DNA from: Liquorilactobacillus hordei DSM 19519
Lineage (GTDB): Bacteria > Bacillota > Bacilli > Lactobacillales > Lactobacillaceae
DNA: 64,000 bases
NCBI RefSeq assembly: GCF_019443985.1
Contig: NZ_CP049303.1
Span: 62,001 to 126,000, forward strand
Direction of reading: 5' to 3'
Within the stretch, counting starts at the first letter, position 1. The number at the start of each line of letters is the position of its first letter. Shown here in pieces: positions 1 to 64,000 of the stretch. The position numbers were made by a program, and so were the translations under genes. The notes beneath the pieces are model-generated. The model searched no databases and was not told where the DNA came from. It saw nothing but the letters and a program-made list of their open reading frames with translations.

Positions 1-460
1 ATAGAGTACCTGTAATAAATAGAATAATTGGAATAAATATGACCAACCAGCTTTGTAAGATTCCCATAAATAGGGTCACTAATAAAAATAAAGTTCCAAA
101 AATTGTACTTCGAACCCCCGCCCATAAAGCCTGACCTACAATAATTTCTTCTAGACTAATTGGTCCCGTACTCATCTCATAATATGTCTTGTCCAAATGC
201 ATCTGAATATAGGCATTGGTTGTGCTTTCAGCATTAGAAGCATTCATACCAGTCGCTGCTATTAGTCCAAGTGAAACAAAATTTAAATATGGCATTCCTC
301 CTACATGACTAACAAAATGTCCAATTCCTAGCCCCATTGCTACCAAATATAAAATTGGATCAAATAAATTGAAGAAAATTGAAACCTTAATTAACTTCTT
401 AAAACTCATCCAATTACGTTGTATAACATGCCAAATACCATTAACTGAAAGTCTGTTCAA
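1..460 (-). CDS. ABC-2 type transporter permease, NodJ/DrrB-like (partial, C-terminus beyond edge)
   Basis: Membrane subunit of an ABC exporter; only about the first 153 residues are inside the window. The reading frame carries hydrophobic segments and a conserved-looking stretch reading TGPISLEEIIVGQALW, which resembles the NodJ/DrrB permease family where a similar (PLS-EI--GE--W) segment follows the second helix. A TTG start at 460 is placed 10 bases after GGAG; an in-frame GTG at 469 is possible but sits only 1 base from that site. It overlaps the 3' end of the upstream ATPase fragment, as expected of a two-gene exporter operon. Because the ATPase partner is truncated, the exporter is probably not functional unless another ATPase serves it. 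Confidence 0.7.
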   Translation of the reverse strand, partial: MNRLSVNGIWHVIQRNWMSFKKLIKVSIFFNLFDPILYLVAMGLGIGHFVSHVGGMPYLNFVSLGLIAATGMNASNAESTTNAYIQMHLDKTYYEMSTGPISLEEIIVGQALWAGVRSTIFGTLFLLVTLFMGILQSWLVIFIPIILFITGTL

Positions 461-858
461 TTTCTTCACGCTCCTTCGTATATCCAGTTAGTCCAAGATA
501 CATCTCTTCGATACTTTTATACCCCTGCTGTGCAGGTAGTAACCTTGTTTGTCCGCTAACAATTATTTCCCCATGATTAATAATCATTACATCATCAGCC
601 AATCGTTCAATTTCTTCACCATAATGTGATGTAATTAGTATCGCAACCCCATTTTTCTTTAGTTGTTCTAATTTATTCCAAAAAACATATCTTGATTGAA
701 TATCCAATCCTGTCGTTGGTTCATCCAGAATAATTAGTTCTGGATTGTTGACCAAGGCACGTGCTAGCACCAATCGTCTCCTCATTCCACCTGACAATTC
801 ATGAATTTCCTTTTTTTTATAATTTGAGAGACCTACAAATTTTAGTAAGCTCTCTACT
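441..858 (-). pseudogene. ABC exporter ATPase, N-terminal half deleted (NodI-like)
   Basis: C-terminal part of an ABC ATPase. Visible are the signature motif LSGGMRRR, the Walker B region LIILDEPTTGLD, and the H-loop ITSHY. The homologous frame continues upstream of the internal ATG at 797 through residues reading LLKFVGLSNYKKKEIHE, so 797 is not the real start, but the frame is closed by a stop near 859-861. The Walker A loop and the Q-loop region, normally about 100 residues, are absent. Immediately beyond lies the promoter region of the divergent ArsR gene. This is best read as a 5'-deleted remnant; a short protein could still be made from 797 but could not bind ATP in the normal way. Confidence 0.75.
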
Positions 859-916
859 TATTTAGACGGGCATCGAAATATGGAATTAATAAATATATAT
901 TTAAGGAGAATAAAAA

Positions 917-1600
917 ATGAACGAGTTTCCTGACATTACAATAATCGCTAAAGCTCTCTCTAGTTCATCAAAGATGAAGATTCTCGACGAGCTGATGGAT
1001 TATAAAGGTCACACAACAACCGAGCTTGCAAGAGCTAGTCAAATAACACCACAGACCGTAACTCATCATCTAAACGAATTTCTTAATAATAATTGGATTA
1101 GGATGGGAAAATCGGGCCGCTTTCATTATTTTTTTCTAACTAACACTGATGTTGCGCAATTGTTAGAACAGCTCAGTCCCATTTCACCACAAAAAAGAGC
1201 ACGCTCATTACAGCGCACTCTTGATCTTGAAAAGGATGAATTATTCCGTACTTGTTACGACCATATGGCTGGTCACATTGGGGTACTCATTACTCGATCT
1301 CTCATTGATAAAAAATACTTAGACTCAACATTTCACCCCACCAAATCTGGGGGAACATTCTTAAAAGAAACCCTTGATATTGATATCCAAAACTTACATC
1401 ATTTGAAGCGACAATTCACGACACGCTGTTTAGATTGGAGTGAAAGGCAACATCATGTAGGCGGTACACTTGGTCATGCACTATTTCTATCATTTGAGGA
1501 ACAGAAGTTTGTTGTACCACATAAAAATATAAAGCGTGCACTAGTTTTAACCCCGACTGGTGATAACTTTTTACAAAAAGAACTGGATATAAAGTTATAA
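917..1600 (+). CDS. ArsR-family winged-helix transcriptional regulator
   Basis: Predicted DNA-binding repressor or sensor. Residues about 8-75 form an ArsR/SmtB-type winged helix (ALSSSSKMKILDELM, then TTTELARASQITPQTVTHHLNEF as recognition helices). The 227-residue length and the C-terminal region with a CYDH motif and LDWSERQHHVGGTLG are characteristic of a longer ArsR subgroup with a C-terminal effector domain rather than the small metal sensors. Start ATG has an AAGGAG site 9 bases upstream. It diverges from the broken ABC exporter, which it may once have controlled; that link is inferred from position only. No cognate operator could be assigned. Confidence 0.8.
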   Translation: MNEFPDITIIAKALSSSSKMKILDELMDYKGHTTTELARASQITPQTVTHHLNEFLNNNWIRMGKSGRFHYFFLTNTDVAQLLEQLSPISPQKRARSLQRTLDLEKDELFRTCYDHMAGHIGVLITRSLIDKKYLDSTFHPTKSGGTFLKETLDIDIQNLHHLKRQFTTRCLDWSERQHHVGGTLGHALFLSFEEQKFVVPHKNIKRALVLTPTGDNFLQKELDIKL

Positions 1601-1639
1601 ATAGTATAACTAGTTTTTGAAATTTTAAGCACTTTTTAT

Positions 1640-2210
1640 TTAGATAATTTGCTCTTTTCTATTAAAAATTCTACTTAAACAAATAATAATTAAGACAAAA
1701 AATAACGTAATTATCCAACTAATTCTAATCCCAATAACCATTTTCTGAGATAACAGATTTATTATTGTTGATCCAATTGCTGTCCCACTAGCAATCGCAA
1801 TATTTTTAACCATTCGTTGTAATGCACCCAAACTGCTCTGATTCTTATTATTACCAATCTGCATAATTGCAGCGATGCTTGCCGGTTGAAAAAAGCCCCC
1901 ACCAATACCGTAAATAAATAAGAAAAATGTTATCAATATGGCTGGAGCCTGTTGACTTGAAAATGCTAAGCCTAATAGAGAAATTGCAATAATCCCTAAA
2001 CCTAACAGACTAAACATTGAATTTTTATGTCCATCATTTAATTTGCCCGAAATTCTAGAAAAAATAACTAAACCCACAGGTGCACCCAAAACAAGTAATC
2101 CAGTTATCCCAACATTTAACCCCATCAACTCTTCAAAAATAAAAGGTGGTAACAAAAAAATCATAGCTGACGCAAAACAAAAGACTGAGGAACTTAATAA
2201 TCTTGCGTTC
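1640..2210 (-). pseudogene. MFS transporter, C-terminal half only
   Basis: About 190 residues corresponding to the last membrane segments of a drug-efflux type MFS protein (DHA2/EmrB-like): ARLLSSSVFCFASAMIFL is like the helix that begins the second half, followed by a G-x-L-D-type loop (SGKLND) and glycine-rich helices (YGIGGGFFQPASIAAIM). The N-terminal half is missing. The frame runs on to 2263 but the residues beyond about 2210 look like read-through of the opposite-strand LytTR remnant, so the deletion junction is near 2200-2210. Not expected to transport. Confidence 0.7.
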
Positions 2211-2557
2211 GTAATTGAAAAAGTAGTAAACGAAAAAATACTAATCGGAAAACATGAGGACAACTATAAATCTATATATCTTCATCAAATTATTAGTATT
2301 CACACAGAGAGTAAAAAGATTATCTGCGAAGCCAAAGACGGTAATTTTAGTATTAAAAATAGAATCTATGAACTATCGACTTTGTGCCCAAACAAATATT
2401 TCTTCAAATCTCTAGTTCCGAAATTGTTAATATTACACAAATAAAGGAGTTTAGCTTGAGCCAGACTGGTGTTTATCAGGTCAATCTACTAAATGGTCGA
2501 AAAACTTATACATCTAGACGGTATGCACAAGCAATAAGAAAGGAATTTTTAAAATAA
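2205..2557 (+). pseudogene. LytTR-domain regulator, 5'-truncated and frameshifted
   Basis: Remnant of a LytTR DNA-binding protein of the type paired with DUF3021 membrane proteins. The first part reads ...KHEDNYKSIYLHQIISI and ...NRIYELSTLCPNKYFF; the LytTR C-terminus then continues in another frame from about 2405 as SSSEIVNITQIKEFSLSQTG and TYTSRRYAQAIRKEFLK, ending at TAA 2555-2557. A single-base frameshift around 2400-2408 therefore separates the halves, and the N-terminus is lost at the junction with the MFS remnant. In this family LytTR binds DNA and DUF3021 is its membrane partner, so the pair is no longer functional as a unit. Confidence 0.75.
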
Positions 2558-2592
2558 AAAAAATTATTCTGCAAATTTTATTTGGCATTACA

Positions 2593-3006
2593 GTGGGAAT
2601 CTTTATCGGTTTTACAACGGCTTTAACTTTCTCTTTTATTTATCAAAGTAAGTATTTCTCCCCTTCAGCTCCTCGCTTTATTACATTTTTTTCTTCAAAT
2701 ACAATGGCAACAGCTATTTCAGCAATTTTATGGTCATTTATGGGAATTTTATTTAGTTTATCAAGTATGATTTTTGAAAAAGAAAACTGGAGTATCACTC
2801 GTCAGACAATCACTCATTTGATAGTTAGCTATCTTGGTTTTACTCCCTTGGCAATACTGGCGGGTTGGTTTCCGTTAACTGTTCTCTGGTTAATCAGCTA
2901 TACAATCATCTTTTTAATCATTTATCTTATTATTTGGTCTATCTCAATGCTGACGGCAAAAAAAGAAATTGAAGAACTAAATCAATTAATTAGCAATAAA
3001 AAATAG
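2593..3006 (+). CDS. DUF3021 family membrane protein with damaged start
   Basis: Four-helix membrane protein of about 137 residues matching DUF3021, the usual partner of LytTR regulators; features include SSNTMATAISAILWSFMGILF and a charged loop EKENWSITRQT between helices. The likely native reading frame begins 13 codons earlier at 2554, where the sequence is ATA AAA AAA ATT preceded by AAGGA at a normal distance. In intact LytTR-DUF3021 pairs an overlapping ATGA is common; here it reads ATAA (2554-2557), which suggests that one G-to-A change removed the start. Translation from the GTG at 2593 would lose part of the first helix and lacks a good ribosome-binding site. Probably decaying with its partner. 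Confidence 0.65.
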   Translation: MGIFIGFTTALTFSFIYQSKYFSPSAPRFITFFSSNTMATAISAILWSFMGILFSLSSMIFEKENWSITRQTITHLIVSYLGFTPLAILAGWFPLTVLWLISYTIIFLIIYLIIWSISMLTAKKEIEELNQLISNKK

Positions 3007-3050
3007 TCACAGCTAACCACACTTTACTTCATTGTGTGGTTAATCGTGAC
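3006..3050. terminator. Inverted repeat between convergent genes
   Basis: TAACCACAC (3014-3022) pairs perfectly with GTGTGGTTA (3034-3042), and an outer GTCAC/GTGAC pair (3006-3010, 3046-3050) extends the stem. It lies between the convergent DUF3021 and glpF genes. The T-run after it is weak, so terminator function is likely but not certain. Confidence 0.5.
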
Positions 3051-3121
3051 TTTGGTAGATCAACAATTTATCCTAAAATCAAAATCTAGTTTATTTAAAT
3101 ACTTTTTGGTTAAAAGAACAA

Positions 3122-3826
3122 CTATATTATCGCCATTAATCCGGCAGCCAAAATTCCTCCAACAAGCGGTCCAACCATTGGAACCCATGCGTATCCCCAA
3201 TTAGGATTTGTTTTATTCGGTACTGGTAAGACTGTGTATGCCAATCGAGGTCCCCAATCACGTGCAGGATTGAGGGCAAAACCAGTTGTTCCACCTAATG
3301 CCTGACCAACAACTGTAATTAATAAACCAACTATTAATGGTTTCAGACCTTGCGTAAAATTGCCTAGATTTAATAAAGTAAAGATGAAAATAAATGTAGC
3401 GATAACCTCACTCAAAAAGTTGAAAGTAGGGTTGTTAATTGCAGGACCCGTGGCAAAAATTCCAACCGTATTTCCTTCTTCAACTGTCTTGGAATCCTTA
3501 AAATGAGGATAATATTGTAAAATAATAATAGCAGCGCCTAGAAATGCTCCTACGAATTGACCTAGTAAATAGGGTAGAACTTGATCCCAAGGAAAGAAAC
3601 CAAACAATGCAAACCCAATCGTTACCGCAGGATTAAGATGTCCCAAAGAACCTAACGCTCCAGCAACATACACACCGAAAGCTACTGCTAGACCCCATGC
3701 AATCGAGATATACAACCAGCCTTGTCCATTAGCATAAGATTTTTTTAGATTAACGCCTGCGCCACACCCGACACCAAAAACAATTAAAACGGCTGTTCCG
3801 AATAACTCTCCCAAAAAACCATTCAT
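3122..3826 (-). CDS. glpF: Glycerol uptake facilitator (aquaglyceroporin)
   Basis: Channel of the MIP family that lets glycerol (and possibly dihydroxyacetone) diffuse across the membrane. The 234-residue protein has both NPA boxes: NPA at residues 65-67 (LNPAVTIG) and at 186-188 (LNPARDWGPR); the Asp directly after the second box is the glycerol-facilitator signature, in contrast to water-only aquaporins. Six hydrophobic segments are visible. It is the last gene of a minus-strand operon dhaK-dhaL-dhaM-glpF, 12 bases after dhaM, with a GGGGGGAA-type site before the ATG. The arrangement couples entry of the three-carbon substrate to its phosphorylation. Confidence 0.9.
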   Translation of the reverse strand: MNGFLGELFGTAVLIVFGVGCGAGVNLKKSYANGQGWLYISIAWGLAVAFGVYVAGALGSLGHLNPAVTIGFALFGFFPWDQVLPYLLGQFVGAFLGAAIIILQYYPHFKDSKTVEEGNTVGIFATGPAINNPTFNFLSEVIATFIFIFTLLNLGNFTQGLKPLIVGLLITVVGQALGGTTGFALNPARDWGPRLAYTVLPVPNKTNPNWGYAWVPMVGPLVGGILAAGLMAII

Positions 3827-3838
3827 TATGTTCCCCCC

Positions 3839-4213
3839 TTACTTAATCTTCAACGGAGCTAACTGTTGTTCGATATCTTTCAATGCAACATCTGCTTCTA
3901 ATAGAGTAGCTGCAGTATAAGCACCTTCTATCAAAGCAACATCATAGATATTAACTTTTTTATCCGACATTTCGACAGCCAATTCTAAATTCATCTTAGA
4001 ACTTCCTAAATCATAAAAAGCTAGTAATTCCTGAGCCTCATTTCGCTCAAATGCGTCCATAATTTTTCCTGCACTTGTACCTATCTCATTTTCATCAGTT
4101 CCCCCTGCAAATGTAATAGAGACATCCGCTGCAACTTGCTCCAACAACTTAGGTACTCCTACTGCCACTTCCGGTACATGTGAGACGATGACTATTCCAA
4201 ATTTTTTTGTCAT
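3839..4213 (-). CDS. dhaM: PTS-dependent dihydroxyacetone kinase, phosphotransferase subunit DhaM
   Basis: Phosphoryl carrier that passes phosphate from HPr to the ADP of DhaL. The 124-residue protein is a single EIIA-like domain; the N-terminus GIVIVSHVPEVAVGV holds the phospho-accepting His at residue 12, and GGTDENEIGTSAGKI is the conserved loop of the family. No HPr or EI domains are fused, as is usual in lactic acid bacteria. Its start overlaps the dhaL stop by 4 bases, which suggests translational coupling. Confidence 0.9.
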   Translation of the reverse strand: MTKKFGIVIVSHVPEVAVGVPKLLEQVAADVSITFAGGTDENEIGTSAGKIMDAFERNEAQELLAFYDLGSSKMNLELAVEMSDKKVNIYDVALIEGAYTAATLLEADVALKDIEQQLAPLKIK

Positions 4214-4794
4214 TTAATTCCCCCCGCTTCGATGAAACTCTCAAATAAATATTGGCTTGAAACAGCCCCTGGATCTAAATGACCAACCGAGCGTTCTCCT
4301 AAATATGAAGCTCTTCCTTTCTTTGCTACTAAATCTTTAGTCCCATTGGCTGCTTCTCTTATCTGCTCTACTGATAAACTGCTCTTTTCAAGAATATCAA
4401 CAACTGGTGCCCATACATCAATCATTGTCTTATCACCAACAGTTGCCCCACCACGTTTTTTGATTCCTTCCAATGCATAACTAAATAACTCTACTGGTGC
4501 TTGTGTTTCGTCACATTTTTTAGCCATTTCTAAGAATGCCGTACCATATAATGGACCAGCAGCTCCACCAACTTTGCTGATTAAGGCCATCGCAATTGTC
4601 TTAAAAGTCGTTTTTAAATCTGGTTTTGTAAGTTTATCTAAGCTATCCTTGACCCCCTGCATCCCCCTCATCATGTTATTACCGTGATCACCATCACCGA
4701 TTGGTGTATCGAGTTCACTCAAATATGCCTTTTGTTCACTAACTTTCAGGTAAAATAATTCCATCCACTTATCTACTATTTCAACTGTTATCAT
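4210..4794 (-). CDS. dhaL: Dihydroxyacetone kinase ADP-binding subunit DhaL
   Basis: Nucleotide-binding subunit carrying a permanently bound ADP that is re-phosphorylated by DhaM. The DTPIGDGDHGNNM segment near residue 30 contains the Asp cluster that holds Mg-ADP, and later TMIDVW and GRASYLG motifs fit the family. The frame is open to 4827, but the ATG at 4794 is preferred: AAGGAG lies 7 bases before it (ATG 4797 would have 4 bases), and upstream starts would overlap dhaK. The resulting length of about 194 residues is typical. Confidence 0.9.
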   Translation of the reverse strand: MITVEIVDKWMELFYLKVSEQKAYLSELDTPIGDGDHGNNMMRGMQGVKDSLDKLTKPDLKTTFKTIAMALISKVGGAAGPLYGTAFLEMAKKCDETQAPVELFSYALEGIKKRGGATVGDKTMIDVWAPVVDILEKSSLSVEQIREAANGTKDLVAKKGRASYLGERSVGHLDPGAVSSQYLFESFIEAGGIK

Positions 4795-4807
4795 CATATC
4801 TCTCCTT

Positions 4808-5803
4808 CTACCATGCAATTGTTTCAACTGGATAATTTAAATAATCTAACCATTTATCATCAACAAGTTCAAAAATTGTCAAAGATATTCCTGCCATATC
4901 AATTGAAGTCATATAATTCCCGACTTTCATAAAAGCAGGTTCGATTTTTCTCTCAGCAAGCTCATTCAACAAATCATGACTAAACACATATTGTTCCATT
5001 AACGGAGTAGCACCCATTCCATTAACTAAAACAGCATACTTATGTGACCCATCAAGGTGTAGTTCACTATCAATTTTGGAGACTAATTCTTCAACTAGTT
5101 CATGTGATGTCTTAATCTTTTCTCGACGATACCCGGGTTCACTATGAATTCCAACCCCATACTCAATCTCATCATCAGCAAGTTCAAATCCAGGCTTCCC
5201 AACTTCAGGAACAGTTGCTGCAGATAATGCCACCGCAATTGTGCCAATATGAGGCAATACCTCTTTTGCAAGTTTTTCAATTTCTTCTAACGAAGCACCT
5301 TGATCTGCAGCAGCTCCAACTATCTTATGCATTAGTATCGTTCCTGCTACACCGCGTCTTCCTTGAGTATATAGGCTGTCTTCAACTGCGATATCATCAT
5401 CAACAATGATTGACTTAACAGGAATATCGTCTAATTCTGCCATGTCACTTGCCATATCAAAATTCATAACATCTCCAGAATAATTTTTAATAACTAAAAA
5501 AACGCCTTTACCTGTGTTTACAGCTTTAATTGCCTCATAAATCTGATCTGGCGTCGGTGAAGTAAAAACCTGTCCTGCGACTGCCGCGCTCAGCATCCCC
5601 TTACCTACAAATCCAGGGTGAGCAGGTTCATGTCCGCTCCCACCGCCACTTACAATCCCAACTTTTCCATCCATTGAAGCCTTATTACTTCTCACAACAG
5701 CCTCAGTTTCAGGTATCTGTTTCACATACTGTGGATACGCTCTAACCAATCCATCGATCATTTCTGGCACGACATCTCCAGGATTATTAATTATCTTTTT
5801 CAT
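4808..5803 (-). CDS. dhaK: Dihydroxyacetone kinase substrate-binding subunit DhaK
   Basis: Binds dihydroxyacetone covalently as a hemiaminal on a histidine and presents it to DhaL-ATP, giving dihydroxyacetone phosphate for glycolysis. The 331-residue length is standard. Visible are SGGGSGHEPAHPGF (His 58), NYSGDVMNF (Asp 111) and the active-site His 220 in GVGIHSEPGYRREK. First gene of the dhaKLM-glpF operon. No glycerol dehydrogenase (dhaD/gldA) is seen nearby, so conversion of glycerol to dihydroxyacetone must depend on a gene elsewhere, or dihydroxyacetone itself is the substrate. Confidence 0.92.
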   Translation of the reverse strand: MKKIINNPGDVVPEMIDGLVRAYPQYVKQIPETEAVVRSNKASMDGKVGIVSGGGSGHEPAHPGFVGKGMLSAAVAGQVFTSPTPDQIYEAIKAVNTGKGVFLVIKNYSGDVMNFDMASDMAELDDIPVKSIIVDDDIAVEDSLYTQGRRGVAGTILMHKIVGAAADQGASLEEIEKLAKEVLPHIGTIAVALSAATVPEVGKPGFELADDEIEYGVGIHSEPGYRREKIKTSHELVEELVSKIDSELHLDGSHKYAVLVNGMGATPLMEQYVFSHDLLNELAERKIEPAFMKVGNYMTSIDMAGISLTIFELVDDKWLDYLNYPVETIAW

Positions 5804-5892
5804 CTAATTACTTCCCTTCAAAAATATCTTTCCATAATTAATGCACTTACAAGAATTTTAAGCACATCACTTATATACTCTTTTTTACCATA

Positions 5893-5925
5893 TTCTCACT
5901 AATAATTGTAGTGAAAAGGCTTACC
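5893..5925. promoter_or_regulatory. Inverted repeat and cre-like site upstream of dhaK
   Basis: TCACTA-ATAATTG-TAGTGA (5896-5914) is a perfect 6-bp dyad with extra symmetric bases outside, located about 90 bases before the dhaK start. It overlaps TGAAAAGGCTTACC (5912-5925), which matches the CcpA cre consensus at most positions but has GG in place of the central CG. The site could serve a local regulator and/or carbon catabolite control. The rest of 5804-6089 shows only AT-rich promoter-like sequence. Confidence 0.35.
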
Positions 5926-6089
5926 AAAGATCTCAAACTACACGACTTAGGTCACACTCTGTTATTCAATAAGCCATATCTGCTTAAATTTATATAAAAT
6001 ACAAAACAATTACATTTATCACACGATTCTTTTACAAGCGACAACTACACTTGACTTGTTCCTAATCAAAAATACTAAGGGGTAAGGCT

Positions 6090-7208
6090 ATGTCTATTGA
6101 ATTAATTAATATTTCGAAAACATATAATGGTTCGGATTTTATACTTTCAGATATTTCCGTCAAGATTGAAACAGGCGAATTCTTTGCCATTGTTGGCCCA
6201 TCAGGCTGTGGTAAGAGCACACTTTTACGAATGATTGCAGGACTGATTCCCATTTCAAATGGTCAGCTAAAAATTGATGATAACGATGTTACCAACTTGC
6301 CTCCACAGGAACGTGCTTTAACTATGGTTTTTCAAAATTATGCTCTTTTTCCCTTTTTAAATGTTAAAGATAATGTAGCTTTCGGTCTAAAAGCACGAAA
6401 GATGGCTAGCTCTGAAATCAGTACACGTGTTGACCATGCTCTTGAACTTGTTAATTTAACCGATTTCAGTGATCGTAAACCAGGTGAGCTATCAGGAGGA
6501 CAAAGGCAACGCGTGGCACTAGCACGTGCAATTGCCAGTGATGCTAAGATTTGCCTCATGGATGAGCCTCTTTCCAATCTTGATGCACAGTTACGTAATA
6601 AAATGCGTTCTGAAATTCGTGAATTGCAACAAAAATTAGGCTTAACACTCATTTATGTCACCCATGATCAAATTGAGGCAATGACCATGGCTGATAGAAT
6701 TATGGTCCTCAATAATGCCAAAACTCAACAAATTGATTCCGCTTCAAATATTTATGACACTCCATCGAATACTTTTGTCGCAAGTTTCTTTGGCACACCA
6801 CAAATGAATTTGCTTGCTCTAACCTTAAAAGGAAATAATGAGTTCTCTGATGTTGAACATAGTTTAAATTTTTCTGTAACAAATAGTCTAAAGGCTGGAA
6901 ATTATCTGGTTGGTGTAAGGCCCAACTCCCTTTCAATCGATAATAATAGCAACAAAACAAATGCCGTAATAACCAACATTGAATACTTAGGAACGCGCTC
7001 AATTGTACATGCAAAACTAGACAATTCAATGGAAGTTCGAATTGAAACCAGTAACACAGAAACTCTATCAGTAACTGACAGAGTTTCTGTAAGGCTTACT
7101 GGAAATCATTATATTTTTAGTGCAGACGGTCAGAGACTTCTAAACACGAATGGAGGGTATACAGATGGAAACTCAAGTAAAAAACTCCAACTTCAACATA
7201 GTATCTAA
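6090..7208 (+). CDS. ugpC: ABC importer ATP-binding subunit (UgpC/MsmK-like)
   Basis: Energises the importer encoded by the next three genes. Walker A GPSGCGKST near residue 36, Q-loop VFQNYALFP, signature LSGGQRQRVALARA, Walker B CLMDEPLSNLDA and H-loop VTHDQ are all present. A C-terminal TOBE-type region (GVRPNSLSI..., about residues 280-350) marks the carbohydrate/osmolyte CUT1 group. RBS AAGGGG precedes the ATG by 7 bases. Its 3' end overlaps the permease gene. The identity of the substrate comes from the permease and binding-protein similarity, not from this subunit; symbol is by family resemblance. Confidence 0.8.
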   Translation: MSIELINISKTYNGSDFILSDISVKIETGEFFAIVGPSGCGKSTLLRMIAGLIPISNGQLKIDDNDVTNLPPQERALTMVFQNYALFPFLNVKDNVAFGLKARKMASSEISTRVDHALELVNLTDFSDRKPGELSGGQRQRVALARAIASDAKICLMDEPLSNLDAQLRNKMRSEIRELQQKLGLTLIYVTHDQIEAMTMADRIMVLNNAKTQQIDSASNIYDTPSNTFVASFFGTPQMNLLALTLKGNNEFSDVEHSLNFSVTNSLKAGNYLVGVRPNSLSIDNNSNKTNAVITNIEYLGTRSIVHAKLDNSMEVRIETSNTETLSVTDRVSVRLTGNHYIFSADGQRLLNTNGGYTDGNSSKKLQLQHSI

Positions 7209-8115
7209 AAAAAAGAAAAGTACCTCTTTGTCATTAGGGTATAATCCCTATGCAAAAGACAAACTTTACGCAGTATTATTTTTAGGCCCTTCACTTTTGG
7301 TCCTAACACTTTTTGTATTTTATCCAATGTTACGTACTATTTACCTAAGTTTTTTTCTAACAAATAACCTCGGGAAACCAACAGTCTTCGTTGGACTAAA
7401 GAATTATCTCTCGTTACTTTCTTCAAGTGCCTATCTCAATAGTCTGCTCGCAACACTTATTTACGTCGTTACAGTATCAATCTTCACAATTGCAATCGGT
7501 TTAGTCTTAGCACAAGCTGCCACCAGAAAAGTGGCTGGCATTAATTTTTTTAGAACTATCTTCTCTGCAACAATGGGTGTTTCTGTATCGGTTGCTGCAA
7601 TCTTTTGGTTATTTATCTTCAATCCTTCAGTCGGTGTGTTGAGTCAGGTATTCACCGCTTTGAATCTGACACCTATTAATTGGTTAACCGAACCAGGTTG
7701 GGCAATGACATCAGTTGTAATTTCAACAGTTTGGATGAATCTCGGTTTTACTTTTCTGATATTCTTCGGAGCACTTCAATCTGTTCCGTACACACTCTAT
7801 GAAGCTGCACAAATAGAGGGCGTTTCTAAAAATTATCAATTTTTTCATATTACAATACCCATGATTTCACCAACAATTTTCTTTGTCTCAATCATTACGC
7901 TGATTGAATCATTTAAAAGTTTTGGCTTAATTGATTTAATGACTGCTGGCGGTCCCAATAATGCTACAAATTTACTGGTATATCGTATATATCAAGATGC
8001 TTTCTTAAACGGAAACTATGGTTTAGCCAGTACTGAATCGGTAATTCTAGCGGTGATTATTGCAATTTTCACATTTATTCAGTTCAAAGTCCTTGAAAAG
8101 CGAGTGACCTACTAA
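7165..8115 (+). CDS. ugpA: ABC importer permease, UgpA-like
   Basis: Inner membrane subunit with six predicted helices. The EAA loop reads EAAQIEGVSKNYQFFHITIP near residue 220, contacting the ATPase, and the following MISPTIFFVSIITLIESFKSFGLIDLMTAGGP segment is typical of UgpA-type permeases (shown here in parts across residues 235-270). The start is taken as ATG 7165 because GGAGGG lies 7 bases upstream; an in-frame ATG at 7150 has no such site. It overlaps ugpC by 44 bases and ends at the ugpE start. Confidence 0.82.
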   Translation: METQVKNSNFNIVSKKKKSTSLSLGYNPYAKDKLYAVLFLGPSLLVLTLFVFYPMLRTIYLSFFLTNNLGKPTVFVGLKNYLSLLSSSAYLNSLLATLIYVVTVSIFTIAIGLVLAQAATRKVAGINFFRTIFSATMGVSVSVAAIFWLFIFNPSVGVLSQVFTALNLTPINWLTEPGWAMTSVVISTVWMNLGFTFLIFFGALQSVPYTLYEAAQIEGVSKNYQFFHITIPMISPTIFFVSIITLIESFKSFGLIDLMTAGGPNNATNLLVYRIYQDAFLNGNYGLASTESVILAVIIAIFTFIQFKVLEKRVTY

Positions 8116-8945
8116 TGACACAATATAATAAGAAAGAAAAAACCCAACATATATTTCATTATTCACTACTAATTATTCTAACAATTTTTATTATTGTCCC
8201 CTTTTTATTAGGTTTTTGGACTAGTTTACTACCAACCGCCGATATCTCCAAAGGAGCACTTTGGAGTAATCATATTTCACTGGATAATTATGTAACTGCA
8301 ATAACCCAGACACCAATTATCCGCTATCTCTTCAACAGCCTTTTAATCTCTTTATTAACAATGTTTGCTCAAATCATTTTCTGCTCAATGAGTGCTTATT
8401 CCTTTGTCTTTCTCAAGTTCAAAGGACGTGACTTACTATTTTATGTATTTCTTGCAACAATGATGCTTCCTTTCGAAGCTGAAGTAATTCCTAACTTTAC
8501 AACAGTCCGTGATCTTGGCTTACTCAATCACTACGCAGTTATGATTATTCCATTTCTAACTTCTGCTTTTGGCACGTTTATGTTACGCCAAGCTTTCCTG
8601 CAAATTCCTGGAGAACTGAAAGAGGCTAGTGATATTGAAGGCTTATCGCACTGGCAGTATTACTATAAGGTCGTAATGCCCTACTCAAAAATCAGTGTAT
8701 ATACATTAGCAGCATACAGTTTTCTCTCAAGTTGGAATCAATATTTATGGCCTATGCTTACTACCTTTAGTGATAATTTTCGCCCTGTCCAAGATGGGCT
8801 TAGGCAGCTACAATCACAAGAAACATTCAATAACTGGGGCATGATTCAAGCAAGTGCGGCAATCATTATAATCCCTACTTTAATTGCTTTATTCTTTGGC
8901 CAACATTACTTTAAATCCGGGCTTAATGAAGGTGCAATCAAATGA
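8115..8945 (+). CDS. ugpE: ABC importer permease, UgpE-like
   Basis: Second membrane subunit, 276 residues, with an N-terminal helix and a C-terminal block of five. The EAA motif is KEASDIEGLSHWQYYYKVVMP near residue 175, and MLPFEAEVIPNFTTVRDLGL matches the conserved loop of CUT1 permeases (MIPxEvxxiPxyxxxxxlgl). The start overlaps the ugpA stop by one base and its stop overlaps the start of the binding-protein gene by 4 bases, so the four genes form one tightly coupled operon. Confidence 0.82.
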   Translation: MTQYNKKEKTQHIFHYSLLIILTIFIIVPFLLGFWTSLLPTADISKGALWSNHISLDNYVTAITQTPIIRYLFNSLLISLLTMFAQIIFCSMSAYSFVFLKFKGRDLLFYVFLATMMLPFEAEVIPNFTTVRDLGLLNHYAVMIIPFLTSAFGTFMLRQAFLQIPGELKEASDIEGLSHWQYYYKVVMPYSKISVYTLAAYSFLSSWNQYLWPMLTTFSDNFRPVQDGLRQLQSQETFNNWGMIQASAAIIIIPTLIALFFGQHYFKSGLNEGAIK

Positions 8946-10291
8946 CAAGAAAAAAAACAATATTTGCTATCTTAACTATTATTTTTCTCGCAATAATAGG
9001 TTTCACTTTTTCACAAAAAAATAATGCAAAAGCTGACTCGCGTATTAAAATTGTCTTCTGGCATGAAATGACGGGTCCTGGACAAATACAGCTAAATAAA
9101 TTCGTTAAAGAATTCAATGACTCGCAAAGTAAGTATGTCGTTGTTCCACAATTTGAAGGTAACTATAATGAAGCTGTACAAAAAATATTGAATACACACG
9201 GAACTGATGCTTCTCCCGCTCTCTTTCAATCAATGGATATTTCAACAAGCCAAATCTACCATTCTAGTTACACAACGCCAGTTCAAAAGTTTATTGACAA
9301 AGAAGGTTATGATACAAGCAAGATTTCCGCTGTAGCACGCGCATTTTATTCTAAGAATGGTACTCAGCTGTCAATGCCCTTCAATACTTCACAACCAGTA
9401 TTATATTATAATGCAACACTGTTGAAGAAATATGGTATAACTCCTCCTCCAGTCAATCCAAGTTATAGTGATATTACTAGAGTAGCCACTGAACTCTATC
9501 AGAAGTCCGGGAAGAAGGTCAAGGGCTTAAGTGTTGAAATTTACGGTTGGCTCTTTGAACAATTTTTAGCTAATGGCGGTGAATCATTAGCCAACAACAA
9601 CGATGGTCACTCTGGGGTACCGACTTCTGTTAACTTCTCAGGAAAAGTTGCCACTAAAACAATGCAATGGCTGCAAGAAAACATTAAAAGCGGCGCCTTT
9701 ATGAACTTTGGTGCTGGCTCAAGCGCGTCTGCCAATGAAATGGCTGCATTTCTCTCGGGTAAACTTGGTATGTTTCTTCAATCCTCGGCTGATATCAGTC
9801 AATTAACAGCTGGTACCAAAAATAAACTAGGTGTCACATATTATCCTCATCCTGATGGGCAAAAATCCAATGGTGTTTCCATCGGGGGTGCTTCACTTTG
9901 GATTTCAAACGATAAGTCCAGTGAAGTACAACAAGGAGCGTGGAATTTTATCAAGTTTTTGATGACCGCTAAGAGCCAAGCCTCATGGCAAGTTGCCACT
10001 GGATATCTTGCATTAAATGAAGATTCACAAAACGAACCTGTACTCAAAAAGTTATATCAGAGTCAGCCAGAAGCTAAAATTCCAGGACAACAGTTGCGAC
10101 GAACAAAACCTAACAACACAAACTCTGGTATTTTCATGCAAGGATTAATTCAAGAACGTACTCTAACTCAGACTGCCATGGAACAAATCTATAATGGCAG
10201 TAACATCAATAACTCGCTTGTTGAAGCCGAAAAAGCTATGAACAGTTATATAACTTCTAATAATCTGGCAAATAATGTCAAGCAAAAGTAA
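8942..10291 (+). CDS. ugpB: Extracellular solute-binding protein, UgpB-like, without lipobox
   Basis: Substrate receptor of the importer, family 1 (CUT1) binding protein of 449 residues. The mature N-terminus reads IKIVFWHEMTGPGQIQLN, the pattern of glycerol-3-phosphate (or glycerophosphodiester) receptors, and YVVVPQFEGNYNEAVQKIL is also UgpB-like. The protein begins with a basic segment and one hydrophobic helix (about residues 6-22) followed by NAKA-D, a signal peptidase I type site, but there is no cysteine in that region. Gram-positive binding proteins are normally lipoproteins, so this one is either membrane-anchored by an uncleaved helix or held in another way. Substrate is inferred, not proven. 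Confidence 0.78.
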   Translation: MTRKKTIFAILTIIFLAIIGFTFSQKNNAKADSRIKIVFWHEMTGPGQIQLNKFVKEFNDSQSKYVVVPQFEGNYNEAVQKILNTHGTDASPALFQSMDISTSQIYHSSYTTPVQKFIDKEGYDTSKISAVARAFYSKNGTQLSMPFNTSQPVLYYNATLLKKYGITPPPVNPSYSDITRVATELYQKSGKKVKGLSVEIYGWLFEQFLANGGESLANNNDGHSGVPTSVNFSGKVATKTMQWLQENIKSGAFMNFGAGSSASANEMAAFLSGKLGMFLQSSADISQLTAGTKNKLGVTYYPHPDGQKSNGVSIGGASLWISNDKSSEVQQGAWNFIKFLMTAKSQASWQVATGYLALNEDSQNEPVLKKLYQSQPEAKIPGQQLRRTKPNNTNSGIFMQGLIQERTLTQTAMEQIYNGSNINNSLVEAEKAMNSYITSNNLANNVKQK

Positions 10292-10332
10292 TATTAAGGT
10301 AACATGATTAAAAGACACTCTAATATCGGAAT

Positions 10333-10381
10333 AAAAAGAGATGGTGGGTCAAATTTAACTTTTGACCCACCATCTCTTTTT
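10333..10381. terminator. Bidirectional terminator; hairpin-only relative of the intergenic repeat
   Basis: A perfect 21-bp stem: AAAAAGAGATGGTGGGTCAAA (in two parts, 10333-10353) pairs with its complement (10361-10381) around a 7-base loop. Poly-T and poly-A flanks allow termination in both directions, between convergent ugpB and menG. The core GGTGGGTCAAA...TTTTGACCCACC matches the 3' hairpins of the repeats at 18.6, 20.4 and 51.7 kb. Confidence 0.88.
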
Positions 10382-10429
10382 GCATCTTTGTGTTATCCCA
10401 AGAATTATTTTGGATTTCATTTCTATATT

Positions 10430-11146
10430 TTACAGACTCTTATATCCTATATGAAGGACAACTGCGCCTAAGCTAAATTGCTTATAAGTAACCTTCTGTA
10501 AACCTACTTCTTCAAACATCTCTTTCAACCTATTTGCAGAAACAAATTTTTTGGTTGTCTTCTGCAAATAATCATAATCAGCATAATTATTTCCCCGTAC
10601 TTTAGCAATCACTGGAACCAGTTTAAAGAAAATATTCCACACACTCTTTACAAAAACATTTTGCGGTTGTGAAGTTTCCAAGCACGCCACAAAGCCACCA
10701 GGTTTCACAACCCTAGTCATTTCACTCAACACTTGACTTGCATCAGGAACATTTCTAAGTCCAAAACCAATTGTAGTTCCCGCAAATGAATTATCAGTAA
10801 ATGGTAACTCCATTGCGTTTCCTTGTACTAAATCGATATTTTTTCTTTGTTCCACATCAATCAATTTTTTTTCAGCAAGTTTTAACATTTCTTTGCTGAA
10901 ATCAAGCCCCGTAACATGCCCTTCATTACTCAATTCATTCGCTAAATCAGCTGTCCATGTTCCTGTGCCACAACAAACATCCAAGAGTTTCGAATCAACT
11001 TTTATATTGAGTCTCTTCATCGTTTCTCTACGCCAATTTTTTTCTAAGCCCATGCTAATCCAGTTATTCATTGAATCATATTCAGGAGCAACACGATCAA
11101 ACAATGAATTAACTTTTTCTTCAGGTGTTTTATTTGTGAGTACCAA
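10430..11146 (-). CDS. menG: Demethylmenaquinone methyltransferase (MenG/UbiE)
   Basis: SAM-dependent C-methylation of demethylmenaquinone, the last step of menaquinone synthesis. Motif I LLDVCCGTGTWTADLA, the GLDFS post-motif acidic loop and GFGLRNVPD are diagnostic for the UbiE/COQ5 family. The frame is open to 11209, but TTG at 11146 is preferred: GAGAGG lies 8 bases upstream, and the resulting 238-residue protein begins TNKTPEEKVNSLFD close to the family N-terminus. Alone here, with no other men genes; lactic acid bacteria often keep menaquinone genes for heme-dependent respiration. Confidence 0.88.
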   Translation of the reverse strand: MVLTNKTPEEKVNSLFDRVAPEYDSMNNWISMGLEKNWRRETMKRLNIKVDSKLLDVCCGTGTWTADLANELSNEGHVTGLDFSKEMLKLAEKKLIDVEQRKNIDLVQGNAMELPFTDNSFAGTTIGFGLRNVPDASQVLSEMTRVVKPGGFVACLETSQPQNVFVKSVWNIFFKLVPVIAKVRGNNYADYDYLQKTTKKFVSANRLKEMFEEVGLQKVTYKQFSLGAVVLHIGYKSL

Positions 11147-11410
11147 GTAATAGACCTCTCTTTTTCTGATATACTTTCCAGTTAATGCTATCACACTTTT
11201 GGAAGGCACAACATAATTAAGTAATATTATTTTCTAGATTTACTTGTATATTCAATCAATTTTATATCTATTTAAAATTGAATTAATACCATATATAAAG
11301 CAACACTTATTAACAACCATATCCTTGCTACTAATTTTTTTCGCTTTTTAATTTACTATTACGTATTAAGTTTTACGTTTTACCAACTTTTTTATTTATC
11401 GAAAAAGATA

Positions 11411-11439
11411 TTGACATTTATTCATAAAGGATCTACGAT
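11411..11439 (+). promoter_or_regulatory. Sigma-A type promoter of lactate oxidase
   Basis: TTGACA (11411-11416), 17-base spacer, TACGAT (11434-11439). Transcription would begin about 33 bases before the lactate oxidase ATG, leaving an AGAGGGG site in the leader. The rest of 11210-11410 is AT-rich with no further feature recognised. Confidence 0.7.
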
Positions 11440-11479
11440 AGTCTTGTGATAAAAAAAGTAACAAATATAGAGGGGTATT

Positions 11480-12583
11480 ATGACAATCTTTAATGGATAT
11501 GAGCAAAGTGATCGTGAACAAAAGCTGAATATTTTAAATTTACCATCACTTGAAGCAGAAGCAAAGAAAATTATTCCAACTGGCGGTTTTGGATATATTA
11601 GTGGTGGTTCAGAAGATGAATGGACATTACACGAAAACACAAGCGCATTCAACCATATACAAATTATTCCACGTGCCCTTACTAATGTTGATCAACCCTC
11701 AACTAATACTAAAGTTTTTGGATTAAACTTAAAAACACCTATTATGATGGCACCTGCAGCTGCCCAAGGCTTAGCACATTCTCGTGGTGAGAAAGCAACA
11801 GCTGAAGGATTAGCTGAAGTAGGTGGATTAATGGCACAAAGTACTTATTCCTCAACCTCAATTGCTGATACCGCAGCCGCTGGCAATGGCGCTCCACAAT
11901 TTTTCCAACTATATATGAGTAAAGATTGGGAATTCAACTATAGTCTACTTGATGAGGCTGTTAAAGCTGGTGCTAAAGGCATTATTCTTACAGTAGATGC
12001 AACAGTAGATGGCTATAGAGAATCTGATATCATTAATAACTTCCAATTTCCAATTCCAATGGCTAACTTAGCTAAGTTTTCAGAGGGTGATGGTAAAGGA
12101 AAAGGAATTATGGAGATTTACGCAGCAGCAGCTCAAAAAATTAGTCCCGATGATGTTCGTCGTATCGTAAAATACACCAAATTACCTGTTATAGTTAAGG
12201 GCATAGAAAGTGCGGAAGATGCACTACTCGCAATTGGTGCCGGTGCGGAAGGAATTTATGTTTCAAATCATGGTGGTCGCCAGTTGAATGGTGGTCCAGC
12301 TTCTATCGATGTTTTACATGACGTAGCCAAAGCAGTTAATCATCAAGTGCCTGTTATCTTTGACAGTGGTGTTCGTCGTGGATCACATGTTTTCAAGGCT
12401 CTTGCAAGCGGTGCTGATCTAGTTGCTCTTGCTCGTCCCATCATCTATGGACTTGCTCTTGGTGGTGCAAAAGGAGTTTCTTCTGTCATCAATCACTTAA
12501 ATGATGAACTAAAAATTGATATGCAATTAGCTGGAACCAAAACAATTGAGGATGTAAAAAAGGCAAAAATCCTCAGAAAATAG
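11480..12583 (+). CDS. lox: L-lactate oxidase (FMN-dependent alpha-hydroxyacid oxidase)
   Basis: Oxidises L-lactate to pyruvate with O2, releasing hydrogen peroxide. The 367-residue TIM-barrel protein carries the catalytic His 264 and Arg 267 in VSNHGGRQLNGGP, Lys 240 in VIVKGI, Asp 173 in TVDATVDG, Tyr 39 in FGYISGGSEDEW and Tyr 145 in FFQLYMSK, and the FMN phosphate loop DSGVRRGSHVFKALASGAD. Its start GGFGYISGGSEDEW resembles Aerococcus lactate oxidase (GGFNYIAGASGDEW), which favours oxidase over lactate monooxygenase or dehydrogenase. Monocistronic with its own promoter. Peroxide production would matter under aerobic growth. Confidence 0.88.
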   Translation: MTIFNGYEQSDREQKLNILNLPSLEAEAKKIIPTGGFGYISGGSEDEWTLHENTSAFNHIQIIPRALTNVDQPSTNTKVFGLNLKTPIMMAPAAAQGLAHSRGEKATAEGLAEVGGLMAQSTYSSTSIADTAAAGNGAPQFFQLYMSKDWEFNYSLLDEAVKAGAKGIILTVDATVDGYRESDIINNFQFPIPMANLAKFSEGDGKGKGIMEIYAAAAQKISPDDVRRIVKYTKLPVIVKGIESAEDALLAIGAGAEGIYVSNHGGRQLNGGPASIDVLHDVAKAVNHQVPVIFDSGVRRGSHVFKALASGADLVALARPIIYGLALGGAKGVSSVINHLNDELKIDMQLAGTKTIEDVKKAKILRK

Positions 12584-12865
12584 CTGATAAAGCAGTACTG
12601 ATACATCTAGAATGTCGCAGACAAAACAATTTGCTAAATTTGTGCATATTGCATTTAAATACTGAATAATTAAATACAATCAATGATAAAGTTATGTCAA
12701 AAAATCAACTTTTGATCTAGCTTTTTTCTTTACATACACTTCCCACAAATATTAATACATAATTACTTTTCCTAGGAAACTTATATTTAATACTTAAATT
12801 CTAATCAATTACTTTATCTTCTCTTATTTTCTAACAAGATTTTTAAAAATAATTTAACTTGTTAA
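12584..12865. other. Intergenic stretch after lox
   Basis: About 280 AT-rich bases. The only structure seen is a weak TCAAAA...TTTTGA hairpin followed by a T-run near 12695-12730, a possible lox terminator. No coding potential recognised. Confidence 0.4.
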
Positions 12866-12894
12866 TTGACAGGCAGTTCATAAACAAGTACGCT
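12866..12894 (+). promoter_or_regulatory. Promoter of leader ORF and peptide-binding lipoprotein
   Basis: TTGACA (12866-12871), 17-base spacer, TACGCT (12889-12894). It would give a transcript that starts about 30 bases before the leader ORF and about 230 bases before the lipoprotein gene. Confidence 0.6.
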
Positions 12895-12930
12895 TAGTGC
12901 ATATAAATAAGCATTTAGGAGGAGATTTCT

Positions 12931-13038
12931 ATGATATTTCTTAGTAATGAAAAAATGAATATGTACTACACACGTTGCAAACACGTAAACATGCTTGTTT
13001 TATCATCAATCATGATTATAGAAAACTCTACCATCTAA
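12931..13038 (+). CDS. 35-residue leader peptide upstream of peptide-binding lipoprotein
   Basis: A small reading frame with an exceptionally good Shine-Dalgarno site, AGGAGGAG at 12917-12924, 6 bases before the ATG. The peptide begins MIFLSNEKMNMYYTR and ends SSIMIIENSTI; five of its 35 residues are methionine, and a short hydrophobic segment follows a basic middle (CKHVNMLVL). No homologous family is recognised. It lies between a good promoter and an attenuator-like hairpin, so it may act through its translation (a leader peptide) rather than as a mature product. A secreted signalling peptide is an alternative, but no clear signal peptide is seen. Confidence 0.5.
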   Translation: MIFLSNEKMNMYYTRCKHVNMLVLSSIMIIENSTI

Positions 13039-13054
13039 TTAATTCAAGTTGTTT

Positions 13055-13090
13055 AGAGTCCCTGATCATGATAAGATCAGTGGCTCTTTT
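13055..13090 (+). terminator. Attenuator-like hairpin between leader ORF and oppA-like gene
   Basis: AGAGTCCCTGATC (13055-13067) pairs with GATCAGTGGCTCT (13075-13087) with one mismatch and one G-T pair, around a 7-base loop, and is followed by TTT-AC-TTT. Located 17 bases after the leader stop and 40 bases before the next start, it is placed as a transcription attenuator. Confidence 0.55.
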
Positions 13091-13129
13091 ACTTTACTAT
13101 CGAAAACTACATCACTTGGGGGCTTATAC

Positions 13130-14740
13130 ATGAAAAAAGGGATTTTAGCATTATTCGGAACCATACTGGCTACTACGATTATACTGACCGCTTGTAGCAA
13201 TAAACAATCATCTGCTAATCAACAAGATTTGACTGTTGCAACAAGTGCTGAAATGGCTACACTTAGTACAACCAAATACAGTGATACTACAAGTCTTGAA
13301 GCATTGCAAAACACTTTTGAAGGTCTTTATCGCTTTAACTCAAATAACAAACCCGTACTAGCTGGGGCTTCAAGCGTTAGTGTAAGCTCAGACAAGAAAA
13401 CCTACACTTTTACTCTTAGAAAGAATGCAAAATGGTCAAATGGGGATGCTGTAACTGCGCAAGATTACGTCTTTGCATGGAGAAAGATGGTAGATCCTGC
13501 TTCAGCCTCTCCTAATTCACAGCGTTTCGCACCTATTAAAAACGGGGTTGACATTGCCGCAGGTAAAATGCCTGTCAACAAATTGGGAATCAAAGCCCTT
13601 AGTTCTTACAAGCTGCAAATTACACTTGAGTCACCTATCAGTTATTTTTCTGAACTTATGACAGGTGCACCTTTCTATCCACAAGATGAAAAAATTGTTA
13701 ACAAATATGGTAGCCAGTACGGAACAAGTGCTTCCAAAACAGTTTTCAACGGGCCTTTCATCGTAACTAATTGGAACGGGACTAACTTAAAGTGGAACTA
13801 TGTAAAGAATACTAAATACTGGAATAAAGATGCCGTTACTTTAAAAAAAGTTAAGGTTCAAGTTGTTAAGGATGCATCAACAGCTGCTAATCTGTATAAA
13901 ACAAATAAATTGGATTATGCAATGTTAACAACAGATTACATTAAGCAATATCAGAAAACAGCAGGCTTTCATTCAAAAACAATTCCATTAATTGGTTATA
14001 TGTCATTTAATACTCATCGCAAAACAACTGCCAATGTACATTTTAGAAAAGCTATTGCATTCGCTTATAATAAGGGTTCTTTAGTTAAAAACGTTCTGCA
14101 CGCAGGCTCTGCACTAAATGGAATTGTTCCTAAAAATTTTGCTTTTAACACAAAAACTGGAAATGACTATCGTAAAGATGCTGGGAATATGTCCACGTAT
14201 AATCTCAAGGAAGCTAAGAAGCAATGGGCTGAAGCGAAAAAAGAATTAGGCAAACAGAAAATTTCAATCGAACTGTTAACTTCTGATACAACTGATTCCA
14301 AACAAATTGGAGAGTATCTTCAAAGCCAACTTGAAACAAACTTACCAGGGCTATCAGTTAGTCTTCGTTCTATTCCATTGAAATCTCGTTTAGCAGCAAC
14401 AACTGATTATGATTTCGATATCGTTTATGGAACATGGCAACCTGATTACGCTGATCCTGTCAACTTCATCAGTGATGGTGGTCAATACCACTTAGATGAT
14501 GATTATAACAACAGTAATTTCCGTAGCTTATTAAATACAGCGGCAACAACATATGCAACTAATCCAACCAAACGCTGGTCAACTTTGATTAAAGCTGAGA
14601 AGCAACTGATTAAAACAGATGCATTCACTGCACCAGTATACCAAGGTGGGATGTCTTATTTGTTGAAGAACAAGGTTAAAGGACTACAAATTTCACCATA
14701 CGGAACAGTATTATTCTATCGAAATGTCAAAATTAAATAA
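13130..14740 (+). CDS. oppA: Oligopeptide-binding lipoprotein (OppA family, SBP_bac_5)
   Basis: Extracellular peptide receptor of an ABC importer. The start at 13130 gives a lipoprotein signal: basic MKKG, a hydrophobic helix, and lipobox LTAC with Cys about residue 20; an upstream in-frame start at 13049 would spoil this signal. GGGGG lies 8 bases before the ATG. The 536-residue protein has family motifs YTFTLRKNAKWSNGD-AVTAQDYVFAWRKMVDP and the typical two-lobe layout. No permease or ATPase genes adjoin, so it is an orphan receptor that must use an Opp system encoded elsewhere, or serve in peptide sensing. Expression is probably controlled through the leader and hairpin just upstream. Confidence 0.87.
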   Translation: MKKGILALFGTILATTIILTACSNKQSSANQQDLTVATSAEMATLSTTKYSDTTSLEALQNTFEGLYRFNSNNKPVLAGASSVSVSSDKKTYTFTLRKNAKWSNGDAVTAQDYVFAWRKMVDPASASPNSQRFAPIKNGVDIAAGKMPVNKLGIKALSSYKLQITLESPISYFSELMTGAPFYPQDEKIVNKYGSQYGTSASKTVFNGPFIVTNWNGTNLKWNYVKNTKYWNKDAVTLKKVKVQVVKDASTAANLYKTNKLDYAMLTTDYIKQYQKTAGFHSKTIPLIGYMSFNTHRKTTANVHFRKAIAFAYNKGSLVKNVLHAGSALNGIVPKNFAFNTKTGNDYRKDAGNMSTYNLKEAKKQWAEAKKELGKQKISIELLTSDTTDSKQIGEYLQSQLETNLPGLSVSLRSIPLKSRLAATTDYDFDIVYGTWQPDYADPVNFISDGGQYHLDDDYNNSNFRSLLNTAATTYATNPTKRWSTLIKAEKQLIKTDAFTAPVYQGGMSYLLKNKVKGLQISPYGTVLFYRNVKIK

Positions 14741-14742
14741 TT

Positions 14743-14800
14743 AAAAAAACAGTTAATCAAATTAAAGTTAAGCTTTAAAAATTTGATTAACTGTTTTTTT
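14743..14800. terminator. Bidirectional rho-independent terminator
   Basis: AAAAAAACAGTTAATCAAATT (in two parts, 14743-14763) pairs with AATTTGATTAACTGTTTTTTT (14780-14800) around a 16-base loop. It separates the convergent oppA-like and ybjQ-like genes. Confidence 0.9.
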
Positions 14801-14828
14801 ATCTCAATACATTACAGTGTCTATTATA

Positions 14829-15155
14829 TTATTCTTCAATATACTTAACAGCTGTCCCATATGCAGCTACTGACTGCATATCCTGTCCAATTGAGCCTGA
14901 GTCAAAACGCATCATTACTACAGCATCTGCACCCATTTCCGCAGCATTTCCCCGTAATCGTTCAACAGAAACTTGGCGTGATTCTTCAAGCATTTTTGTA
15001 TAGTCCTTAATCTCACCACCAACAATATTTTTAAGACCAGCACCAATATTACGAAATACATTCTTCGATTGTGTCGTAACTCCAAAAACTTCTCCCAAAA
15101 CTGTATATTCTTTTCCAGGAATATTCTCAGTAGTTACTACTAGCATTTTTCCCAT
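14829..15155 (-). CDS. YbjQ/UPF0145 family protein
   Basis: Small protein of 108 residues of the UPF0145 (YbjQ) family, predicted to form a pentameric or decameric fold; the biological role is unknown, although the family is often labelled heavy-metal-binding. The N-terminal [22 protein letters not shown] and the central [19 protein letters not shown] are the conserved features. GAAGGGG precedes the ATG by 7 bases; a second in-frame ATG lies three codons on. It stands alone, between a terminator and the first intergenic repeat copy. Confidence 0.85.
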
Positions 15156-15240
15156 TTTTTTACCCCTTCCCTATTCAATAGAATTGTAACATATTCTATA
15201 TACTACGGGGTATCAAGAGAAGCCCGACAGTACAAATACA

Positions 15241-15390
15241 AAGTCGGGAAAATTTGAGGGCTAACTTGAAATCATGAATACAGCACCTGCTTTACTATAA
15301 GTAATTCAAAGTTAAACAAATCTTTTTGGCTTATGGAACAAATGTTTGTATGGGGTAAATAAAGAGGCTGAGTCAAAAGTAACTTTTGAC
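15241..15390 (+). repeat. Structured intergenic repeat, copy A (long form), split by ISL3 element
   Basis: Begins AAGTCGGGAAAATTTGAGGG, then CTAACTTGAAAT and the complementary-like AATTCAAAGTTAAAC, TGGCTTATGGAACA, and a terminal hairpin GAGGCTGAGTCAAAAG-TAACTTTTGAC. The right arm of the hairpin is completed after the insertion sequence at 16829-16844 (CTTTTGACCCAACCTC). Shares order and wording of blocks with copies at 18470, 20292, 33255, 44362 and 51658. Removing the insertion restores a hairpin suited to terminate guaB. Confidence 0.8.
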
Positions 15391-16828
15391 GGCTCTAAAA
15401 TATTGGGTGTTGATGAACTTCCATCAACACCCAATTTTCATGTACAATAAAAGGACAAGTTCCCAAATGCACCACCACATACCAACCAAAGTAAAAGTAA
15501 AGGCAAGTGAGAAAACATGTCCCAAGACTATTCTATCGAAAATATACTTCAAATCCAAGACCCAAATATTAAATGTATCAGTATTGACAATTCTGATCCC
15601 AAGAAACAAGTCATTCATGCCAAATTAACTTATTCGATAAAGCGCTGTCCACTTTGTGGCCAATCCCAAGTAGTCCGTTTTGGAACTAATTTGATCAACG
15701 TCAGGATGCCACCTATCAAAGAACGACCAGTTATCTTAAAACTGCTTAAACAACGTTATCTGTGCAAAAGAGGGCAACATACTTTTAGTGCTGAAACGTC
15801 GCTAGTTAAACCACACTGTCAAATCTCAGAAGATACCAAACAGATGATTATTCTACAGCTTACTAAAGATCGTAGTATTACTGATATTGCAGAGGAATTA
15901 AATGTTTCACCAGTGGCAGTTAATCGAGTACTTGATTCATTAGCGATTCAGACTAAGACCGCCTTGCTTACCTTACCAACTACGTTGTGTTTTGATGAAT
16001 TTCGCTCCACTGGTCATCAGATGAGTTTTATTGCCATTGATGGTGATACACATCGGCTAGTTTCTGTTTTACCTAATCGCCTTAATCGAAGTATCCAAAA
16101 TCACTTTGAAAGTAACTATTCCTTAGCTGAACGTAGGAAAGTTAAACAAGTAGTTATTGATTTCAATGCACAGTATCAATCCGTAATTCACATAATTTTT
16201 CCAGAAGCAAAAGTTATCGCCGATAACTTTCATCTAGTTCAAATGGGACTCCAAGCACTGAACCAGACACGCGTACAGTTAATGCATCGATTCACTCAAA
16301 ATTCACGAGAATATCGAGTTCTCAAACATCACTGGCGTTTATTTTTAAAAACTTATTCTGGCTTAAATCAACGTAAACCACAATGGTTTGCGCATTTAAA
16401 GAACTGGTTCACCCAAGAACAATTAGTCTGGCAAGGTCTTGAGTTAGATTCAACCTACCAACACACTTACTTCGTTGCGCATTCCCTAGTTGATGCCTTA
16501 AGAAAGCGTGATTATTTAAAGTTCATTAAAACACTAAATCGAGCTGACAAAGTCAGCCCACAGCTTGAAACTACAATAAAGACCTATCGCAAATATCTAC
16601 CATTAATTAAAAACATGATGGCAAGCAACTATTCAAATGGCCCACTAGAAGGTGTTAATCGCAAAATCAAACAAATTAAACGCACGGCATACGGCTATAG
16701 AAACTGGTCACATTTTTACACCCGGATTAGAATTGAATTTACGATTCGAATAAAAAAAAGAAAACCAATTCGAAAATGAATTGATTTTCTTTTAAAAATT
16801 TCCCATCAACAGCGGTTGACAAAGAGCC
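15391..16828 (+). mobile_element. Complete ISL3-family insertion sequence, 1438 bp
   Basis: Both ends are visible: left end GGCTCTAAAATATTGGGTG-TTGATG and right end, read inward, GGCTCTTTGTCAACCGCTG-TTGATG; they share GGCTCT and TGTTGATG at the same spacing (about 25-bp imperfect inverted repeats, 15391-15415 and 16804-16828). The element is flanked by a perfect 8-bp direct repeat CTTTTGAC (15383-15390 and 16829-16836), the target duplication size of the ISL3 family. It sits inside the terminator hairpin of repeat copy A. Confidence 0.95.
15517..16779 (+). CDS. tnp: ISL3-family transposase
   Basis: Intact 420-residue DDE transposase. Zinc-finger-like N-terminus CPLCGQ...(C-x2-C...C-x-H type, about residues 43-85), helix-turn-helix SITDIAEELNVSPVAVNRVL, and catalytic acidic residues in CFDEFRS, VIADNFHLVQ and GPLEGVNRKIKQIKRTAYGY, the standard ISL3 signature. 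No frameshift or internal stop, and perfect target duplications flank the element, which points to a recent and possibly still active insertion. The ATG at 15517 has a GTGAGAAAAC stretch upstream, a modest ribosome-binding site. Confidence 0.95.
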   Translation: MSQDYSIENILQIQDPNIKCISIDNSDPKKQVIHAKLTYSIKRCPLCGQSQVVRFGTNLINVRMPPIKERPVILKLLKQRYLCKRGQHTFSAETSLVKPHCQISEDTKQMIILQLTKDRSITDIAEELNVSPVAVNRVLDSLAIQTKTALLTLPTTLCFDEFRSTGHQMSFIAIDGDTHRLVSVLPNRLNRSIQNHFESNYSLAERRKVKQVVIDFNAQYQSVIHIIFPEAKVIADNFHLVQMGLQALNQTRVQLMHRFTQNSREYRVLKHHWRLFLKTYSGLNQRKPQWFAHLKNWFTQEQLVWQGLELDSTYQHTYFVAHSLVDALRKRDYLKFIKTLNRADKVSPQLETTIKTYRKYLPLIKNMMASNYSNGPLEGVNRKIKQIKRTAYGYRNWSHFYTRIRIEFTIRIKKRKPIRK

Positions 16829-16856
16829 CTTTTGACCCAACCTCTTCTTCAATATA

Positions 16857-18356
<1,500 letters not shown>

Positions 18357-18377
18357 TTAAATTTATTTTTATTTTCT

Positions 18378-18406
18378 AAAATACAAAATATTCTTAATAA
18401 AATCAA
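18378..18406 (-). promoter_or_regulatory. guaB promoter
   Basis: Reading on the minus strand: TTGATT (18406-18401), 17-base spacer, TATTTT (18383-18378), about 37 bases upstream of the guaB ATG. No purine riboswitch or PurR-type box was recognised in this leader. Confidence 0.6.
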
Positions 18407-18469
18407 GCATTCTCATGTATTTATTAGAATATTGTTGCTAAATAAACCTTCTTTAGCTTTTAACTTAGG

Positions 18470-18635
18470 AGTGAGTCATAAGTCAGGAAAGTTTGAGGAT
18501 TAACTCAAAATTACGAACACAGCACGTACTTTGCTGTAAATAATTCGAAATTAAACGAATTATTTTGGTTTACAGAACATGTTTATACGAAAAAATAGAG
18601 AAAGGGGCTCAAAATTCAACTTTTGCCCCTATCTC
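18470..18635 (+). repeat. Structured intergenic repeat, copy B (long form)
   Basis: GTGAGTCATAAGTCAGGAAA, TTTGAGGATTAACTCAAAATTACGAACA, GCACGTACTTTGCTGT, ATAATTCGAAATTAAACGAA, GTTTACAGAACATGTTTATACGA and a final hairpin GGGGCTCAAAATTC/AACTTTTGCCCC. The block order is as in the other copies. Lies antisense between guaB and the MHS transporter gene, both on the minus strand; its hairpin can serve as terminator for the transporter gene. Confidence 0.82.
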
Positions 18636-18728
18636 AAGCTTAAACTTATATTCATTAATTAATACTATCCGTCAGACTTCTTAGCACATGATTTTCTTTA
18701 CTAAAAAATAGTTCAGATAATTCACAGC

Positions 18729-20006
18729 CTACTTATCTAACTTCGAATGTTTCGATGTCTCAAGCATTCTGACATAAACAATCAAGCTAACAAAGACCGC
18801 TGCTGATACATAATAAAAGAACCAGCCTTCATGATTAATTGTTTTCAGCCATAAAGCAACATATTCAACTGTCCCACCAAAGATTGCTACTGTTAATCCA
18901 TAAGGCAATCCAACGCCTAAAGCTCTGATTTCTGTTGGGAAAAGTTCAGCCTTAACAACAGCATTAATTGACGTATATCCACTTACAATCATGAGACCTG
19001 CCAGCATTAATACAAAGACACTGAATGGACTATCAAATAGCTGTAACCCCTTAAAAATCGGTACTGTTAACAATGTACCTAGAATTCCAAACCAGTATAG
19101 CAGTGGCTTGCGGCCTATCTTATCTGAAAGATGTCCAAATACTGGTTGCATGATCATAAAGATTAAAAGTGCCAAGAAATTAATCTCAGTAGTTAATCTT
19201 GTTGGTAGCCCTAAACTATTAATCATATATTTTTGCATATAAGTAGTATATGTGTAAAATGCAATTGTTCCACCAAATGTCAATCCAATAACAGTCAATA
19301 CTTGACCTGGATATTTAGCCAATTGTTTTAAGGTCCCTTTCTTTTTACCACTCTTTGCTGCTGCCTTAAATTGATTGGTCTCATCCATTGACAATCTTAG
19401 ATATAACACAATAACTGCACCTAAGGCTCCTACAACAAATGGTATTCTCCATGCCCATGCCGTCAATTGAGTATCATTGAAGAAATACTGTAATAAAATC
19501 TGGACAATCAATGCAAGCAGCTGACCACTAATCAAAGTAACATATTGAAAAGACGCATAGTAACCTCTCCGATTTGAACTTGCCATTTCTGAAAGATATG
19601 TTGCAGAAATCCCATATTCACCGCCTAGAGAGATTCCTTGTACTAGCCGAACCAGTACTAAAATAATAGGTGAAAGAATTCCGATTGTCTTATACGTTGG
19701 AACAATTGCAATAATAAGTGAGCCACAGGCCATAATCACGACAGACAGTGTTAAGGCCGACCGTCGACCATGCTGGTCTGCAAATTTTCCCATTATGAAG
19801 CTCCCAAATGGTCTCATCAAGAAACCTACAGCAAAGACCGCAGCAGCACTCAATAATTCAACTGTTTGGTTATTGCTTGGAAAAAACGAATTTGCAAAAT
19901 AAATGGCAAAAGATGCATATATGTACCAATCAAACCATTCAATCATGTTGCCTAAAGAACCTTTGATTATATTACTTGCAATTTTCCTTTCTTTTTTCTT
20001 ATCCAA
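18729..20006 (-). CDS. MHS-family (metabolite:H+ symporter) MFS transporter
   Basis: Twelve-helix major facilitator of 425 residues. The N-terminal GSLGNMIEWFDWYIYASFA and the loop GKFADQHGRRSAL, plus GGEYGISATYLSEMA in helix 5, are typical of the metabolite:H+ symporter group (KgtP, ProP, ShiA relatives), which take up dicarboxylates, osmolytes or aromatic acids. The second-half loop GHLSDKIGRKPLL is also present. Substrate cannot be set from sequence; a dicarboxylate such as 2-oxoglutarate or citrate is a guess. Monocistronic, flanked on both sides by copies of the intergenic repeat. Confidence 0.82.
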   Translation of the reverse strand: MDKKKERKIASNIIKGSLGNMIEWFDWYIYASFAIYFANSFFPSNNQTVELLSAAAVFAVGFLMRPFGSFIMGKFADQHGRRSALTLSVVIMACGSLIIAIVPTYKTIGILSPIILVLVRLVQGISLGGEYGISATYLSEMASSNRRGYYASFQYVTLISGQLLALIVQILLQYFFNDTQLTAWAWRIPFVVGALGAVIVLYLRLSMDETNQFKAAAKSGKKKGTLKQLAKYPGQVLTVIGLTFGGTIAFYTYTTYMQKYMINSLGLPTRLTTEINFLALLIFMIMQPVFGHLSDKIGRKPLLYWFGILGTLLTVPIFKGLQLFDSPFSVFVLMLAGLMIVSGYTSINAVVKAELFPTEIRALGVGLPYGLTVAIFGGTVEYVALWLKTINHEGWFFYYVSAAVFVSLIVYVRMLETSKHSKLDK

Positions 20007-20291
20007 AGTTATCCCCCCTATGTCAGCTCTGAAAAGCTTGTAATGGGACTAATTATCGCACTTATCATCCCTCTTTGCATCTGCTCAAGCTCTAAGTTAG
20101 TTTTACCATGTTATGTCAACAAATGCCGATTTTACAAGGATTTGCATAAAAAAGAGAGTTTTTTGAATATCCCCTTCTTTTCTTTTAAAACCCAACTAGC
20201 TTTTTTACTATCTTTTTCAACGATAAACATCCCAAAAAAGTTATTATATTAAATTAAAATTAGAAAAGATTTAAACGAAGACTGTACAAAA

Positions 20292-20461
20292 GTGGATGAC
20301 ATAAGTCGGGAAAACTTACGTGCTAACTCAAAATTACGTATGTAGCTAGAGCCTTGCTATGAGTAATTCGAAGTTAGACGGAAAATCTTGACTCATGTAA
20401 ACATATTTATCCAGAATAAAAAGAAAGGTGGGATCAAAATTTAATTTTTTGCCCACCTCTA
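20292..20461 (+). repeat. Structured intergenic repeat, copy C (long form)
   Basis: GTGGATGACATAAGTCGGGA begins the copy; then GTGCTAACTCAAAATTACGT, GAGCCTTGCTATGAGTAATT, CGAAGTTAGACGGAAAATCT, TGACTCATG and the end hairpin AGAAAGGTGGGATCAAAATT/TTTTTTGCCCACCTCT. The most complete copy: ATAAGTC near the start pairs with GACTCAT near the end, so the whole unit can fold into one long arm. Between the MHS transporter and oleate hydratase genes. Nothing else was recognised in 20007-20291. Confidence 0.85.
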
Positions 20462-20488
20462 TAAGTTTTTTATCCGACTTTCAATTTT

Positions 20489-22261
20489 TTACAATAGTTT
20501 AGCTTCTTCTAATAGCTCTGCAAGCCATGTTTTTTTCAATTTTGAGATCCCAACTTTTTTCACCAATCCAGGAATTGGTAAAGAAATCTCATCTAATCGT
20601 TTTTTATCATTCAAATAATATACTGCTTTTAGTAATTCACGAATATCATAGATTGAATTGAAGACTTCTGGTACACCTCTTTCAACATCTAAAAGCATGT
20701 ACACTGCCTCCATTGCAGTTCTCACAGAATACTCTGTCGTGAAAACAGTATCTCTCGTTGGTGATTCAGCAAAATTACCAATAAAAGCCAAGTTTACTGA
20801 TCCTTCTGGTACAACATCCGGTCGGTCGCCTTTTTGTCTTGGCATAAAGTAAGAAGTAATGAATGGCATGTATACAGGTACCGTATTGATTGACTCTTGT
20901 GCAGCCAATTCAGCTATTTTAAATTCTGGAACTCCTAGATGGTATAAGAACTCTTCTGTAATCTCTTTTCCTGAACAATCGACAATCCTCTTATGAACAT
21001 AATTACCCTCAGTATCTGAATAAAGGCCATAAATCCAAACTGTAGTTTCATTTTCTGATTGCTCTTTAAAATGTGGCTGCCTATGAATCGCAAAACTCAT
21101 GAGCCAATTAGAATCTGTAATTGTGATTATTCCACCAGTATTCACTTTATTATCATGTAAATCACGTTTTGTTAATCGTTCAATGTACGGTTCAACAGCT
21201 GCATTACTAATAGTAGCTGTTGCAGAAACAAACCAGCTTTTTTCTGGTAAGTCTTGATAAAACACTTTAGGATTTCCAAAATCTGCTGATTGTTCAGCTA
21301 AGCTTTCCCATAATTTCCAACTTCCACCTAACTTTGTTGTAATGGGTGCAGCAGTATTGTGATCCCCATAAGTTGTACTTTCTGTAATTGAACCATTCGT
21401 TACGAAGACTAAATCATTTTCAGTAAGAGATATTTCATTTTTTTGTCCAGCAACTGTTAACAATAATTTTTTAGCAGTTTTCTTTCCATCTGTAAAGTCA
21501 ACTTGGATATTATCAACAGTCGTACTGTATTGTACATCCACATCATGTGACTTCAAATATGCAAGAATTGGTTTTACCATTGATTCATATTGATTGTACT
21601 TATTGAATTTAAGTGCCTTAAAATCTGGTAATCCGTCAATATGATGAATGAAACGCATCGTATATCTTCTCATTTCAACTGCTGAATGCCACTTTTCAAA
21701 AGCAAACATTGTGGCCCAATAAGTCCAAAAATTGCTTTCAAAAAATTTAGCTGAAAAGAAATCTTCAATTGTTTGTGTTCCTAACTTACTTTCAGGCGTC
21801 ATGACTAGTTTAATTAGTTCATTCGATGATTTATCCAAAGTATATTCACCATCATTTGGAACTCGATTACCACGATCATATATCAATCTGCAGTTCGAGG
21901 AATTAGGATCATCTTTGTCTAACCAATAATACTCGTCTAAGTACGATGCCCCCTCTATCTCAAGAGATGGGATCGAACGATACATATCCCATAAACATTC
22001 AAAATGATTTTCCATTTCACGACCGCCACGAGTAATAAAGCCAACATTCGGGCGCTTAGCTCCATCCAAGGATCCACCCGCAAGTGGCAATTCTTCTAGC
22101 AAATGAATATGCTCACCTTTCATGTGTCCATCACGAATTAAGAAAACAGCAGCCGCTAGCCCCGCTAAACCTGCTCCAACGATATAAGCCTGTTTCTGAT
22201 CAACATTAGCTGGTTTTCTTGGTCTGGCAAAAGCTTCATAATTCCCATTAGAATAATACAT
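20489..22261 (-). CDS. ohyA: Oleate hydratase (FAD-dependent, myosin-cross-reactive antigen family)
   Basis: Adds water to the cis-9 double bond of oleic and related acids, giving 10-hydroxystearate; linked to detoxification of free fatty acids. The FAD-binding motif [20 protein letters not shown], then [13 protein letters not shown] (catalytic Glu region) and [16 protein letters not shown] are diagnostic. The start is placed at ATG 22261, 8 bases after AAGGGA, giving 590 residues beginning [16 protein letters not shown], the normal N-terminus; a further in-frame ATG at 22270 lacks this spacing. Stand-alone gene. Confidence 0.93.
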
Positions 22262-22454
22262 TGTAATCATCCCTTCTTATGAACTGGTATACAAGTAAAG
22301 AGTACTCCTTAACTACAATAATTCAAAATAGAAAGACTTTCAGGTGTTTACCGTAATCCAAGAGATCAATGTGATGCAATTATTTATGTAAAAATACAAT
22401 TAGCTGCTTGCAAAGAAATCATTTACTAACATTCTTTATCTTAATCATATAGGC

Positions 22455-22496
22455 AAAAAAATACCCCCAAAGTTTTTACTTCAACTTTAGGAGTAC
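22455..22496 (-). terminator. Terminator of the 22.5-kb membrane protein gene
   Basis: On the minus strand TACTCCTAAAGTT pairs with AACTTTGGGGGTA (two mismatches) around a 9-base loop and is followed by TTTTTTT. It stands between the hypothetical gene at 22548 and oleate hydratase. Confidence 0.75.
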
Positions 22497-22547
22497 TCAT
22501 TACAGATATTTTTTAATTATCTAAATCTATAATTTTAATATTTTTAT

Positions 22548-23027
22548 TTATGATTTTTTTCTAAATCTTTGAAAAAGAATTACCATTAAAAAAACAGGTG
22601 CAAATAAAATAAAAAGGATGCTCATAAATAAACATTTTGCTATGCTATATACCCAATTTAGCGAGCTATCATAAGATTGGGTGTACGGCGTTGTGTACTC
22701 CCACGGATTAACATAAACCCCATTAGAAGACCACTTTTTATCCTTTTGTTGATGTGCCATTTCTTGATGATATGTGTCTAATGCTTTTCCACGATACGAT
22801 GAGTCATTCTCAGTAGAAATAAACCAACTATTATAATAAAGCCTAAGAAAAGGTAATACAGCTGTAGTTACAAAAAAGTACAGATCTAAGAAATTAAACT
22901 TGTAACGTAAAGTTGAAATATCCAAGTGTTCTAGATAAAACAAAACTATAAGAAGACATGCTCCACTAGTTATTGTATACCCTAGTAATCTAAAAACAAT
23001 TTTGATTATTATAATTACCTGTTTCAT
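22548..23027 (-). CDS. Hypothetical membrane protein, 159 residues
   Basis: Not assigned to a known family. Three hydrophobic segments are visible: about residues 5-30, 42-64 and 128-152, with a polar stretch of about 50 residues between the second and third that is rich in Tyr, Ser and Asn (HQEMAHQQKDKKW... SSNGVYVNPWEYTTPYTQSYD). It ends in a basic FQRFRKKS tail. A GGGG-containing site lies before the ATG. The layout could fit a small secretion or stress protein but no function can be given. It is followed by a good terminator and is transcribed alone. Confidence 0.65.
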   Translation of the reverse strand: MKQVIIIIKIVFRLLGYTITSGACLLIVLFYLEHLDISTLRYKFNFLDLYFFVTTAVLPFLRLYYNSWFISTENDSSYRGKALDTYHQEMAHQQKDKKWSSNGVYVNPWEYTTPYTQSYDSSLNWVYSIAKCLFMSILFILFAPVFLMVILFQRFRKKS

Positions 23028-23184
23028 AAATACTCACCCCTTGCCTAAGGAGCAGCTCACATTGCAGTAAAGGAATTCATCATCTTTATCTGATAAATCT
23101 CCAGCAATTGACAACAACCATAATCTCATCTTTTACAAATATTGAATAGCAACTACATTCAACATTATCCAATAACTAATTCGT

Positions 23185-24003
23185 TTAGATATTATTTTCC
23201 TGATCCAACATCTTCTTGATAACTGGGACCTGTCCCAAAGTCGTTACTTCATCTTTTGACATAACTACTAAATTAGTCTTTGATTGTGCTAATTCAGTAA
23301 ATGCATGAATACTTTGATCCTTGAAATAATTCTCGCTAACGGCTGTCAAGCTTTCTTGAACTTTATTAATGCGATAATTCTCCGCATCAGCCTGTGTTCT
23401 AGTAGCCTGAGCTTGTGCTTGCGCTGTCTCTACAAGAGCACGATTGCGCGCATCTGTTGTCAACTTGATATTTTGTGCTTCCCCTTGAGCACGTGCAATT
23501 GTCGCAATTCTCTCACGGTCAGCGGTCAATTGCTTATCCATTGCTTCTTGGATAGAAGTTGATGGTGTCAACTCATCAATATTTACTCGATCAACATTAA
23601 TTCCGTAAACATTAGTTAAATCACCAATTGCAGCTGCTAGATCTGCATTAATCTTGGATGTTGAACCTAGTGCATCTGTCAATTCGAGGCGTCCAATAAT
23701 ATCACGTAAATGACCTCTTACTAATTGTGCCATTGATTCAACTGAATCGGTATTCTCATAGACATACTTCTTTGCATCCGTAACATGATAGTTCAGTGTA
23801 ACACTTGCTTGAATATCTGCATTATCCTTTGTAATCACAGAGTATTGTGACAATTGCAATGGACGCATTGCCAGATTAACTGTTTGAATTCTCTGAAAAA
23901 TAGGAATATAAAAGTGTAGTCCTGCATCAACATTACGACTGTACTTTCCCAAAGTCTCCACAAGTCCTTGACAATTTTGTCGTACGATCTTTATTCCGAA
24001 CAT
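23185..24003 (-). CDS. SPFH domain (stomatin/prohibitin/flotillin) protein without membrane anchor
   Basis: Band-7/SPFH scaffold protein of 272 residues. The SPFH core spans about residues 10-170 (VETLGKYSRNVDAGLHFYIPIFQRI, LQLSQYSVITKDNADIQ, VRGHLRDIIGRLELTDAL, GINVDRVNIDELTPS), followed by an Ala/Gln-rich coiled coil (RAQGEAQNIKLTTDARN, AQAQATRTQADAENYRI). Stomatin-like proteins usually begin with a transmembrane or hairpin helix; here the first residue group MFGIKIVRQNCQG has none, so it must associate with the membrane otherwise. GGGGG lies 7 bases before the ATG. It follows the RHH/NfeD-like gene by 24 bases in one operon; NfeD-type partners of SPFH proteins are well known. Confidence 0.87.
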   Translation of the reverse strand: MFGIKIVRQNCQGLVETLGKYSRNVDAGLHFYIPIFQRIQTVNLAMRPLQLSQYSVITKDNADIQASVTLNYHVTDAKKYVYENTDSVESMAQLVRGHLRDIIGRLELTDALGSTSKINADLAAAIGDLTNVYGINVDRVNIDELTPSTSIQEAMDKQLTADRERIATIARAQGEAQNIKLTTDARNRALVETAQAQAQATRTQADAENYRINKVQESLTAVSENYFKDQSIHAFTELAQSKTNLVVMSKDEVTTLGQVPVIKKMLDQENNI

Positions 24004-24027
24004 TTGAATTCCCCCTGTACTCGTAAT

Positions 24028-24372
24028 TTAATGTACCATTGGGCGTAGTGTCAAAATATTCCCATTAGCCTCAATTACGATATAATTTATTTTCGAATCG
24101 AATTCCAGATTACTTTCAATCAAATAACGATAATAAATACCGTTGACCTGAACAAGTCCATTATCTGGATCAATTTGCCGATTTTCGACAACTTGTCCGA
24201 TAAATTGCCGATTTTCTAATGAAACAGTTGACTGCCTCTTCCCATTTAAAAAATCTTCAATGATTGTCTGCAACAAGCTATTCACACTGCGGTTTTGTTC
24301 CTTCGCTTTTGCTTCAAGTCTGACTTTCAATTCCTTAGGTAACCTCAATAAAAAAGTCGCTATATCATCCAC
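24028..24372 (-). CDS. Chimeric ribbon-helix-helix + NfeD-like OB-fold protein
   Basis: About 114 residues with two parts. Residues 1-45 look like an Arc/MetJ-type ribbon-helix-helix (FLLRLPKELKVRLEAKAKEQ, then NRSVNSLLQTIIEDFLN). Residues 55-114 (FIGQVVENRQIDPDNGLVQVNGIYYR... VIEANGNILTLRP) have the spacing of the C-terminal OB-fold of NfeD proteins, where a glycine/proline turn, an x-V-x-G-x-x-[WY] strand and a final G-x-x-L-x-V-x-P strand recur. NfeD genes are usual neighbours of SPFH genes, and an SPFH gene follows directly. GTG 24372 is preferred (GAGGTGAG a few bases upstream); GTG 24381 is an alternative. The DNA-binding plus membrane-scaffold combination is unusual; the domain call for the second half is an inference from pattern and context. 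Confidence 0.65.
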   Translation of the reverse strand: MDDIATFLLRLPKELKVRLEAKAKEQNRSVNSLLQTIIEDFLNGKRQSTVSLENRQFIGQVVENRQIDPDNGLVQVNGIYYRYLIESNLEFDSKINYIVIEANGNILTLRPMVH

Positions 24373-24448
24373 TGGACTCACCTCACAATCTTTCCATCTA
24401 TCGATAACGCTATGATATCATATTAATATCACAAAGCAATAGTTTTTG

Positions 24449-27340
24449 TTACATTTTTGTAATATTTATAAAATGACTATATTTTATCGGTTCATCTAAC
24501 TTCAAATTCATCGAAACAACAGCTTTAGGTCGGTTACTACCTCGGCTAATCATTTGTTCTTTTACAGAATCTAAGACAACTTGAGCGCTGCCTAGATAGT
24601 AGAATTTCTTGCCCTCTGCATCATTTTTCTTAAGAAATAACTGTATTTGCACCTTAAACTTATCATTTTCATCTCGCTCCAGTAATTGCTGAACCTCTTT
24701 TGAATCAATGTGTCTTGGGCTTCTCGTGTACCATTTAATTAATCCAGTATTAAAGAATTCATTCTCGTAACGCGCACTTCGATTCTTTGCGGGATCATCC
24801 TTTTCATAGGTGATAAAGATAGGACATACATCCGTTCCCACCCGGTAACCATACATTGGAGCACTGACATCTTTTTTCCAATTTAAAAGTCGACAAACAT
24901 CTTTGCGAGAATACTTCTGATAGTATGTGAAGGGTTGTTCAGATTTAAAATTGGTTGCTTTATAAAGTCCAGTTGCAATGACATCCACAAATAAATTCTT
25001 AAAATCATTTGATTTTTGTAAACTTTCGCTAATTGCAGAATTTAACATGTACTCTCCATGTGAATGCTCCACAATAGCTTTTTTTCCATATTTCTCAGCC
25101 TTATTCTCCCTCCCAGATTTAATATCAAAAAAGTTCAGGCTCAAAATATCCTCAACCGATTGCATTACAGCTGCATCTAAATAGCAATTATTTTGTTGTA
25201 GGCTTTCTATGAAGTCCTCATCTTTCACCTTTTTTTCTAACAGCATCTTTAATAATAAGAGTTCATGTTTCCTCATCCCGTTAACTAATTCCTTAGTTAC
25301 AAAGCTCAATACTTGATCTTCGTACTCAGTTAATTCAACTTGTTCTTTCATTTTATACAAAAAGCTTGCGTAATTGTCGAGCTGGTTGTTTTCAGCAAAA
25401 ACTTCTGCATCAATGCCACCGTATTTTTGGAAATCCAGTAATAAAGGAATTCTGCCCAACTTTTGTTTAAGATCCTGATAGTCTGAACGTAAAGTTGCGA
25501 AAGCATCTAGTTTCGCAACTTGAATTGCATCATATATTTGTTGTCTTGCAACTTCTGTAAAATTAATAGTAGACAAGCCTAGAACTGGTTGTAATGTCAG
25601 GTCTGAACGGGCATTATCTTTGCTGCGTGAAATGTCTCCCGTTAATGCTGTAGGAATTAAATAATTATTCTTATAGTTTCCGATGAAATCAATAATTGTT
25701 AAAAACTCTTTACCAGCATACTTACGTAGTCCTCGGCCTAATTGTTGAATAAAGACAATACTAGATTGCGTGTTTCTGAGCATCACAACTTGATTTAGAC
25801 AGGGAATATCAATTCCTTCATTGAATATATCTACTGTCACGATATATTCGATTTGATCATGCTCAAGCTGAGCAACAACCTGATTGCGCCGCGCAATTGA
25901 ATCACTTCCATCTAAACTAATTGCTGGATGTCCATTCTTCGTCAAAAGCAGAGCGATTTCTTTTGACTCAAGTACATTACTACAAAAAACAAGTCCATGA
26001 ACTTGTTTACCTGAATATCCATAATATTCAAGTTGTTTTAGCACATAAGCAATACGTTCTTTTGCAACTAATAATCTTAGCGGTGCTTTATCATCGATTA
26101 ACTTACCATCATATTCATAATCTTGCAGTCCCACGTAATGAAATGGTGTCAGCATCCGCTCTTTCAAAGCATCTCGCAACCTAATCTCATAAGCAATATT
26201 ATAATCAAACAGTTGATAAATACTGAAGTCGTCTGTTCTCTCAGGTGTCGCTGTCATTCCTAAACAAAAAGCTGGGGTAAAATAATCTAAGATGCGACGA
26301 TATGTCTCAGACCCACTCCGATGTGCCTCATCAATCAATAGATAATCAAATTGATTTGGAGCAAAACTATTTAAAATATCTGTCTTGGAGAGTGTTTGCA
26401 AAGTCGCAAATAAATATTTGGCTTGTCTTTCATTCCGATTACCCGATAAGATTCCATAGTCACTATCTTTCCCACCCAATACACGCTTAAAACTATCAAG
26501 TGCCTTTTGTAGAATTTGTTCACGGTGAACTACAAATAACATCTTATTTGGATTAACTTGTTTTACATCAAGTGCAGCTAAAAATGTTTTCCCTGTACCA
26601 GTTGCAGAAATTACCAAACCTCTTCTTTCGTTTGTTGCACGCAACTTTGCTAATTCAATTAGTGCTTCTGTCTGCATCCTGTTAGGAACAATCTTTGATT
26701 TTTTTCTAACATCAATTGAGTCAATCATTGTGTGCGTTTTCTGGGCATCTTTATAGACATAACGGTATTCTTCAATCCATTGATTAGTGAGCTTGACTGC
26801 TTGTTGCCACTCAACATCAAATTGTTTCATAATCTGTTTAGTTACCGCACCCTCTTTGAGTGCTGAAAAATGCAGATTCCATTCGACGTTGCGCAGTAAT
26901 GCCGCCCGTGTCAAATTTGAGCTACCAATGATCATCGAATAGTAGTTATCATGTTCAAAAAGATAACCTTTAGCATGAAAGCCTTCTTGCGTAACAATTT
27001 TAACTGTGATATTTGGAATCTTAAGTAGTTCCTCAAAGGCCTTCGGCTGATTAAATGCCAAATAATTTGAAGTCAGAATTTTTCCCGAGATTCCCTTAAT
27101 CGCCAAATCAGCTAAAATTACCTTCAGCGGCGTTAATGCATCTTCAGTAATGAATGCCAGTGCAAAAGAAAAACTCCGACAAGTCTGTAATTCATACCTA
27201 ATATGTTCCCACATCGTGTCATTGGGTTGATTACTTACCAGTTGCGGTAGCAATTCACTAGTAGCCCCGGCTTGACTATCATCTAAGAATCCAACTGTTG
27301 CTGCCAGCAAAACATTCTGTTTGATCTCTTCATTATTCAT
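24449..27340 (-). CDS. PLD nuclease-SF2 helicase-DUF3427 protein
   Basis: Large 963-residue enzyme with domains in this order: a phospholipase D-type nuclease (HAKGYLFEH with H122 and K124, then GSSN near 139-142), a superfamily 2 helicase (Walker A SATGTGKT 245-252, DEAH box LLIDEAH 334-340, motif III-like GMTATPERTDDF, motif VI QQLGRGLRKY), a middle region, and a C-terminal DUF3427 region with a CRLLNWKKDVSAPMYGYRVG segment. Proteins of this architecture resemble restriction or repair helicases; a role in defence against foreign DNA or in processing damaged DNA is inferred. It overlaps the Nudix gene by 8 bases, so the two are translationally coupled. All expected motifs are intact. Confidence 0.85.
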   Translation of the reverse strand: MNNEEIKQNVLLAATVGFLDDSQAGATSELLPQLVSNQPNDTMWEHIRYELQTCRSFSFALAFITEDALTPLKVILADLAIKGISGKILTSNYLAFNQPKAFEELLKIPNITVKIVTQEGFHAKGYLFEHDNYYSMIIGSSNLTRAALLRNVEWNLHFSALKEGAVTKQIMKQFDVEWQQAVKLTNQWIEEYRYVYKDAQKTHTMIDSIDVRKKSKIVPNRMQTEALIELAKLRATNERRGLVISATGTGKTFLAALDVKQVNPNKMLFVVHREQILQKALDSFKRVLGGKDSDYGILSGNRNERQAKYLFATLQTLSKTDILNSFAPNQFDYLLIDEAHRSGSETYRRILDYFTPAFCLGMTATPERTDDFSIYQLFDYNIAYEIRLRDALKERMLTPFHYVGLQDYEYDGKLIDDKAPLRLLVAKERIAYVLKQLEYYGYSGKQVHGLVFCSNVLESKEIALLLTKNGHPAISLDGSDSIARRNQVVAQLEHDQIEYIVTVDIFNEGIDIPCLNQVVMLRNTQSSIVFIQQLGRGLRKYAGKEFLTIIDFIGNYKNNYLIPTALTGDISRSKDNARSDLTLQPVLGLSTINFTEVARQQIYDAIQVAKLDAFATLRSDYQDLKQKLGRIPLLLDFQKYGGIDAEVFAENNQLDNYASFLYKMKEQVELTEYEDQVLSFVTKELVNGMRKHELLLLKMLLEKKVKDEDFIESLQQNNCYLDAAVMQSVEDILSLNFFDIKSGRENKAEKYGKKAIVEHSHGEYMLNSAISESLQKSNDFKNLFVDVIATGLYKATNFKSEQPFTYYQKYSRKDVCRLLNWKKDVSAPMYGYRVGTDVCPIFITYEKDDPAKNRSARYENEFFNTGLIKWYTRSPRHIDSKEVQQLLERDENDKFKVQIQLFLKKNDAEGKKFYYLGSAQVVLDSVKEQMISRGSNRPKAVVSMNLKLDEPIKYSHFINITKM

Positions 27341-27746
27341 TAAATTCCACCTTGTTTAAATCCCATTGATTTAATCCATTGAGTACTTTTTGATTTGCAG
27401 GTAACCATTTTTTACTTGCTAATTGCGAAAATGATAGCCATGCGTATTCCTCGTAAATCTTAGGACTAATCATCTTATCTTTTAATTGTGCAAAGTAAAA
27501 ATGCAATTTTACATTACCAAATTCATATTGATATGTATACGCTGGTACTACCATTGGACCAATAGCAGCTTCTGCTCCAATTTCCTCCGTTACTTCTCGC
27601 TTTAGTGCTTGTTTTACTTCTTCGTTTTTTTCAACCTTACCACCTGGAAATTCCCAGTAACCTGCAAGACTCTTAGACCTTCTTTTACCGATAAGCATCT
27701 GCTTTTTCTCATTTAAAATCACTGCGCAGACAACCTCTATACTCAT
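27333..27746 (-). CDS. mutT: MutT-like Nudix hydrolase
   Basis: Nucleoside triphosphate diphosphatase of 137 residues. The Nudix box is complete: G-G-K-V-E-K-N-E-E ... REVTEEIGAE, matching GX5EX7REUXEEXGU, and FPGGKVE plus the preceding GKRRSKSLAGYWEF are typical of MutT enzymes that remove 8-oxo-dGTP or related nucleotides. First gene of a two-gene operon with the PLD-helicase gene. The pairing suggests joint action on oxidised nucleotides and the resulting DNA lesions, or on modified nucleotides during defence; this is inference. Confidence 0.87.
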   Translation of the reverse strand: MSIEVVCAVILNEKKQMLIGKRRSKSLAGYWEFPGGKVEKNEEVKQALKREVTEEIGAEAAIGPMVVPAYTYQYEFGNVKLHFYFAQLKDKMISPKIYEEYAWLSFSQLASKKWLPANQKVLNGLNQWDLNKVEFNE

Positions 27747-28017
27747 TTATTCTCACCTTAAATTCTGATAGTTTCTAATTGAATTACGTCTCTTTTTCCT
27801 AAACATAAAGATATTCTAATTTCATATTGCATAATATCATATTCCAAATAACAGTAGTTACAATAATAGTTTTCCCGTAACTAGACAAACAGACAGAATG
27901 TAGCCTAGAATTAAAGAAAGAACTCGTGCATTTAATATTTTTCTATAAAGCTTAAAATTACATGAAAAATTTGAATTTAGAACCCTAATTTATCCAGTCG
28001 TAAGGAGGAAAAAGTCA

Positions 28018-28614
28018 GTGTCTGCTTTTAAAAGTATTATGAGTTGGGTATGGCCTATCTTAGTTGGCTTGCTCATTGCTTTTGTCGTTAAGACCTTTTT
28101 ATTTAGCTTTGCCAATGTTGTTGGAGACTCCATGGCTCCTAATCTACAAGCAGGGGAACGAACTGCTTTATTAAAAGTCGCAAAAATCAAACGCGATTCA
28201 ATCATTATTTTCAATGCTTATGGTGTCGATACTCAGGAGCCTAATGTTACTCCTAAAACTAAATATGTTAAGCGGGTGATTGGGTTACCAGGTGATAAAA
28301 TCGAGTATAAAAATAATGGCAAATTATATGTAAATAATAAACTGGTTTCACAGTCATATATCTCTAAAAAGCAACAAAAAAGTGGGACATTAACACTTTC
28401 GACCGCTTTATCACCTGCTTCAGGAGTAACCTTAGGCACAAATAAGAGCTTTTTTGTTCCAAAAGGTAAGTATTTTGTTCTCGGTGATAATCGCAAAATC
28501 TCAAACGATAGCCGCTATTATGGCTTTGTCCCAAAAGAAAAAGTTCTTGGTGTAGTAAAAGCTTTTATTTGGAATAAACACCATAAGTTAATCAACTCTT
28601 TCAATAGTAATTAA
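28018..28614 (+). CDS. lepB: Signal peptidase I
   Basis: Membrane-bound protease that removes signal peptides from exported proteins. One N-terminal helix (about residues 10-30), catalytic Ser 38 in VVGDSMAPNL, general-base Lys 85 in YVKRVIGLPGD, and the GDNRKISNDSRYYG box are all present in 198 residues. The start is GTG 28018 with AAGGAGG 11 bases upstream. Divergent from mutT; no partner genes. Many lactobacilli carry more than one such enzyme, and this one may serve secreted proteins with ordinary signal peptides such as the UgpB-like receptor. Confidence 0.92.
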   Translation: MSAFKSIMSWVWPILVGLLIAFVVKTFLFSFANVVGDSMAPNLQAGERTALLKVAKIKRDSIIIFNAYGVDTQEPNVTPKTKYVKRVIGLPGDKIEYKNNGKLYVNNKLVSQSYISKKQQKSGTLTLSTALSPASGVTLGTNKSFFVPKGKYFVLGDNRKISNDSRYYGFVPKEKVLGVVKAFIWNKHHKLINSFNSN

Positions 28615-28618
28615 CCAG

Positions 28619-28996
28619 CTAAGATTTCTTATAACTATCTTGCAACTGTGCATAATATCTTTTTTTATTCTGTAAGAAGTCAATGTGTGTCTGAATTTCC
28701 TGTTGCTGTGCATGCAATATTTGTTCTTGTTGTTCCAAGATACTTATTCTTTCCTTAACTGTTTCATCTCCTTGTTCTCGTAGCTTAGAATATTCAATAA
28801 TTTTTGCCAATGGCATTCCAGTTGCCTTTGCGCGGCTAATAAATTCAATCCATCGCAAGTCTTTGTCCTTAAAAACACGGTAGTTATTATCATTGCGTGC
28901 AGGTTTCAGAAGACCTAAGTCCTCATAATAGCGTAATATTGGAATTGAAAGCCCCGTTATACTTGAAATTTCAGAGATTTTATATGTTTTAATCAT
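28619..28996 (-). CDS. MerR-family transcriptional regulator
   Basis: Activator-repressor of 125 residues: MerR-type helix-turn-helix and wing at residues 1-70 (YKISEISSITGLSIPILRYYEDLGLLKPAR, NNYRVFKDKDLRWIEF), then a dimerisation coiled coil (ISILEQQEQILHAQQQEIQ). No cysteine cluster for metals, so it belongs to the small-molecule or redox-responsive MerR group common in lactobacilli. It is divergent from a carboxymuconolactone-decarboxylase-like gene, and the promoter between them has the MerR hallmark (see 29024-29054). Ends 4 bases after the lepB stop on the opposite strand. Confidence 0.88.
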   Translation of the reverse strand: MIKTYKISEISSITGLSIPILRYYEDLGLLKPARNDNNYRVFKDKDLRWIEFISRAKATGMPLAKIIEYSKLREQGDETVKERISILEQQEQILHAQQQEIQTHIDFLQNKKRYYAQLQDSYKKS

Positions 28997-29023
28997 CTTA
29001 TAACTTCCTTTTAAAAATTCTAC

Positions 29024-29054
29024 TTGCTATCAAGTCAACTTGATAGTTTATAGT
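29024..29054 (+). promoter_or_regulatory. MerR-controlled promoter with 19-bp spacer and dyad
   Basis: TTGCTA (29024-29029), 19-base spacer, TATAGT (29049-29054). Inside the over-long spacer lies the perfect dyad CTATCAAGT-CA-ACTTGATAG (29027-29046). Over-long spacers bridged by a dyad are the signature of promoters that MerR proteins activate by untwisting DNA. Confidence 0.85.
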
Positions 29055-29083
29055 GATTTTATCACATAGAAGGAGGAATTATT

Positions 29084-29449
29084 TTGGATAAATATGAAAA
29101 TGGATTACAGATACGCGAGGAAGTTATTGGACGAAAAGCAAGCCAGTTAGTAACGGACAGCTTAGCAGACATTGCTCCTATTCTAAACCAAAAAACACTT
29201 TTGGCTTTTGATGAAGCAAAAACCCGAGGTATCTTAGATATGAAGCAGCGAGAAATGATTACAATTACTACATTACTGACACAAGGTGATACACCCAGCC
29301 AGCTTCGCATCCATATTCAAGGTGCCCTAAATGTAGGAATGACACGTGATGAAATAATCGAAACTTTCGTTCATTGCTTACCTTATGTTGGTTTTCCGAG
29401 AGTACTAAATGCAGTTTCAGTTGCTAGAGAGGTTTTTAATAAAGATTAA
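29084..29449 (+). CDS. Carboxymuconolactone decarboxylase family protein
   Basis: Alpha-helical protein of 121 residues in the CMD/AhpD-like superfamily (KTRGILDMKQREMITITTLLTQGD, LRIHIQGALNVGMTRDEIIETFVHCLPYVGFP). The AhpD-type CxxC redox pair is absent; the family position holds IHIQGAL, so a peroxidase-reductase role is not supported and it is closer to gamma-carboxymuconolactone decarboxylase-like proteins. Start TTG 29084 with AGGAGG 7 bases upstream. Presumed target of the divergent MerR regulator, an arrangement common in lactobacilli. Confidence 0.85.
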   Translation: MDKYENGLQIREEVIGRKASQLVTDSLADIAPILNQKTLLAFDEAKTRGILDMKQREMITITTLLTQGDTPSQLRIHIQGALNVGMTRDEIIETFVHCLPYVGFPRVLNAVSVAREVFNKD

Positions 29450-29477
29450 AAAAGTGATAAAAGACTGAACCAAAGTG

Positions 29478-29532
29478 AAACACCCCATAATATCTAGATC
29501 TCAAAAAATCTAATTATTATGGGGTGTTTTTT
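29478..29532. terminator. Bidirectional rho-independent terminator
   Basis: AAACACCCCATAATA (29478-29492) pairs with TATTATGGGGTGTTTTTT (29515-29532) around a 22-base loop. It lies between the convergent CMD gene and the split-barrel membrane protein gene. Confidence 0.9.
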
Positions 29533-29598
29533 ATAAGCAAATATATAAATAAATTTAAAGTTCATGCTATTTTTTTGAATTTCAAATAGATCTTTAGA

Positions 29599-30225
29599 TT
29601 ATGAAAATGTTACTACTAATGGACTAGATTGAAATGATTCAATTAAAGCCGAGTGAATAGTTAATTTGATAATAACATTATTCTTGAGATCTTCGGATAG
29701 TTCTTTTATCTCTGGATGGATAGCCATTTCGGTAAGCATTTCATTACCCTCAATAATTTCTGGCTTAATATTATTTGAGCTAATTCTTATTCCTGTTTTC
29801 CTATCAAACCAAGTTGTGATTGCTGCGGCTTTATTTTGAATAATATTCCTAACACGGTTTGTCTTACTATCAGTCATGATATAGAAAATATTATCCTCTG
29901 TTCTTGACTGCTTAAAAGTAATGACACTTGAAGTTACTCTATTATTTTCGGAAACCGTGGATAAAACAATGATATTATCCAATTTACTCAAAGCATTATT
30001 AAATTCACTATTACTTTTAGAATTTCCATTCTTACTAAACTTTTTACGTTGTTTAAGAATTGTCAGTAAAGTTAGAGGGATTACTAAAATAATATAACCT
30101 ACCACAGATAAGGCAAGGGATTGTACGAAGTATCCTTTAATGTCCAAGTAAGAAACCACCAACATTGCTATAAAAATTGTCAGTAAAAATATTAAAAATA
30201 ACTGGATAAATCTTTTGGCGTACAT
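29599..30225 (-). CDS. Membrane-anchored pyridoxamine-5'-phosphate-oxidase-like (split-barrel) protein
   Basis: Two hydrophobic helices at about residues 8-28 and 34-57, then a 150-residue domain with the FMN-binding split-barrel pattern (LDNIIVLSTVSENNRVTSSVITF, NIFYIMTDSKTNRVRNIIQN, AAITTWFDRKTGIRIS). Split-barrel proteins of this sort bind flavin or similar cofactors and act in stress protection; the enzymatic activity is not known. A membrane tether on such a domain is uncommon. Single gene with a modest AGGTGAT site before the ATG. Confidence 0.72.
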   Translation of the reverse strand: MYAKRFIQLFLIFLLTIFIAMLVVSYLDIKGYFVQSLALSVVGYIILVIPLTLLTILKQRKKFSKNGNSKSNSEFNNALSKLDNIIVLSTVSENNRVTSSVITFKQSRTEDNIFYIMTDSKTNRVRNIIQNKAAAITTWFDRKTGIRISSNNIKPEIIEGNEMLTEMAIHPEIKELSEDLKNNVIIKLTIHSALIESFQSSPLVVTFS

Positions 30226-30352
30226 CTTATATCACCTCCCATTTTTTAATTGGACTCAAACTTATCAGAATTAAATATAGAAAATATCGAAGTATCTTTG
30301 TCTATTTTAACATCAATTATGTTCAATAAATTAATTGTATTTAAACAAAGAG

Positions 30353-31546
30353 TCATTCCTTATTTAATGGTGAAAATTTAGCCCCTACCCCTGTTAAAGT
30401 TCGCAAACTACCTGCCAATAAAATAACTGTAAACATTGATTGACCATGTGCCAGTAACATCCCACCAAACCATGACCCAACAGGAATTGAAGCATATGAA
30501 ACCATGCGTGTAACTGAAACAACTCTTCCCAAAATCTGTTTTGGAACTGTCCTTTGTCTTAAAGTAAAGTAAGTAATGACATTAATTGTTCCAAAAAAGC
30601 TAATAATACCTAAGATAATACCAATATAAAGATAGTTAGTACTTGCTAGTAAGAGTAAAGTGCTCAAACCAGCAAAAATAGTGCTAAATGATAATAAAAC
30701 ACCCGCTTTAAAATGATTGACAATCCTGCTGCCAACCATTCCAGCAATTAAAGAACCAATGCCTCCGATTGACATCGTTAGAGTTGCCTCAAAAAGTGGA
30801 TAATTCAATAGCTTAGTCATATAGTAAATAAAGTTTGCTTCAAACATATTCAATGCAAAGTTAGTAAAAAGAAACATAACTGAACCACTAAAAATTACTT
30901 TTTCGCGCAAACTATAGCTAGCTCCTTCAATAACATCAGTAATTAACTGCTTAATTACAAGTCCATTCTGAACTGTTTTACCTGTAATTCTTGGAAGTCG
31001 CGTCAATATTACTGCAGTTAGTAAAAACGAAAAAAGATCAATCCACAAGGCATTATAGTCACCCAATAATGTTACCAGTGATCCACCCATTAATGGGCCC
31101 ATGATTGATAATGTATTATCAATTGTCTGAATAGTTGCATTGGCTTCAGCGAATTTTTTATCTTCCACTATTTCTGGAATGATACTCTGAAAGCTCGGAT
31201 GGATTAATGGATCAATGGACGATAAAACAAAAACTGCCGAGTATAAGAGAACAAAATTAATCTGTTTTTCCATTAAAATGAACAACAATACTGGCACAAC
31301 CAATGCAGCAAACATATTTCCAATTATCAGAATTTTCTTTTTAGCATAATTGTCAGCCAGACTACCACCCAATAATGAAAAAATAATCCACGGAATAAAC
31401 GAGACACCAAAGGTAGTAGCCGCATGATAAGCAGAACCCGTTTTGGAAAGAATAATAATAGGTAATGCTAGCCGATATAACCAATCTCCAATCGACGAAA
31501 TTAAAAAGGCTATACAAAGATAATTAAAATTAACCCGAATTGCTAG
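30353..31546 (-). pseudogene. MFS efflux transporter lacking its start
   Basis: Twelve-helix MFS protein of the MFS_3/MdtH-like drug export type (IGDWLYRLALPIIIL, GGSLADNYAKKKILIIGN, SIDPLIHPSFQSIIPEIV, NATIQTIDNTLSIMGPLMGG). The homologous frame runs upstream from the internal ATG at 31372 for a further 58 codons (FLISSIGDWLYRLALP...) with no ATG, GTG or TTG start before a stop at 31547-31549. The break falls inside an 18-bp perfect inverted repeat (31532-31581), so the first roughly ten codons and the promoter have been replaced. Starting at 31372 would lose the first helix and half the second, so function is unlikely. Confidence 0.7.
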
Positions 31547-31581
31547 TTAATTTCATTGGAAAATAACTAGCAATTCGGGTT
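31532..31581. repeat. 18-bp perfect inverted repeat at a deletion junction
   Basis: AACCCGAATTGCTAGTTA (31532-31549) and its exact complement (31564-31581) flank a 14-base loop. There is no long T-run on either side, so a simple terminator is not certain. It marks the place where the MFS gene on one strand and a regulator-like remnant on the other both lose their 5' ends. Confidence 0.8.
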
Positions 31582-31582
31582 T

Positions 31583-31870
31583 AATAAGGCATATACATTA
31601 GTCAATCATCTGGAAAATTATTTTGGTAATCGTAATAAAGATTACTACCACAAAACACGTCTTTTTAATTTAAAAGAACTAACCTTGTATTTACTAGGAC
31701 AAAAAGAAGCTGGTCTTAAATTACTAAAAAAAGCTAATTTAATTACTTTCTTAACGGATCACGAGGTAAGTTTCCTAAAAAATGAAAAAATATACCTTGC
31801 GAAGTATCTAACTGCACAAGAACTAACTGAAGTTTTTGACTTCTCACAGATTTCTTACCTGAAAGAGTAG
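31583..31870 (+). pseudogene. C-terminal remnant of a helical regulator (possibly Rgg/XRE-TPR type)
   Basis: Open frame that starts straight after the inverted repeat with no start codon: AYTLVNHLENYFGNRNKDYY, then FNLKELTLYLLGQKEAGLKL and a helical tail ending FDFSQISYLKE. The amphipathic-helix pattern and the LYLLGQKEAG turn resemble the C-terminal repeats of Rgg/MutR- or XRE-TPR-type regulators, but identity is weak. Any N-terminal DNA-binding domain is missing. Convergent with the TetR remnant, whose stop lies 4 bases away. Confidence 0.4.
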
Positions 31871-31873
31871 TTA

Positions 31874-32427
31874 CTACTTATTCATCTGAAATGCAATTTC
31901 CTTCAATGCACCATTTAGCGCTTCACTGATTTGCTGTGGATTCTCAGGCAAGTTGTCCTTAAAAAGGGTATCTAAGAGTACACAAAATCCACCAATTGAG
32001 TAGATAATTGCGTAATAATATTGACTATCTGACTTTTTTGTCTCCACGGAACTCTGATGTCCAAAAGCATATCTGCAATCTTTGAAATATGACGAGTTAG
32101 TAGTGGAACAAGTAAATTATTGCGGGCTAGTATCACTACTCTCTGGCGATGTGGCCAAAGAAAGTTGATAACACGTCTAGAGATATCTTCTGGTTTCATT
32201 GGTAACCCTAATAAATACTTCTGATAACTATTTAAATATTTTGCTAACATTTCATCCAAAATAGATGTCTTACTACCAAAATATCGATAATAGGTTCTTC
32301 GTGAATATCCCGATTCCAAAGTTAACTGCTTGATTGTAGTGTCTTCGAATTGTTCATGCTCAAGCAAACAAAATAATGCATCAACGAACGCGTTTTTTGA
32401 TTGCTCAATCATCTTATCTCTAGTCAT
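31874..32427 (-). pseudogene. TetR-family regulator with a frameshift
   Basis: Residues 1-55 are a TetR helix-turn-helix (AFVDALFCLLEHEQFEDTTI, LTLESGYSRRTYYRYFGSK). The first frame runs to a stop at 31972, but after about residue 128 the family C-terminus continues in another frame as SVETKKSDSQYYYAIIYSIG and FCVLLDTLFKDNLPENPQ, ending KEIAFQMNK at 31874. One indel around 32045-32060 in a region with an A-run explains both halves. If this is not a sequencing error the gene makes a truncated protein with the DNA-binding domain intact. Divergent from the HXXEE gene, which also has a frameshift. Confidence 0.75.
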
Positions 32428-32518
32428 GGCACAATCTCCCTTTTTTATGGCACATACGTTACTTATATTTATTATGCATGAAAATCATAATACACTACAA
32501 GTATAGGAGGTTAACAAA

Positions 32519-33005
32519 ATGACAATCTGGTCTTCGTACTGGTTATTACCATTATTATTTATGTTTCATGATTTTGAAAAATTGGTTTTTGTACCCTATT
32601 GGCTGCAAAGAAACGATCCTACTATTTATGGTCGAACCTTATTTGGTGGAGTTAAACGTTCAGACATCTTATCTGCTGGGATTTGGGAAGAGTTATGTAT
32701 TTACTTAGCACTCTCTGCCAGCGCGTACTGGTTCAATTATCCGCTCTTAATAATTGCTGCCAACGCTACCATATCTCTTTCATCTCATAATGCACATCGG
32801 CTTTTCGCTGATTAAACACACATATGTCCCTGGCGTTGTAACAGCCCTTATTGAAATTCCTGTGACCATTGCCTATTTACTTATTCTAATTGAACTAACA
32901 TACTCACCGTTTTGGCAATGGCTACTTGTTATCTTTATAATGTTTGGTTTCTTCATAGGTAATCTCAAACTTATCCATCGGCTAATGGCCAAAGTAAATA
33001 AGTGA
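32519..33005 (+). pseudogene. HXXEE-domain membrane protein with a frameshift
   Basis: Membrane protein of the HXXEE family (unknown function). The first frame starts at ATG 32519 with AGGAGG upstream and carries the conserved HDFEK motif (MFHDFEKLVFVPYWLQ) and GIWEELCIYLALSAS, then stops at 32815. The family C-terminus continues in another frame from about 32754: LPYLFHLIMHIGFSLIKHTY, PGVVTALIEIPVTIAYLL, ending at 33005. A single indel near 32755-32770 separates them. HXXEE and TetR genes are found side by side in relatives, so this was probably a regulator-target pair. Confidence 0.75.
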
Positions 33006-33133
33006 TGTGTTTTAAAAAACTTGGGCATGCAAACTGGTTCTTAGAACTCTCGCCTAAATTCAAGTTGTTCATCGTAAAAATCGAATATAAATAAAGGCAG
33101 TATTAATGTCCTTCCTTTTTTACCTAAAAAAGA

Positions 33134-33139
33134 TATAAT
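33134..33139 (+). promoter_or_regulatory. -10 box of the small peptide gene
   Basis: Perfect TATAAT 25 bases upstream of the peptide ATG. The matching -35 is poor (CTTCCT-like), so the promoter may be weak or activator-dependent. Confidence 0.5.
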
Positions 33140-33163
33140 TACTAAAAAGGGGGATTTGCCGTT

Positions 33164-33250
33164 ATGAGTGAAATTATTAACTTAATTGGTTCTTTAATCG
33201 GTTCCTTTGCGAGTGGCTTGATGACTAAAATACATGGTGAAGAAAAATAA
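33164..33250 (+). CDS. 28-residue amphipathic peptide, PSM/bacteriocin-like
   Basis: Small gene with AAAAGGGGG 7 bases before the ATG. The product begins MSEIINLIGSLIGSF and ends MTKIHGEEK. Hydrophobic residues at i, i+3/i+4 spacing (I, I, L, I, L, I, F, L, M, I) with Gly/Ser between would give an amphipathic or membrane-active helix, with charges confined to the ends. It resembles phenol-soluble modulins, leaderless bacteriocins or small membrane toxins in size and composition, but no family is recognised. Followed directly by copy D of the intergenic repeat, whose hairpin would terminate it. Confidence 0.5.
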   Translation: MSEIINLIGSLIGSFASGLMTKIHGEEK

Positions 33251-33254
33251 AGGG

Positions 33255-33384
33255 GAGTGTGATATAAGTCGAGAAAATTTGAGTACCAACTCGAAATTAG
33301 ACGGAGAATTTTGACTTATGGAACACGTTTATACGAAATAATTAGCGAGGTTGAGTTAAAATTTAACTTTTGGCACAGCCCCAG
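33255..33384 (+). repeat. Structured intergenic repeat, copy D (short form)
   Basis: GTGTGATATAAGTCGAGAAA, ATTTGAGTACCAACTCGAAA, TTAGACGGAGAATTTTGACT, TATGGAACACGTTTATACGA and a final hairpin GAGGTTGAGTTAAAATTTAA/CTTTTGGCACAGCCCC (imperfect). Lacks the roughly 30-base middle block of the long copies. Lies just after the amphipathic peptide gene, same strand. Confidence 0.82.
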
Positions 33385-33430
33385 CCACATTTTTCTTAAC
33401 CATCCTATTTATGGTGTCCTTCAATGAAAC

Positions 33431-33496
33431 AAAAAAACTTTCTTTGATAATTTTTCTGGTTGTAACCAAGAGATGTTATCATTGGAAGTTTTTTTA
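33431..33496. terminator. Terminator-like hairpin in the 33.4-33.6 kb intergenic region
   Basis: AAAAAAACTT-TCTTTGATAA (33431-33450) pairs largely with TTATCATTGG-AAGTTTTTTT (33477-33496), with A- and T-runs on the two sides. No gene lies between it and repeat D, so it may end a small RNA or back up repeat D. The rest of 33385-33600 shows nothing else. Confidence 0.5.
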
Positions 33497-33611
33497 CCTA
33501 AGAATAATTTAGCAATTCTATCCATCCATAAAAAATTATCTATTCAAACCATCTCTCAGAAAGAATATACTTGATCTAACTATTATCTTATCAATTAGGA
33601 GGTTATGAATA

Positions 33612-34100
33612 ATGATTATTCAACGGATTTTCAAGGAGACAGATGCCACTGCAGTTGCTGCTCTGGTCAAAAAAACTATGTTAACCACTAATATTAAAGA
33701 CTATACCAAGGAGTACTTGGAAAATGATTTAAAAAAGCTGACTGCTTTAGCATTTATTGAAAGGGCTAAATATTTTCATTGCTACGTATTCTCAGATAGT
33801 ACTGCTGAAAATAAAATTGTCGGTGTGGGGTCAATTGGAGCTTACTGGGGTAAAAAAGATGAAAGTAGTCTCTTCAATATTTTCGTGTTACCAGAATATC
33901 AAGGCCAGGGAATTGGCAAACAAATCATTCAAACATTAGAACAAGATATATTCTTTAAAAGGGCTAAAAGAATTGAGATTCCAGCTTCAATTACAGGACT
34001 AAAATTCTATCAGAAACTGGGGTATTCCTTTAAAAATGGGATTGATACAATTGATGACGAAGGATTATATCGACTTGAGAAATTTAATCGGACTAAATAA
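33612..34100 (+). CDS. GNAT-family N-acetyltransferase
   Basis: Acetyl-CoA-dependent transferase of 162 residues. The acetyl-CoA loop is EYQGQGIGKQIIQTLEQD (motif A, Q/RxxGxG/A), preceded by the strand LFNIFVLP and followed by ASITGLKFYQKLGYSF, the motif B region. AGGAGG lies 6-7 bases before the ATG. Substrate unknown. A second gene start downstream (34183) is cut by an IS30 element. Confidence 0.85.
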   Translation: MIIQRIFKETDATAVAALVKKTMLTTNIKDYTKEYLENDLKKLTALAFIERAKYFHCYVFSDSTAENKIVGVGSIGAYWGKKDESSLFNIFVLPEYQGQGIGKQIIQTLEQDIFFKRAKRIEIPASITGLKFYQKLGYSFKNGIDTIDDEGLYRLEKFNRTK

Positions 34101-34182
34101 GTTAAATACTTCTTATATTTTGTTGTACGATTGATCAACGAGACCTACCAATTTTAAATCAAATTTAGGGAGAGGTTCAATT

Positions 34183-34240
34183 ATGGATATTAAAATACTA
34201 GATTCAAATGATTTTTTATCTTGGCAGATTGCAAGAAATA
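34183..34240 (+). pseudogene. 5' fragment of a gene cut by IS30
   Basis: ATG 34183 follows AGGGAGAGG at 7 bases and begins MDIKILDSNDFLSWQIARN, an N-terminus like many GNAT acetyltransferases. The frame runs into the IS30 end at about 34241. No continuation is found at the far side of the element, where the 3' end of an XRE gene on the opposite strand begins, so the insertion was accompanied by a deletion or the distal part was lost earlier. Confidence 0.5.
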
Positions 34241-35259
34241 ACTTGAACAAATTTAGTAACGCAGATTACGCAAAAAGATCTCAATCGGTGTTCGCCAATT
34301 TAAACATTTGAGTGGTCGGGAATTCAAATACCAGTTAATTTGAATCAATTCATCATCGGTAATCTCATCAATCGGTTGACCTTTGGGAATGAAGCGGCGT
34401 AGTACTCGGTTGCGATTTTCATTACTGCCTCGTTCATGTGGCGAATAAGCGTGCGCAAAGTACAGCGGAACACCGGCCTGTTCTTCAATCAAATTGTAGT
34501 TGGCGAATTCTTTCCCATGGTCAACAGTAAGGGTCTTGAGATTATCTCCTAACTGGTTAGCCAATTCTAAAATAGCCTTGGTCATTGAAGTACTATCTCG
34601 TCCATTAAGCCGTTTAACGATGGTAAGCCGACTCTTACGCTCGACAAACGTAGCTACTGCTTGACCTTTACGTTTTCCAGATAAAACTGTATCAGCTTCG
34701 AAGTGACCTGAAGTATTACGATCAGAAATTTCAGCTGGACGATCTTCGATGGAACGTCCATGACTAAAACTACCACGGGTTTCTTTAGCTCGTTTGCGAC
34801 GAATACCATGGTCAGGTAAATCAGTCACATTAATATCCAGTAGTCCCTGATCAATCCAGTTATAGATGGTTTTGTAGGCAATTCTAACTACATGAGCCAC
34901 TTGTTCAATTGACCATTTTTGGATCTTGATTTTTTCTTCAATCAAGCGCTTTAGGTTAGTCGTTAAGATGGTTTTACGACCACGATGACTAAGTTTAACT
35001 TCATGGTCAGTTTGAGCCTTAACTGCGTGATACTCACCAGCTAAGCGATGAACCTCATTAAAGATAGTGGTTTTACTAAGGCCTAAATAATCGGCAATAT
35101 ATTGAAGTGAGTGCTTTTCATGATGAAGTGTTTCGATGACAACGCGGTCTTCAAATGATAAAATAGTGGTGCCCATAAAGGTCCTTCTTTCTAGTGGAAT
35201 GTTGTGGTGACACCATTGAAGACCTTTATGGGTTTTTCTGTCCACTAATATGTTCAACT
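34241..35259 (-). mobile_element. IS30-family insertion sequence, about 1.02 kb
   Basis: The ends are recognised by related inverted repeats: left ACTTGAACAAATTTAGTAAC and right, read inward, AGTTGAACATATTAGTGGAC (sharing TTGAACA and TTAGT). The single transposase gene fills the element. Exact ends are uncertain by a few bases and no clear target duplication was seen (ATA on the left, TAA on the right). Confidence 0.8.
34253..35176 (-). CDS. tnp: IS30-family transposase
   Basis: Intact transposase of 307 residues from the ATG at 35176 (AGAAGGA, 5 bases upstream); the frame stays open to 35257 but that part is the inverted repeat. N-terminal helix-turn-helix domains (HSLQYIADYLGLSKTTIFNEV and WSIEQVAHVV), and the DDE core: D in HFEADTVLSG, D in LTVDHGKEFANY, E in ERGSNENRNRVLRRF, then LNSRPLKCLNWRTP, all standard IS30 features. 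Confidence 0.95.
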   Translation of the reverse strand: MGTTILSFEDRVVIETLHHEKHSLQYIADYLGLSKTTIFNEVHRLAGEYHAVKAQTDHEVKLSHRGRKTILTTNLKRLIEEKIKIQKWSIEQVAHVVRIAYKTIYNWIDQGLLDINVTDLPDHGIRRKRAKETRGSFSHGRSIEDRPAEISDRNTSGHFEADTVLSGKRKGQAVATFVERKSRLTIVKRLNGRDSTSMTKAILELANQLGDNLKTLTVDHGKEFANYNLIEEQAGVPLYFAHAYSPHERGSNENRNRVLRRFIPKGQPIDEITDDELIQINWYLNSRPLKCLNWRTPIEIFLRNLRY

Positions 35260-35265
35260 TAAATT

Positions 35266-35595
35266 TTACAATCTACCTACATTAAACAAATTTCCTAGTA
35301 AAACTACAAGTAAGATTAAATCAATTAATATGAGATTACGGCGAACTGGTCTCAGTTCTTCTGAAACTTCTTTCTTCTCTAAGCTTTCACGCATCCCTAC
35401 ATCCTCCTTCAATAAAATATCTAAAGAAATATGGTAATAATCGCTTAATTTGATAAGACTCGAAATATCAGGATAAGTCTTCTCATTCTCCCAGCTAGAA
35501 ATAGTTTGTCTTGTAATAAAAAAATCATTTGCGACTTGTCCTTGGGTCAAATCCATTTCTATCCTTGCTTGTTTTAATCGCTCACCAAATTTCAT
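35266..35595 (-). CDS. XRE regulator with short C-terminal membrane segment, possibly truncated
   Basis: DNA-binding protein of about 109 residues. HTH_3 at residues 1-60 (GERLKQARIEMDLTQGQVAN, ITRQTISSWENEKTYPDISS), then a linker and a single hydrophobic helix (LILIDLILLVVLLGNLF) close to the end. ATG 35595 is preferred, with AGGAGG 7 bases upstream. XRE proteins of this type normally carry two or more helices; here the stop falls just before the IS30 end, so the C-terminus was probably cut by the insertion. Confidence 0.72.
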   Translation of the reverse strand: MKFGERLKQARIEMDLTQGQVANDFFITRQTISSWENEKTYPDISSLIKLSDYYHISLDILLKEDVGMRESLEKKEVSEELRPVRRNLILIDLILLVVLLGNLFNVGRL

Positions 35596-35633
35596 TAAAT
35601 CTCCTCCTATATTCACTCTTAATTGTGCCTATA

Positions 35634-35682
35634 CAAAAAGAAAAGGGCAAGCAAAGATTCATTGCTTCTCCTTTTCTTCTTG
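35634..35682. terminator. Rho-independent terminator
   Basis: AAGAAAAGGGCAAGCAA pairs with TTGCTTCTCCTTTTCTT (one mismatch) around a 7-base loop. Placed between the SRPBCC gene and the XRE gene, both on the minus strand. Confidence 0.75.
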
Positions 35683-35706
35683 TTAAACTTCTAATTATCA
35701 CTAAGC

Positions 35707-36138
35707 TTAAGAATTTTTTCTTACAATCCCACTTTCTATAAAAGCAACTAAATTGTTCAAATTGGTATTAAATGAATACTTGGCAATTGGTACTAATAAT
35801 TTTAAAGGCAAGAAAATATCTGTTTGCTTTTCTACATAGACATCTTCTTGAATTGTTGTTTGCCCAGCTTGACCTGACAACAAAAAGACAATTTGATACT
35901 CAAGTCTGCCACCCTTACTATCATATATCACACTATTATTACCTTTTTCTACTGTAATAGTTTCTTGTTGATTCAAAGCAGGTTTTGCTCGCGTAATACT
36001 AAAATCATGCTTTTTCTTATCAACTGTTGTGATTTCTGGAATCCATTTCAGCAAGTTCTCAGGTTCTTCTAACAACCGCTTGACCTCTTCTATCTCTGCG
36101 CTAACTAAAACAACATTTGAAAATAATTTTTGATCCAT
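35707..36138 (-). CDS. SRPBCC-superfamily (START-like) protein
   Basis: Polyketide-cyclase/START-like small-ligand-binding fold of about 143 residues: N-terminal strand and helix (EEVKRLLEEPENLLKWIPEI, the typical V-W-x-L-l-x-x-P-e-x-x-x-W-x-P pattern), a beta-sheet with YDSKGGRLEYQIVF, and a long C-terminal helix (FNTNLNNLVAFIES). Ligand and role unknown. ATG 36138 with GAGGAGG 8 bases upstream is preferred over TTG 36144. Confidence 0.72.
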   Translation of the reverse strand: MDQKLFSNVVLVSAEIEEVKRLLEEPENLLKWIPEITTVDKKKHDFSITRAKPALNQQETITVEKGNNSVIYDSKGGRLEYQIVFLLSGQAGQTTIQEDVYVEKQTDIFLPLKLLVPIAKYSFNTNLNNLVAFIESGIVRKNS

Positions 36139-36212
36139 AATCAAGACCTCCTCATAAGTATGGTCTTAATTTAGCGTATCTTGATAATTTTTAAAAATCA
36201 GAATACTGATAT

Positions 36213-37040
36213 TTAGAAATCATCAAAGACTTTTTCAGCAAAAAGATGCTTGAAAAGATTACTCCGTTTCTGTGCTTCCAACTCTTGATCCAAGTCTTCA
36301 CTTTTTTTCGCAATTTGTGCGAGAAGTCTATAACAATTAGCGAGCATATAATGAGAATTATGGCTAGTGCTGAATTTAATACCTGCTTGAATCCACTTTA
36401 AAGACTCCTTGGTATCATCTAACTCTAAATAAATTAATGCCGCAAGGTAAAAAACAATATTTAGATTTTCCTCATAAAATGCCTTATCAATTTTTTCAGT
36501 TGCTTGTTTCAAAAAATCTAGTGCTCGTGTTTTTTGGCCGGCTTTTGCTTCTGTCAAAGCTAAGGAAATAAGAGCCACTCGAGTTAGCGTTGTTACAGTC
36601 AACTGTTCTTCGCCACTGGCAATCGCTAATTGCAGATTTTGTCTAGCTTTATCCCAAGTTGTATCCACATGCAAACAAGCAACACCCAGATAATAGTAAT
36701 ATGCTTGTGTTTGAGTGGCGGTTTGAACTTGATCAAAAGTTGCAGAATTCACTAAAAAAGTCTTTAGTTCAACATATCGATGTTGATTACATAAATAAGA
36801 AAGTTTATCATTAAAATTTTGACTGCTAGAAATATTAAAATCACTCGCTAAGCTGATATCATTCAGACTAATTGACAATTTCTCACAAAGCGCTAGTAAT
36901 AATGCTGCATTCGGAATATATTTTCCATGCTCAATTGCAGATAACATTGATTGTGAGCAAATATTATCTGCAACCTCTTTTTGAGAAAGTTTTTGTTCTC
37001 TGCGAATTTTCTTCAAAGAGATTCCAAGTTGACTAATCAT
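36213..37040 (-). CDS. XRE-TPR regulator of the RRNPP type (Rgg/PlcR/ComR-like)
   Basis: About 275 residues: HTH_3 domain at residues 1-60 (GISLKKIRREQKLSQKEVAD, SQSMLSAIEHGKYIPN), then degenerate tetratricopeptide helices to the end (YYYYLGVACLHVDTTWDKARQNLQLAI, ALTEAKAGQKTRALDFLKQA, AALIYLELDDTKESLKWIQAG). This layout is that of peptide-sensing regulators. No obvious cognate pheromone gene was identified nearby. ATG 37040 follows GGAGG by 5 bases. Divergent from an XRE-membrane protein gene across a dyad (37139-37167) that may be its operator. Confidence 0.8.
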   Translation of the reverse strand: MISQLGISLKKIRREQKLSQKEVADNICSQSMLSAIEHGKYIPNAALLLALCEKLSISLNDISLASDFNISSSQNFNDKLSYLCNQHRYVELKTFLVNSATFDQVQTATQTQAYYYYLGVACLHVDTTWDKARQNLQLAIASGEEQLTVTTLTRVALISLALTEAKAGQKTRALDFLKQATEKIDKAFYEENLNIVFYLAALIYLELDDTKESLKWIQAGIKFSTSHNSHYMLANCYRLLAQIAKKSEDLDQELEAQKRSNLFKHLFAEKVFDDF

Positions 37041-37138
37041 ATCTGCCTCCAACTATAATTGAAACTCATTATCTTTTTCGAAATCATTGTACCATACCTC
37101 TCCTCGCAATCATTTAGAAGCTACACCAAAATAATTGC

Positions 37139-37167
37139 AAATGTAACATGATAATTGCGTTACATTT
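37139..37167. promoter_or_regulatory. Inverted-repeat operator between divergent regulators
   Basis: AAATGTAAC (37139-37147) and GTTACATTT (37159-37167) form a perfect 9-bp dyad with an 11-base centre. AATTGC is also repeated directly (37133-37138 and 37153-37158). About 100 bases from the XRE-TPR start and 45 from the XRE-membrane start. Confidence 0.6.
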
Positions 37168-37211
37168 AAGTAATTTGGTATTAATTTAAATCTATCAAGG
37201 AGGTTATATCT

Positions 37212-37949
37212 GTGGAATTCCATAATATTTTACGCAATAAAAGAAAAGAAGCTAATCTAACTCAACAAGAACTTGCAGATCAATTACACGTCACACGGCA
37301 AACTCTCTCTCGCTGGGAGAACAACTTAAGTTATCCAAATCTTGACACGCTCATCCAACTCGGTGAAATTCTTGATATTCCTCTTGATAATTTACTTAAA
37401 GGTGGAGAAAATCAAATGGTTACAAAACTTAGTAATGATGTTAGGAACAAGAGAAAATACGGGCTTTATTTGCAAATAATTTTTATTTTCTTAATTTTAT
37501 TAATTACCTGGCTTGCAATCTTAGGATATGGTCGAGCTACCCAAAATCAGTGGATTGATTTCTCTAATCCATTCTTGAAAACCCAATATGGCTATGCAAT
37601 ATTACCCGGGAAAGTTCCTGAGAAAAAGCAATGGTCAGATGTCATTGATGCAGGAAGTAAGCATAGTCACAAGGAACTTATTTCTGTTCCGCAAAAAGTT
37701 GACGCCTTTGTTTCCGATGATCCTTTTGGAAGCGGAGGTTGGCTCAAGTTCAACACTGGCAGGTACAATAAAAATGAACGTTGGGCACTCGTTGCTCATA
37801 AGGGTTCTTATGTCTATTCTATTCGCTTATTGTCTTATAAACAGATTCCTCTTTTGATGCGTGAACAAATAGGCACTTCATATCTTTCATATGATTCAAA
37901 AAACGAACCCCGTCTAGCCAAAAGATTCACTTGGTGGCCCTTTAATTAA
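37212..37949 (+). CDS. XRE regulator fused to a membrane-anchored extracellular domain
   Basis: 245 residues. HTH_3 at residues 1-65 (LRNKRKEANLTQQELADQLH, VTRQTLSRWENNLSYPN), one transmembrane helix at about 88-110 (YLQIIFIFLILLITWLAIL), and an extracellular C-terminal domain of about 130 residues ending RFTWWPFN. The outer part is not recognised; it has several Trp and Tyr residues and no Cys. The topology suggests a one-component sensor that binds DNA from the membrane. GTG 37212 has AAGGAGG 8-10 bases upstream. Confidence 0.78.
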   Translation: MEFHNILRNKRKEANLTQQELADQLHVTRQTLSRWENNLSYPNLDTLIQLGEILDIPLDNLLKGGENQMVTKLSNDVRNKRKYGLYLQIIFIFLILLITWLAILGYGRATQNQWIDFSNPFLKTQYGYAILPGKVPEKKQWSDVIDAGSKHSHKELISVPQKVDAFVSDDPFGSGGWLKFNTGRYNKNERWALVAHKGSYVYSIRLLSYKQIPLLMREQIGTSYLSYDSKNEPRLAKRFTWWPFN

Positions 37950-38084
37950 TCATTCTTATTTGTTTTTTAATAAAAGCTCTACTAAAATAACCATAAAATT
38001 TCAAAAAAATAGGCTAAACTTGGAGTGAAGATTTATATTAGAGTATATTTTTATTTTCTAATCCTAACTAAGGTGGTTTTGCCG

Positions 38085-38249
38085 TTGAATAAATATCTCT
38101 TTAAGTTAACTCATTTTTCTTTACTTCAATTTTTCATATTATTTTTACGTAAACTTTCATTTAAAAATCAGCAAATTTGTACATTATTAAAAAAGTTCAG
38201 TCTCCAAAATAAAAAGTTACCCTCTTACGAACAAGCTGTTCACAAATAA
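38085..38249 (+). CDS. Small basic hydrophobic protein, 54 residues (uncertain)
   Basis: Weakly supported reading frame. TTG 38085 follows AAGGTGG by 8 bases; the product is hydrophobic at the start (YLFKLTHFSLLQFFILFLRK) and basic after that (about ten Lys). It could be a small membrane peptide or toxin-like protein. The nine bases before the start, TTTGCCGTT, are the same as those before the amphipathic peptide gene at 33164. The local DNA is very AT-rich, so chance cannot be ruled out. Confidence 0.3.
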   Translation: MNKYLFKLTHFSLLQFFILFLRKLSFKNQQICTLLKKFSLQNKKLPSYEQAVHK

Positions 38250-38743
38250 ACAAAATTGCATAATTATTATCTTTATCAACTCTCTCTCGCAAAAATTGTT
38301 TCATCATAACTCCTTTTAGTCCACATTTCAGTATTAGTTTTAATGTATGAAAATATCTTAGTTGAACTTTTACACCTAAAAGTTGAGTATTTCATTACAT
38401 TTCTACATTGTAACGTACCTCGCAAAAATTAAATTCTTAAAAACAACAATACAAATAAAACTAATAAATTATACGACATTATGGGTTTCATTATAATATA
38501 TCTAGATATCCGCAAATTCAAAGTACATATTCTTTGTTTGTCACCCATAATTAATAATTTTCCTTTCATTGAACTTAAACTACTAATTAGGTCTTTTATT
38601 TCTAATATACATAAGATAGAATCTAGTAAGCATAACTTTTTTAGATAGCGAATAGCACATAAAATAGTTTTGATGACATTTAAAAAATTATCAATACCAA
38701 AAGTTATTCTAAATCCAATTCACAATAAAGCACCAATTTATTA
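38250..38743. other. AT-rich intergenic region before the split glycosyltransferase gene
   Basis: About 500 bases with no convincing reading frame, hairpin or repeat. It must contain the promoter for the gene starting at 38761. Confidence 0.5.
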
Positions 38744-38760
38744 GAAAGGTGATATAGATA

Positions 38761-38780
38761 ATGTACTTTCTTGCTAGACT
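38761..38780 (+). pseudogene. First 6-7 codons of the GT-C glycosyltransferase, cut off by IS3
   Basis: ATG 38761 preceded by GAAAGGTG at about 10 bases, then codons for MYFLAR and the first two bases of the next codon. The reading frame resumes exactly after the IS3 element and one copy of the 3-bp target duplication (ACT, 38778-38780 and 39961-39963), giving MYFLARLTILILVTII, a plausible first transmembrane helix. Confidence 0.85.
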
Positions 38781-38858
38781 TGCTCCTATCCTAGTATTTG
38801 GTACATAAATTTCTGAACAGTTATGCCATAATTAATAAAACAAGATAGGAGCATTCCA

Positions 38859-39122
38859 ATGAAACGATATCAAGATGATTTTAAAGCCAGCATTGTGAAG
38901 ATGCATCGTGAAGAGAAAAGATCTATTCGCTCGCTTTCCGAGGAATACGGTGTTTCTCCAGCCGCAATTCATAACTGGGTTAAAGGCGCTAAATCAGTTG
39001 AGCTAGAAGACGGTACTGAAGTAACGTCCAAAGAATTCAAACAACTTCAAAAGGAAAATCAGCGATTAAAGGAGGAACTTGAAATTTTAAAAGCTGCGGC
39101 GGTGTTACTGGGAAAGCATTAG
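38859..39122 (+). CDS. IS3-family transposase OrfA
   Basis: 87 residues: HTH of the transposase_8 family (IVKMHREEKRSIRSLSEEYG, VSPAAIHNWVKGAK) and a leucine-zipper-like C-terminus (QLQKENQRLKEELEILK). In IS3 elements OrfA and the OrfA-OrfB fusion made by -1 frameshifting act together; an AAAAGCTGC stretch near 39087 is a possible slip region. Confidence 0.92.
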   Translation: MKRYQDDFKASIVKMHREEKRSIRSLSEEYGVSPAAIHNWVKGAKSVELEDGTEVTSKEFKQLQKENQRLKEELEILKAAAVLLGKH

Positions 39123-39160
39123 GACGAATTAATTGCCTTGTCTTCATAGAAGATCAGTTA

Positions 39161-39928
39161 TTGCGACACCGCTTATCAATTATTCTTTCGGCACTGAAAT
39201 TACCGCGTAGCACCTATTACCATTGGAAAAGATATCAACCTAGTCAACACGAACGTGTTGATAATCAGCTCAAAGAAAAAATTAAATTGATTTGGGAAAA
39301 TAATTATCGTGCCTATGGTTATCCACGAATAACGATGGTGCTTCGCAAGTCAGGCATCCGTGTTGGGTCAAAACGAATTTTACGATTAATGAGGGAAATG
39401 GAGATTCACTCTTTAATGAATCGGCGATTTAAAAAACCTGGCACTCATGTGGATCATTCACAACGCCCCAATTTAATCAAGCACCAGCCCAATGCAAGGA
39501 TATGGCGTGCTGACATTACTTATTTGGAATTACGTCCAGGAACCTGGGTTTATCTCAGTTCTATTTACGAACCAAAGGTTCATCAAGTTCTTGCTTTCAA
39601 GATTGGTCGTCAGATGGAGGCGCCGTTAGTTGTAGAAACGATTAATCAGGCGCTTGAATGTCATCAAAAGCCACAATATTTTCACTCTGACATGGGTTCA
39701 CAGTACACCAGCAACGAAGTTGAAACTTTACTTGAACGGCATCAGATTAGCCACTCATACTCAAAACAAGGTTATCCTTATGATAATGGGCCAATTGAAG
39801 CTTTTCACTCATTGTTGAAGAGAGAGTTTGCCTTTCAAACAACTTTTTCCAATTTTGAGGACTTGGTAATCCGAACCTCAAATTACATCAGTTGGTTTAA
39901 TTCCGACAGAATTAGAACGAGTGTTTAG
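39161..39928 (+). CDS. IS3-family transposase OrfB (DDE integrase)
   Basis: 255 residues from the ATG-less start used here; the active product is probably the frameshift fusion with OrfA, and the OrfB frame is open further upstream. Motifs: HTH_21 (YYHWKRYQPS..., YRAYGYPRITMVL), then D in WRADITYLEL, D in FHSDMGSQYTSNE and E in PIEAFHSLLKRE, the DDE triad of the rve domain. Intact. Confidence 0.92.
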   Translation: MRHRLSIILSALKLPRSTYYHWKRYQPSQHERVDNQLKEKIKLIWENNYRAYGYPRITMVLRKSGIRVGSKRILRLMREMEIHSLMNRRFKKPGTHVDHSQRPNLIKHQPNARIWRADITYLELRPGTWVYLSSIYEPKVHQVLAFKIGRQMEAPLVVETINQALECHQKPQYFHSDMGSQYTSNEVETLLERHQISHSYSKQGYPYDNGPIEAFHSLLKREFAFQTTFSNFEDLVIRTSNYISWFNSDRIRTSV

Positions 39929-39976
39929 AAAAAGATGTGCCATTTATTGACATAGGAGCAACTAACCATACTTATA

Positions 39977-41587
39977 TTGGTTACAATAATTATATTTTTT
40001 ATCGTGCATAATGGTTCTAAGGAAAAGGGAGAGGCCAAATATTTATACGGGGCGGCAACACTTATAATCTTATATTCAATTTTTATGATGTATAAAATCA
40101 ATAATTTTCCAAACGTTTTTTTAGATGAGGGTAACGGAATGTATGATAGTTGGAGTCTTACACACTATGGAGTAGACAGCAACTTAATTAAAAATCCCGT
40201 ATACCTTGAAGGATTTCAGGGACAAGGACAGTCCATATTGTACTCACTTTTAGCAAAACCATTTTTAAAGTTGCTAGGTTACGAGCTCTATGCTTTCAGG
40301 CTTCCTTTAGTAATTGCTAGTATAATAAATTTATTACTGATTTTTTATGTTTCCTCAAAATATTTCAGTCGCAAGAAAACATTTTGGACTGTCGTCGTTT
40401 TTTCATCATCTCCTTGGGTTTTAGCTGTTTCACGTTTTGGTATGGATTGTAATATTGCTCCTTTTATGGTGTCAATAGGATCTTTAATATTTTTTTTAGG
40501 AGTAATGATGAAGAAAAAAATATTAAAAACCGTATTAGTAACTATCGGGATGCTAATAATAGGATTGACTGCTTACGCATATAATGTAGGCTGGATTTTT
40601 TTGGCTGTCTACCTACCCGTATTATTAATTTATCTACTACATAGAAAAGCATTAAAAATTAACGAACTCATCATCCCCTTGTTTTTATTAGTTATTGAAA
40701 TTACTCCTATACTGATTTTTGCAGTTAGAAGTAACTACGCTCCTTTAAATAATACTATTAAGATATTATTTTGGACATCCCCTGAATTACAAATAGGAAG
40801 GGTAAATGCCTCGTTTATAAACTTCCATGGAAATATGTTTGTACAAATATATAATAATATATGCTCTGGATTACTTATGTATATTAATGGTACAGATGGA
40901 CTCTCTTGGAATAGTGTGGGAAACTTTGGTCCGTACTACATGTTCACTCTTCCTTTTTTTATTGTAGGGATATTAACTATATTAAAGAGAAGAACTATAT
41001 GGGACAGTATTATCCTAGCGCAATTAACTGGAATGTTAATAATTATCTGTGTCGTTTTACCGAATTATAATCATTGGATTTTTATTCATTTTCCTGTGTT
41101 AGAAGTTATTTCAATAGGACTAATTGAAGTATCAAAAAATACTAAACAAATGGGGAAAGCATTGCTGGTGACTTATGTGGTATTTACGGTTGCCTTTGTC
41201 GAACAATACTTTAATAATTCCAGATATACTGGTTGGGAAACCAGTGCAATTTCTGAAGTGAAAAAACTTGACCTACTTAGTTATAAACGAGTTTTTTTTG
41301 CCTCAGATGACCCCAATTTTGTATATGAAATGAGATTTATCTTGCCAGTATCCCCCTATGAATTCCAAAAAACAAAAGATAATCCTTACTCTAAAAAAGA
41401 CTTGGCAACCAAAAATAAATACGCAAATTTTGTAGTTTTGTCACCAGATAGTAAGATAAATATAGATACAATTATTATTATACAACAGGGAAAAGAAAAA
41501 CAATTCAGTACCATGCTAAATAAAATGAAATTGCACAACACATTTACTATTAATAGCCTTAATTATAATGTATACAAAAAAAGATAA
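39977..41587 (+). CDS. GT-C type membrane glycosyltransferase (PMT/ArnT-like), 5' end severed by IS3
   Basis: Large polytopic protein of 536 residues (543 plus in the uninterrupted gene) with about 11-12 hydrophobic segments and the GT-C signature acidic pair in the first outer loop, FLDEGNGMYDSWSL (D-E near residue 50). Such enzymes use polyprenyl-phosphate sugars to glycosylate lipids or surface polymers outside the membrane. Everything after codon 7 is present; translation could still restart at TTG 39977 inside the first helix, but no ribosome-binding site is visible and any transcript would have to come from the IS3 element. Most likely silenced. Confidence 0.72.
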   Translation: MVTIIIFFIVHNGSKEKGEAKYLYGAATLIILYSIFMMYKINNFPNVFLDEGNGMYDSWSLTHYGVDSNLIKNPVYLEGFQGQGQSILYSLLAKPFLKLLGYELYAFRLPLVIASIINLLLIFYVSSKYFSRKKTFWTVVVFSSSPWVLAVSRFGMDCNIAPFMVSIGSLIFFLGVMMKKKILKTVLVTIGMLIIGLTAYAYNVGWIFLAVYLPVLLIYLLHRKALKINELIIPLFLLVIEITPILIFAVRSNYAPLNNTIKILFWTSPELQIGRVNASFINFHGNMFVQIYNNICSGLLMYINGTDGLSWNSVGNFGPYYMFTLPFFIVGILTILKRRTIWDSIILAQLTGMLIIICVVLPNYNHWIFIHFPVLEVISIGLIEVSKNTKQMGKALLVTYVVFTVAFVEQYFNNSRYTGWETSAISEVKKLDLLSYKRVFFASDDPNFVYEMRFILPVSPYEFQKTKDNPYSKKDLATKNKYANFVVLSPDSKINIDTIIIIQQGKEKQFSTMLNKMKLHNTFTINSLNYNVYKKR

Positions 41588-41727
41588 GTTCATGAACTAT
41601 CCGCTTGCTTATATAAATAGAACTAATAATTTCTTTTAACAAGTACAGCCTTAAAATTAATTTTTATTCATTTTTATGCTATAATAACAACATCATATGA
41701 ATATAAAGGATGATTTGGTGATTGAAA

Positions 41728-42888
41728 ATGGATAAAAAAACAAAAATTGAAATTCTAAAAAACATTTTGGCAATTGAATCCGTTAATGACAATGAAACAG
41801 CGGTTGCTGACTATATTGCTTCCTTATTTACTAACTACCAAAATGTAAGTATCGAAAAAGTTGCTTATGCTTCTAACCGTGATAATTTAGTGATTACTAT
41901 CGGTAATTCGGGACCCATCTTGGGATATTCTGGTCACATGGATGTTGTTGCTCCTGGCAATCTAGCTGACTGGTCAACTCCACCTTTTGAGCCAACTATC
42001 ATAGATAGTCGAATTTTCGGTCGTGGTGCAACTGACATGAAAGGTGGTTTGTCAGCCTTAGTAGTTGCACTGCTCGAACTGCTCGAAAAAAAGGCTGAGC
42101 TTCCGGGGCAAATTCGGTTACTAGCAACTGTTGGCGAAGAAACGGGTGAATACGGGGCTGCTCAGTTGACAAAATTAGGTTACGCAGATAATCTAGCTGG
42201 CTTATTAATTGCAGAACCAACAGACAATATGCAGCGGATTGTTTATACAGCCCGTGGGGTAATTGACTATAAGGTCACCTCTAAAGGGAAATCTGCACAC
42301 AGTGCCCGTCCGCAATACGGCATCAATGCGATTGATAATTTAATTGAATTCTACAAGCTTGCAAAGATTCGTCTAGCAACCTTCACTGCAACCGATGAAG
42401 TTCTTGGCGGCGTTACACATAATATTACGGTTATTAATGGCGGTGAACAAGTCAATAATATTCCTTCATATGCAGAACTTTTAGGCAATATTCGAACAAT
42501 TCCACAATATCCAAATAAATTATTTTATGCTGAACTCGAAAAAATTATTACTGAATTAAATAAAAAGACAGGCTTCAACCTAGCCATCACTTACAGTTTC
42601 CCCGAAGAAGCTATTCCTGGAAGTCCAGACTCTCCAGTAATTCAAATTGCTAAAGAGGTTCATTCAAAATATTGGGAACAACCAGCTGCTATTACCGGTA
42701 GTCTGGGTGCTAATGATGGCGCTGAATTCTTACAGGCGAAAGGTTCATTCAACAGTATCGTAATTGGACCAGGGTCTAATACCTCACATCAAAGTAATGA
42801 ATATATGGATATAGATTCCTACTTAAAAGCGATTGATTTTTATCAAGATTTCGCATTGACTTTCTTAAGTAAACAATCAGCAAAATAG
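41728..42888 (+). CDS. dapE: M20 metallopeptidase, ArgE/DapE family (probable succinyl-diaminopimelate desuccinylase)
   Basis: Di-zinc deacylase/peptidase of 386 residues. Metal and catalytic residues: SGHMDVVAPG (His and Asp), GRGATDMKGG (bridging Asp), GEETGEYG (Glu-Glu), AEPTDN and a final His in TSHQSNEY. The dimerisation domain lies at about 180-290 (HSARPQYGINAIDNL). Length and motifs fit the Gram-positive DapE/ArgE group; the substrate could be succinyl-diaminopimelate (lysine/cell-wall route) or another N-acyl amino acid. Start ATG 41728 is preferred, 7 bases after GGTG. Ends 20 bases before a hairpin that includes the next gene's ribosome-binding site. Confidence 0.82.
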   Translation: MDKKTKIEILKNILAIESVNDNETAVADYIASLFTNYQNVSIEKVAYASNRDNLVITIGNSGPILGYSGHMDVVAPGNLADWSTPPFEPTIIDSRIFGRGATDMKGGLSALVVALLELLEKKAELPGQIRLLATVGEETGEYGAAQLTKLGYADNLAGLLIAEPTDNMQRIVYTARGVIDYKVTSKGKSAHSARPQYGINAIDNLIEFYKLAKIRLATFTATDEVLGGVTHNITVINGGEQVNNIPSYAELLGNIRTIPQYPNKLFYAELEKIITELNKKTGFNLAITYSFPEEAIPGSPDSPVIQIAKEVHSKYWEQPAAITGSLGANDGAEFLQAKGSFNSIVIGPGSNTSHQSNEYMDIDSYLKAIDFYQDFALTFLSKQSAK

Positions 42889-42907
42889 CTAGGCATTTAT
42901 TTTGTTT

Positions 42908-42970
42908 AAGACCTCTTGCTGCGATATGGTTATATTAACTAGTAACTATTCGTTTAAGCAAGGAGGTCTT
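42908..42970 (+). promoter_or_regulatory. Hairpin enclosing the ribosome-binding site of the oxidoreductase gene
   Basis: AAGACCTCTTGCT (42908-42920) pairs with AGCAAGGAGGTCTT (42957-42970) with one bulged G, giving a 13-bp stem around a 36-base loop. The right arm holds the whole AGGAGG site of the gene starting at 42974 and runs into TTTTT. It can act as terminator for dapE and as translational lock for the next gene. Confidence 0.7.
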
Positions 42971-42973
42971 TTT

Positions 42974-44311
42974 ATGTCTACAAATTCTTATGACTATGAT
43001 GTTTTATATCTCGGGAGTGGTCATGGTACATTTGATGGTGCAATTCCACTAGCTGCACAAGGGATTAATGTTGCAGTTGTTGAAAGCGGTCTGGTAGGTG
43101 GCACTTGCCCTAACAGGGGGTGTAATGCAAAAATTACACTTGAAGCCCCTGTTGCTCTTGCAAATCAGGTAAGTGAAATGCATGGACTGGTTAACCCATT
43201 ATTAGATTTGAATTGGCAAAACACAGTTGCGCACAAGCACGAGGTAATTGACGCTTTACCTGAATTTATCACTAATTTGATGCAAGACAATGGCATTACC
43301 TTGATTAAAGGACGCGGACATTTCGTTGATTCCCATACTATTATCGTAAATGGCAAGAAAATCTCAGCTGAGAAATTCGTTATTGCAACAGGGATGCACC
43401 CTCACCAGTTAGATTTACCTGGACGCCAAATTGTGAACGACAGCAGTGCTTTTATGAATTTAAAGAAACTGCCTAAACGAATCACTATTATCGGTGCAGG
43501 CTATATTGGAATGGAATTTGCAACTATTGCATCCGGGTTTGGATCCCAAGTCACGGTAATGATGCGCGGCGATAAGGCATTAAGGAAATTTCATCAACCT
43601 TTTGTAGAAAAAGTAATTAATAAGTTAAGCCTAGCGGGTGTAACTGTTATCAAAAATGCAACTATTGAATCATTTTCAGATGATTTTGGAAGTAAAACTG
43701 TGCATTACAATAAAGACCAAAAAGTTGAAGCTGATTGGATTTTGGATGCAACTGGTCGTACACCCAACACAACAAGTCTTGGTCTAGAAGCAATTGGCGT
43801 AGACTACGATGCAGATGGAATTATTGTAAATGATTACTTGCAAACATCTGTTTCTCATATCTATGCAAGTGGTGACGTAATAAAGAAAACTCAACCTAAA
43901 CTTACACCAACTGCTATCTTTGAATCACTTTATCTCATGAAAACTTTTACTGGTGAAACAGATCAACCCATTGTCTATCCAGCAATTCCTTCAACTGTTT
44001 TTACCACACCTCGAATTGCAAAAGTTGGTATTACACCTGAAGAAGCAAAACAGAAAGCTGATTTAACTATTTCAACAAATAATGTTTTAGATAATTGGTA
44101 TCGTAATGTTGAAAAAGAAACTTTTGGAGAAAATAAATTGATCTACACTCAATCACATCAACTCGTGGGTGCAACAGAAATAAGTAATCATGCCGAAGAT
44201 GTTATTAATGCCTTGTTGCCGGCAATTGAGCTTAAGTTAACACCTGAGCAAATTGAAAGAATTATCCCTATTTTTCCAACAATTGGATCAGCTGCCTGGG
44301 AAAATCTGTAA
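42974..44311 (+). CDS. FAD/NAD(P)-dependent disulfide-reductase-like oxidoreductase
   Basis: 445 residues with the class I pyridine nucleotide-disulfide reductase fold: FAD motif VLYLGSGHGTFDGA, redox pair in GGTCPNRGCNAK (C-x4-C), second nucleotide-binding motif ITIIGAGYIGMEFA, and the FAD-contact YASGDVIKK. In glutathione reductase or dihydrolipoamide dehydrogenase the C-terminus carries an active-site HPTxxE; here it reads FPTIGSA, so the catalytic His and Glu are missing and the true substrate is probably not a standard disulfide. Start ATG 42974 with AGGAGG upstream; an earlier in-frame start at 42902 lies in the hairpin and is unlikely. Confidence 0.82.
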   Translation: MSTNSYDYDVLYLGSGHGTFDGAIPLAAQGINVAVVESGLVGGTCPNRGCNAKITLEAPVALANQVSEMHGLVNPLLDLNWQNTVAHKHEVIDALPEFITNLMQDNGITLIKGRGHFVDSHTIIVNGKKISAEKFVIATGMHPHQLDLPGRQIVNDSSAFMNLKKLPKRITIIGAGYIGMEFATIASGFGSQVTVMMRGDKALRKFHQPFVEKVINKLSLAGVTVIKNATIESFSDDFGSKTVHYNKDQKVEADWILDATGRTPNTTSLGLEAIGVDYDADGIIVNDYLQTSVSHIYASGDVIKKTQPKLTPTAIFESLYLMKTFTGETDQPIVYPAIPSTVFTTPRIAKVGITPEEAKQKADLTISTNNVLDNWYRNVEKETFGENKLIYTQSHQLVGATEISNHAEDVINALLPAIELKLTPEQIERIIPIFPTIGSAAWENL

Positions 44312-44361
44312 TATATCTGCTAAGTTTTGCTGATTCGTAAAACTAGAATATACAAAGAAAT

Positions 44362-44480
44362 AAGGGAGTATAAATTTGAATACTAATTCGAAATTATACG
44401 TAGAATTAGTACTTATAAAACACTTTTATACGCAACAAATAGAGAGGTTGAGCCAAACTTTTGGCCCAACCTCTTATTTT
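44362..44480 (+). repeat. Structured intergenic repeat, copy E (short form)
   Basis: AAGGGAGTATAAATTTGAAT, ACTAATTCGAAATTATACGT, AGAATTAGTACTTATAAAAC, ACTTTTATACGCAACAAATA and a final hairpin GAGAGGTTGAGCCAAAC/TTTTGGCCCAACCTCT. The first block (AAGTCGGGA) is lost. Sense orientation behind the oxidoreductase gene and able to terminate it. Confidence 0.8.
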
Positions 44481-44574
44481 ATTATCTAGAAAAAAATTGA
44501 TCCTCAAATTATATCTTTACTGACTTCTAAATTAAAGGTATAATAATGAAATAAATCATATAGGAGGAGTGTAT

Positions 44575-44934
44575 ATGGACAACAGCCAAAAACTAACATT
44601 CGATTGGAAATATGCACTCCATGCCAATTTAATCCTTGCATTTTTTGTTTTTGTACTGAACTTTTCAACAAATAATACAGCACTCTTATTATCATTGATT
44701 CCGATAGTTTTCCTACTCTTCCTACGTCACTTATTCGAGAAAAAACATGATACCTATAGATTAAATAATCGGATTTTCTATAAGCCTATCTCCATTACTT
44801 GCCTCTTTTTCTTCATCATTGGTGAATTAATACTCGCCTTTAACTATCAGACTTCCCAGAATTTGGTGTTGTTATTTTCGTATGCCTTTTCCTGCGCTTT
44901 TATTAGGGATGGATTCTCCAAGAAAAAGTTGTAA
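44575..44934 (+). CDS. Hypothetical membrane protein, 119 residues
   Basis: Not recognised as a named family. Four hydrophobic stretches at about residues 14-32, 35-52, 72-90 and 93-110, with charged turns (HLFEKKHDTYRLNNR) and a basic C-terminus (GFSKKKL). ATG 44575 has AGGAGG 7 bases upstream. Single gene between repeat copy E and the convergent pyruvyl transferase gene. Confidence 0.65.
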   Translation: MDNSQKLTFDWKYALHANLILAFFVFVLNFSTNNTALLLSLIPIVFLLFLRHLFEKKHDTYRLNNRIFYKPISITCLFFFIIGELILAFNYQTSQNLVLLFSYAFSCAFIRDGFSKKKL

Positions 44935-44941
44935 AACATTA

Positions 44942-45967
44942 CTAAAAACCATATTTATTTGAATTTAATTGAATTATATGTCGTAACTGATTAAAGTCAT
45001 CTTTAATATCATACTTATGCGTTTCAACTCTCTTTAGCTTGTTGATTTGACTTTGAATCCGCTCAAAATCATCCTCATCAGTGTAGCTCACCCAATTAAT
45101 GTGCTCCAGCCAATCAAAATAGGCATGTTTTCCTTTACCATAACTATTTCCAAATAACAGGCAAGGGGTTCCAGTCAACACAGAAAATACCATTGCATGC
45201 CATCTATCAGTCACAATAATCTCTTGCTTTGCAAAAAGCTCTAACTCATCTTTAAATAATTTTTCTCGATTAACTGGAGTAATTCGTTCAACCGTATCAA
45301 GAACTGTATCTGTTTCAGCAACACTTTTATTCTTGCTTAGCAACTTCTTTATCGCATCAACAGTCTCTTGCTTAACTACTTTCTCACTATCATGACGCAA
45401 TACAATTAATGTGCTTTCTTTTTTTACATTGTGCTCTACAGGTTTCATGTACAGAACCATATCTGGTGTAAATAAGACTTTATTTTCAAAAGTTGTCTGC
45501 ATCCGATGATAACTCTGCGCATCTCTAGCAACTAAAAAAAGATGTGAATTTTTTGCGTATGCTTCTTGGCTTAACTTTTCCTCTGCCTTACCGTGTTCAT
45601 TATCTTCAAAATGTATTGATTGTGGAAATGAAATTGTTAAATTATCAACAAATGTAGAAAACACTTTGCGTCGAGCTTCTTCATGATCAGTGTACAAACT
45701 GCCCATATTGCCTCCACCAACAAACGAAACAATATCTCCTGATTTAATAACTCTTTTAACAATCTCAATTGCCTCATCATTATCATCTTCCAGAATCTCA
45801 ATAAATTGATATTCTGGAAACTCATGTTCAATATATTTTTTTTGTGCTAAAGATACTGCTTGATCCCCCAAGTTAGTATATGTAGGCACACCAAACGAAT
45901 AAAACTTGGGTAGATTATTGACAGGCAAATCATGAACTGCTTTATATTTAATATAGAATTCAACCAT
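44942..45967 (-). CDS. Polysaccharide pyruvyl transferase family protein
   Basis: Adds ketal pyruvate to sugars of exopolysaccharide or cell-wall polymer. About 341 residues with family features: FGVPTYTNLGDQAVSLAQKKYI at the start (N-x-G-D-q-A), GGGNMGSLYTDHEEARRKV, ISFPQSIHFE, ARDAQSYHRM, TPDMVLYMKP and VTDRWHAMVFSVLTGTPCLLFGNSYGKG (in parts). ATG 45967, 5 bases after TAGGAG, is preferred; an open frame to 46021 overlaps the upstream gene. Co-transcribed with the sugar porter 34 bases upstream. Confidence 0.85.
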   Translation of the reverse strand: MVEFYIKYKAVHDLPVNNLPKFYSFGVPTYTNLGDQAVSLAQKKYIEHEFPEYQFIEILEDDNDEAIEIVKRVIKSGDIVSFVGGGNMGSLYTDHEEARRKVFSTFVDNLTISFPQSIHFEDNEHGKAEEKLSQEAYAKNSHLFLVARDAQSYHRMQTTFENKVLFTPDMVLYMKPVEHNVKKESTLIVLRHDSEKVVKQETVDAIKKLLSKNKSVAETDTVLDTVERITPVNREKLFKDELELFAKQEIIVTDRWHAMVFSVLTGTPCLLFGNSYGKGKHAYFDWLEHINWVSYTDEDDFERIQSQINKLKRVETHKYDIKDDFNQLRHIIQLNSNKYGF

Positions 45968-46001
45968 ATTATCTCCTACTTTCTTTGTTATCGTAACTAT
46001 C

Positions 46002-47369
46002 TTATTTTTTTCCATCTTCATATGCTTCTCGTAACTTGTTATGCTTTAATACAAACGTTGAAAAGATGATGCTTACACCGTTTGAAACTGCAAATACAAA
46101 GAAAACGACCGCAATACCTACTACAGATATGAGAATTGGAAAAATTAAACTAATCACAAAATTAGACAGCCAGACAGTTGCCGTTGAAACAGACATCAAG
46201 CGAGCCTTAATCTTATTTGGAAAGATTTCAGTTAAAATTAGCCACGTAACCGGACTAACTATTCCCTGATGACATGCAAGAAATAGTGCCAAGAACACCA
46301 GTACTAAAGCATTAGTAATCAACTGTGAAAACAAGGCTATTTTCATTGTCATTCCAAGCAAAAATAAGAATAAAACATTGCCTATCAAACCGATTGCAAG
46401 CATCTTACTATGATTGTATTGATCGATCATTCGCGTTCCTACAATACTTGAGATAAGTGAAACAAAACCTATTAAAATATTTGCATACAAGGAGCCCCCC
46501 TGACCCATTCCAACTTTTTCCATCAATATTGTTCCATAGTACATTACTGCATTAACACCTGATATTTGTTGAATCAATGCAATTAGCATTCCACAAATTA
46601 ATAAGTACCGTAGACTTTTATTCTTGAGAATAGTTTTCCAAGAAACTCTACTTTCATCATCTTCCCCAACATCCTCTTTTAACTTAGTATAGGCTAACTT
46701 ATTAAATCCTAGTTTCTTAAAAATTCCTTTAGCCTTCTTGTATTGTTTCTCAGCTAATACCCAGATTGGGCTATTAGCAATTTTGAATGACCCAATCCAG
46801 AGAACTATTGCAGGGATACTTGCTGAAAAAATCATTACCCGCCAAATTGGAGCCCAATTGCCCCAAACATTACCCAAAACTGCATTAACAATAAAAGCTA
46901 CCAGCTGTCCTAAAACAATTGCAACCGCGTTTTTATTAACATTAACCGTTCTAACAGCTTTAGGAGAAATCTCTGCCAGATACATTGGAGAAATACCTGA
47001 TGCTGCACCAACAGCGATACCTAGAACAAATCTAAAGAATGCCATTAGCCAAAAATTCGGTGCAATCGCACATAAAATCGTGGAGATTGTAAATATAATA
47101 GCAATAAGCCTTAATGTACGCCGTCTACCAATATGATCTGCCACCTGCCCACAACCTAATGCCCCAATACAAGCTCCCAAAATTAATGAACTCGAAACAA
47201 TCCCTTGTAAGGTTGGACTTAAATTAAGTTCAGTAGTTTTACTCATAAATGCTAAAGCGCCATTAATAACTCCAGTATCATATCCAAACAAGAAACCGCC
47301 TAGCGAGATAACATAGACACAATATTTTAAAAAACTCGTCTGACTTTTATCCTGACTCCTACTATCCAT
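46002..47369 (-). CDS. Sugar porter (SP) family MFS transporter
   Basis: Twelve-helix sugar:H+ symporter of 455 residues. Signatures: GGFLFGYDTGVINGAL in helix 1, GQVADHIGRRRTLRL, RFVLGIAVGAASGISPMYLAEISP (PESPR-type region in the variant NSPIWVLAEKQYKKA), QQISGVNAVMYYGT and VTWLILTEIFPNKIKARLMS. Substrate likely a pentose, hexose or polyol. ATG 47369 with GAGAGG 9 bases upstream is preferred over 47411. First gene of an operon with the pyruvyl transferase; the functional link is unclear. Confidence 0.87.
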   Translation of the reverse strand: MDSRSQDKSQTSFLKYCVYVISLGGFLFGYDTGVINGALAFMSKTTELNLSPTLQGIVSSSLILGACIGALGCGQVADHIGRRRTLRLIAIIFTISTILCAIAPNFWLMAFFRFVLGIAVGAASGISPMYLAEISPKAVRTVNVNKNAVAIVLGQLVAFIVNAVLGNVWGNWAPIWRVMIFSASIPAIVLWIGSFKIANSPIWVLAEKQYKKAKGIFKKLGFNKLAYTKLKEDVGEDDESRVSWKTILKNKSLRYLLICGMLIALIQQISGVNAVMYYGTILMEKVGMGQGGSLYANILIGFVSLISSIVGTRMIDQYNHSKMLAIGLIGNVLFLFLLGMTMKIALFSQLITNALVLVFLALFLACHQGIVSPVTWLILTEIFPNKIKARLMSVSTATVWLSNFVISLIFPILISVVGIAVVFFVFAVSNGVSIIFSTFVLKHNKLREAYEDGKK

Positions 47370-47493
47370 CAATAATCGCCTCTCTACTCTCTCTAAATTT
47401 AACCTATACAATATATGATGAAGCCTACAACTTTAATTCTAGGACAAATAATTTTCTTTGTACATAATTATGGAATCTATTAAATTTATATAA

Positions 47494-47530
47494 AAAATAA
47501 GTCTAATATTTTTCACATTAGACTTATTTT
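47494..47530. terminator. Rho-independent terminator
   Basis: AAAATAAGTCTAA (47494-47506) pairs perfectly with TTAGACTTATTTT (47518-47530) around 11 bases. Located downstream of the catechol dioxygenase-like gene (minus strand), with T-runs both ways. Confidence 0.88.
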
Positions 47531-47567
47531 CATTCATCTTTATTAACCTCTTATGAACACTTTAAAA

Positions 47568-48446
47568 TTACACTTTCTCTACCTTAATCTGGATCTTTAT
47601 TTTATTTGGATCCATCAACCATAGATTGCCTGCCGCATCTTTGTCAAAAACATATCCGATTACACGCAAGTGTTCTTCAATTCGTGCAATCTCTGTTTCA
47701 TCAGGTACAAAGAACGTATAGTAATCAAGTCCAAGATCATTTTCTTCCATCCCAGGAATATTACGTCCATTCCAAATATTTGAGCCGATATGATGATGGT
47801 ATCCACCTGTTGCGAAGAATTTAGCTTGTCGTCCAAAATCCATTTTCAACGATAAGCCCAAAACATCAGTATAAAAATCCTGCGTTTTATCCAAATCAGC
47901 AACTGTTAAATGAACATGCCCTACAATTGTTCCGCTCGGAAAACCTTGCCACTTCTGATCAGCTGCACCGATTACCCCTTCAGCATCCATCTCAATTGTA
48001 ATTCCACGAATTTCCCCGTCTGCTCGAATATCCCAGACATCGCGTGGTTTATCATGATAAACTTCAATTCCATTACCTTCAGGATCTGTTAAGTAAAGAG
48101 CTTCACTGTATCCGTGATCACTAGCCCCAATAATTGGTGCTTTATTAGTTATATATTTGATAAGTGCATTCCCTAAGTCCTTGCGCGTTGGTAAATGAAA
48201 TGCTACATGATATAATCCTGTTTTGCGCGTCAATGGTAACGGATTATCAATCTCTTTAAGTATCAACAAAGGTGTCTTATCATCATTTGCCCCTAGAATA
48301 CTTTTTTGCTGATCTTTTGATAATACATTCAAGCCAATAATACTTGTATAAAATTCCGTTTGTTTTTCAAGATTTGCAACTTTCAGCGCAATTGTTCCTG
48401 TATGTGTTTTCTCTGATAACTGAAATTTTGGAATAATAGCTGTCAT
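47568..48446 (-). CDS. catE: VOC-family dioxygenase (catechol-2,3-dioxygenase-like, CatE)
   Basis: Two tandem vicinal-oxygen-chelate modules in 292 residues (about 14-120 and 170-280). Metal ligands are visible: His 16-17 region THTGTIALKV..., then His in GHVHLTVADLDKTQDFYTDVLG, His in YHHHIGSNIWNG, and Glu in the strand before the end; LYLTDPEGNGIEVYHD is the C-end of module 1. Resembles Bacillus CatE/YfiE, an extradiol dioxygenase for catechols or hydroquinones; in lactobacilli the natural substrate is unknown. AGGAGG lies before the ATG. Single gene. Confidence 0.82.
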   Translation of the reverse strand: MTAIIPKFQLSEKTHTGTIALKVANLEKQTEFYTSIIGLNVLSKDQQKSILGANDDKTPLLILKEIDNPLPLTRKTGLYHVAFHLPTRKDLGNALIKYITNKAPIIGASDHGYSEALYLTDPEGNGIEVYHDKPRDVWDIRADGEIRGITIEMDAEGVIGAADQKWQGFPSGTIVGHVHLTVADLDKTQDFYTDVLGLSLKMDFGRQAKFFATGGYHHHIGSNIWNGRNIPGMEENDLGLDYYTFFVPDETEIARIEEHLRVIGYVFDKDAAGNLWLMDPNKIKIQIKVEKV

Positions 48447-48587
48447 AATTACTTCCTCCTAAGTTTTACTCTAAATAATAAGATTCTTAAATTACTAAGT
48501 CATCTTCATTATACATACTTATTAAAAGTAAGCAATATTTTATTCTTTTATTTTTTCAGTCAAAAGTAAGTTTCTCCATTATAAATA

Positions 48588-49130
48588 TTAGTCAAATAAC
48601 GGTAATCTCTCTAAATATAAAATATCTTTACGTTCACTAGCTTCACCCTCAGCCAAAATAGCAGCTTGTAAGATTACTTGTCCACCTGCGTCTTCAACTA
48701 ACTTCTTTGCAGTAATCATTGAGCCGCCACTACTGATTACGTCATCCAAAAGTAAGATTTTCTTTCCTGCAATTATTTGTGCATCCTCACCGTCTAATAC
48801 CAGAACCTGATCTTGACTAGAAGTGATAGCATTAACTGATAAAACACGCGGATTTTTCATATAATCCTTAACTTTTTTTCTGAGTACGATATATCGCTTT
48901 TTTCCCATACAATAACTTAACTCCTGTGCTAATGGAACTCCCTTGCTTTCCATTGTTACTATATAATCAAAGGGCTCTGTAATCTGTTCACTTAGCTTTT
49001 GAGCAGCATAGTGCGTCAATTCTGCATCTCCTAACAATACAAAAGATGCAATAGTAAGAGTTGGATTTAATCTAATTAATGGTAATTTACGTGTGAGTTC
49101 TCCTAATTTTAATTCATAATATTCTGACAT
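48588..49130 (-). CDS. Purine-type phosphoribosyltransferase (adenine/xanthine PRTase-like)
   Basis: 180-residue type I PRTase. The PRPP-binding motif ILLLDDVISSGGSM near residue 125 and the base-binding hood region YIVTMESKGVPLAQEL (as in adenine PRTase) are clear; KKRYIVLRKKVKDYM is the typical flexible loop. Transfers a base to PRPP to form a nucleotide. It follows an NCS2 permease gene by 3 bases, a pairing that points to purine salvage (adenine, xanthine or guanine). Confidence 0.8.
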   Translation of the reverse strand: MSEYYELKLGELTRKLPLIRLNPTLTIASFVLLGDAELTHYAAQKLSEQITEPFDYIVTMESKGVPLAQELSYCMGKKRYIVLRKKVKDYMKNPRVLSVNAITSSQDQVLVLDGEDAQIIAGKKILLLDDVISSGGSMITAKKLVEDAGGQVILQAAILAEGEASERKDILYLERLPLFD

Positions 49131-49133
49131 CTG

Positions 49134-50213
49134 CTATATCCCCAATCCAATCAATGGCAACAAGAATTTTAAGAATGCTCCAGTTGTTATCCCGACAAAT
49201 GGATCAAAAATCGCGGTTACAACTAACGTTATTCCAGCTACAAGACTATTTGCACCACTCAATGCTGCCGCTGCATTTTCAGGGAAAATAACAACCGCAC
49301 CTAAAATAAATAAAAAACCTGCAATTGATGAACTTGGAACAAATTTTCCAATTTTAGGTAACCAACCAGCAAATAAGATAACTGCCATAATAAGCATCAT
49401 CATTATTCCTGCAATTACAGGTTCAGGTGCACTTGCTGTTGCAGAAATGATTGTCTCTACCGGCGCTCCTCCCAAAAGACTGGTCCCCATATCCGCAAGT
49501 GATTGTGTAATTGTTAATAAATTCAAGTCTACTGGGTTTGGTTTAATTCCGGTCATCTGACCAGTTATCAGGCCATACGAAAGATTCGCTCCGATATTAA
49601 GACAGGCTAGTCCAAGTGCTCCACGAACAATTCGTACATTAACGGTTGGTTTCAAAAATCTAAATCGACGTTCTGTCACACTAGTTGGTAATTCTTTACG
49701 ATAATGTTCTACAAAAACTGCAAATACACTAGAAACGACTACTGATAAGACAATTGTCCATACTAAGTCTTTTGAAATTATGTATGTAATAGCTGCAATC
49801 AGAATCGAGATCCATCCAGTCTTACTTTTACTTCCTTTATTCATATCGACAGCTATCTTAGCAAGCATTAACCCTACACCTGCCATCATCCCATCAATGA
49901 TATTGTTACCTAATACTGAAACAATCTTAGGTAGTAACCCTGTGAAACCAATAATAGCCATAATTATTGATCCACCAAAAATTATAGATGTTCGTTCGCG
50001 CAAGTCTTTCCCCAAATTTCCGGTCAGAGCTAATGATTCAGCTTGAAATGAGAGTGGTGCAACCGAACCAAAGACTCCATTAACTGCCGAAGCAAAAACA
50101 AATGAAAAAGTCGTTGGAAAAACAGCAAATCCTAATCCCATTGCCATAATTCCCTGTGGAATACCATTCAGTACTACTCCAATGGCAGCCATTAAATCTG
50201 ATAACAAGTGCAT
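49134..50213 (-). CDS. NCS2-family (xanthine/uracil permease-like) transporter
   Basis: Membrane protein of 359 residues with about 12 hydrophobic segments. MAAIGVVLNGIPQGIMAMGLGFAVFPT and APLSFQAESLALTGNL at the N-terminus and the helix-8-like GMMAGVGLMLAKIAVD and GGAPVETIISATASAPEPV fit nucleobase:cation symporter-2 proteins (shown in parts). ATG 50213 with GGAGGAAGC upstream is preferred over the open frame reaching 50306. Operon with the PRTase; together they would import and trap a purine base. A hairpin-like ATTATATCC...GGATAATAT lies in the leader (about 50230-50258) but no known riboswitch was recognised. Confidence 0.8.
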   Translation of the reverse strand: MHLLSDLMAAIGVVLNGIPQGIMAMGLGFAVFPTTFSFVFASAVNGVFGSVAPLSFQAESLALTGNLGKDLRERTSIIFGGSIIMAIIGFTGLLPKIVSVLGNNIIDGMMAGVGLMLAKIAVDMNKGSKSKTGWISILIAAITYIISKDLVWTIVLSVVVSSVFAVFVEHYRKELPTSVTERRFRFLKPTVNVRIVRGALGLACLNIGANLSYGLITGQMTGIKPNPVDLNLLTITQSLADMGTSLLGGAPVETIISATASAPEPVIAGIMMMLIMAVILFAGWLPKIGKFVPSSSIAGFLFILGAVVIFPENAAAALSGANSLVAGITLVVTAIFDPFVGITTGAFLKFLLPLIGLGI

Positions 50214-50433
50214 AAGCTTCCTCCAATAAACATATATTATCCACACATAGGCCGGATATAATTCGTATAACATGAAAATCTTATAATAAAAAACATCTTT
50301 TTTCAATATATTTTCAAAAAAACAAAAACTTTAAGACTAAAATCAGTAAAAATAAAATAAAGCTTTCTTTTAGTGAGTAAAAACTATATTATTATGTTTG
50401 TGTCATTATTTTTTTGGAGGGAGCGTTTCATCT

Positions 50434-51624
50434 GTGAGAAGTTTTAATTTTAGGGCAACTGTCCTTATTTTAATTGCCTTTGTTTTAGGATGTAGTGAAT
50501 TCATTGTTGTTGGTATCTTGAATGATCTCGCACATCAATTCGATAAATCAGTAACCTCCGTTGGTTACCTAGTAACAATTTTTGCTTTTGTCTATGCCTT
50601 CTCTACTCCCATATTGACTGCTTTAATTGGAAAATTCCGTTACTTTTGGTCGTTATTTTGGTTTATGATTATCTTTATTTTAAGTAATCTAATGAGTCTT
50701 TTCGCACCAAGTTACGATTGGTTACTTGCTTCACGAATTATAACTGGAACTGTTTCAGGTATTATTATTTCACTTGCCCTAACTTTTGCTAATCTAATTG
50801 CACCGCTCGAAAAACGTGCATGGTTGGTTTCGTGGGTCTTTTCAGGATTCAGTATTGCTTCAGTTTTTGGTGTTCCATTGAGCACCTGGATTAGTACTAC
50901 TTTCAATTGGCGAATTTCTTTTGCCGTAATTACGGTTATCAGTATCATTACATTAATCCTATTTACGTTGAGCATGCCTAAATCACCAATTGCCAAGAGT
51001 AGCAAATTGCTTGCACAAATCAGTCTTGTCCGTGATTCACGTGTCTGGTTAGGATCTTTACTTGTGATGCTAAGTGCAAGTGGTATTTATGTATTCTATA
51101 CCTATTTGCGTTCCATTCTAACAACTGAATTAGGGTTCTCAACTAGCAGTCTAAGTATCCTATTGTTTGTCTTTGGACTGATGTCAATCATTAGTAATCA
51201 GGCAAGCGGGTATCTTGCAGAAAATAACGGACTTTTGCGGATGCCATTCGTTTATTTCTCTCAGGTAGTTTTGTTTATTTTGATGATATTTTTGCCTCAT
51301 GTAAAATGGCTGGGACTCCTATTAATTCTTATTTTGGGAATCACAATGTATCTATTGAATGCTCCTGTTCAAGTCCATTTTTTTAGTGTTGCAGAAAAAG
51401 AATATCCTCAGTCACTAGTTCTCTCGTCCTCCCTAAACTCCATCTTCTTTAACTTCGGGATTTCACTTGGTTCCGCAACTGGTGGAATTTTGGTTGCAAA
51501 TCATGGATTAATTGCAATTGGCCCTGGAGCAAGTGGTTTTGCATTTTTAGCAATCATAACTTCAATTCTTCTAAACAAAGAAATTGCCCGGCATAATAAG
51601 CTAAGAAACGAGGTCAAAAGTTAA
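50434..51624 (+). CDS. MFS transporter, DHA1 type
   Basis: Twelve-helix efflux or sugar-export type MFS protein of 396 residues (FVLGCSEFIVVGILNDLAHQF at helix 1, VGYLVTIFAFVYAFSTPILTAL, SRIITGTVSGIIISLALTFA, GVPLSTWISTTFNWRISF, the A-G-x-P-x-G-type helix 5). Similar to AraJ/YdhP/PbuE-type exporters; as it is divergent from a purine permease-PRTase operon, a purine base or nucleoside exporter (PbuE-like) is possible. GTG 50434 is preferred, 10 bases after GGAGGGAG. Repeat copy F follows directly. Confidence 0.8.
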   Translation: MRSFNFRATVLILIAFVLGCSEFIVVGILNDLAHQFDKSVTSVGYLVTIFAFVYAFSTPILTALIGKFRYFWSLFWFMIIFILSNLMSLFAPSYDWLLASRIITGTVSGIIISLALTFANLIAPLEKRAWLVSWVFSGFSIASVFGVPLSTWISTTFNWRISFAVITVISIITLILFTLSMPKSPIAKSSKLLAQISLVRDSRVWLGSLLVMLSASGIYVFYTYLRSILTTELGFSTSSLSILLFVFGLMSIISNQASGYLAENNGLLRMPFVYFSQVVLFILMIFLPHVKWLGLLLILILGITMYLLNAPVQVHFFSVAEKEYPQSLVLSSSLNSIFFNFGISLGSATGGILVANHGLIAIGPGASGFAFLAIITSILLNKEIARHNKLRNEVKS

Positions 51625-51657
51625 AATTTACTGACCTGTTTCTTATAAAACATTCAA

Positions 51658-51783
51658 CGTGTGACATAGGTCGGGAAAATTTGAGTACTAATTCGAAATT
51701 AGACAGAGAATTTTGAATATATATATATATCCGAAATAAATAAAGCGAGTGGGTCAAAAGTTAACTTTTGATTCACTCGTTTT
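51658..51783 (+). repeat. Structured intergenic repeat, copy F (short form)
   Basis: CGTGTGACATAGGTCGGGAA, AATTTGAGTACTAATTCGAA, ATTAGACAGAGAATTTTGAA, an ATATATATAT run, CCGAAATAAATAAAGCGAGT and a final hairpin CGAGTGGGTCAAAAGTTAAC/TTTTGATTCACTCG followed by TTTTTTG. Acts as a probable terminator of the MFS gene. Confidence 0.83.
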
Positions 51784-51833
51784 TTGCGTTTTTTGATGAA
51801 AATATTGCACAAGACAGATTATTTTTAATTTGT

Positions 51834-51860
51834 TGAAACTTTTCATATCATTAAAACGTC
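51834..51860 (+). promoter_or_regulatory. ECF-type promoter, probably autoregulated
   Basis: TGAAAC (51834-51839), 17-base gap, CGTC (51857-51860). The TGAAAC...CGTC pair is the signature of SigV/SigW-type ECF promoters in Firmicutes, and it lies 27 bases before an ECF sigma gene, which supports self-activation. Confidence 0.82.
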
Positions 51861-51886
51861 TAATATATTAAGAACCGCGAAAGTTG

Positions 51887-52417
51887 GTGAACATTATCTT
51901 TAACAGACTGCAGACAAGAAAGAAACTAAAAAATAATGTTAATGCACTTGAACAACTTGTTACACATGAATATGAGAAAATGTACCGTATCGCATTAAGT
52001 TATACACATCATCATCATGATGCACTTGATCTTATTCAAACAAGCTTCAATAAAGCATTACTATCATTGCAAAAAAATAGTGATATTCAAAATATTCAGG
52101 GATGGTACTATCGCATTTTAATTAATACCTGCAAAGATGCATGGCGAAAGAAGCAACATGAACCAACTAGCATCGATATTTCGGTAGAAAAAGTTACTCA
52201 AAGCAATGCCACGATAACAAGACTGGAACTTAATGAAGTCATTGCAAAATTAGATTCTCCTGAAAAGGAAATCATTTTATTGAAGTTTTTTGAAGGCTTC
52301 ACACTAGAAGAAACTGCAATTATTTTGGATATGAATGTGAATACCGTTAAAACAAAAATGTATCGTGCATTGAATCGATTACGACAAATTCTCGAAAATA
52401 AGGAGGGAACTCTTTGA
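51887..52417 (+). CDS. sigV: ECF sigma factor (SigV-like)
   Basis: About 176 residues with region 2 (YEKMYRIALSYTHHHHDALDLIQTSF, in parts about 30-60), region 2.4 (IQGWYYRILINTCKDAWRKK) and region 4 (LDSPEKEIILLKFFEGFTLEETA, NVNTVKTKMYRALNRLR). Start is GTG 51887 or TTG 51884; no ribosome-binding site is clear, which hints at low or regulated translation. It overlaps the anti-sigma gene by 4 bases. Symbol by resemblance of the pair to SigV/RsiV. Confidence 0.85.
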   Translation: MNIIFNRLQTRKKLKNNVNALEQLVTHEYEKMYRIALSYTHHHHDALDLIQTSFNKALLSLQKNSDIQNIQGWYYRILINTCKDAWRKKQHEPTSIDISVEKVTQSNATITRLELNEVIAKLDSPEKEIILLKFFEGFTLEETAIILDMNVNTVKTKMYRALNRLRQILENKEGTL

Positions 52418-53307
52418 AAACAACAAAGGATATACTTAGTTCATTTAGGAAGACATATGTTTCAGTTCCTGTTTCTGAAGACACTAAGAACCATATTATT
52501 AAGACTTTTGCTTCCGAAGAAAAGAAATTCTTCCGTAAACTTCGGCTCATATTCTGGGAACGTTTTGCGGCTGGAACAATCGGCGTTTTCGCAATCTGTT
52601 TACTTCTGGCAATCACAATTCCACCTATCCGTAGTTTTGCAGCTGAATTGCCAGTCATTGGCAAATTTGTCAGAATACTGAGCGGGACAAATTATCATAA
52701 TAATAACAGCCACCATAGTATTAATATTAAGACTCCTTACATTGATTCAAAAAACAAGGCACTTGCATCCTTAAACAAAAAGTATCTTGCAGATTCGAAG
52801 AAAAAATATCAGATACTTGAAAAGGATATCAAGATTAACAAAAATAAGAAAATTAGTGTCACAAGTAGCTACCAAAAACTTGTAGACGATCGCCGCTTCT
52901 TAGTACTTGAGCGTCAGTCAACTAAGACAATGGCAGATTCAGAAACAACCTTACTATACGATACAATTGATAAACAAGCAGGAACAGTTGTAACCCTGCC
53001 ATTACTCTTTAAATCCAAACACTATATCACAGTAATCAGTGATCAAATTGAAAAGCAGATTAAAAAACAGGTAAAATCTTCAGCCAATAAATATTATTGG
53101 ACAAAAAAAGACCTATCTGAGGGAGTGGGTACAAAGGGACTTATCTTAAACGCTAAACATAGCTTTTACATCAATCAGAATCATCAATTGGTCATTGTTT
53201 TTCAACAATTTTCAATTGCTCCCGGTTACATGGGAACACCAAAATTCACGATACCAACTGACTCAATTAAACATTTGCTCATAAATCCTAATTATTTGAA
53301 TAAATAA
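52414..53307 (+). CDS. rsiV: Membrane anti-sigma factor, RsiV-like (DUF3298)
   Basis: 297 residues: cytoplasmic N-terminus of about 50, one transmembrane helix at about 51-73 (GTIGVFAICLLLAITI), and an extracellular domain of about 220 residues whose end, FSIAPGYMGTPKFTIPTDSI, is the DUF3298 signature of RsiV. RsiV holds SigV at the membrane and is cleaved when lysozyme binds its outer domain; a similar envelope-stress role is inferred here. AAGGAGG lies just upstream of the start. A good terminator follows. Confidence 0.85.
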   Translation: MKTTKDILSSFRKTYVSVPVSEDTKNHIIKTFASEEKKFFRKLRLIFWERFAAGTIGVFAICLLLAITIPPIRSFAAELPVIGKFVRILSGTNYHNNNSHHSINIKTPYIDSKNKALASLNKKYLADSKKKYQILEKDIKINKNKKISVTSSYQKLVDDRRFLVLERQSTKTMADSETTLLYDTIDKQAGTVVTLPLLFKSKHYITVISDQIEKQIKKQVKSSANKYYWTKKDLSEGVGTKGLILNAKHSFYINQNHQLVIVFQQFSIAPGYMGTPKFTIPTDSIKHLLINPNYLNK

Positions 53308-53369
53308 AAAAGCTTCCACTTAATCAAGATTTGGTAATTAACCAAATAATTGATGAGGGAAGTTTTTTT
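53306..53369. terminator. Rho-independent terminator
   Basis: AAAAAAGCTTCCACTTAATC (with AA) pairs with TTGATGAGGGAAGTTTTTTT, and an inner ATTTGGT/ACCAAAT stem fills the loop. Between convergent rsiV-like and DUF1129 genes. Confidence 0.85.
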
Positions 53370-53460
53370 AGTTCGCATCATACTAGCAAGGATCATCTTT
53401 CTTTATAATGTTATTTTCTTATGCTCACTGAACTATGTTATACCTTACCTGATATTCACA

Positions 53461-54171
53461 TTAAAATGGAGTACTCTTAATGTCATACTTCTTTTTTAAG
53501 AAATAGCGTAAACCGAACATTAATACAGCCAAAACAACATATACAACAGGCTGCAGCGTCTGATTAATTACTCCAGGAACATTCACAACAAGCGTATATG
53601 CCGTTACCCAGATAATAACTAAGACGAGTGACAATAACATTGTCTTCCAAAACGGTACTTTCCTGCCGCTAGTTCTACGGTCACCTGCAACCCGATAGAA
53701 GTAGGCCATTGCAACACCGGCAATAACCGAAGTAACAATTAGTGTCAGGAAACCACCATTAATCTGCGATGAATTTGGTGAGAATTGTTGCAAGATTGCA
53801 TACATGATACAAAACATTATGAACATCATTAAGCCATTGTCCAAGGCAATCTTCCAAAATGGTGTTGCCGTTGGAGCCTTCTTTGGCCCCTTGATAATAT
53901 TTTCAGCTTTTTCACTTACAGTTCCATAAAGCTTTGTAGCAGTCACACCTTGACGCTGTTTTTCTTTAAGTTCTTCAGTTATCGATTGCAGAGCTTCTTC
54001 AATTCTTTGACTTGGAACATTTTTTTCTTCAAGGACCTTTTTTAATTTAAACAAATATTCTGCATTACGTTTCGTTAAATCAGCAGCATCCGTTTTTGCA
54101 ACTGTCTCCGTCACATTTTCTGCATCGGGGATAGTTTGTTTATTTTCAGTTTCTTTATTATTTTCTGCCAA
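53461..54171 (-). CDS. DUF1129 family membrane protein
   Basis: 236 residues: charged N-terminal part of about 100 residues with helical KRNAEYLFKLKKVLEEKNVP and GVTATKLYGTVSEKAENI, then five hydrophobic helices. DUF1129 proteins are found in Lactobacillales and regularly follow ychF in this chromosomal region; function unknown. 26 bases after ychF, so probably the last gene of the rsmG-to-DUF1129 run. Confidence 0.85.
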   Translation of the reverse strand: MAENNKETENKQTIPDAENVTETVAKTDAADLTKRNAEYLFKLKKVLEEKNVPSQRIEEALQSITEELKEKQRQGVTATKLYGTVSEKAENIIKGPKKAPTATPFWKIALDNGLMMFIMFCIMYAILQQFSPNSSQINGGFLTLIVTSVIAGVAMAYFYRVAGDRRTSGRKVPFWKTMLLSLVLVIIWVTAYTLVVNVPGVINQTLQPVVYVVLAVLMFGLRYFLKKKYDIKSTPF

Positions 54172-54197
54172 GATAATCCCATCCTTTTACATAATTA

Positions 54198-55298
54198 CTA
54201 TACATTAAACCTAAATTCAATAATATCGCCATCTTGAACCACATATTCTTTTCCTTCAGAGCGAAGACGACCAGCTTCACGCACAGCAGCTACACTGCCA
54301 TGTTGGTCTAAGTCTTCAAATGAGAATGTCTCAGCGCGGATAAATCCTCGTTCAAAATCAGAATGAATTATTCCTGCAACCTGTGGTGCTTTCATTCCTT
54401 GCTTAAATGTCCATGCGCGCGTTTCCTTCCCGCCAGCAGTAAAGAATGTGGCTAGTCCTAACAATTTATATGCTGCCTTAATTAATCGATCTAAGCCTGA
54501 TTCTTCAACACCTTCAGCTTCAAGAAAATCCTTCTTATCTGCATCGTCTAATTGTGCAATCTCTTCTTCTGTTTTTGCACTAACTGCCAGCATTTGTGAG
54601 CCTTCATCTGCAGCAAATTGCTGAATCTGCTGCACATAACTATTAGAACTAGGATCTGCCATATCTTCTTCAGCAATATTGGCAACATACAAAACTGGTT
54701 TTGATGTTAACAGGAATAATCCCTTAACAATTTTTTGTTCTTCTTCTTCGAACTCAAGTGAACGTACTGGTTTTCCAGCCTCTAGCACTGGTTTGATTTT
54801 TTGTAATACACTAAATTCAGCTACTGCTTCTTTGTCTTTCGTCCGGGCAACTTTTTCAACTCTAGCATAGCGCTTGTTAACACTTTCTAAATCTGCCAGA
54901 ATCAATTCCAGATTAATAGTATCGATATCATCTAAAGGATCAACTTTATTGCTGACATGCGTGATGTTATCATCGTCAAAGGCACGAACAACATGTACAA
55001 TTGCATCAACTTGGCGGATGTTCTCTAAGAATTTGTTACCTAGTCCTTCACCCTTACTTGCCCCCTTGACAATTCCTGCAATATCAGTAAATTCAAAGGT
55101 TGTACGAATAATTTTCTTTGCTGGGATAAGTTCATCAATTCTTGCCAAGCGTTGATCTGGTACTTCAACCATCCCTACATTAGGATCAATTGTAGCAAAC
55201 GGATAGTTGGCCATCTCCGCTCCTGCATTAGTAATCGCATTAAACAATGTTGATTTTCCAACATTAGGTAATCCCACAATTCCAGCTGTTAATGACAT
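54198..55298 (-). CDS. ychF: Redox-regulated ATPase YchF (Obg-like)
   Basis: Universally conserved P-loop ATPase that binds ribosomes. G1 GLPNVGKSTLFNAIT, G3 DIAGIVKGASKGEGLG, the unusual G4 that prefers ATP (NIAEED in place of NKxD), and the C-terminal TGS domain (FFTAGGKETRAWTFKQGMKAPQVAG, in parts). Length 366 is standard. Located directly after parB and DUF951, the normal order in Firmicutes. Confidence 0.95.
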   Translation of the reverse strand: MSLTAGIVGLPNVGKSTLFNAITNAGAEMANYPFATIDPNVGMVEVPDQRLARIDELIPAKKIIRTTFEFTDIAGIVKGASKGEGLGNKFLENIRQVDAIVHVVRAFDDDNITHVSNKVDPLDDIDTINLELILADLESVNKRYARVEKVARTKDKEAVAEFSVLQKIKPVLEAGKPVRSLEFEEEEQKIVKGLFLLTSKPVLYVANIAEEDMADPSSNSYVQQIQQFAADEGSQMLAVSAKTEEEIAQLDDADKKDFLEAEGVEESGLDRLIKAAYKLLGLATFFTAGGKETRAWTFKQGMKAPQVAGIIHSDFERGFIRAETFSFEDLDQHGSVAAVREAGRLRSEGKEYVVQDGDIIEFRFNV

Positions 55299-55316
55299 AA
55301 TTTAATTCACTCTTTC

Positions 55317-55523
55317 TTATTCTTCAATATTTGCTTTTTTTAGTATTTTCTTTAGCTTACGGTTGAATTCACGCCGAGGCAACATTACTAAGTGACCGCA
55401 GCCAGTACATTTAATCTTAATGTCCATCCCCAACCTAATGATTTCCCAACTATTAGTGCCACAAGGATGCGGCTTTTTCATCTCAACAACATCACGTAAT
55501 TCATATTCAGCTTGCATTCTCAT
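55317..55523 (-). CDS. DUF951 family protein
   Basis: Small 68-residue protein with a conserved core: VVEMKKPHPCGTNSWEI, GMDIKIKCTGCGHLVMLPR with three Cys that suggest a zinc site. DUF951 genes lie between parB and ychF in most Firmicutes; role unknown. Confidence 0.92.
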   Translation of the reverse strand: MRMQAEYELRDVVEMKKPHPCGTNSWEIIRLGMDIKIKCTGCGHLVMLPRREFNRKLKKILKKANIEE

Positions 55524-55543
55524 ACCTCCACCTATTCTAATGG

Positions 55544-56425
55544 TTAATCAAGATTTATTCCAAGTATATCCATGATTCGATTGAAGTCAGATGTCGATAA
55601 GTAATCAATCTCAATCTTGCCCTTACCTTGTCTAGAACTTGTTTTAACTGCAACTTTTGTTCCGAACTTCTCTCGTAATGCATTCTCACTTTGCTCATAA
55701 TAAACCGCATTTGGATCTTTTTTTATTTTTTTTGCCGTTTTTTTATCGTCACCATTCATTTTAGCAACTAATTGTTCAAGCTGACGTACAGTTAGATTAT
55801 CGGCAACCGTCTTCTTCGCAACCGGAATAACCTGTTTCTTGTCTTTCAAAGCTAACAATGTACGTGCCTGTCCCATTGACAATTCTTCTTGTTGCAGCAT
55901 ATCTTTAACTTCTTTGGGTAAGCCTAATAGTCTTAAATAATTAGCAATATATGGTCTGCTTTTTCCAAGTCGTTCAGAAACCTGTGCCTGGGTAAGTTGC
56001 AACTTACCCATCAAGGTATTATAAGCCTGCGCTTCTTCAAGCGGTGTCAAATCTTCACGTTGTAAATTTTCAAGAATTGCAATTTCCATCATACTTGCTT
56101 CATCAATCTCACGAATAATCGCAGGAATACTCTTCTTTTCTGCCAATTTAGAAGCACGAAAACGTCTTTCACCAGAAATTATCTCGTAACCCTTAACACT
56201 CGATTTGCGTACAATGATTGGCTGAAAAACACCGGATTTCTTAATTGAAACAGAGAGTTCAGATAATGCTTCCTCATCAAATATCTTGCGTGGTTGGTAA
56301 GGATTCGGACGAATATCATCCAAGGCTATCTCCGTAACAACCTCTTTACCATCATCGACTTGTTCTAAGTCTTGAAAAAGCGCTTCGATTCCTCTGCCAA
56401 GGCCTTTATTATTTTTATTCACCAT
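55544..56425 (-). CDS. parB: Chromosome partitioning protein ParB (Spo0J)
   Basis: CTP-dependent DNA clamp that binds parS and spreads. ParB/Sulfiredoxin domain at about residues 30-120 with ENLQREDLTPLEEA and GERRFRASKLA (CTP-binding motifs), HTH at about 140-165 (LTQAQVSERLGKSRPYIANYLRLLGLP), C-terminal dimerisation domain. GLGRGIEALF at the start is the ParA-stimulating motif. 293 residues; overlaps parA by 11 bases. Confidence 0.96.
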   Translation of the reverse strand: MVNKNNKGLGRGIEALFQDLEQVDDGKEVVTEIALDDIRPNPYQPRKIFDEEALSELSVSIKKSGVFQPIIVRKSSVKGYEIISGERRFRASKLAEKKSIPAIIREIDEASMMEIAILENLQREDLTPLEEAQAYNTLMGKLQLTQAQVSERLGKSRPYIANYLRLLGLPKEVKDMLQQEELSMGQARTLLALKDKKQVIPVAKKTVADNLTVRQLEQLVAKMNGDDKKTAKKIKKDPNAVYYEQSENALREKFGTKVAVKTSSRQGKGKIEIDYLSTSDFNRIMDILGINLD

Positions 56426-57182
56426 GATTAGCCAATACCTCCTTTGCTAATGCCATATATTCCTTGGCACCTCTTGATGCGGGGTCATAATCAACAATTG
56501 CGAGCCCATGACTTGGTGCTTCTGACAAACGAACATTTCTCGGAATCACTGTCTTGTAGACCTTATCCTTGAAGAACTTCTGTACTTCATCAACAACTTG
56601 TGAGCCCAGATTGGTTCGTGCATCCAACATTGTCATTAGAACACCTTCAATTGCCAATTGCGGGTTAAAATGTTTTTGGACAAGCTTAATTGTATTTATC
56701 AGTTGACTAAGTCCTTCTAGTGCATAATACTCGCTTTGGACTGGAATCAAGATTGAATCACTGGCACTAAAAGCATTAATAGTTAGTAAGCCAAGAGAAG
56801 GAGGACAGTCAATCAGAATATAATCATATGTGTCTTTAATCTGCTTAACAGCATCCAACAATCGCGATTCTCGCGCCATCTGCGAGGTTAACTCAATCTC
56901 TGCGCCTGACAATTGAATCGTTGCAGGAACAATATCTAGCCCCTTATGACTTGTGGCAATAATCGTATCAGCAATTGGATACTCATTAACTAAAACATCA
57001 TAAATGTCTTTCTCAATCTCTGTTTTGTGAACTCCAACACCGCTTGTAGCATTTCCCTGTGCATCTGAATCAATCAATAAGACTTTCTTGCCTAGGTCTG
57101 CCAGACAAGCTCCCAAGTTGACGCTTGTGGTTGTCTTGCCTACGCCACCTTTTTGGTTGGCAAGTGCTATTACAATCCCCAT
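56415..57182 (-). CDS. parA: Chromosome partitioning ATPase ParA (Soj)
   Basis: Deviant Walker A ATPase, 255 residues: ALANQKGGVGKTTTSVNLGA at the N-terminus (both signature lysines), LLIDSDAQGNAT, and YILIDCPPSLGLLT. Acts with ParB in origin segregation and regulates DnaA in Bacillus. AGGAGGG lies upstream of the ATG. Confidence 0.96.
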   Translation of the reverse strand: MGIVIALANQKGGVGKTTTSVNLGACLADLGKKVLLIDSDAQGNATSGVGVHKTEIEKDIYDVLVNEYPIADTIIATSHKGLDIVPATIQLSGAEIELTSQMARESRLLDAVKQIKDTYDYILIDCPPSLGLLTINAFSASDSILIPVQSEYYALEGLSQLINTIKLVQKHFNPQLAIEGVLMTMLDARTNLGSQVVDEVQKFFKDKVYKTVIPRNVRLSEAPSHGLAIVDYDPASRGAKEYMALAKEVLANHGE

Positions 57183-57205
57183 GTTTTTCTGACCCTCCTA
57201 TAACT

Positions 57206-58057
57206 TTATTTGTCTTCTTGCTGTTTTTTATCAACTGGAATGTCAATCACGATTCGATGAAAACCGGGAACCTCTTCTTCATGTGTCTTGACCTTCATTC
57301 CATTTTCCTTAATCAGCTTAACTGACTTCTTAATCGTATTTACCGCGATCCGTGTATCGTGAAGTGCCTTATTACGTTGAGTTTTCTTCTTAATTTGATT
57401 AACTGGCTGTTCCTTTTTTTCTAATTCTTTAAGGACAAGTGCCTCTGTTTCTTTAACTGTTAATTGCTTGTCAATGACCTGCTTTATTACCTCAATTTGC
57501 TTCTCATCTTCCAAGCTCAGCACACTGCGACCGTGACGTTCCAAGACTTTTCGTTGCATAATCACCCGCTGGACATAAGGTGCCAACTTGAGTAATCGCA
57601 ATTTATTTGCAACAAATGATTGGCTCTTGCCAAGTGCTTTAGCCAGCTCGGTTTGTGTCAGCTTATTTAATTCCATCAGTTCATGGTAGGCCTTAGCTTC
57701 TTCAATTGCAGTCAAGCTCTCACGCTGTAAATTCTCAATTACCGCAAGTGACGCAGCTTCTGTATCAGTCATTTCTTTGACAATTGCTGAAATCTTTTCC
57801 CATTGTAGCAATGAAACAGCTCTAAAACGTCTTTCACCAGCAATAATTTCGAACTGATTTTCCTGATACTCTCTTACAATAATCGGTTGTAACAAACCAT
57901 GGTCGCGAATTGTATTAGCCAACTCGACAATTTTCTCTTCTTCAAAAACCTTCCGTGGTTGAAATCTATTAGGCACAATCTGTGAAAGTTCAATTTCTCT
58001 TACTGATTGTGTCTGGACTTCTGTTTTTTTATCTTTATTCCAAAATGAAAATGCCAC
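57206..58057 (-). CDS. noc: Nucleoid occlusion protein Noc
   Basis: ParB paralog of 283 residues that binds Noc-box sites and prevents division over the nucleoid. The N-terminus MAFSFWNKDKK is an amphipathic membrane-targeting helix typical of Noc and absent from ParB; GERRFRAVSLLQWEKI, ENLQRESLTAIEEAKAYHEL and the HTH LTQTELAKALGKSQSFVANKLRLLKL follow. Position directly between rsmG and parA is the standard one. Confidence 0.93.
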   Translation of the reverse strand: MAFSFWNKDKKTEVQTQSVREIELSQIVPNRFQPRKVFEEEKIVELANTIRDHGLLQPIIVREYQENQFEIIAGERRFRAVSLLQWEKISAIVKEMTDTEAASLAVIENLQRESLTAIEEAKAYHELMELNKLTQTELAKALGKSQSFVANKLRLLKLAPYVQRVIMQRKVLERHGRSVLSLEDEKQIEVIKQVIDKQLTVKETEALVLKELEKKEQPVNQIKKKTQRNKALHDTRIAVNTIKKSVKLIKENGMKVKTHEEEVPGFHRIVIDIPVDKKQQEDK

Positions 58058-58086
58058 TATCGTTTCCTCCTCGAATGTTTATTAGT

Positions 58087-58815
58087 CTACCCTAACAGAG
58101 GCTTCTTCCCAGGTGTACCTGCTTTTCTAGGATACTTCACAGGTGTTTTTTTGATCTTATTAATCTCAATGATATGACGTTCATCGCCTGTTACAGGAAG
58201 TATTAATTTATCATCCTTAGCGAATTTACCGCCCAATGTCTTGATTGCAAATTGCGCTTCATCTAGTTCCGCTCCAGCTTTTTGAGCCTTCAACGCAACG
58301 AAGCTTCCACCGACTTTTACCAAGGGAAGGCATAACTCAGCCAAAACATTAAGACGTGCAACAGCTCGAGCCGTTACAATATCGAAGTTCTCACGGAATT
58401 GACTCTTCTTACCTGCAAATTCTTCTGCTCGTGCATGAAAGAAAGATACACCAGTCAATCCGAGGTTATTAGCTAACTGATCTAGGAAAAGAATTCGTTT
58501 ATTCAAAGAATCCACAATTGTAATCTCCAATTGCGGAAAAGCTATTTTCAGAGGAATTGATGGAAAACCTGCTCCCGCCCCTACATCACATAAGGTCAAC
58601 GATTCTTCTTGTAATCGTGGAATTGCTACACCCGTCAGAATCGAGTCGAAGAAATGCTTTAGATACACTTCATTTTTTTCAGTGATTGCCGTTAGATTAG
58701 TGTGCGCATTAAAATCGACTAGCAACTGGAAGTATTGTTCATATTGTTGCATTTGGTGGTTGTCTAATTCTATTCCTAAGTTCAAAAGAGCCTGTTTAAA
58801 TTCTGTTGGATTCAT
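58087..58815 (-). CDS. rsmG: 16S rRNA (guanine527-N7)-methyltransferase RsmG
   Basis: SAM-dependent methylation of G527 of 16S rRNA (GidB). 242 residues: [12 protein letters not shown], motif [20 protein letters not shown], the SAM-binding acidic strand [13 protein letters not shown], and [22 protein letters not shown]. First gene of the partition block; its upstream region has everted parS half-sites. Confidence 0.95.
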
Positions 58816-58864
58816 ATTGTCCCTCTTAATATTTCTTGCGATTTATCATATTCGTTTGCATTTT

Positions 58865-58884
58865 GTGAAACACAATTGTTTCAC
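58865..58884. promoter_or_regulatory. Everted parS half-sites upstream of rsmG
   Basis: GTGAAACA (58865-58872), CAAT, TGTTTCAC (58877-58884). The two 8-mers are exactly the halves of the consensus parS TGTTTCAC-GTGAAACA but in inside-out order with a 4-base gap. Located about 50 bases before the rsmG start; function as ParB site or as another operator is untested. Confidence 0.5.
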
Positions 58885-58899
58885 GAACTACTATTAGTT

Positions 58900-59320
58900 T
58901 ATGATACTTTTAAGGTTAATTCAAGGCTTTATGAATAACAAACTTATTGATTTATTGTTTGAGAAAAACAAATGACGTGTTTAATCTAATCACTAAAAAA
59001 GAAGCCCCTCAATATCTTTTTATTTCTTTACTTTGTACTGAATTTTATAATCTAACTTCTTATATAGTTCATATTTTTTGAGAGAAAGCTGTCTAATAAT
59101 TATGACAAGCAATGTGGAATATCATTCTGAATATCCAAAATAGTATTTTTATTATTTTTAATTTTTCAATTACGCTTTCAAGTAACAAAGAGAAAGTCTA
59201 ACAACCCTTCTTTTTATTCGCATGATTATTAACAAAGTAATTATTTTATCCAAAGTTAAACTACTAACAGTGAAATACCTAAAAATGATAAAATACAACT
59301 GATAATAATACTAAGGGGTG
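58900..59320. other. Intergenic region right of rsmG
   Basis: About 420 AT-rich bases. A short minus-strand open stretch at about 59025-59110 reading KKYELYKKLDYKIQYK before a stop could be the tail of a lost gene, but it has no start or clear homology. An AAGGGG site just before 59326 serves the next gene. Confidence 0.4.
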
Positions 59321-59325
59321 TGTAA

Positions 59326-59961
59326 ATGAAAATATTTATTGTTGGAGCCACAGGACGTGTCGCTACTAAACTAATTGAACAATTGGCTTTGGAAGGTCAT
59401 GAAATTTTGGCGGGTGCAAGATCCCCAGAGAGAGTTTTAAAGAGTCCGTATGTTACCCCGCTGAAGTTGGACTTACATGATGAGCTTAAAACCTTATCAG
59501 GAATTATCAAGGATGTAGATGTTATTTACTTTGTTGCTGGCTCACGCGGAAAAGATTTATTACAAACCGATGCCTTCGGTGCTGTTAAAGTAATGCAAGT
59601 TGCAAAACAAAACCATATTAATCGATTTATTATGCTTAGTTCTGCTTTTTCTTTAGAACCAGAACAATGGAAGAGAAAAGGAATGGAGAGTCTGTTAGAC
59701 TATAATATCGCTAAGTTCTTCGCTGATAATTATCTTGTCCACCAAAGTAAGCTAGACTACACAATCTTGCAAGCCACTGCATTAATTGAGGGAGAAGGCT
59801 CTCATAGAATTGCTCTTAATGAAAAGAGTGGCCTAAAAAATACAATTCAAAATGTGGCTGAAACACTGGCAGCTCTCATCAAGGCTGATAACACTCGTAA
59901 AAAGATTATTAAAATGAGCGATGGAGAAACTCCTATTAGTGAAGCTTTGGCACAAATGTAA
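59326..59961 (+). CDS. NAD(P)-binding SDR-like protein (NmrA/YwnB type)
   Basis: Atypical short-chain dehydrogenase fold of 211 residues. N-terminal cofactor motif IFIVGATGRVATKLIEQLA (GxxGxxG variant), LDLHD acidic loop, and YFVAGSRGKD; active-site Tyr-Lys pair unclear (MLSSAFS then DYNIAKFFAD). Such proteins act as NADPH sensors or reductases; substrate unknown. AAGGGGTGTG lies 8-10 bases before the ATG. Confidence 0.8.
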   Translation: MKIFIVGATGRVATKLIEQLALEGHEILAGARSPERVLKSPYVTPLKLDLHDELKTLSGIIKDVDVIYFVAGSRGKDLLQTDAFGAVKVMQVAKQNHINRFIMLSSAFSLEPEQWKRKGMESLLDYNIAKFFADNYLVHQSKLDYTILQATALIEGEGSHRIALNEKSGLKNTIQNVAETLAALIKADNTRKKIIKMSDGETPISEALAQM

Positions 59962-59999
59962 GTTCTAGTTGTTTGATTTCATTTTTATAAAAGATGAAC

Positions 60000-60048
60000 A
60001 AAAAGAGACTAATGAAAACCTAGGAGCGTTTTTCACTAGTCTCTTTTT
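60000..60048. terminator. Bidirectional rho-independent terminator
   Basis: AAAAAGAGACTAATGAAAA pairs with TTTTTCACTAGTCTCTTTTT with one small mismatch. Between convergent SDR-like and SemiSWEET genes. Confidence 0.88.
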
Positions 60049-60092
60049 GAATGGCATTAGTCCTTTAAGTTGCCATAAAAACATGTATTAAA

Positions 60093-60407
60093 TTAATGAA
60101 TGTATATCGTAATAACTGTAAATAGTCCAAAAAAAATGCCAGGAACATTGGAAATTATTACAGGCCAATCTTTATATGTTTTATTCCAGCCATAGCCAGT
60201 CCAAAGTGAGGCATTCACCATTGCTACAAATGGCTGCAAAAAGCCAACTGGATGTCCTGAAAAATTACTAATAATTTGAGGAATATATGAAATATACATC
60301 GCAATGCACATAATAGTTGCCAATTTACTTAGTATTTTGAGACGCTTAATCCTATCAGCTGATACTGCGTCTTTTCCTTCTGGGTATTTTGATGTGTCAA
60401 TTCTCAT
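60093..60407 (-). CDS. SemiSWEET sugar transporter
   Basis: Small three-helix transporter of 104 residues that dimerises to form a sugar path. The PQ-type motif YISYIPQIISNFSGHPVGFL in helix 1, VAMVNASLWTGYGW (conserved Asn and Trp for sugar binding) and NVPGIFFGLFTVI match bacterial SemiSWEETs. N-terminal 25 residues are charged (KYPEGKDAVSADRIKRLK). Good AAGGAG before the ATG. Sole gene of its unit. Confidence 0.88.
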   Translation of the reverse strand: MRIDTSKYPEGKDAVSADRIKRLKILSKLATIMCIAMYISYIPQIISNFSGHPVGFLQPFVAMVNASLWTGYGWNKTYKDWPVIISNVPGIFFGLFTVITIYIH

Positions 60408-60605
60408 ATGCTTTTCTCCTTATTGGTTAAAGTATACATTATAGCTTAACATTCTTTTTTAGAAACGTAAAAAGTAGTATGGGAGAAAAAACAATTAATT
60501 GACTATTTAAAGCTAATTATATCCATAAAAGGTTAATATGATAGCCTTTTTATAAATGCCTTATTATTCATCAGAAGTTATACTTTCCAAATTTCCAGCA
60601 TTCTC

Positions 60606-60818
60606 CTACCCTTTTCTCCTCACAAATATCAAGATAACTAACTGTATCACCAATATAATTATAAAAAAGACTGCTAGAACACCCAAAGAAACTAGCCTTG
60701 TCTTTGGTGTTTGGACTGCACCTGAACCATCAATTCTTCTTGTCATCAAAACAAAGCTCAGCGTACCAAAAATTAGTAACCAAATTAGGTTTCCTAACCA
60801 CCACATCTTCAATCTCAT
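60606..60818 (-). CDS. DUF3923-like small membrane protein
   Basis: 70 residues with two hydrophobic helices (about 6-25 and 43-66) and a central RRIDGSGAVQTP loop; the VDG-G-VQT pattern in the loop is like DUF3923 proteins of Lactobacillales and Staphylococci. Function unknown. It lies 8 bases after the XRE regulator gene and is probably co-transcribed with it. Confidence 0.65.
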   Translation of the reverse strand: MRLKMWWLGNLIWLLIFGTLSFVLMTRRIDGSGAVQTPKTRLVSLGVLAVFFIIILVIQLVILIFVRRKG

Positions 60819-60825
60819 ATGCTAA

Positions 60826-61374
60826 CTACTCCTTTTTTTGGTAGTAGTATGTACTAAACAATTGCCATAATAGAATTAGACTGCTTATAAAAGTTGTAGT
60901 TTGAAAACTAAAATCATTTAAAATATCATTAATAAATGTACAACTTAAAAATAAGGTTAGACTAAATATCTGCATTAAAATCTGTATTTTACTATCTGCG
61001 AACTTAGTTAAAAAAACTAGTATGACACTCAACAAGATTAATCCGTCCATTACTAACAATGCCCGTGAATTTGAAGCTATAGTCAATCTGCTGGTGATTA
61101 ATGTTATTAATAACAGCAACGGATAAAGCAAAGTTATAGTAAAATTACTTTTTTCAACCTTTGCTTTCTCTCCTCCACTAATCAGTTCATCCGTTGTAGT
61201 TCCATAAACATTCGCCAATTTTTTTATCAGTATAACATCTGGTAAATGTCTCCCAGTTTCCCAATTAGAGACTGCCTGCCGTGAAACATGTAATTTTTTG
61301 GCAACAACAGCTTGAGTGAGCCCATTTTCTTGTCGTTTATACTTTAAGAGTTCTGATATCTTAGCTACAACCAT
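60826..61374 (-). CDS. XRE regulator with C-terminal membrane helices
   Basis: 182 residues: HTH_3 at 1-62 (LLKYKRQENGLTQAVVAKKL, VSRQAVSNWETGRHLPDVIL), then about four hydrophobic helices to the end (LLYPLLLLITLI, LLVMDGLILLSVILVF, QIFSLTLFLSCTF, TFISSLILLWQLF). A membrane-tethered regulator; such proteins in lactobacilli control nearby membrane genes, here probably the DUF3923-like gene. GAGGAGGAG is 6-7 bases upstream of the ATG. Confidence 0.82.
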   Translation of the reverse strand: MVVAKISELLKYKRQENGLTQAVVAKKLHVSRQAVSNWETGRHLPDVILIKKLANVYGTTTDELISGGEKAKVEKSNFTITLLYPLLLLITLITSRLTIASNSRALLVMDGLILLSVILVFLTKFADSKIQILMQIFSLTLFLSCTFINDILNDFSFQTTTFISSLILLWQLFSTYYYQKKE

Positions 61375-61448
61375 ACATACTCCTCCTCAAAATTAACGTG
61401 TCTCTATTCTAATAGCAAGACAGACATCCTGTCATCCTCGTTATACTC

Positions 61449-62033
61449 TTATTTCTTGTCTATAATTAAAACTTCCTTTTTATCAACAATCTTACTATTT
61501 TCATCGAAGCTTATTTTCAACACATACGGAGTAAAACACTGTAATCTGATAAAATCTGAATATCCAAATTCATTATCGAAATGATTAAGCATAGCACTTA
61601 AGGCCGCTCCATGAGTTGAAAATAATATCGTTTCTCCTCGATTCTGTTCAAGAATCTTACTAAGCACCTTCATATTTCTTTGCTGTAAACTATTCATTGA
61701 TTCGCCGTTTTTTTCATGGAAATCAAAATTTTCCCATCTTTTTTTAAGTAGCATATCCCCATTTTCACCAATATCGCCGCGAACTCTTTCTTTTAAACGT
61801 TCATCCGTGTGCACCTTAAGTTTTTTTTCAGAAACTAGTGGTTCAATTGTCTGTAAGGTTCTCTTGTAGGGACTTGAGATACAAAAATCAAAAGAGATAT
61901 CCTTAAGCACATCAAGTACCGCTAAAGAATCATCTCTTCCAACTTGAGTTAATGTCATCGTTGCATCATCTGCCCAAGAATAATCAGGCAATGCATGACG
62001 AACAAAATAGATATTCGTTGTATTCGTTAACAT
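61449..62033 (-). CDS. Histidine phosphatase family protein
   Basis: Phosphoglycerate-mutase-like phosphatase of 194 residues. The catalytic RHG motif is varied to VRHALPDYSW (R-H-A), the phosphate pocket Arg is in SSPYKRTLQT, and the second His is in FSTHGAALSAML. ATG 62033 with AAGGAG 6 bases upstream is preferred; the upstream open frame to 62234 has no such site and an unrelated-looking sequence. Substrate unknown. Confidence 0.84.
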   Translation of the reverse strand: MLTNTTNIYFVRHALPDYSWADDATMTLTQVGRDDSLAVLDVLKDISFDFCISSPYKRTLQTIEPLVSEKKLKVHTDERLKERVRGDIGENGDMLLKKRWENFDFHEKNGESMNSLQQRNMKVLSKILEQNRGETILFSTHGAALSAMLNHFDNEFGYSDFIRLQCFTPYVLKISFDENSKIVDKKEVLIIDKK

Positions 62034-62378
62034 CCAATTCTCCTTTGTAAAAGCTAATATTTGAAAAGTATATGCTGAAAATAAGTTATATGCAACAATT
62101 CCCAAAATTCCGGATTTACAACGGTTTAGATCAAAGACTAAAATTACCCCCACCTCTATATTTGTTACGTATAAACATGTCCATAAGCCCAAATTCTTAA
62201 AATTCGCTATAAGTCGTTTTGCATTAATGCTCAAGTTCCCCGACTGATGTCATTATCCCAAAACACAAAAAGTGGACATTTACCATCTGTTCATCCAAAC
62301 CATTCAACGAAAAAAGTTTAGAGAAAAAAGGAAATGTCCTTATGTCTAATGGTATTACCAAATTATTGCTAAGTATAA

Positions 62379-62640
62379 AAGGTTAACTATGTAGAAACTG
62401 CTGATGGTGTTAGAAAAAGTGTCAGTGTTATCCGTCTGAATGGGACTTGCGACCACCGGCCAAAAACTTATCTTCATTTTGGAATTATCAATGACCGCTA
62501 AATCAACAATAATGCAACGTACACCTCAGAAACAATATCAGCTTGCACTTAAAACGAAGAGCCCTTCAATGTGGATAGTCAAAACAACTTTTGGGTTCCA
62601 AATGAATTTAGCTTCGACAAACTAGCATGGTCCTCCATTT
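62379..62640 (+). pseudogene. Remnant of an unrecognised gene with two stops
   Basis: A single frame reads VNYVETADGVRKSVSVIRLN, GTCDHRPKTYLHFGIINDR, a stop (62499-62501), INNNATYTSETISACT, a second stop (62550-62552), then EEPFNVDSQNNFWVPNEF. No start codon or ribosome-binding site. The continuous coding-like composition across the two stops suggests a decayed exported or surface protein; no family could be named. The rest of 62235-62700 shows nothing else. Confidence 0.4.
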
Positions 62641-62699
62641 CTATATACCTAATTCACTTCAGATAAACACTCCCTTAAAAGTTCAATAAACTCCTGGCT

Positions 62700-63809
62700 C
62701 TAATTGGCGTCATCATAGTAGGTAATATCATCATATTTCTGACCCTGCAGTTTTTTAGCTAGATCAGTCGAAGTATAATATGTCTGTGAACACCAAAAAT
62801 CGGCACCGCCCGCTTCAATCATCACATCAATATTCTGCCCATCAGCATTTTCTTGTTTAACCCCATAACTGTCGCCATCACCAGCAGTTTGATTCCAACC
62901 TCTAATATTCAGAAAATTAATTCCACGAACATTGGTTGTACTAGCACTACCCCAATCATCATGTTGTGGTTCTTGTGCTGGATCAACGTTGGTATCACGT
63001 GTATGTAAGTAAGTCTTAGACCCATTGGCAATCAAAGTGTCATCTGTAATTGTGATCGTATTAAGATTGCCTTCATCATCATAACCGTACCATGTCCGTC
63101 TCAAGGCAGTCGGAACAATTGAGGTTGCCTTCTGACTCTGACTGTTGGAACTTGGAATCGTTGCACTTTGTCCCTTAATAATATTGGCAAAACCTGTGTT
63201 CAAAACCGTATTCTCCGTTTGTTTGAAATGAATTAAATTATCTGGCATGCCCTGATTCTGTTGCGTAACCAGTACTTTAGGCTGACCATTATGCAACACA
63301 AAAAGATACAGATGCTCACCCATATCTTGAACATGTTCAGCATCAGAGTAGACGGCTACCACTTCATACTCCTTTTTGCCTTTTCCCGTATTCGACCATT
63401 CAATTGAAACTTGTTGATTGTCAACTGCAGTCGTCTTTTTCGCCAATTCATCTGGATAATTTACCCCATAGAAATTAACATTCTTAGCTGGTGTATAACT
63501 CTCATATTGCTGATTCATCGTCTCTTGCCACTGATCCATAAACTTGCTCAACGCAACTGCTTTACTACTATTCCAATAACCGGATTTAGCTGTATCACTA
63601 TTACTGCTTGAACCAGTATTTTTTGAACTAGCAGAAGCAACAGTATTACCATGCTTCTTCTTCGTTGAAGACTCGCCTATCTTTTTCTGTGTAGACGTAT
63701 TTTTACTGTCTTTGTTGGCAAAAGCAGGTTGGCTGTTGGAACTGCAAGCGGTAGTTGTCAATAATAAAGCAACTAAAAAAGGCGTTACTAAAACTCTACA
63801 TAATTTCAT
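62700..63809 (-). CDS. DUF4767 domain lipoprotein
   Basis: 369 residues. Lipoprotein signal with a hydrophobic helix and lipobox TTAC (Cys about 22), then a Ser/Lys/Asn-rich linker (about 25-75), then the DUF4767 domain from about residue 80 (WNSSKAVALSKFMDQWQETM, YESYTPAKNVNFYGVNYPDE) and a C-terminal domain of about 140 residues (RRTWYGYDDEGNLNTITITD, NFLNIRGWNQTAGDGDSYG). DUF4767 lipoproteins are frequent in lactobacilli; function unknown, extracellular face of the membrane. AGAAGGTGAG lies upstream of the ATG. Confidence 0.82.
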   Translation of the reverse strand: MKLCRVLVTPFLVALLLTTTACSSNSQPAFANKDSKNTSTQKKIGESSTKKKHGNTVASASSKNTGSSSNSDTAKSGYWNSSKAVALSKFMDQWQETMNQQYESYTPAKNVNFYGVNYPDELAKKTTAVDNQQVSIEWSNTGKGKKEYEVVAVYSDAEHVQDMGEHLYLFVLHNGQPKVLVTQQNQGMPDNLIHFKQTENTVLNTGFANIIKGQSATIPSSNSQSQKATSIVPTALRRTWYGYDDEGNLNTITITDDTLIANGSKTYLHTRDTNVDPAQEPQHDDWGSASTTNVRGINFLNIRGWNQTAGDGDSYGVKQENADGQNIDVMIEAGGADFWCSQTYYTSTDLAKKLQGQKYDDITYYDDAN

Positions 63810-63835
63810 ATTTTAATCTCACCTTCTCTAAAGTA

Positions 63836-64000
63836 CTAATAATCATGATTTTTTTCGAAACATTTATTGAAAACATCTGTAATTCCGTCTAACTTATTGC
63901 TTATCATACGGTTTTGAGCTTGCCTACTAGGATGCGTAAAGACTTTGTAATTAATTTTATATTTGTTTAGAAGCTCAAGAGTTTCTCCAAGATTAGCATA
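63836..64000 (-). CDS. C-terminal end of an unrecognised protein (partial at window edge)
   Basis: The last 54 codons of a minus-strand gene that begins beyond the window: YANLGETLELLNKYKINYKV, FTHPSRQAQNRMISNKLDG, then ITDVFNKCFEKNHDY and a stop at 63836-63838. Alpha/beta pattern, compatible with a HAD-like or phosphatase tail (hydrophobic strand YKVFTHP), but too short to assign. Ends 27 bases upstream of the DUF4767 lipoprotein gene. Confidence 0.5.
   Translation of the reverse strand, partial: YANLGETLELLNKYKINYKVFTHPSRQAQNRMISNKLDGITDVFNKCFEKNHDY

Follow-up and report, generated by a model that had tools for sequence, protein, structure and literature searches.

What is the structured repeat that recurs between the genes of Liquorilactobacillus hordei DSM 19519, and does it move? 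In the window (the whole 64-kb stretch of DNA analysed here), a sequence-only reading had listed six copies and had considered a MITE-like non-autonomous element, a dispersed terminator module or a structured RNA. The dispersed repeat is confirmed as real and lies far beyond chance.

The repeat unit and its copies

The unit measures 160–170 nt in total and comprises a near-palindromic arm of ~110 nt, a tail of ~20 nt and a terminator-like hairpin. The arm, whose foot has the consensus AGAGTGTGA, is an imperfect palindrome with constant internal-loop motifs, and it exists in a long form and in a short form without the inner hairpin. The ends of the repeat, GAGAGTGTGA... on the 5′ side and ...CAGCCCC on the 3′ side, are not inverted repeats of each other.

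All six places first listed were confirmed, and an nhmmer profile adds a seventh; six of the seven copies lie on the plus strand. Copy 1 is a long-form arm without its 5′ part (15241..15341; nhmmer 15241-15341, model positions 14-114). It starts at AAGTCGGG (element position 14), the exact IS insertion point of other copies, and the first block is missing. Its terminator hairpin is split by an ISL3-family IS (15391..16828, plus strand) into a 5′ part at 15364..15390 and a 3′ part at 16829..16844, both on the plus strand. This IS lies between the two halves of an 8-bp duplication, CTTTTGAC, at 15383-15390 and 16829-16836, and its transposase ORF (15517-16779, plus strand) matches PF01610 (E=4.8e-49). 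Copy 2 (18468..18594; nhmmer, 1e-27) and copy 3 (20290..20418; nhmmer, 2.7e-30) have long-form arms, followed by terminator-like hairpins at 18599..18635 and 20426..20458 (inverted repeat I4), respectively. Copy 4 has a short-form arm (33253..33340; nhmmer, 4.6e-19) with its hairpin at 33347..33380. It sits between complementary flanks spanning 33234..33403, in which 33234-33248 pairs with 33389-33403 (15 nt, 93%); these are possibly the remains of a target stem. Copies 5 (44360..44440) and 6 (51656..51738) are decayed short forms detected by nhmmer, with terminator-like hairpins at 44442..44474 and 51745..51779. The site of copy 5 has related decayed sequence in three other genomes (G012, G006 and G007), while copy 6 has an orthologous copy in UCMA15818 (L001). 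Copy 7 (62134..62252, minus strand) is also decayed; it was matched by the seed profile (8.2e-8) and the arm profile (1e-4) and is absent among the rows of profile R1. The claim that the same blocks follow in the same order thus stands for the recognisable parts of all six original copies, except that copy 1 lacks the first block; likewise, a hairpin closes each of them, although that of copy 1 is interrupted.

Searches by blastn with two individual copies returned 64 and 35 matches across the 2.44-Mb genome. Profile R1 returned 132 rows at E<=0.01, on both strands; subtracting seven opposite-strand matches at the same place and two rows from duplicated contig ends leaves ~123 places. The density of about one per 10 kb that had been proposed agrees with the window (seven per 64 kb), but not with the genome as a whole (~1 per 18 kb).

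Structure and covariation of the arm

The order-wide alignment of Lactobacillales arms (A4, from which locus L307 was excluded) contains 362 doubly changed stem cells versus 115 when shuffled, and 87% versus 57% of cells are paired, values to be read with the fact that 28 of the 30 arms were found with a model already containing the structure, which favours pairing. Covariation reaches 0.738 versus 0.191 for shuffled alignments and was matched by 0 of 500 shuffles; slid structures reach at most 0.152. The unpaired motifs AGTGTGA, GAGCAYTAA, TTARGCGGA and GAACACGTTT are constant amid these covarying stems. The suggested test for compensatory substitutions therefore gave strong covariation, and further copies were found as well.

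Folded singly, the window arms gave z-scores against shuffles of 0.24 (15241), −1.84 (18470), −4.16 (20292, the best-folding copy), −3.33 (33255), −1.90 (44362) and 0.05 (51658). That each unit folds into a long arm is clear for 20292 and 33255 but does not extend to all six, 44362 and 51658 being decayed. Since two of six arms alone fold clearly better than shuffles, the case for structure rests on covariation rather than on single-copy energy. An initial 23-copy alignment yielded no pairs on consensus folding, probably since its short forms open gaps in the helices; alignments A3 and A4, made mostly of long forms, took its place.

No Rfam family reached its gathering cut-off in the window, and the part at 15100-20600 gave one match, below cut-off. 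Among 20 order-wide loci searched at E<=1, 12 rows were returned, of which solely an L21 leader outside the element reached the cut-off; three arms (L286, L299 and L303) had sub-cut-off matches to animal microRNA hairpins. Stem cells with G-U outnumber those with A-C in A4 (51 versus 25), but a set of 107 sequences gives 146 versus 113 cells (35 versus 32 types; p=0.81). Of the structured-RNA proposal, the structure is thus upheld by covariation, while the asymmetry expected if RNA were the functional form is weak or absent.

Insertion by hairpin replacement in one genome pair

Seven pairs of filled and empty sites in two L. mali genomes show insertion as the replacement of a stem-loop; all come from one genome pair with G006 always on the filled side (versus G007), and their junctions and anchors were set by eye. 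At the filled sites, 24–48 nt of a pre-existing stem-loop is gone and the repeat stands in its place; four of the seven targets are terminator-like. The missing segments, examined for six of the seven pairs, fold. Windows of 50 nt at the breakpoints are hairpin-rich (combined p 4.6e-6; five of seven individually <0.05), although the targets at L272 and L264 are weak hairpins when taken alone (p 0.18 and 0.36).

For the first set of sites, G006 supplied 17 flank pieces, of which 12 were searched; eight had a counterpart in G007, and six were usable; L170, where the flank alignment stopped short, and L270, occupied in both genomes, were dropped. The second comparison started from 19 G006 matches and, with one skipped for lying close to the end of a stretch, gave 18 rows: five had no collinear match, five were shared and eight were labelled empty. 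Six of these were clean empties, one of them new (L258); by eye, L360:8972 is present in both genomes, and L365:1521 is a fragment. In the reverse comparison of six G007 matches, five were shared and one had no match.

The repeat is small, non-coding and present in high copy number. These traits would suit a standard MITE derived from a DDE insertion sequence, flanked by terminal inverted repeats and a target duplication. Such an origin is nevertheless extremely improbable: the two termini of the repeat do not match as inverted repeats, and all seven pairs, judged by eye, show replacement with no obvious target duplication rather than simple insertion. The mobility implied by the term MITE-like is borne out by these pairs; a MITE in the strict sense is not.

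If only the core of a hairpin were exchanged, part of the target stem should remain on either side of the element; one pair, L256, shows this clearly. Across copies (44 of 72 rows, tandem, weak-hairpin, N or duplicate rows being omitted), a first test gave p=0.28; with the right border redefined, p was 0.006 anchored and 0.025–0.19 local, and for 15 young copies 0.057 and 0.21. Other genera gave p=0.35 (32 of 47 loci). With p values as mixed as 0.006 to 0.35 and one clear pair, support for a retained stem as a general rule is weak.

The terminal hairpin and neighbouring genes

A hairpin follows the arm in 36 of 52 own-genome copies, compared with 88 of 850 background windows. One reading is that the arm merely lies beside pre-existing terminators, which always belong to the host. 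This would fit the other genera, where downstream hairpins often differ between copies, and the copy at L168 in G003, where an unrelated strong hairpin follows the arm. We regard it as quite unlikely, since the empty sites at L260 and L272 have no such terminator while the filled sites carry the typical one of the element; there, and less clearly at L264, the hairpin arrived with the repeat. The typical hairpin is, moreover, common to L256, L258, L260 and the second copy in L248 despite their different surroundings. Among three copies in G008, it is identical in two and differs by one base in the third. The proposed dispersed terminator module holds in this respect for L. mali-like genomes, where arm and terminator hairpin move together. 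The terminator is part of the unit in Liquorilactobacillus but may not be so everywhere.

Among the 38 own-genome copies that no IS abuts, 37 border one or more gene 3′ ends, and the last sits between divergent genes. None of the 52 unique own-genome copies falls within a mechanically picked ORF of at least 80 aa (partial overlaps uncounted). The repeat had been described as always intergenic, which agrees with this count, except that one G006 insertion (L260/L275) lies inside a 101-aa ORF.

The repeat starts a median of 29 nt past the stop of the co-directional upstream ORF (n=29, quartiles 11–98). This position, the terminator-like hairpin at its end, the strong stem covariation around constant loop motifs and the G-U count in A4 would all suit a functional 3′-UTR RNA, an mRNA-stabilising or processed hairpin plus terminator that is under selection and rarely spreads. 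We consider this unlikely, because eight of the 38 copies read against both flanking co-directional genes, very similar young copies occur within one genome, old copies have decayed and one copy was inserted into an ORF; the larger 107-sequence set also lacks the G-U asymmetry.

An IS3-family insertion sequence dedicated to the repeat

A young IS3-family IS (orfA with HTH PF01527, orfB with rve PF00665) has 16 copies in the genome, all inside the repeat and at one base. Each is preceded by the 5′ end of the repeat, and 15 of the 16 are followed by its continuation. Among the 15 copies with both junctions, 14 have AAG on both sides as a 3-bp duplication and L337 has AAA/AAG. The IS is of the IS3-family, palindrome-targeting type. 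Joint movement of IS and repeat as one unit was rejected: 14 complete ISs are 99.3% alike pairwise, while the adjacent 150 nt are 85% alike (61–97%; r=0.10).

Distribution

A covariance model search of relatives, as the sequence-only reading had suggested, found the repeat in 46 of 395 Lactobacillales genomes, the window's own included; in a Bacilli-wide sample of 398 genomes the same model found it in that genome only. It occurs in 11 of 13 other same-genus genomes, in 19 of 28 named genomes and on two Liquorilactobacillus plasmids. Plasmid searches with two other-genus copies as queries gave no match, nor did two repeat queries against phage records. The titles and abstract openings of the full-text literature searched describe neither the repeat in Lactobacillaceae nor a mechanism for its transposition.

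REPs are palindromes of 20–40 nt with a GTAG or CGTC tag at the hairpin foot (PMC3733652, as excerpted). The palindromic, intergenic, high-copy repeat, with tandem clusters and a dedicated IS, might likewise be a REP/BIME-like palindrome moved by a RAYT (Y1, IS200-like) transposase. We judge this very unlikely: its arm is ~110 nt, with no GTAG/CGTC tag at the foot of a short hairpin, and at E<=1e-5 the Y1 domain PF01797 is not matched in G002, G006, G009, G010 or G013, each of which holds 19 to 59 element matches. The domain is absent from five of 12 same-genus carriers and present in one of two non-carriers (G011, with zero element matches). Mobilisation by Y1/RAYT was rejected on this lack of correlation.

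Proposed mechanism and significance

We think it likely that the repeat is a palindromic element, mobile but non-autonomous, which inserts by stem-loop replacement and, in Liquorilactobacillus, carries its own hairpin. In the one genome pair, the element has taken over the position of a resident stem-loop, and this was often a terminator-like hairpin behind a gene. The target hairpin (24–48 nt) is lost there, and the arm and the element's own hairpin occupy the site. The gene thereby regains a terminator-like hairpin, which would account for the tolerance of insertion and for the position of copies at gene 3′ ends. Were an older copy hit in its terminator, an arm-arm-terminator array would result; hairpin replacement would thus account for the 3′-end location, the preserved termination and such arrays. 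A trans-acting recombinase or transposase may recognise the arm in its folded state, in which the loops are constant and the stems covary; this would probably happen while the DNA is single-stranded in the course of replication. When transcribed, a copy would add a long hairpin and a terminator to the 3′ UTR. More tentatively, these may be order-wide, structure-coded DNA hairpins spread by hairpin exchange, in which an enzyme recognises the arm, removes the stem-loop and installs the element's own.

If true, hairpin exchange would be transposition without terminal repeats or target duplication, in which genes are re-equipped with new terminators. For low-GC Firmicutes, the element bears on palindromes at terminators, on spread without an obvious transposase and on tolerated insertion. 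With the 35-pair covariance model, any genome can be searched for the family, and filled and empty sites in closely related food bacteria make the transposition mechanism directly testable. The dedicated IS3-family IS is a convenient case, from a food bacterium, of a target chosen to the single base.

Comparison with known systems

REP/PU (BIME) palindromes are targets of the IS3-family elements IS1397, ISKpn1 and ISPsy8 (PMC1525189, as excerpted). The repeat resembles them as an intergenic palindrome into which an IS3-family IS specifically inserts; it differs in size, sequence, hairpin-replacing insertion and the lack of a RAYT correlation. RUP, BOX, ERIC and NEMIS are miniature elements (excerpts of PMC3733652 and PMC2267715). 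Like them, the repeat is small, dispersed and structured. RUP, ERIC and NEMIS are MITEs of the TA/TIR type, whereas the repeat has no terminal inverted repeats. Group IIC introns insert next to terminator hairpins and share the preference for intrinsic terminators, but at its length the repeat is much too small to be an intron, and its insertion takes the hairpin away.

On the best reading, the repeat would work like EFAR/Efa-1 of Enterococcus, to which it is likened by description and not by sequence. EFAR, as De Gregorio et al. (2009, FEMS Microbiol Lett 292:7-12) reportedly found, replaces 24–37-bp stem-loop targets of unrelated sequence and keeps part of the target stem. In the repeat, too, an unrelated stem-loop target is mostly deleted (24–48 nt here, two of the seven targets being weak hairpins). 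Efa-1 is listed as 163 long, with 65 members (18 full-length), as type I (intergenic) and with an adjacent stem-loop pair (PMC2267715). Both are thus multicopy, intergenic elements of ~160–170 bp with two adjacent, independent stem-loops, here the arm and the terminal hairpin. The repeat's own traits are its order-wide stem covariation around constant loops, its tandem arms and its dedicated IS.

Copies and anatomy of the element

The repeat described in the sequence-only reading is real. Its shared blocks are present at all six places originally assigned to it, and some of these places carry them only in part; the copy at 15241 is without its 5′ part, and those at 44362 and 51658 are decayed. 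A profile search added a seventh, decayed copy on the minus strand (62252-62134). Across the 2.44 Mb genome of L. hordei DSM 19519 (window, C3:62001-126000), the 128-position sequence profile R1 returned 132 rows at E ≤ 0.01, from which seven rows that match a place already covered on the other strand and two from duplicated contig ends were removed. The search for further copies thus yields about 123 places, or one per 18 kb genome-wide rather than the one per 10 kb first estimated. Because the ends of contig C3 carry the same sequence (662 and 2210235; 5672 and 2215261), the chromosome is probably circular, at about 2.21 Mb.

In young copies from related genomes, the 5′ border of the element reads GAGAGTGTGACATAAG and the arm tail resembles GTTTATCCGGAATAAAAGAG. 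A terminator-like hairpin follows the tail; in relative G008 it is identical in two of three copies and differs by one base in the third. Long (~128 bases), short (~88) and shortest (~75) size classes are separated by loss of an inner hairpin, and relative G013 carries arm-arm-terminator arrays whose unit measures about 133-136 nt. A hairpin scoring ≥20 lies within 45 nt 3′ of the arm in 36 of the 52 unique L. hordei copies; the corresponding count for background windows is 88 of 850. Unlike other copies, the one at locus L168 (G003:C14:132986-133112) has a strong, unrelated hairpin after it (GGAGTCCGCAGCC...). Lone terminator-like hairpins without an arm, whose core resembles the terminal hairpin of the element, are found in the window at 10337-10377 and 51595-51640.

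Structure and covariation

The proposed folding of each unit into a long arm holds in part: two of the six window arms clearly beat dinucleotide shuffles, and the other four do not. A structure of 35 pairs forms in 87.2% of the cells of alignment A3, which comprises 24 arms, 23 of them distinct; doubly changed cells number 38 there, compared with 11.1 after shuffling. The compensatory substitutions that the earlier reading had proposed to look for are far more strongly evident in the order-wide alignment A4, which has 362 doubly changed cells versus 115 shuffled and in which 28 of the 30 arms were found by the structured model R2 and hence selected by structure. Covariation in A4 is 0.738 compared with 0.191 for shuffled alignments (0 of 500 shuffles), and slid structures reach at most 0.152. 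The unpaired motifs AGTGTGA, GAGCAYTAA, TTARGCGGA and GAACACGTTT are largely constant. Counts of G-U versus A-C cells (146 vs 113 in a set of 107 sequences, where the comparison by types gives p=0.81; 51 vs 25 in A4) are compatible with selection on RNA or on DNA and do not settle the matter. No Rfam family matched the element at its cut-off; the matches of three arms to animal microRNA hairpins stayed below cut-off, and we read them as a chance product of a long hairpin.

Probable insertion by stem-loop replacement

Comparison of two genomes taken as L. mali (G006 and G007), in which 5 of 18 G006 rows are copies common to both, gave seven clean filled/empty pairs, the filled side always being G006. 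At locus L256, the empty site carries a hairpin (AGGGACTAGG...CCTGGTCCCT) between ATAG and CTAT, both of which are retained around the element at the filled site. Terminator-like hairpins are lost at the filled sites of L258 and L250. At L262 the element replaced the terminator-like end of an older copy that has the same orientation, resulting in an arm-arm-terminator arrangement. At L260, a hairpin with an 8-bp stem (ATGTTCAA-TTGAACAT) is lost from within a 101-aa ORF, which is interrupted. Weak stem-loops are lost at L272 and, less clearly, at L264. With anchors set by eye, the lost segments are gaps of 24-48 nt. A hairpin test on 50-nt windows at the breakpoints gave p values of 0.0053 (L258), 0.0086 (L256, L262 and L250), 0.043 (L260), 0.18 (L272) and 0.36 (L264), or 4.6e-6 for the seven pairs combined; a separate test on six author-chosen segments agrees. 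Insertion by stem-loop replacement is well supported in this one genome pair.

Because the filled sites of L260 and L272 gained the terminal hairpin typical of the element, which their empty counterparts lack, this hairpin moves with the unit in the L. mali-like lineage. It may not always do so elsewhere, in other genera. Complementary flanks, as remnants of the target stem, are weakly supported over copies; in the window copy at 33255, flanks of 15 nt show 93% complementarity. The repeat is best read as a palindromic mobile element that carries a terminator-like hairpin.

Genomic setting

As first noted, the copies are intergenic: none of the 52 unique L. hordei copies lies inside an ORF of ≥80 aa, ORFs being picked mechanically without annotation. 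Among the 38 copies without an abutting insertion sequence (IS), 15 lie between convergent genes and one between divergent genes; of the rest, all between co-directional genes, 14 have the same sense as the genes and eight the opposite sense. Nearly all of these adjoin a gene 3′ end, as would be expected if terminators were the main targets. Directly upstream of the fourth window copy, at 33164-33250, is a 28-aa small ORF (MSEIINLIGSLIGSFASGLMTKIHGEEK), possibly a gene for a short amphipathic peptide.

Insertion sequences within the element

An IS3-family IS (orfA, HTH_Tnp_1; orfB, rve) is represented in L. hordei by 18 rows at E ≤ 1e-20, corresponding to 16 distinct copies once the rows of a duplicated contig end and the parts of a split copy are merged. 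The element's 5′ end precedes the IS in all 16, and AAGTCG continues the element after it in 15, L347 being deleted on the right side. A 3-bp duplication, AAG, flanks 14 of these 15 (AAA and AAG at L337). One example, L121:1831-3303 (G000:C3:1308330-1309802), sits inside the element at the same base as the 15 others. The 14 complete copies of the IS are 99.3% identical pairwise, compared with 85% (61-97%) for the adjacent 150 nt, and the two are uncorrelated (r=0.10); therefore, a young IS entered many old, differing element copies at one base. Additionally, an ISL3-family IS (15391-16828; transposase ORF, 15517-16779) lies in the terminator of the first window copy with an 8-bp duplication, CTTTTGAC. 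This copy begins exactly at the junction where the IS3-family IS sits in other copies (15226-15241), and the preceding CAGTACAAATACA resembles the right end of that IS, GGCAGTACA, and is perhaps the scar of a lost IS copy.

Distribution

R1 matches were found in 16 of 60 relatives, with the L. hordei genome itself counted, and in 11 of the 13 other genomes of the genus, including G005 with only two. The proposed covariance-model search showed a wider presence: at E ≤ 1e-4, with nine candidates scored per genome, R2 matched at least 46 of 395 Lactobacillales genomes (own genome counted), 26 from the same family and 20 from four other families; several of these 20 genomes had just one or two matches, close to the limit. 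Of 398 genomes sampled across the class, likewise with nine candidates scored per genome, the L. hordei genome alone matched at E ≤ 1e-5. Among 28 named genomes, 19 were matched, including UCMA15818 (114 matches), L. mali KCTC 3596 (86) and ATCC 27304 (62), Secundilactobacillus paracollinoides (57) and Levilactobacillus koreensis (27). In this named-genome search, none was found in L. sicerae, Lentilactobacillus kosonis, two Weissella, Oenococcus oeni, one of two L. brevis, or three non-Lactobacillales genomes. Two Liquorilactobacillus plasmids carry one copy each.

Comparison with known systems

IS1397 and ISKpn1 are described as inserting specifically into REP sequences (PMC1525189), and the IS3-family IS here parallels them in its choice of a palindromic repeat as target. 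Membership of the element itself in the RAYT/REP group was considered and rejected, as Y1 transposases of the REP type do not correlate with it among the same-genus genomes. Efa-1 of E. faecalis is reported to be 163 long and intergenic, with 65 members (18 full-length), and to form a pair of adjacent stem-loops (PMC2267715). EFAR of Enterococci appears in a list of bacterial MITEs (PMC3733652). The element described here resembles EFAR in its apparent mode of action, a likeness of behaviour and not necessarily one of descent. EFAR reportedly replaces stem-loop targets, as De Gregorio et al. are said to have described in 2009, and the present element would work in the same way.
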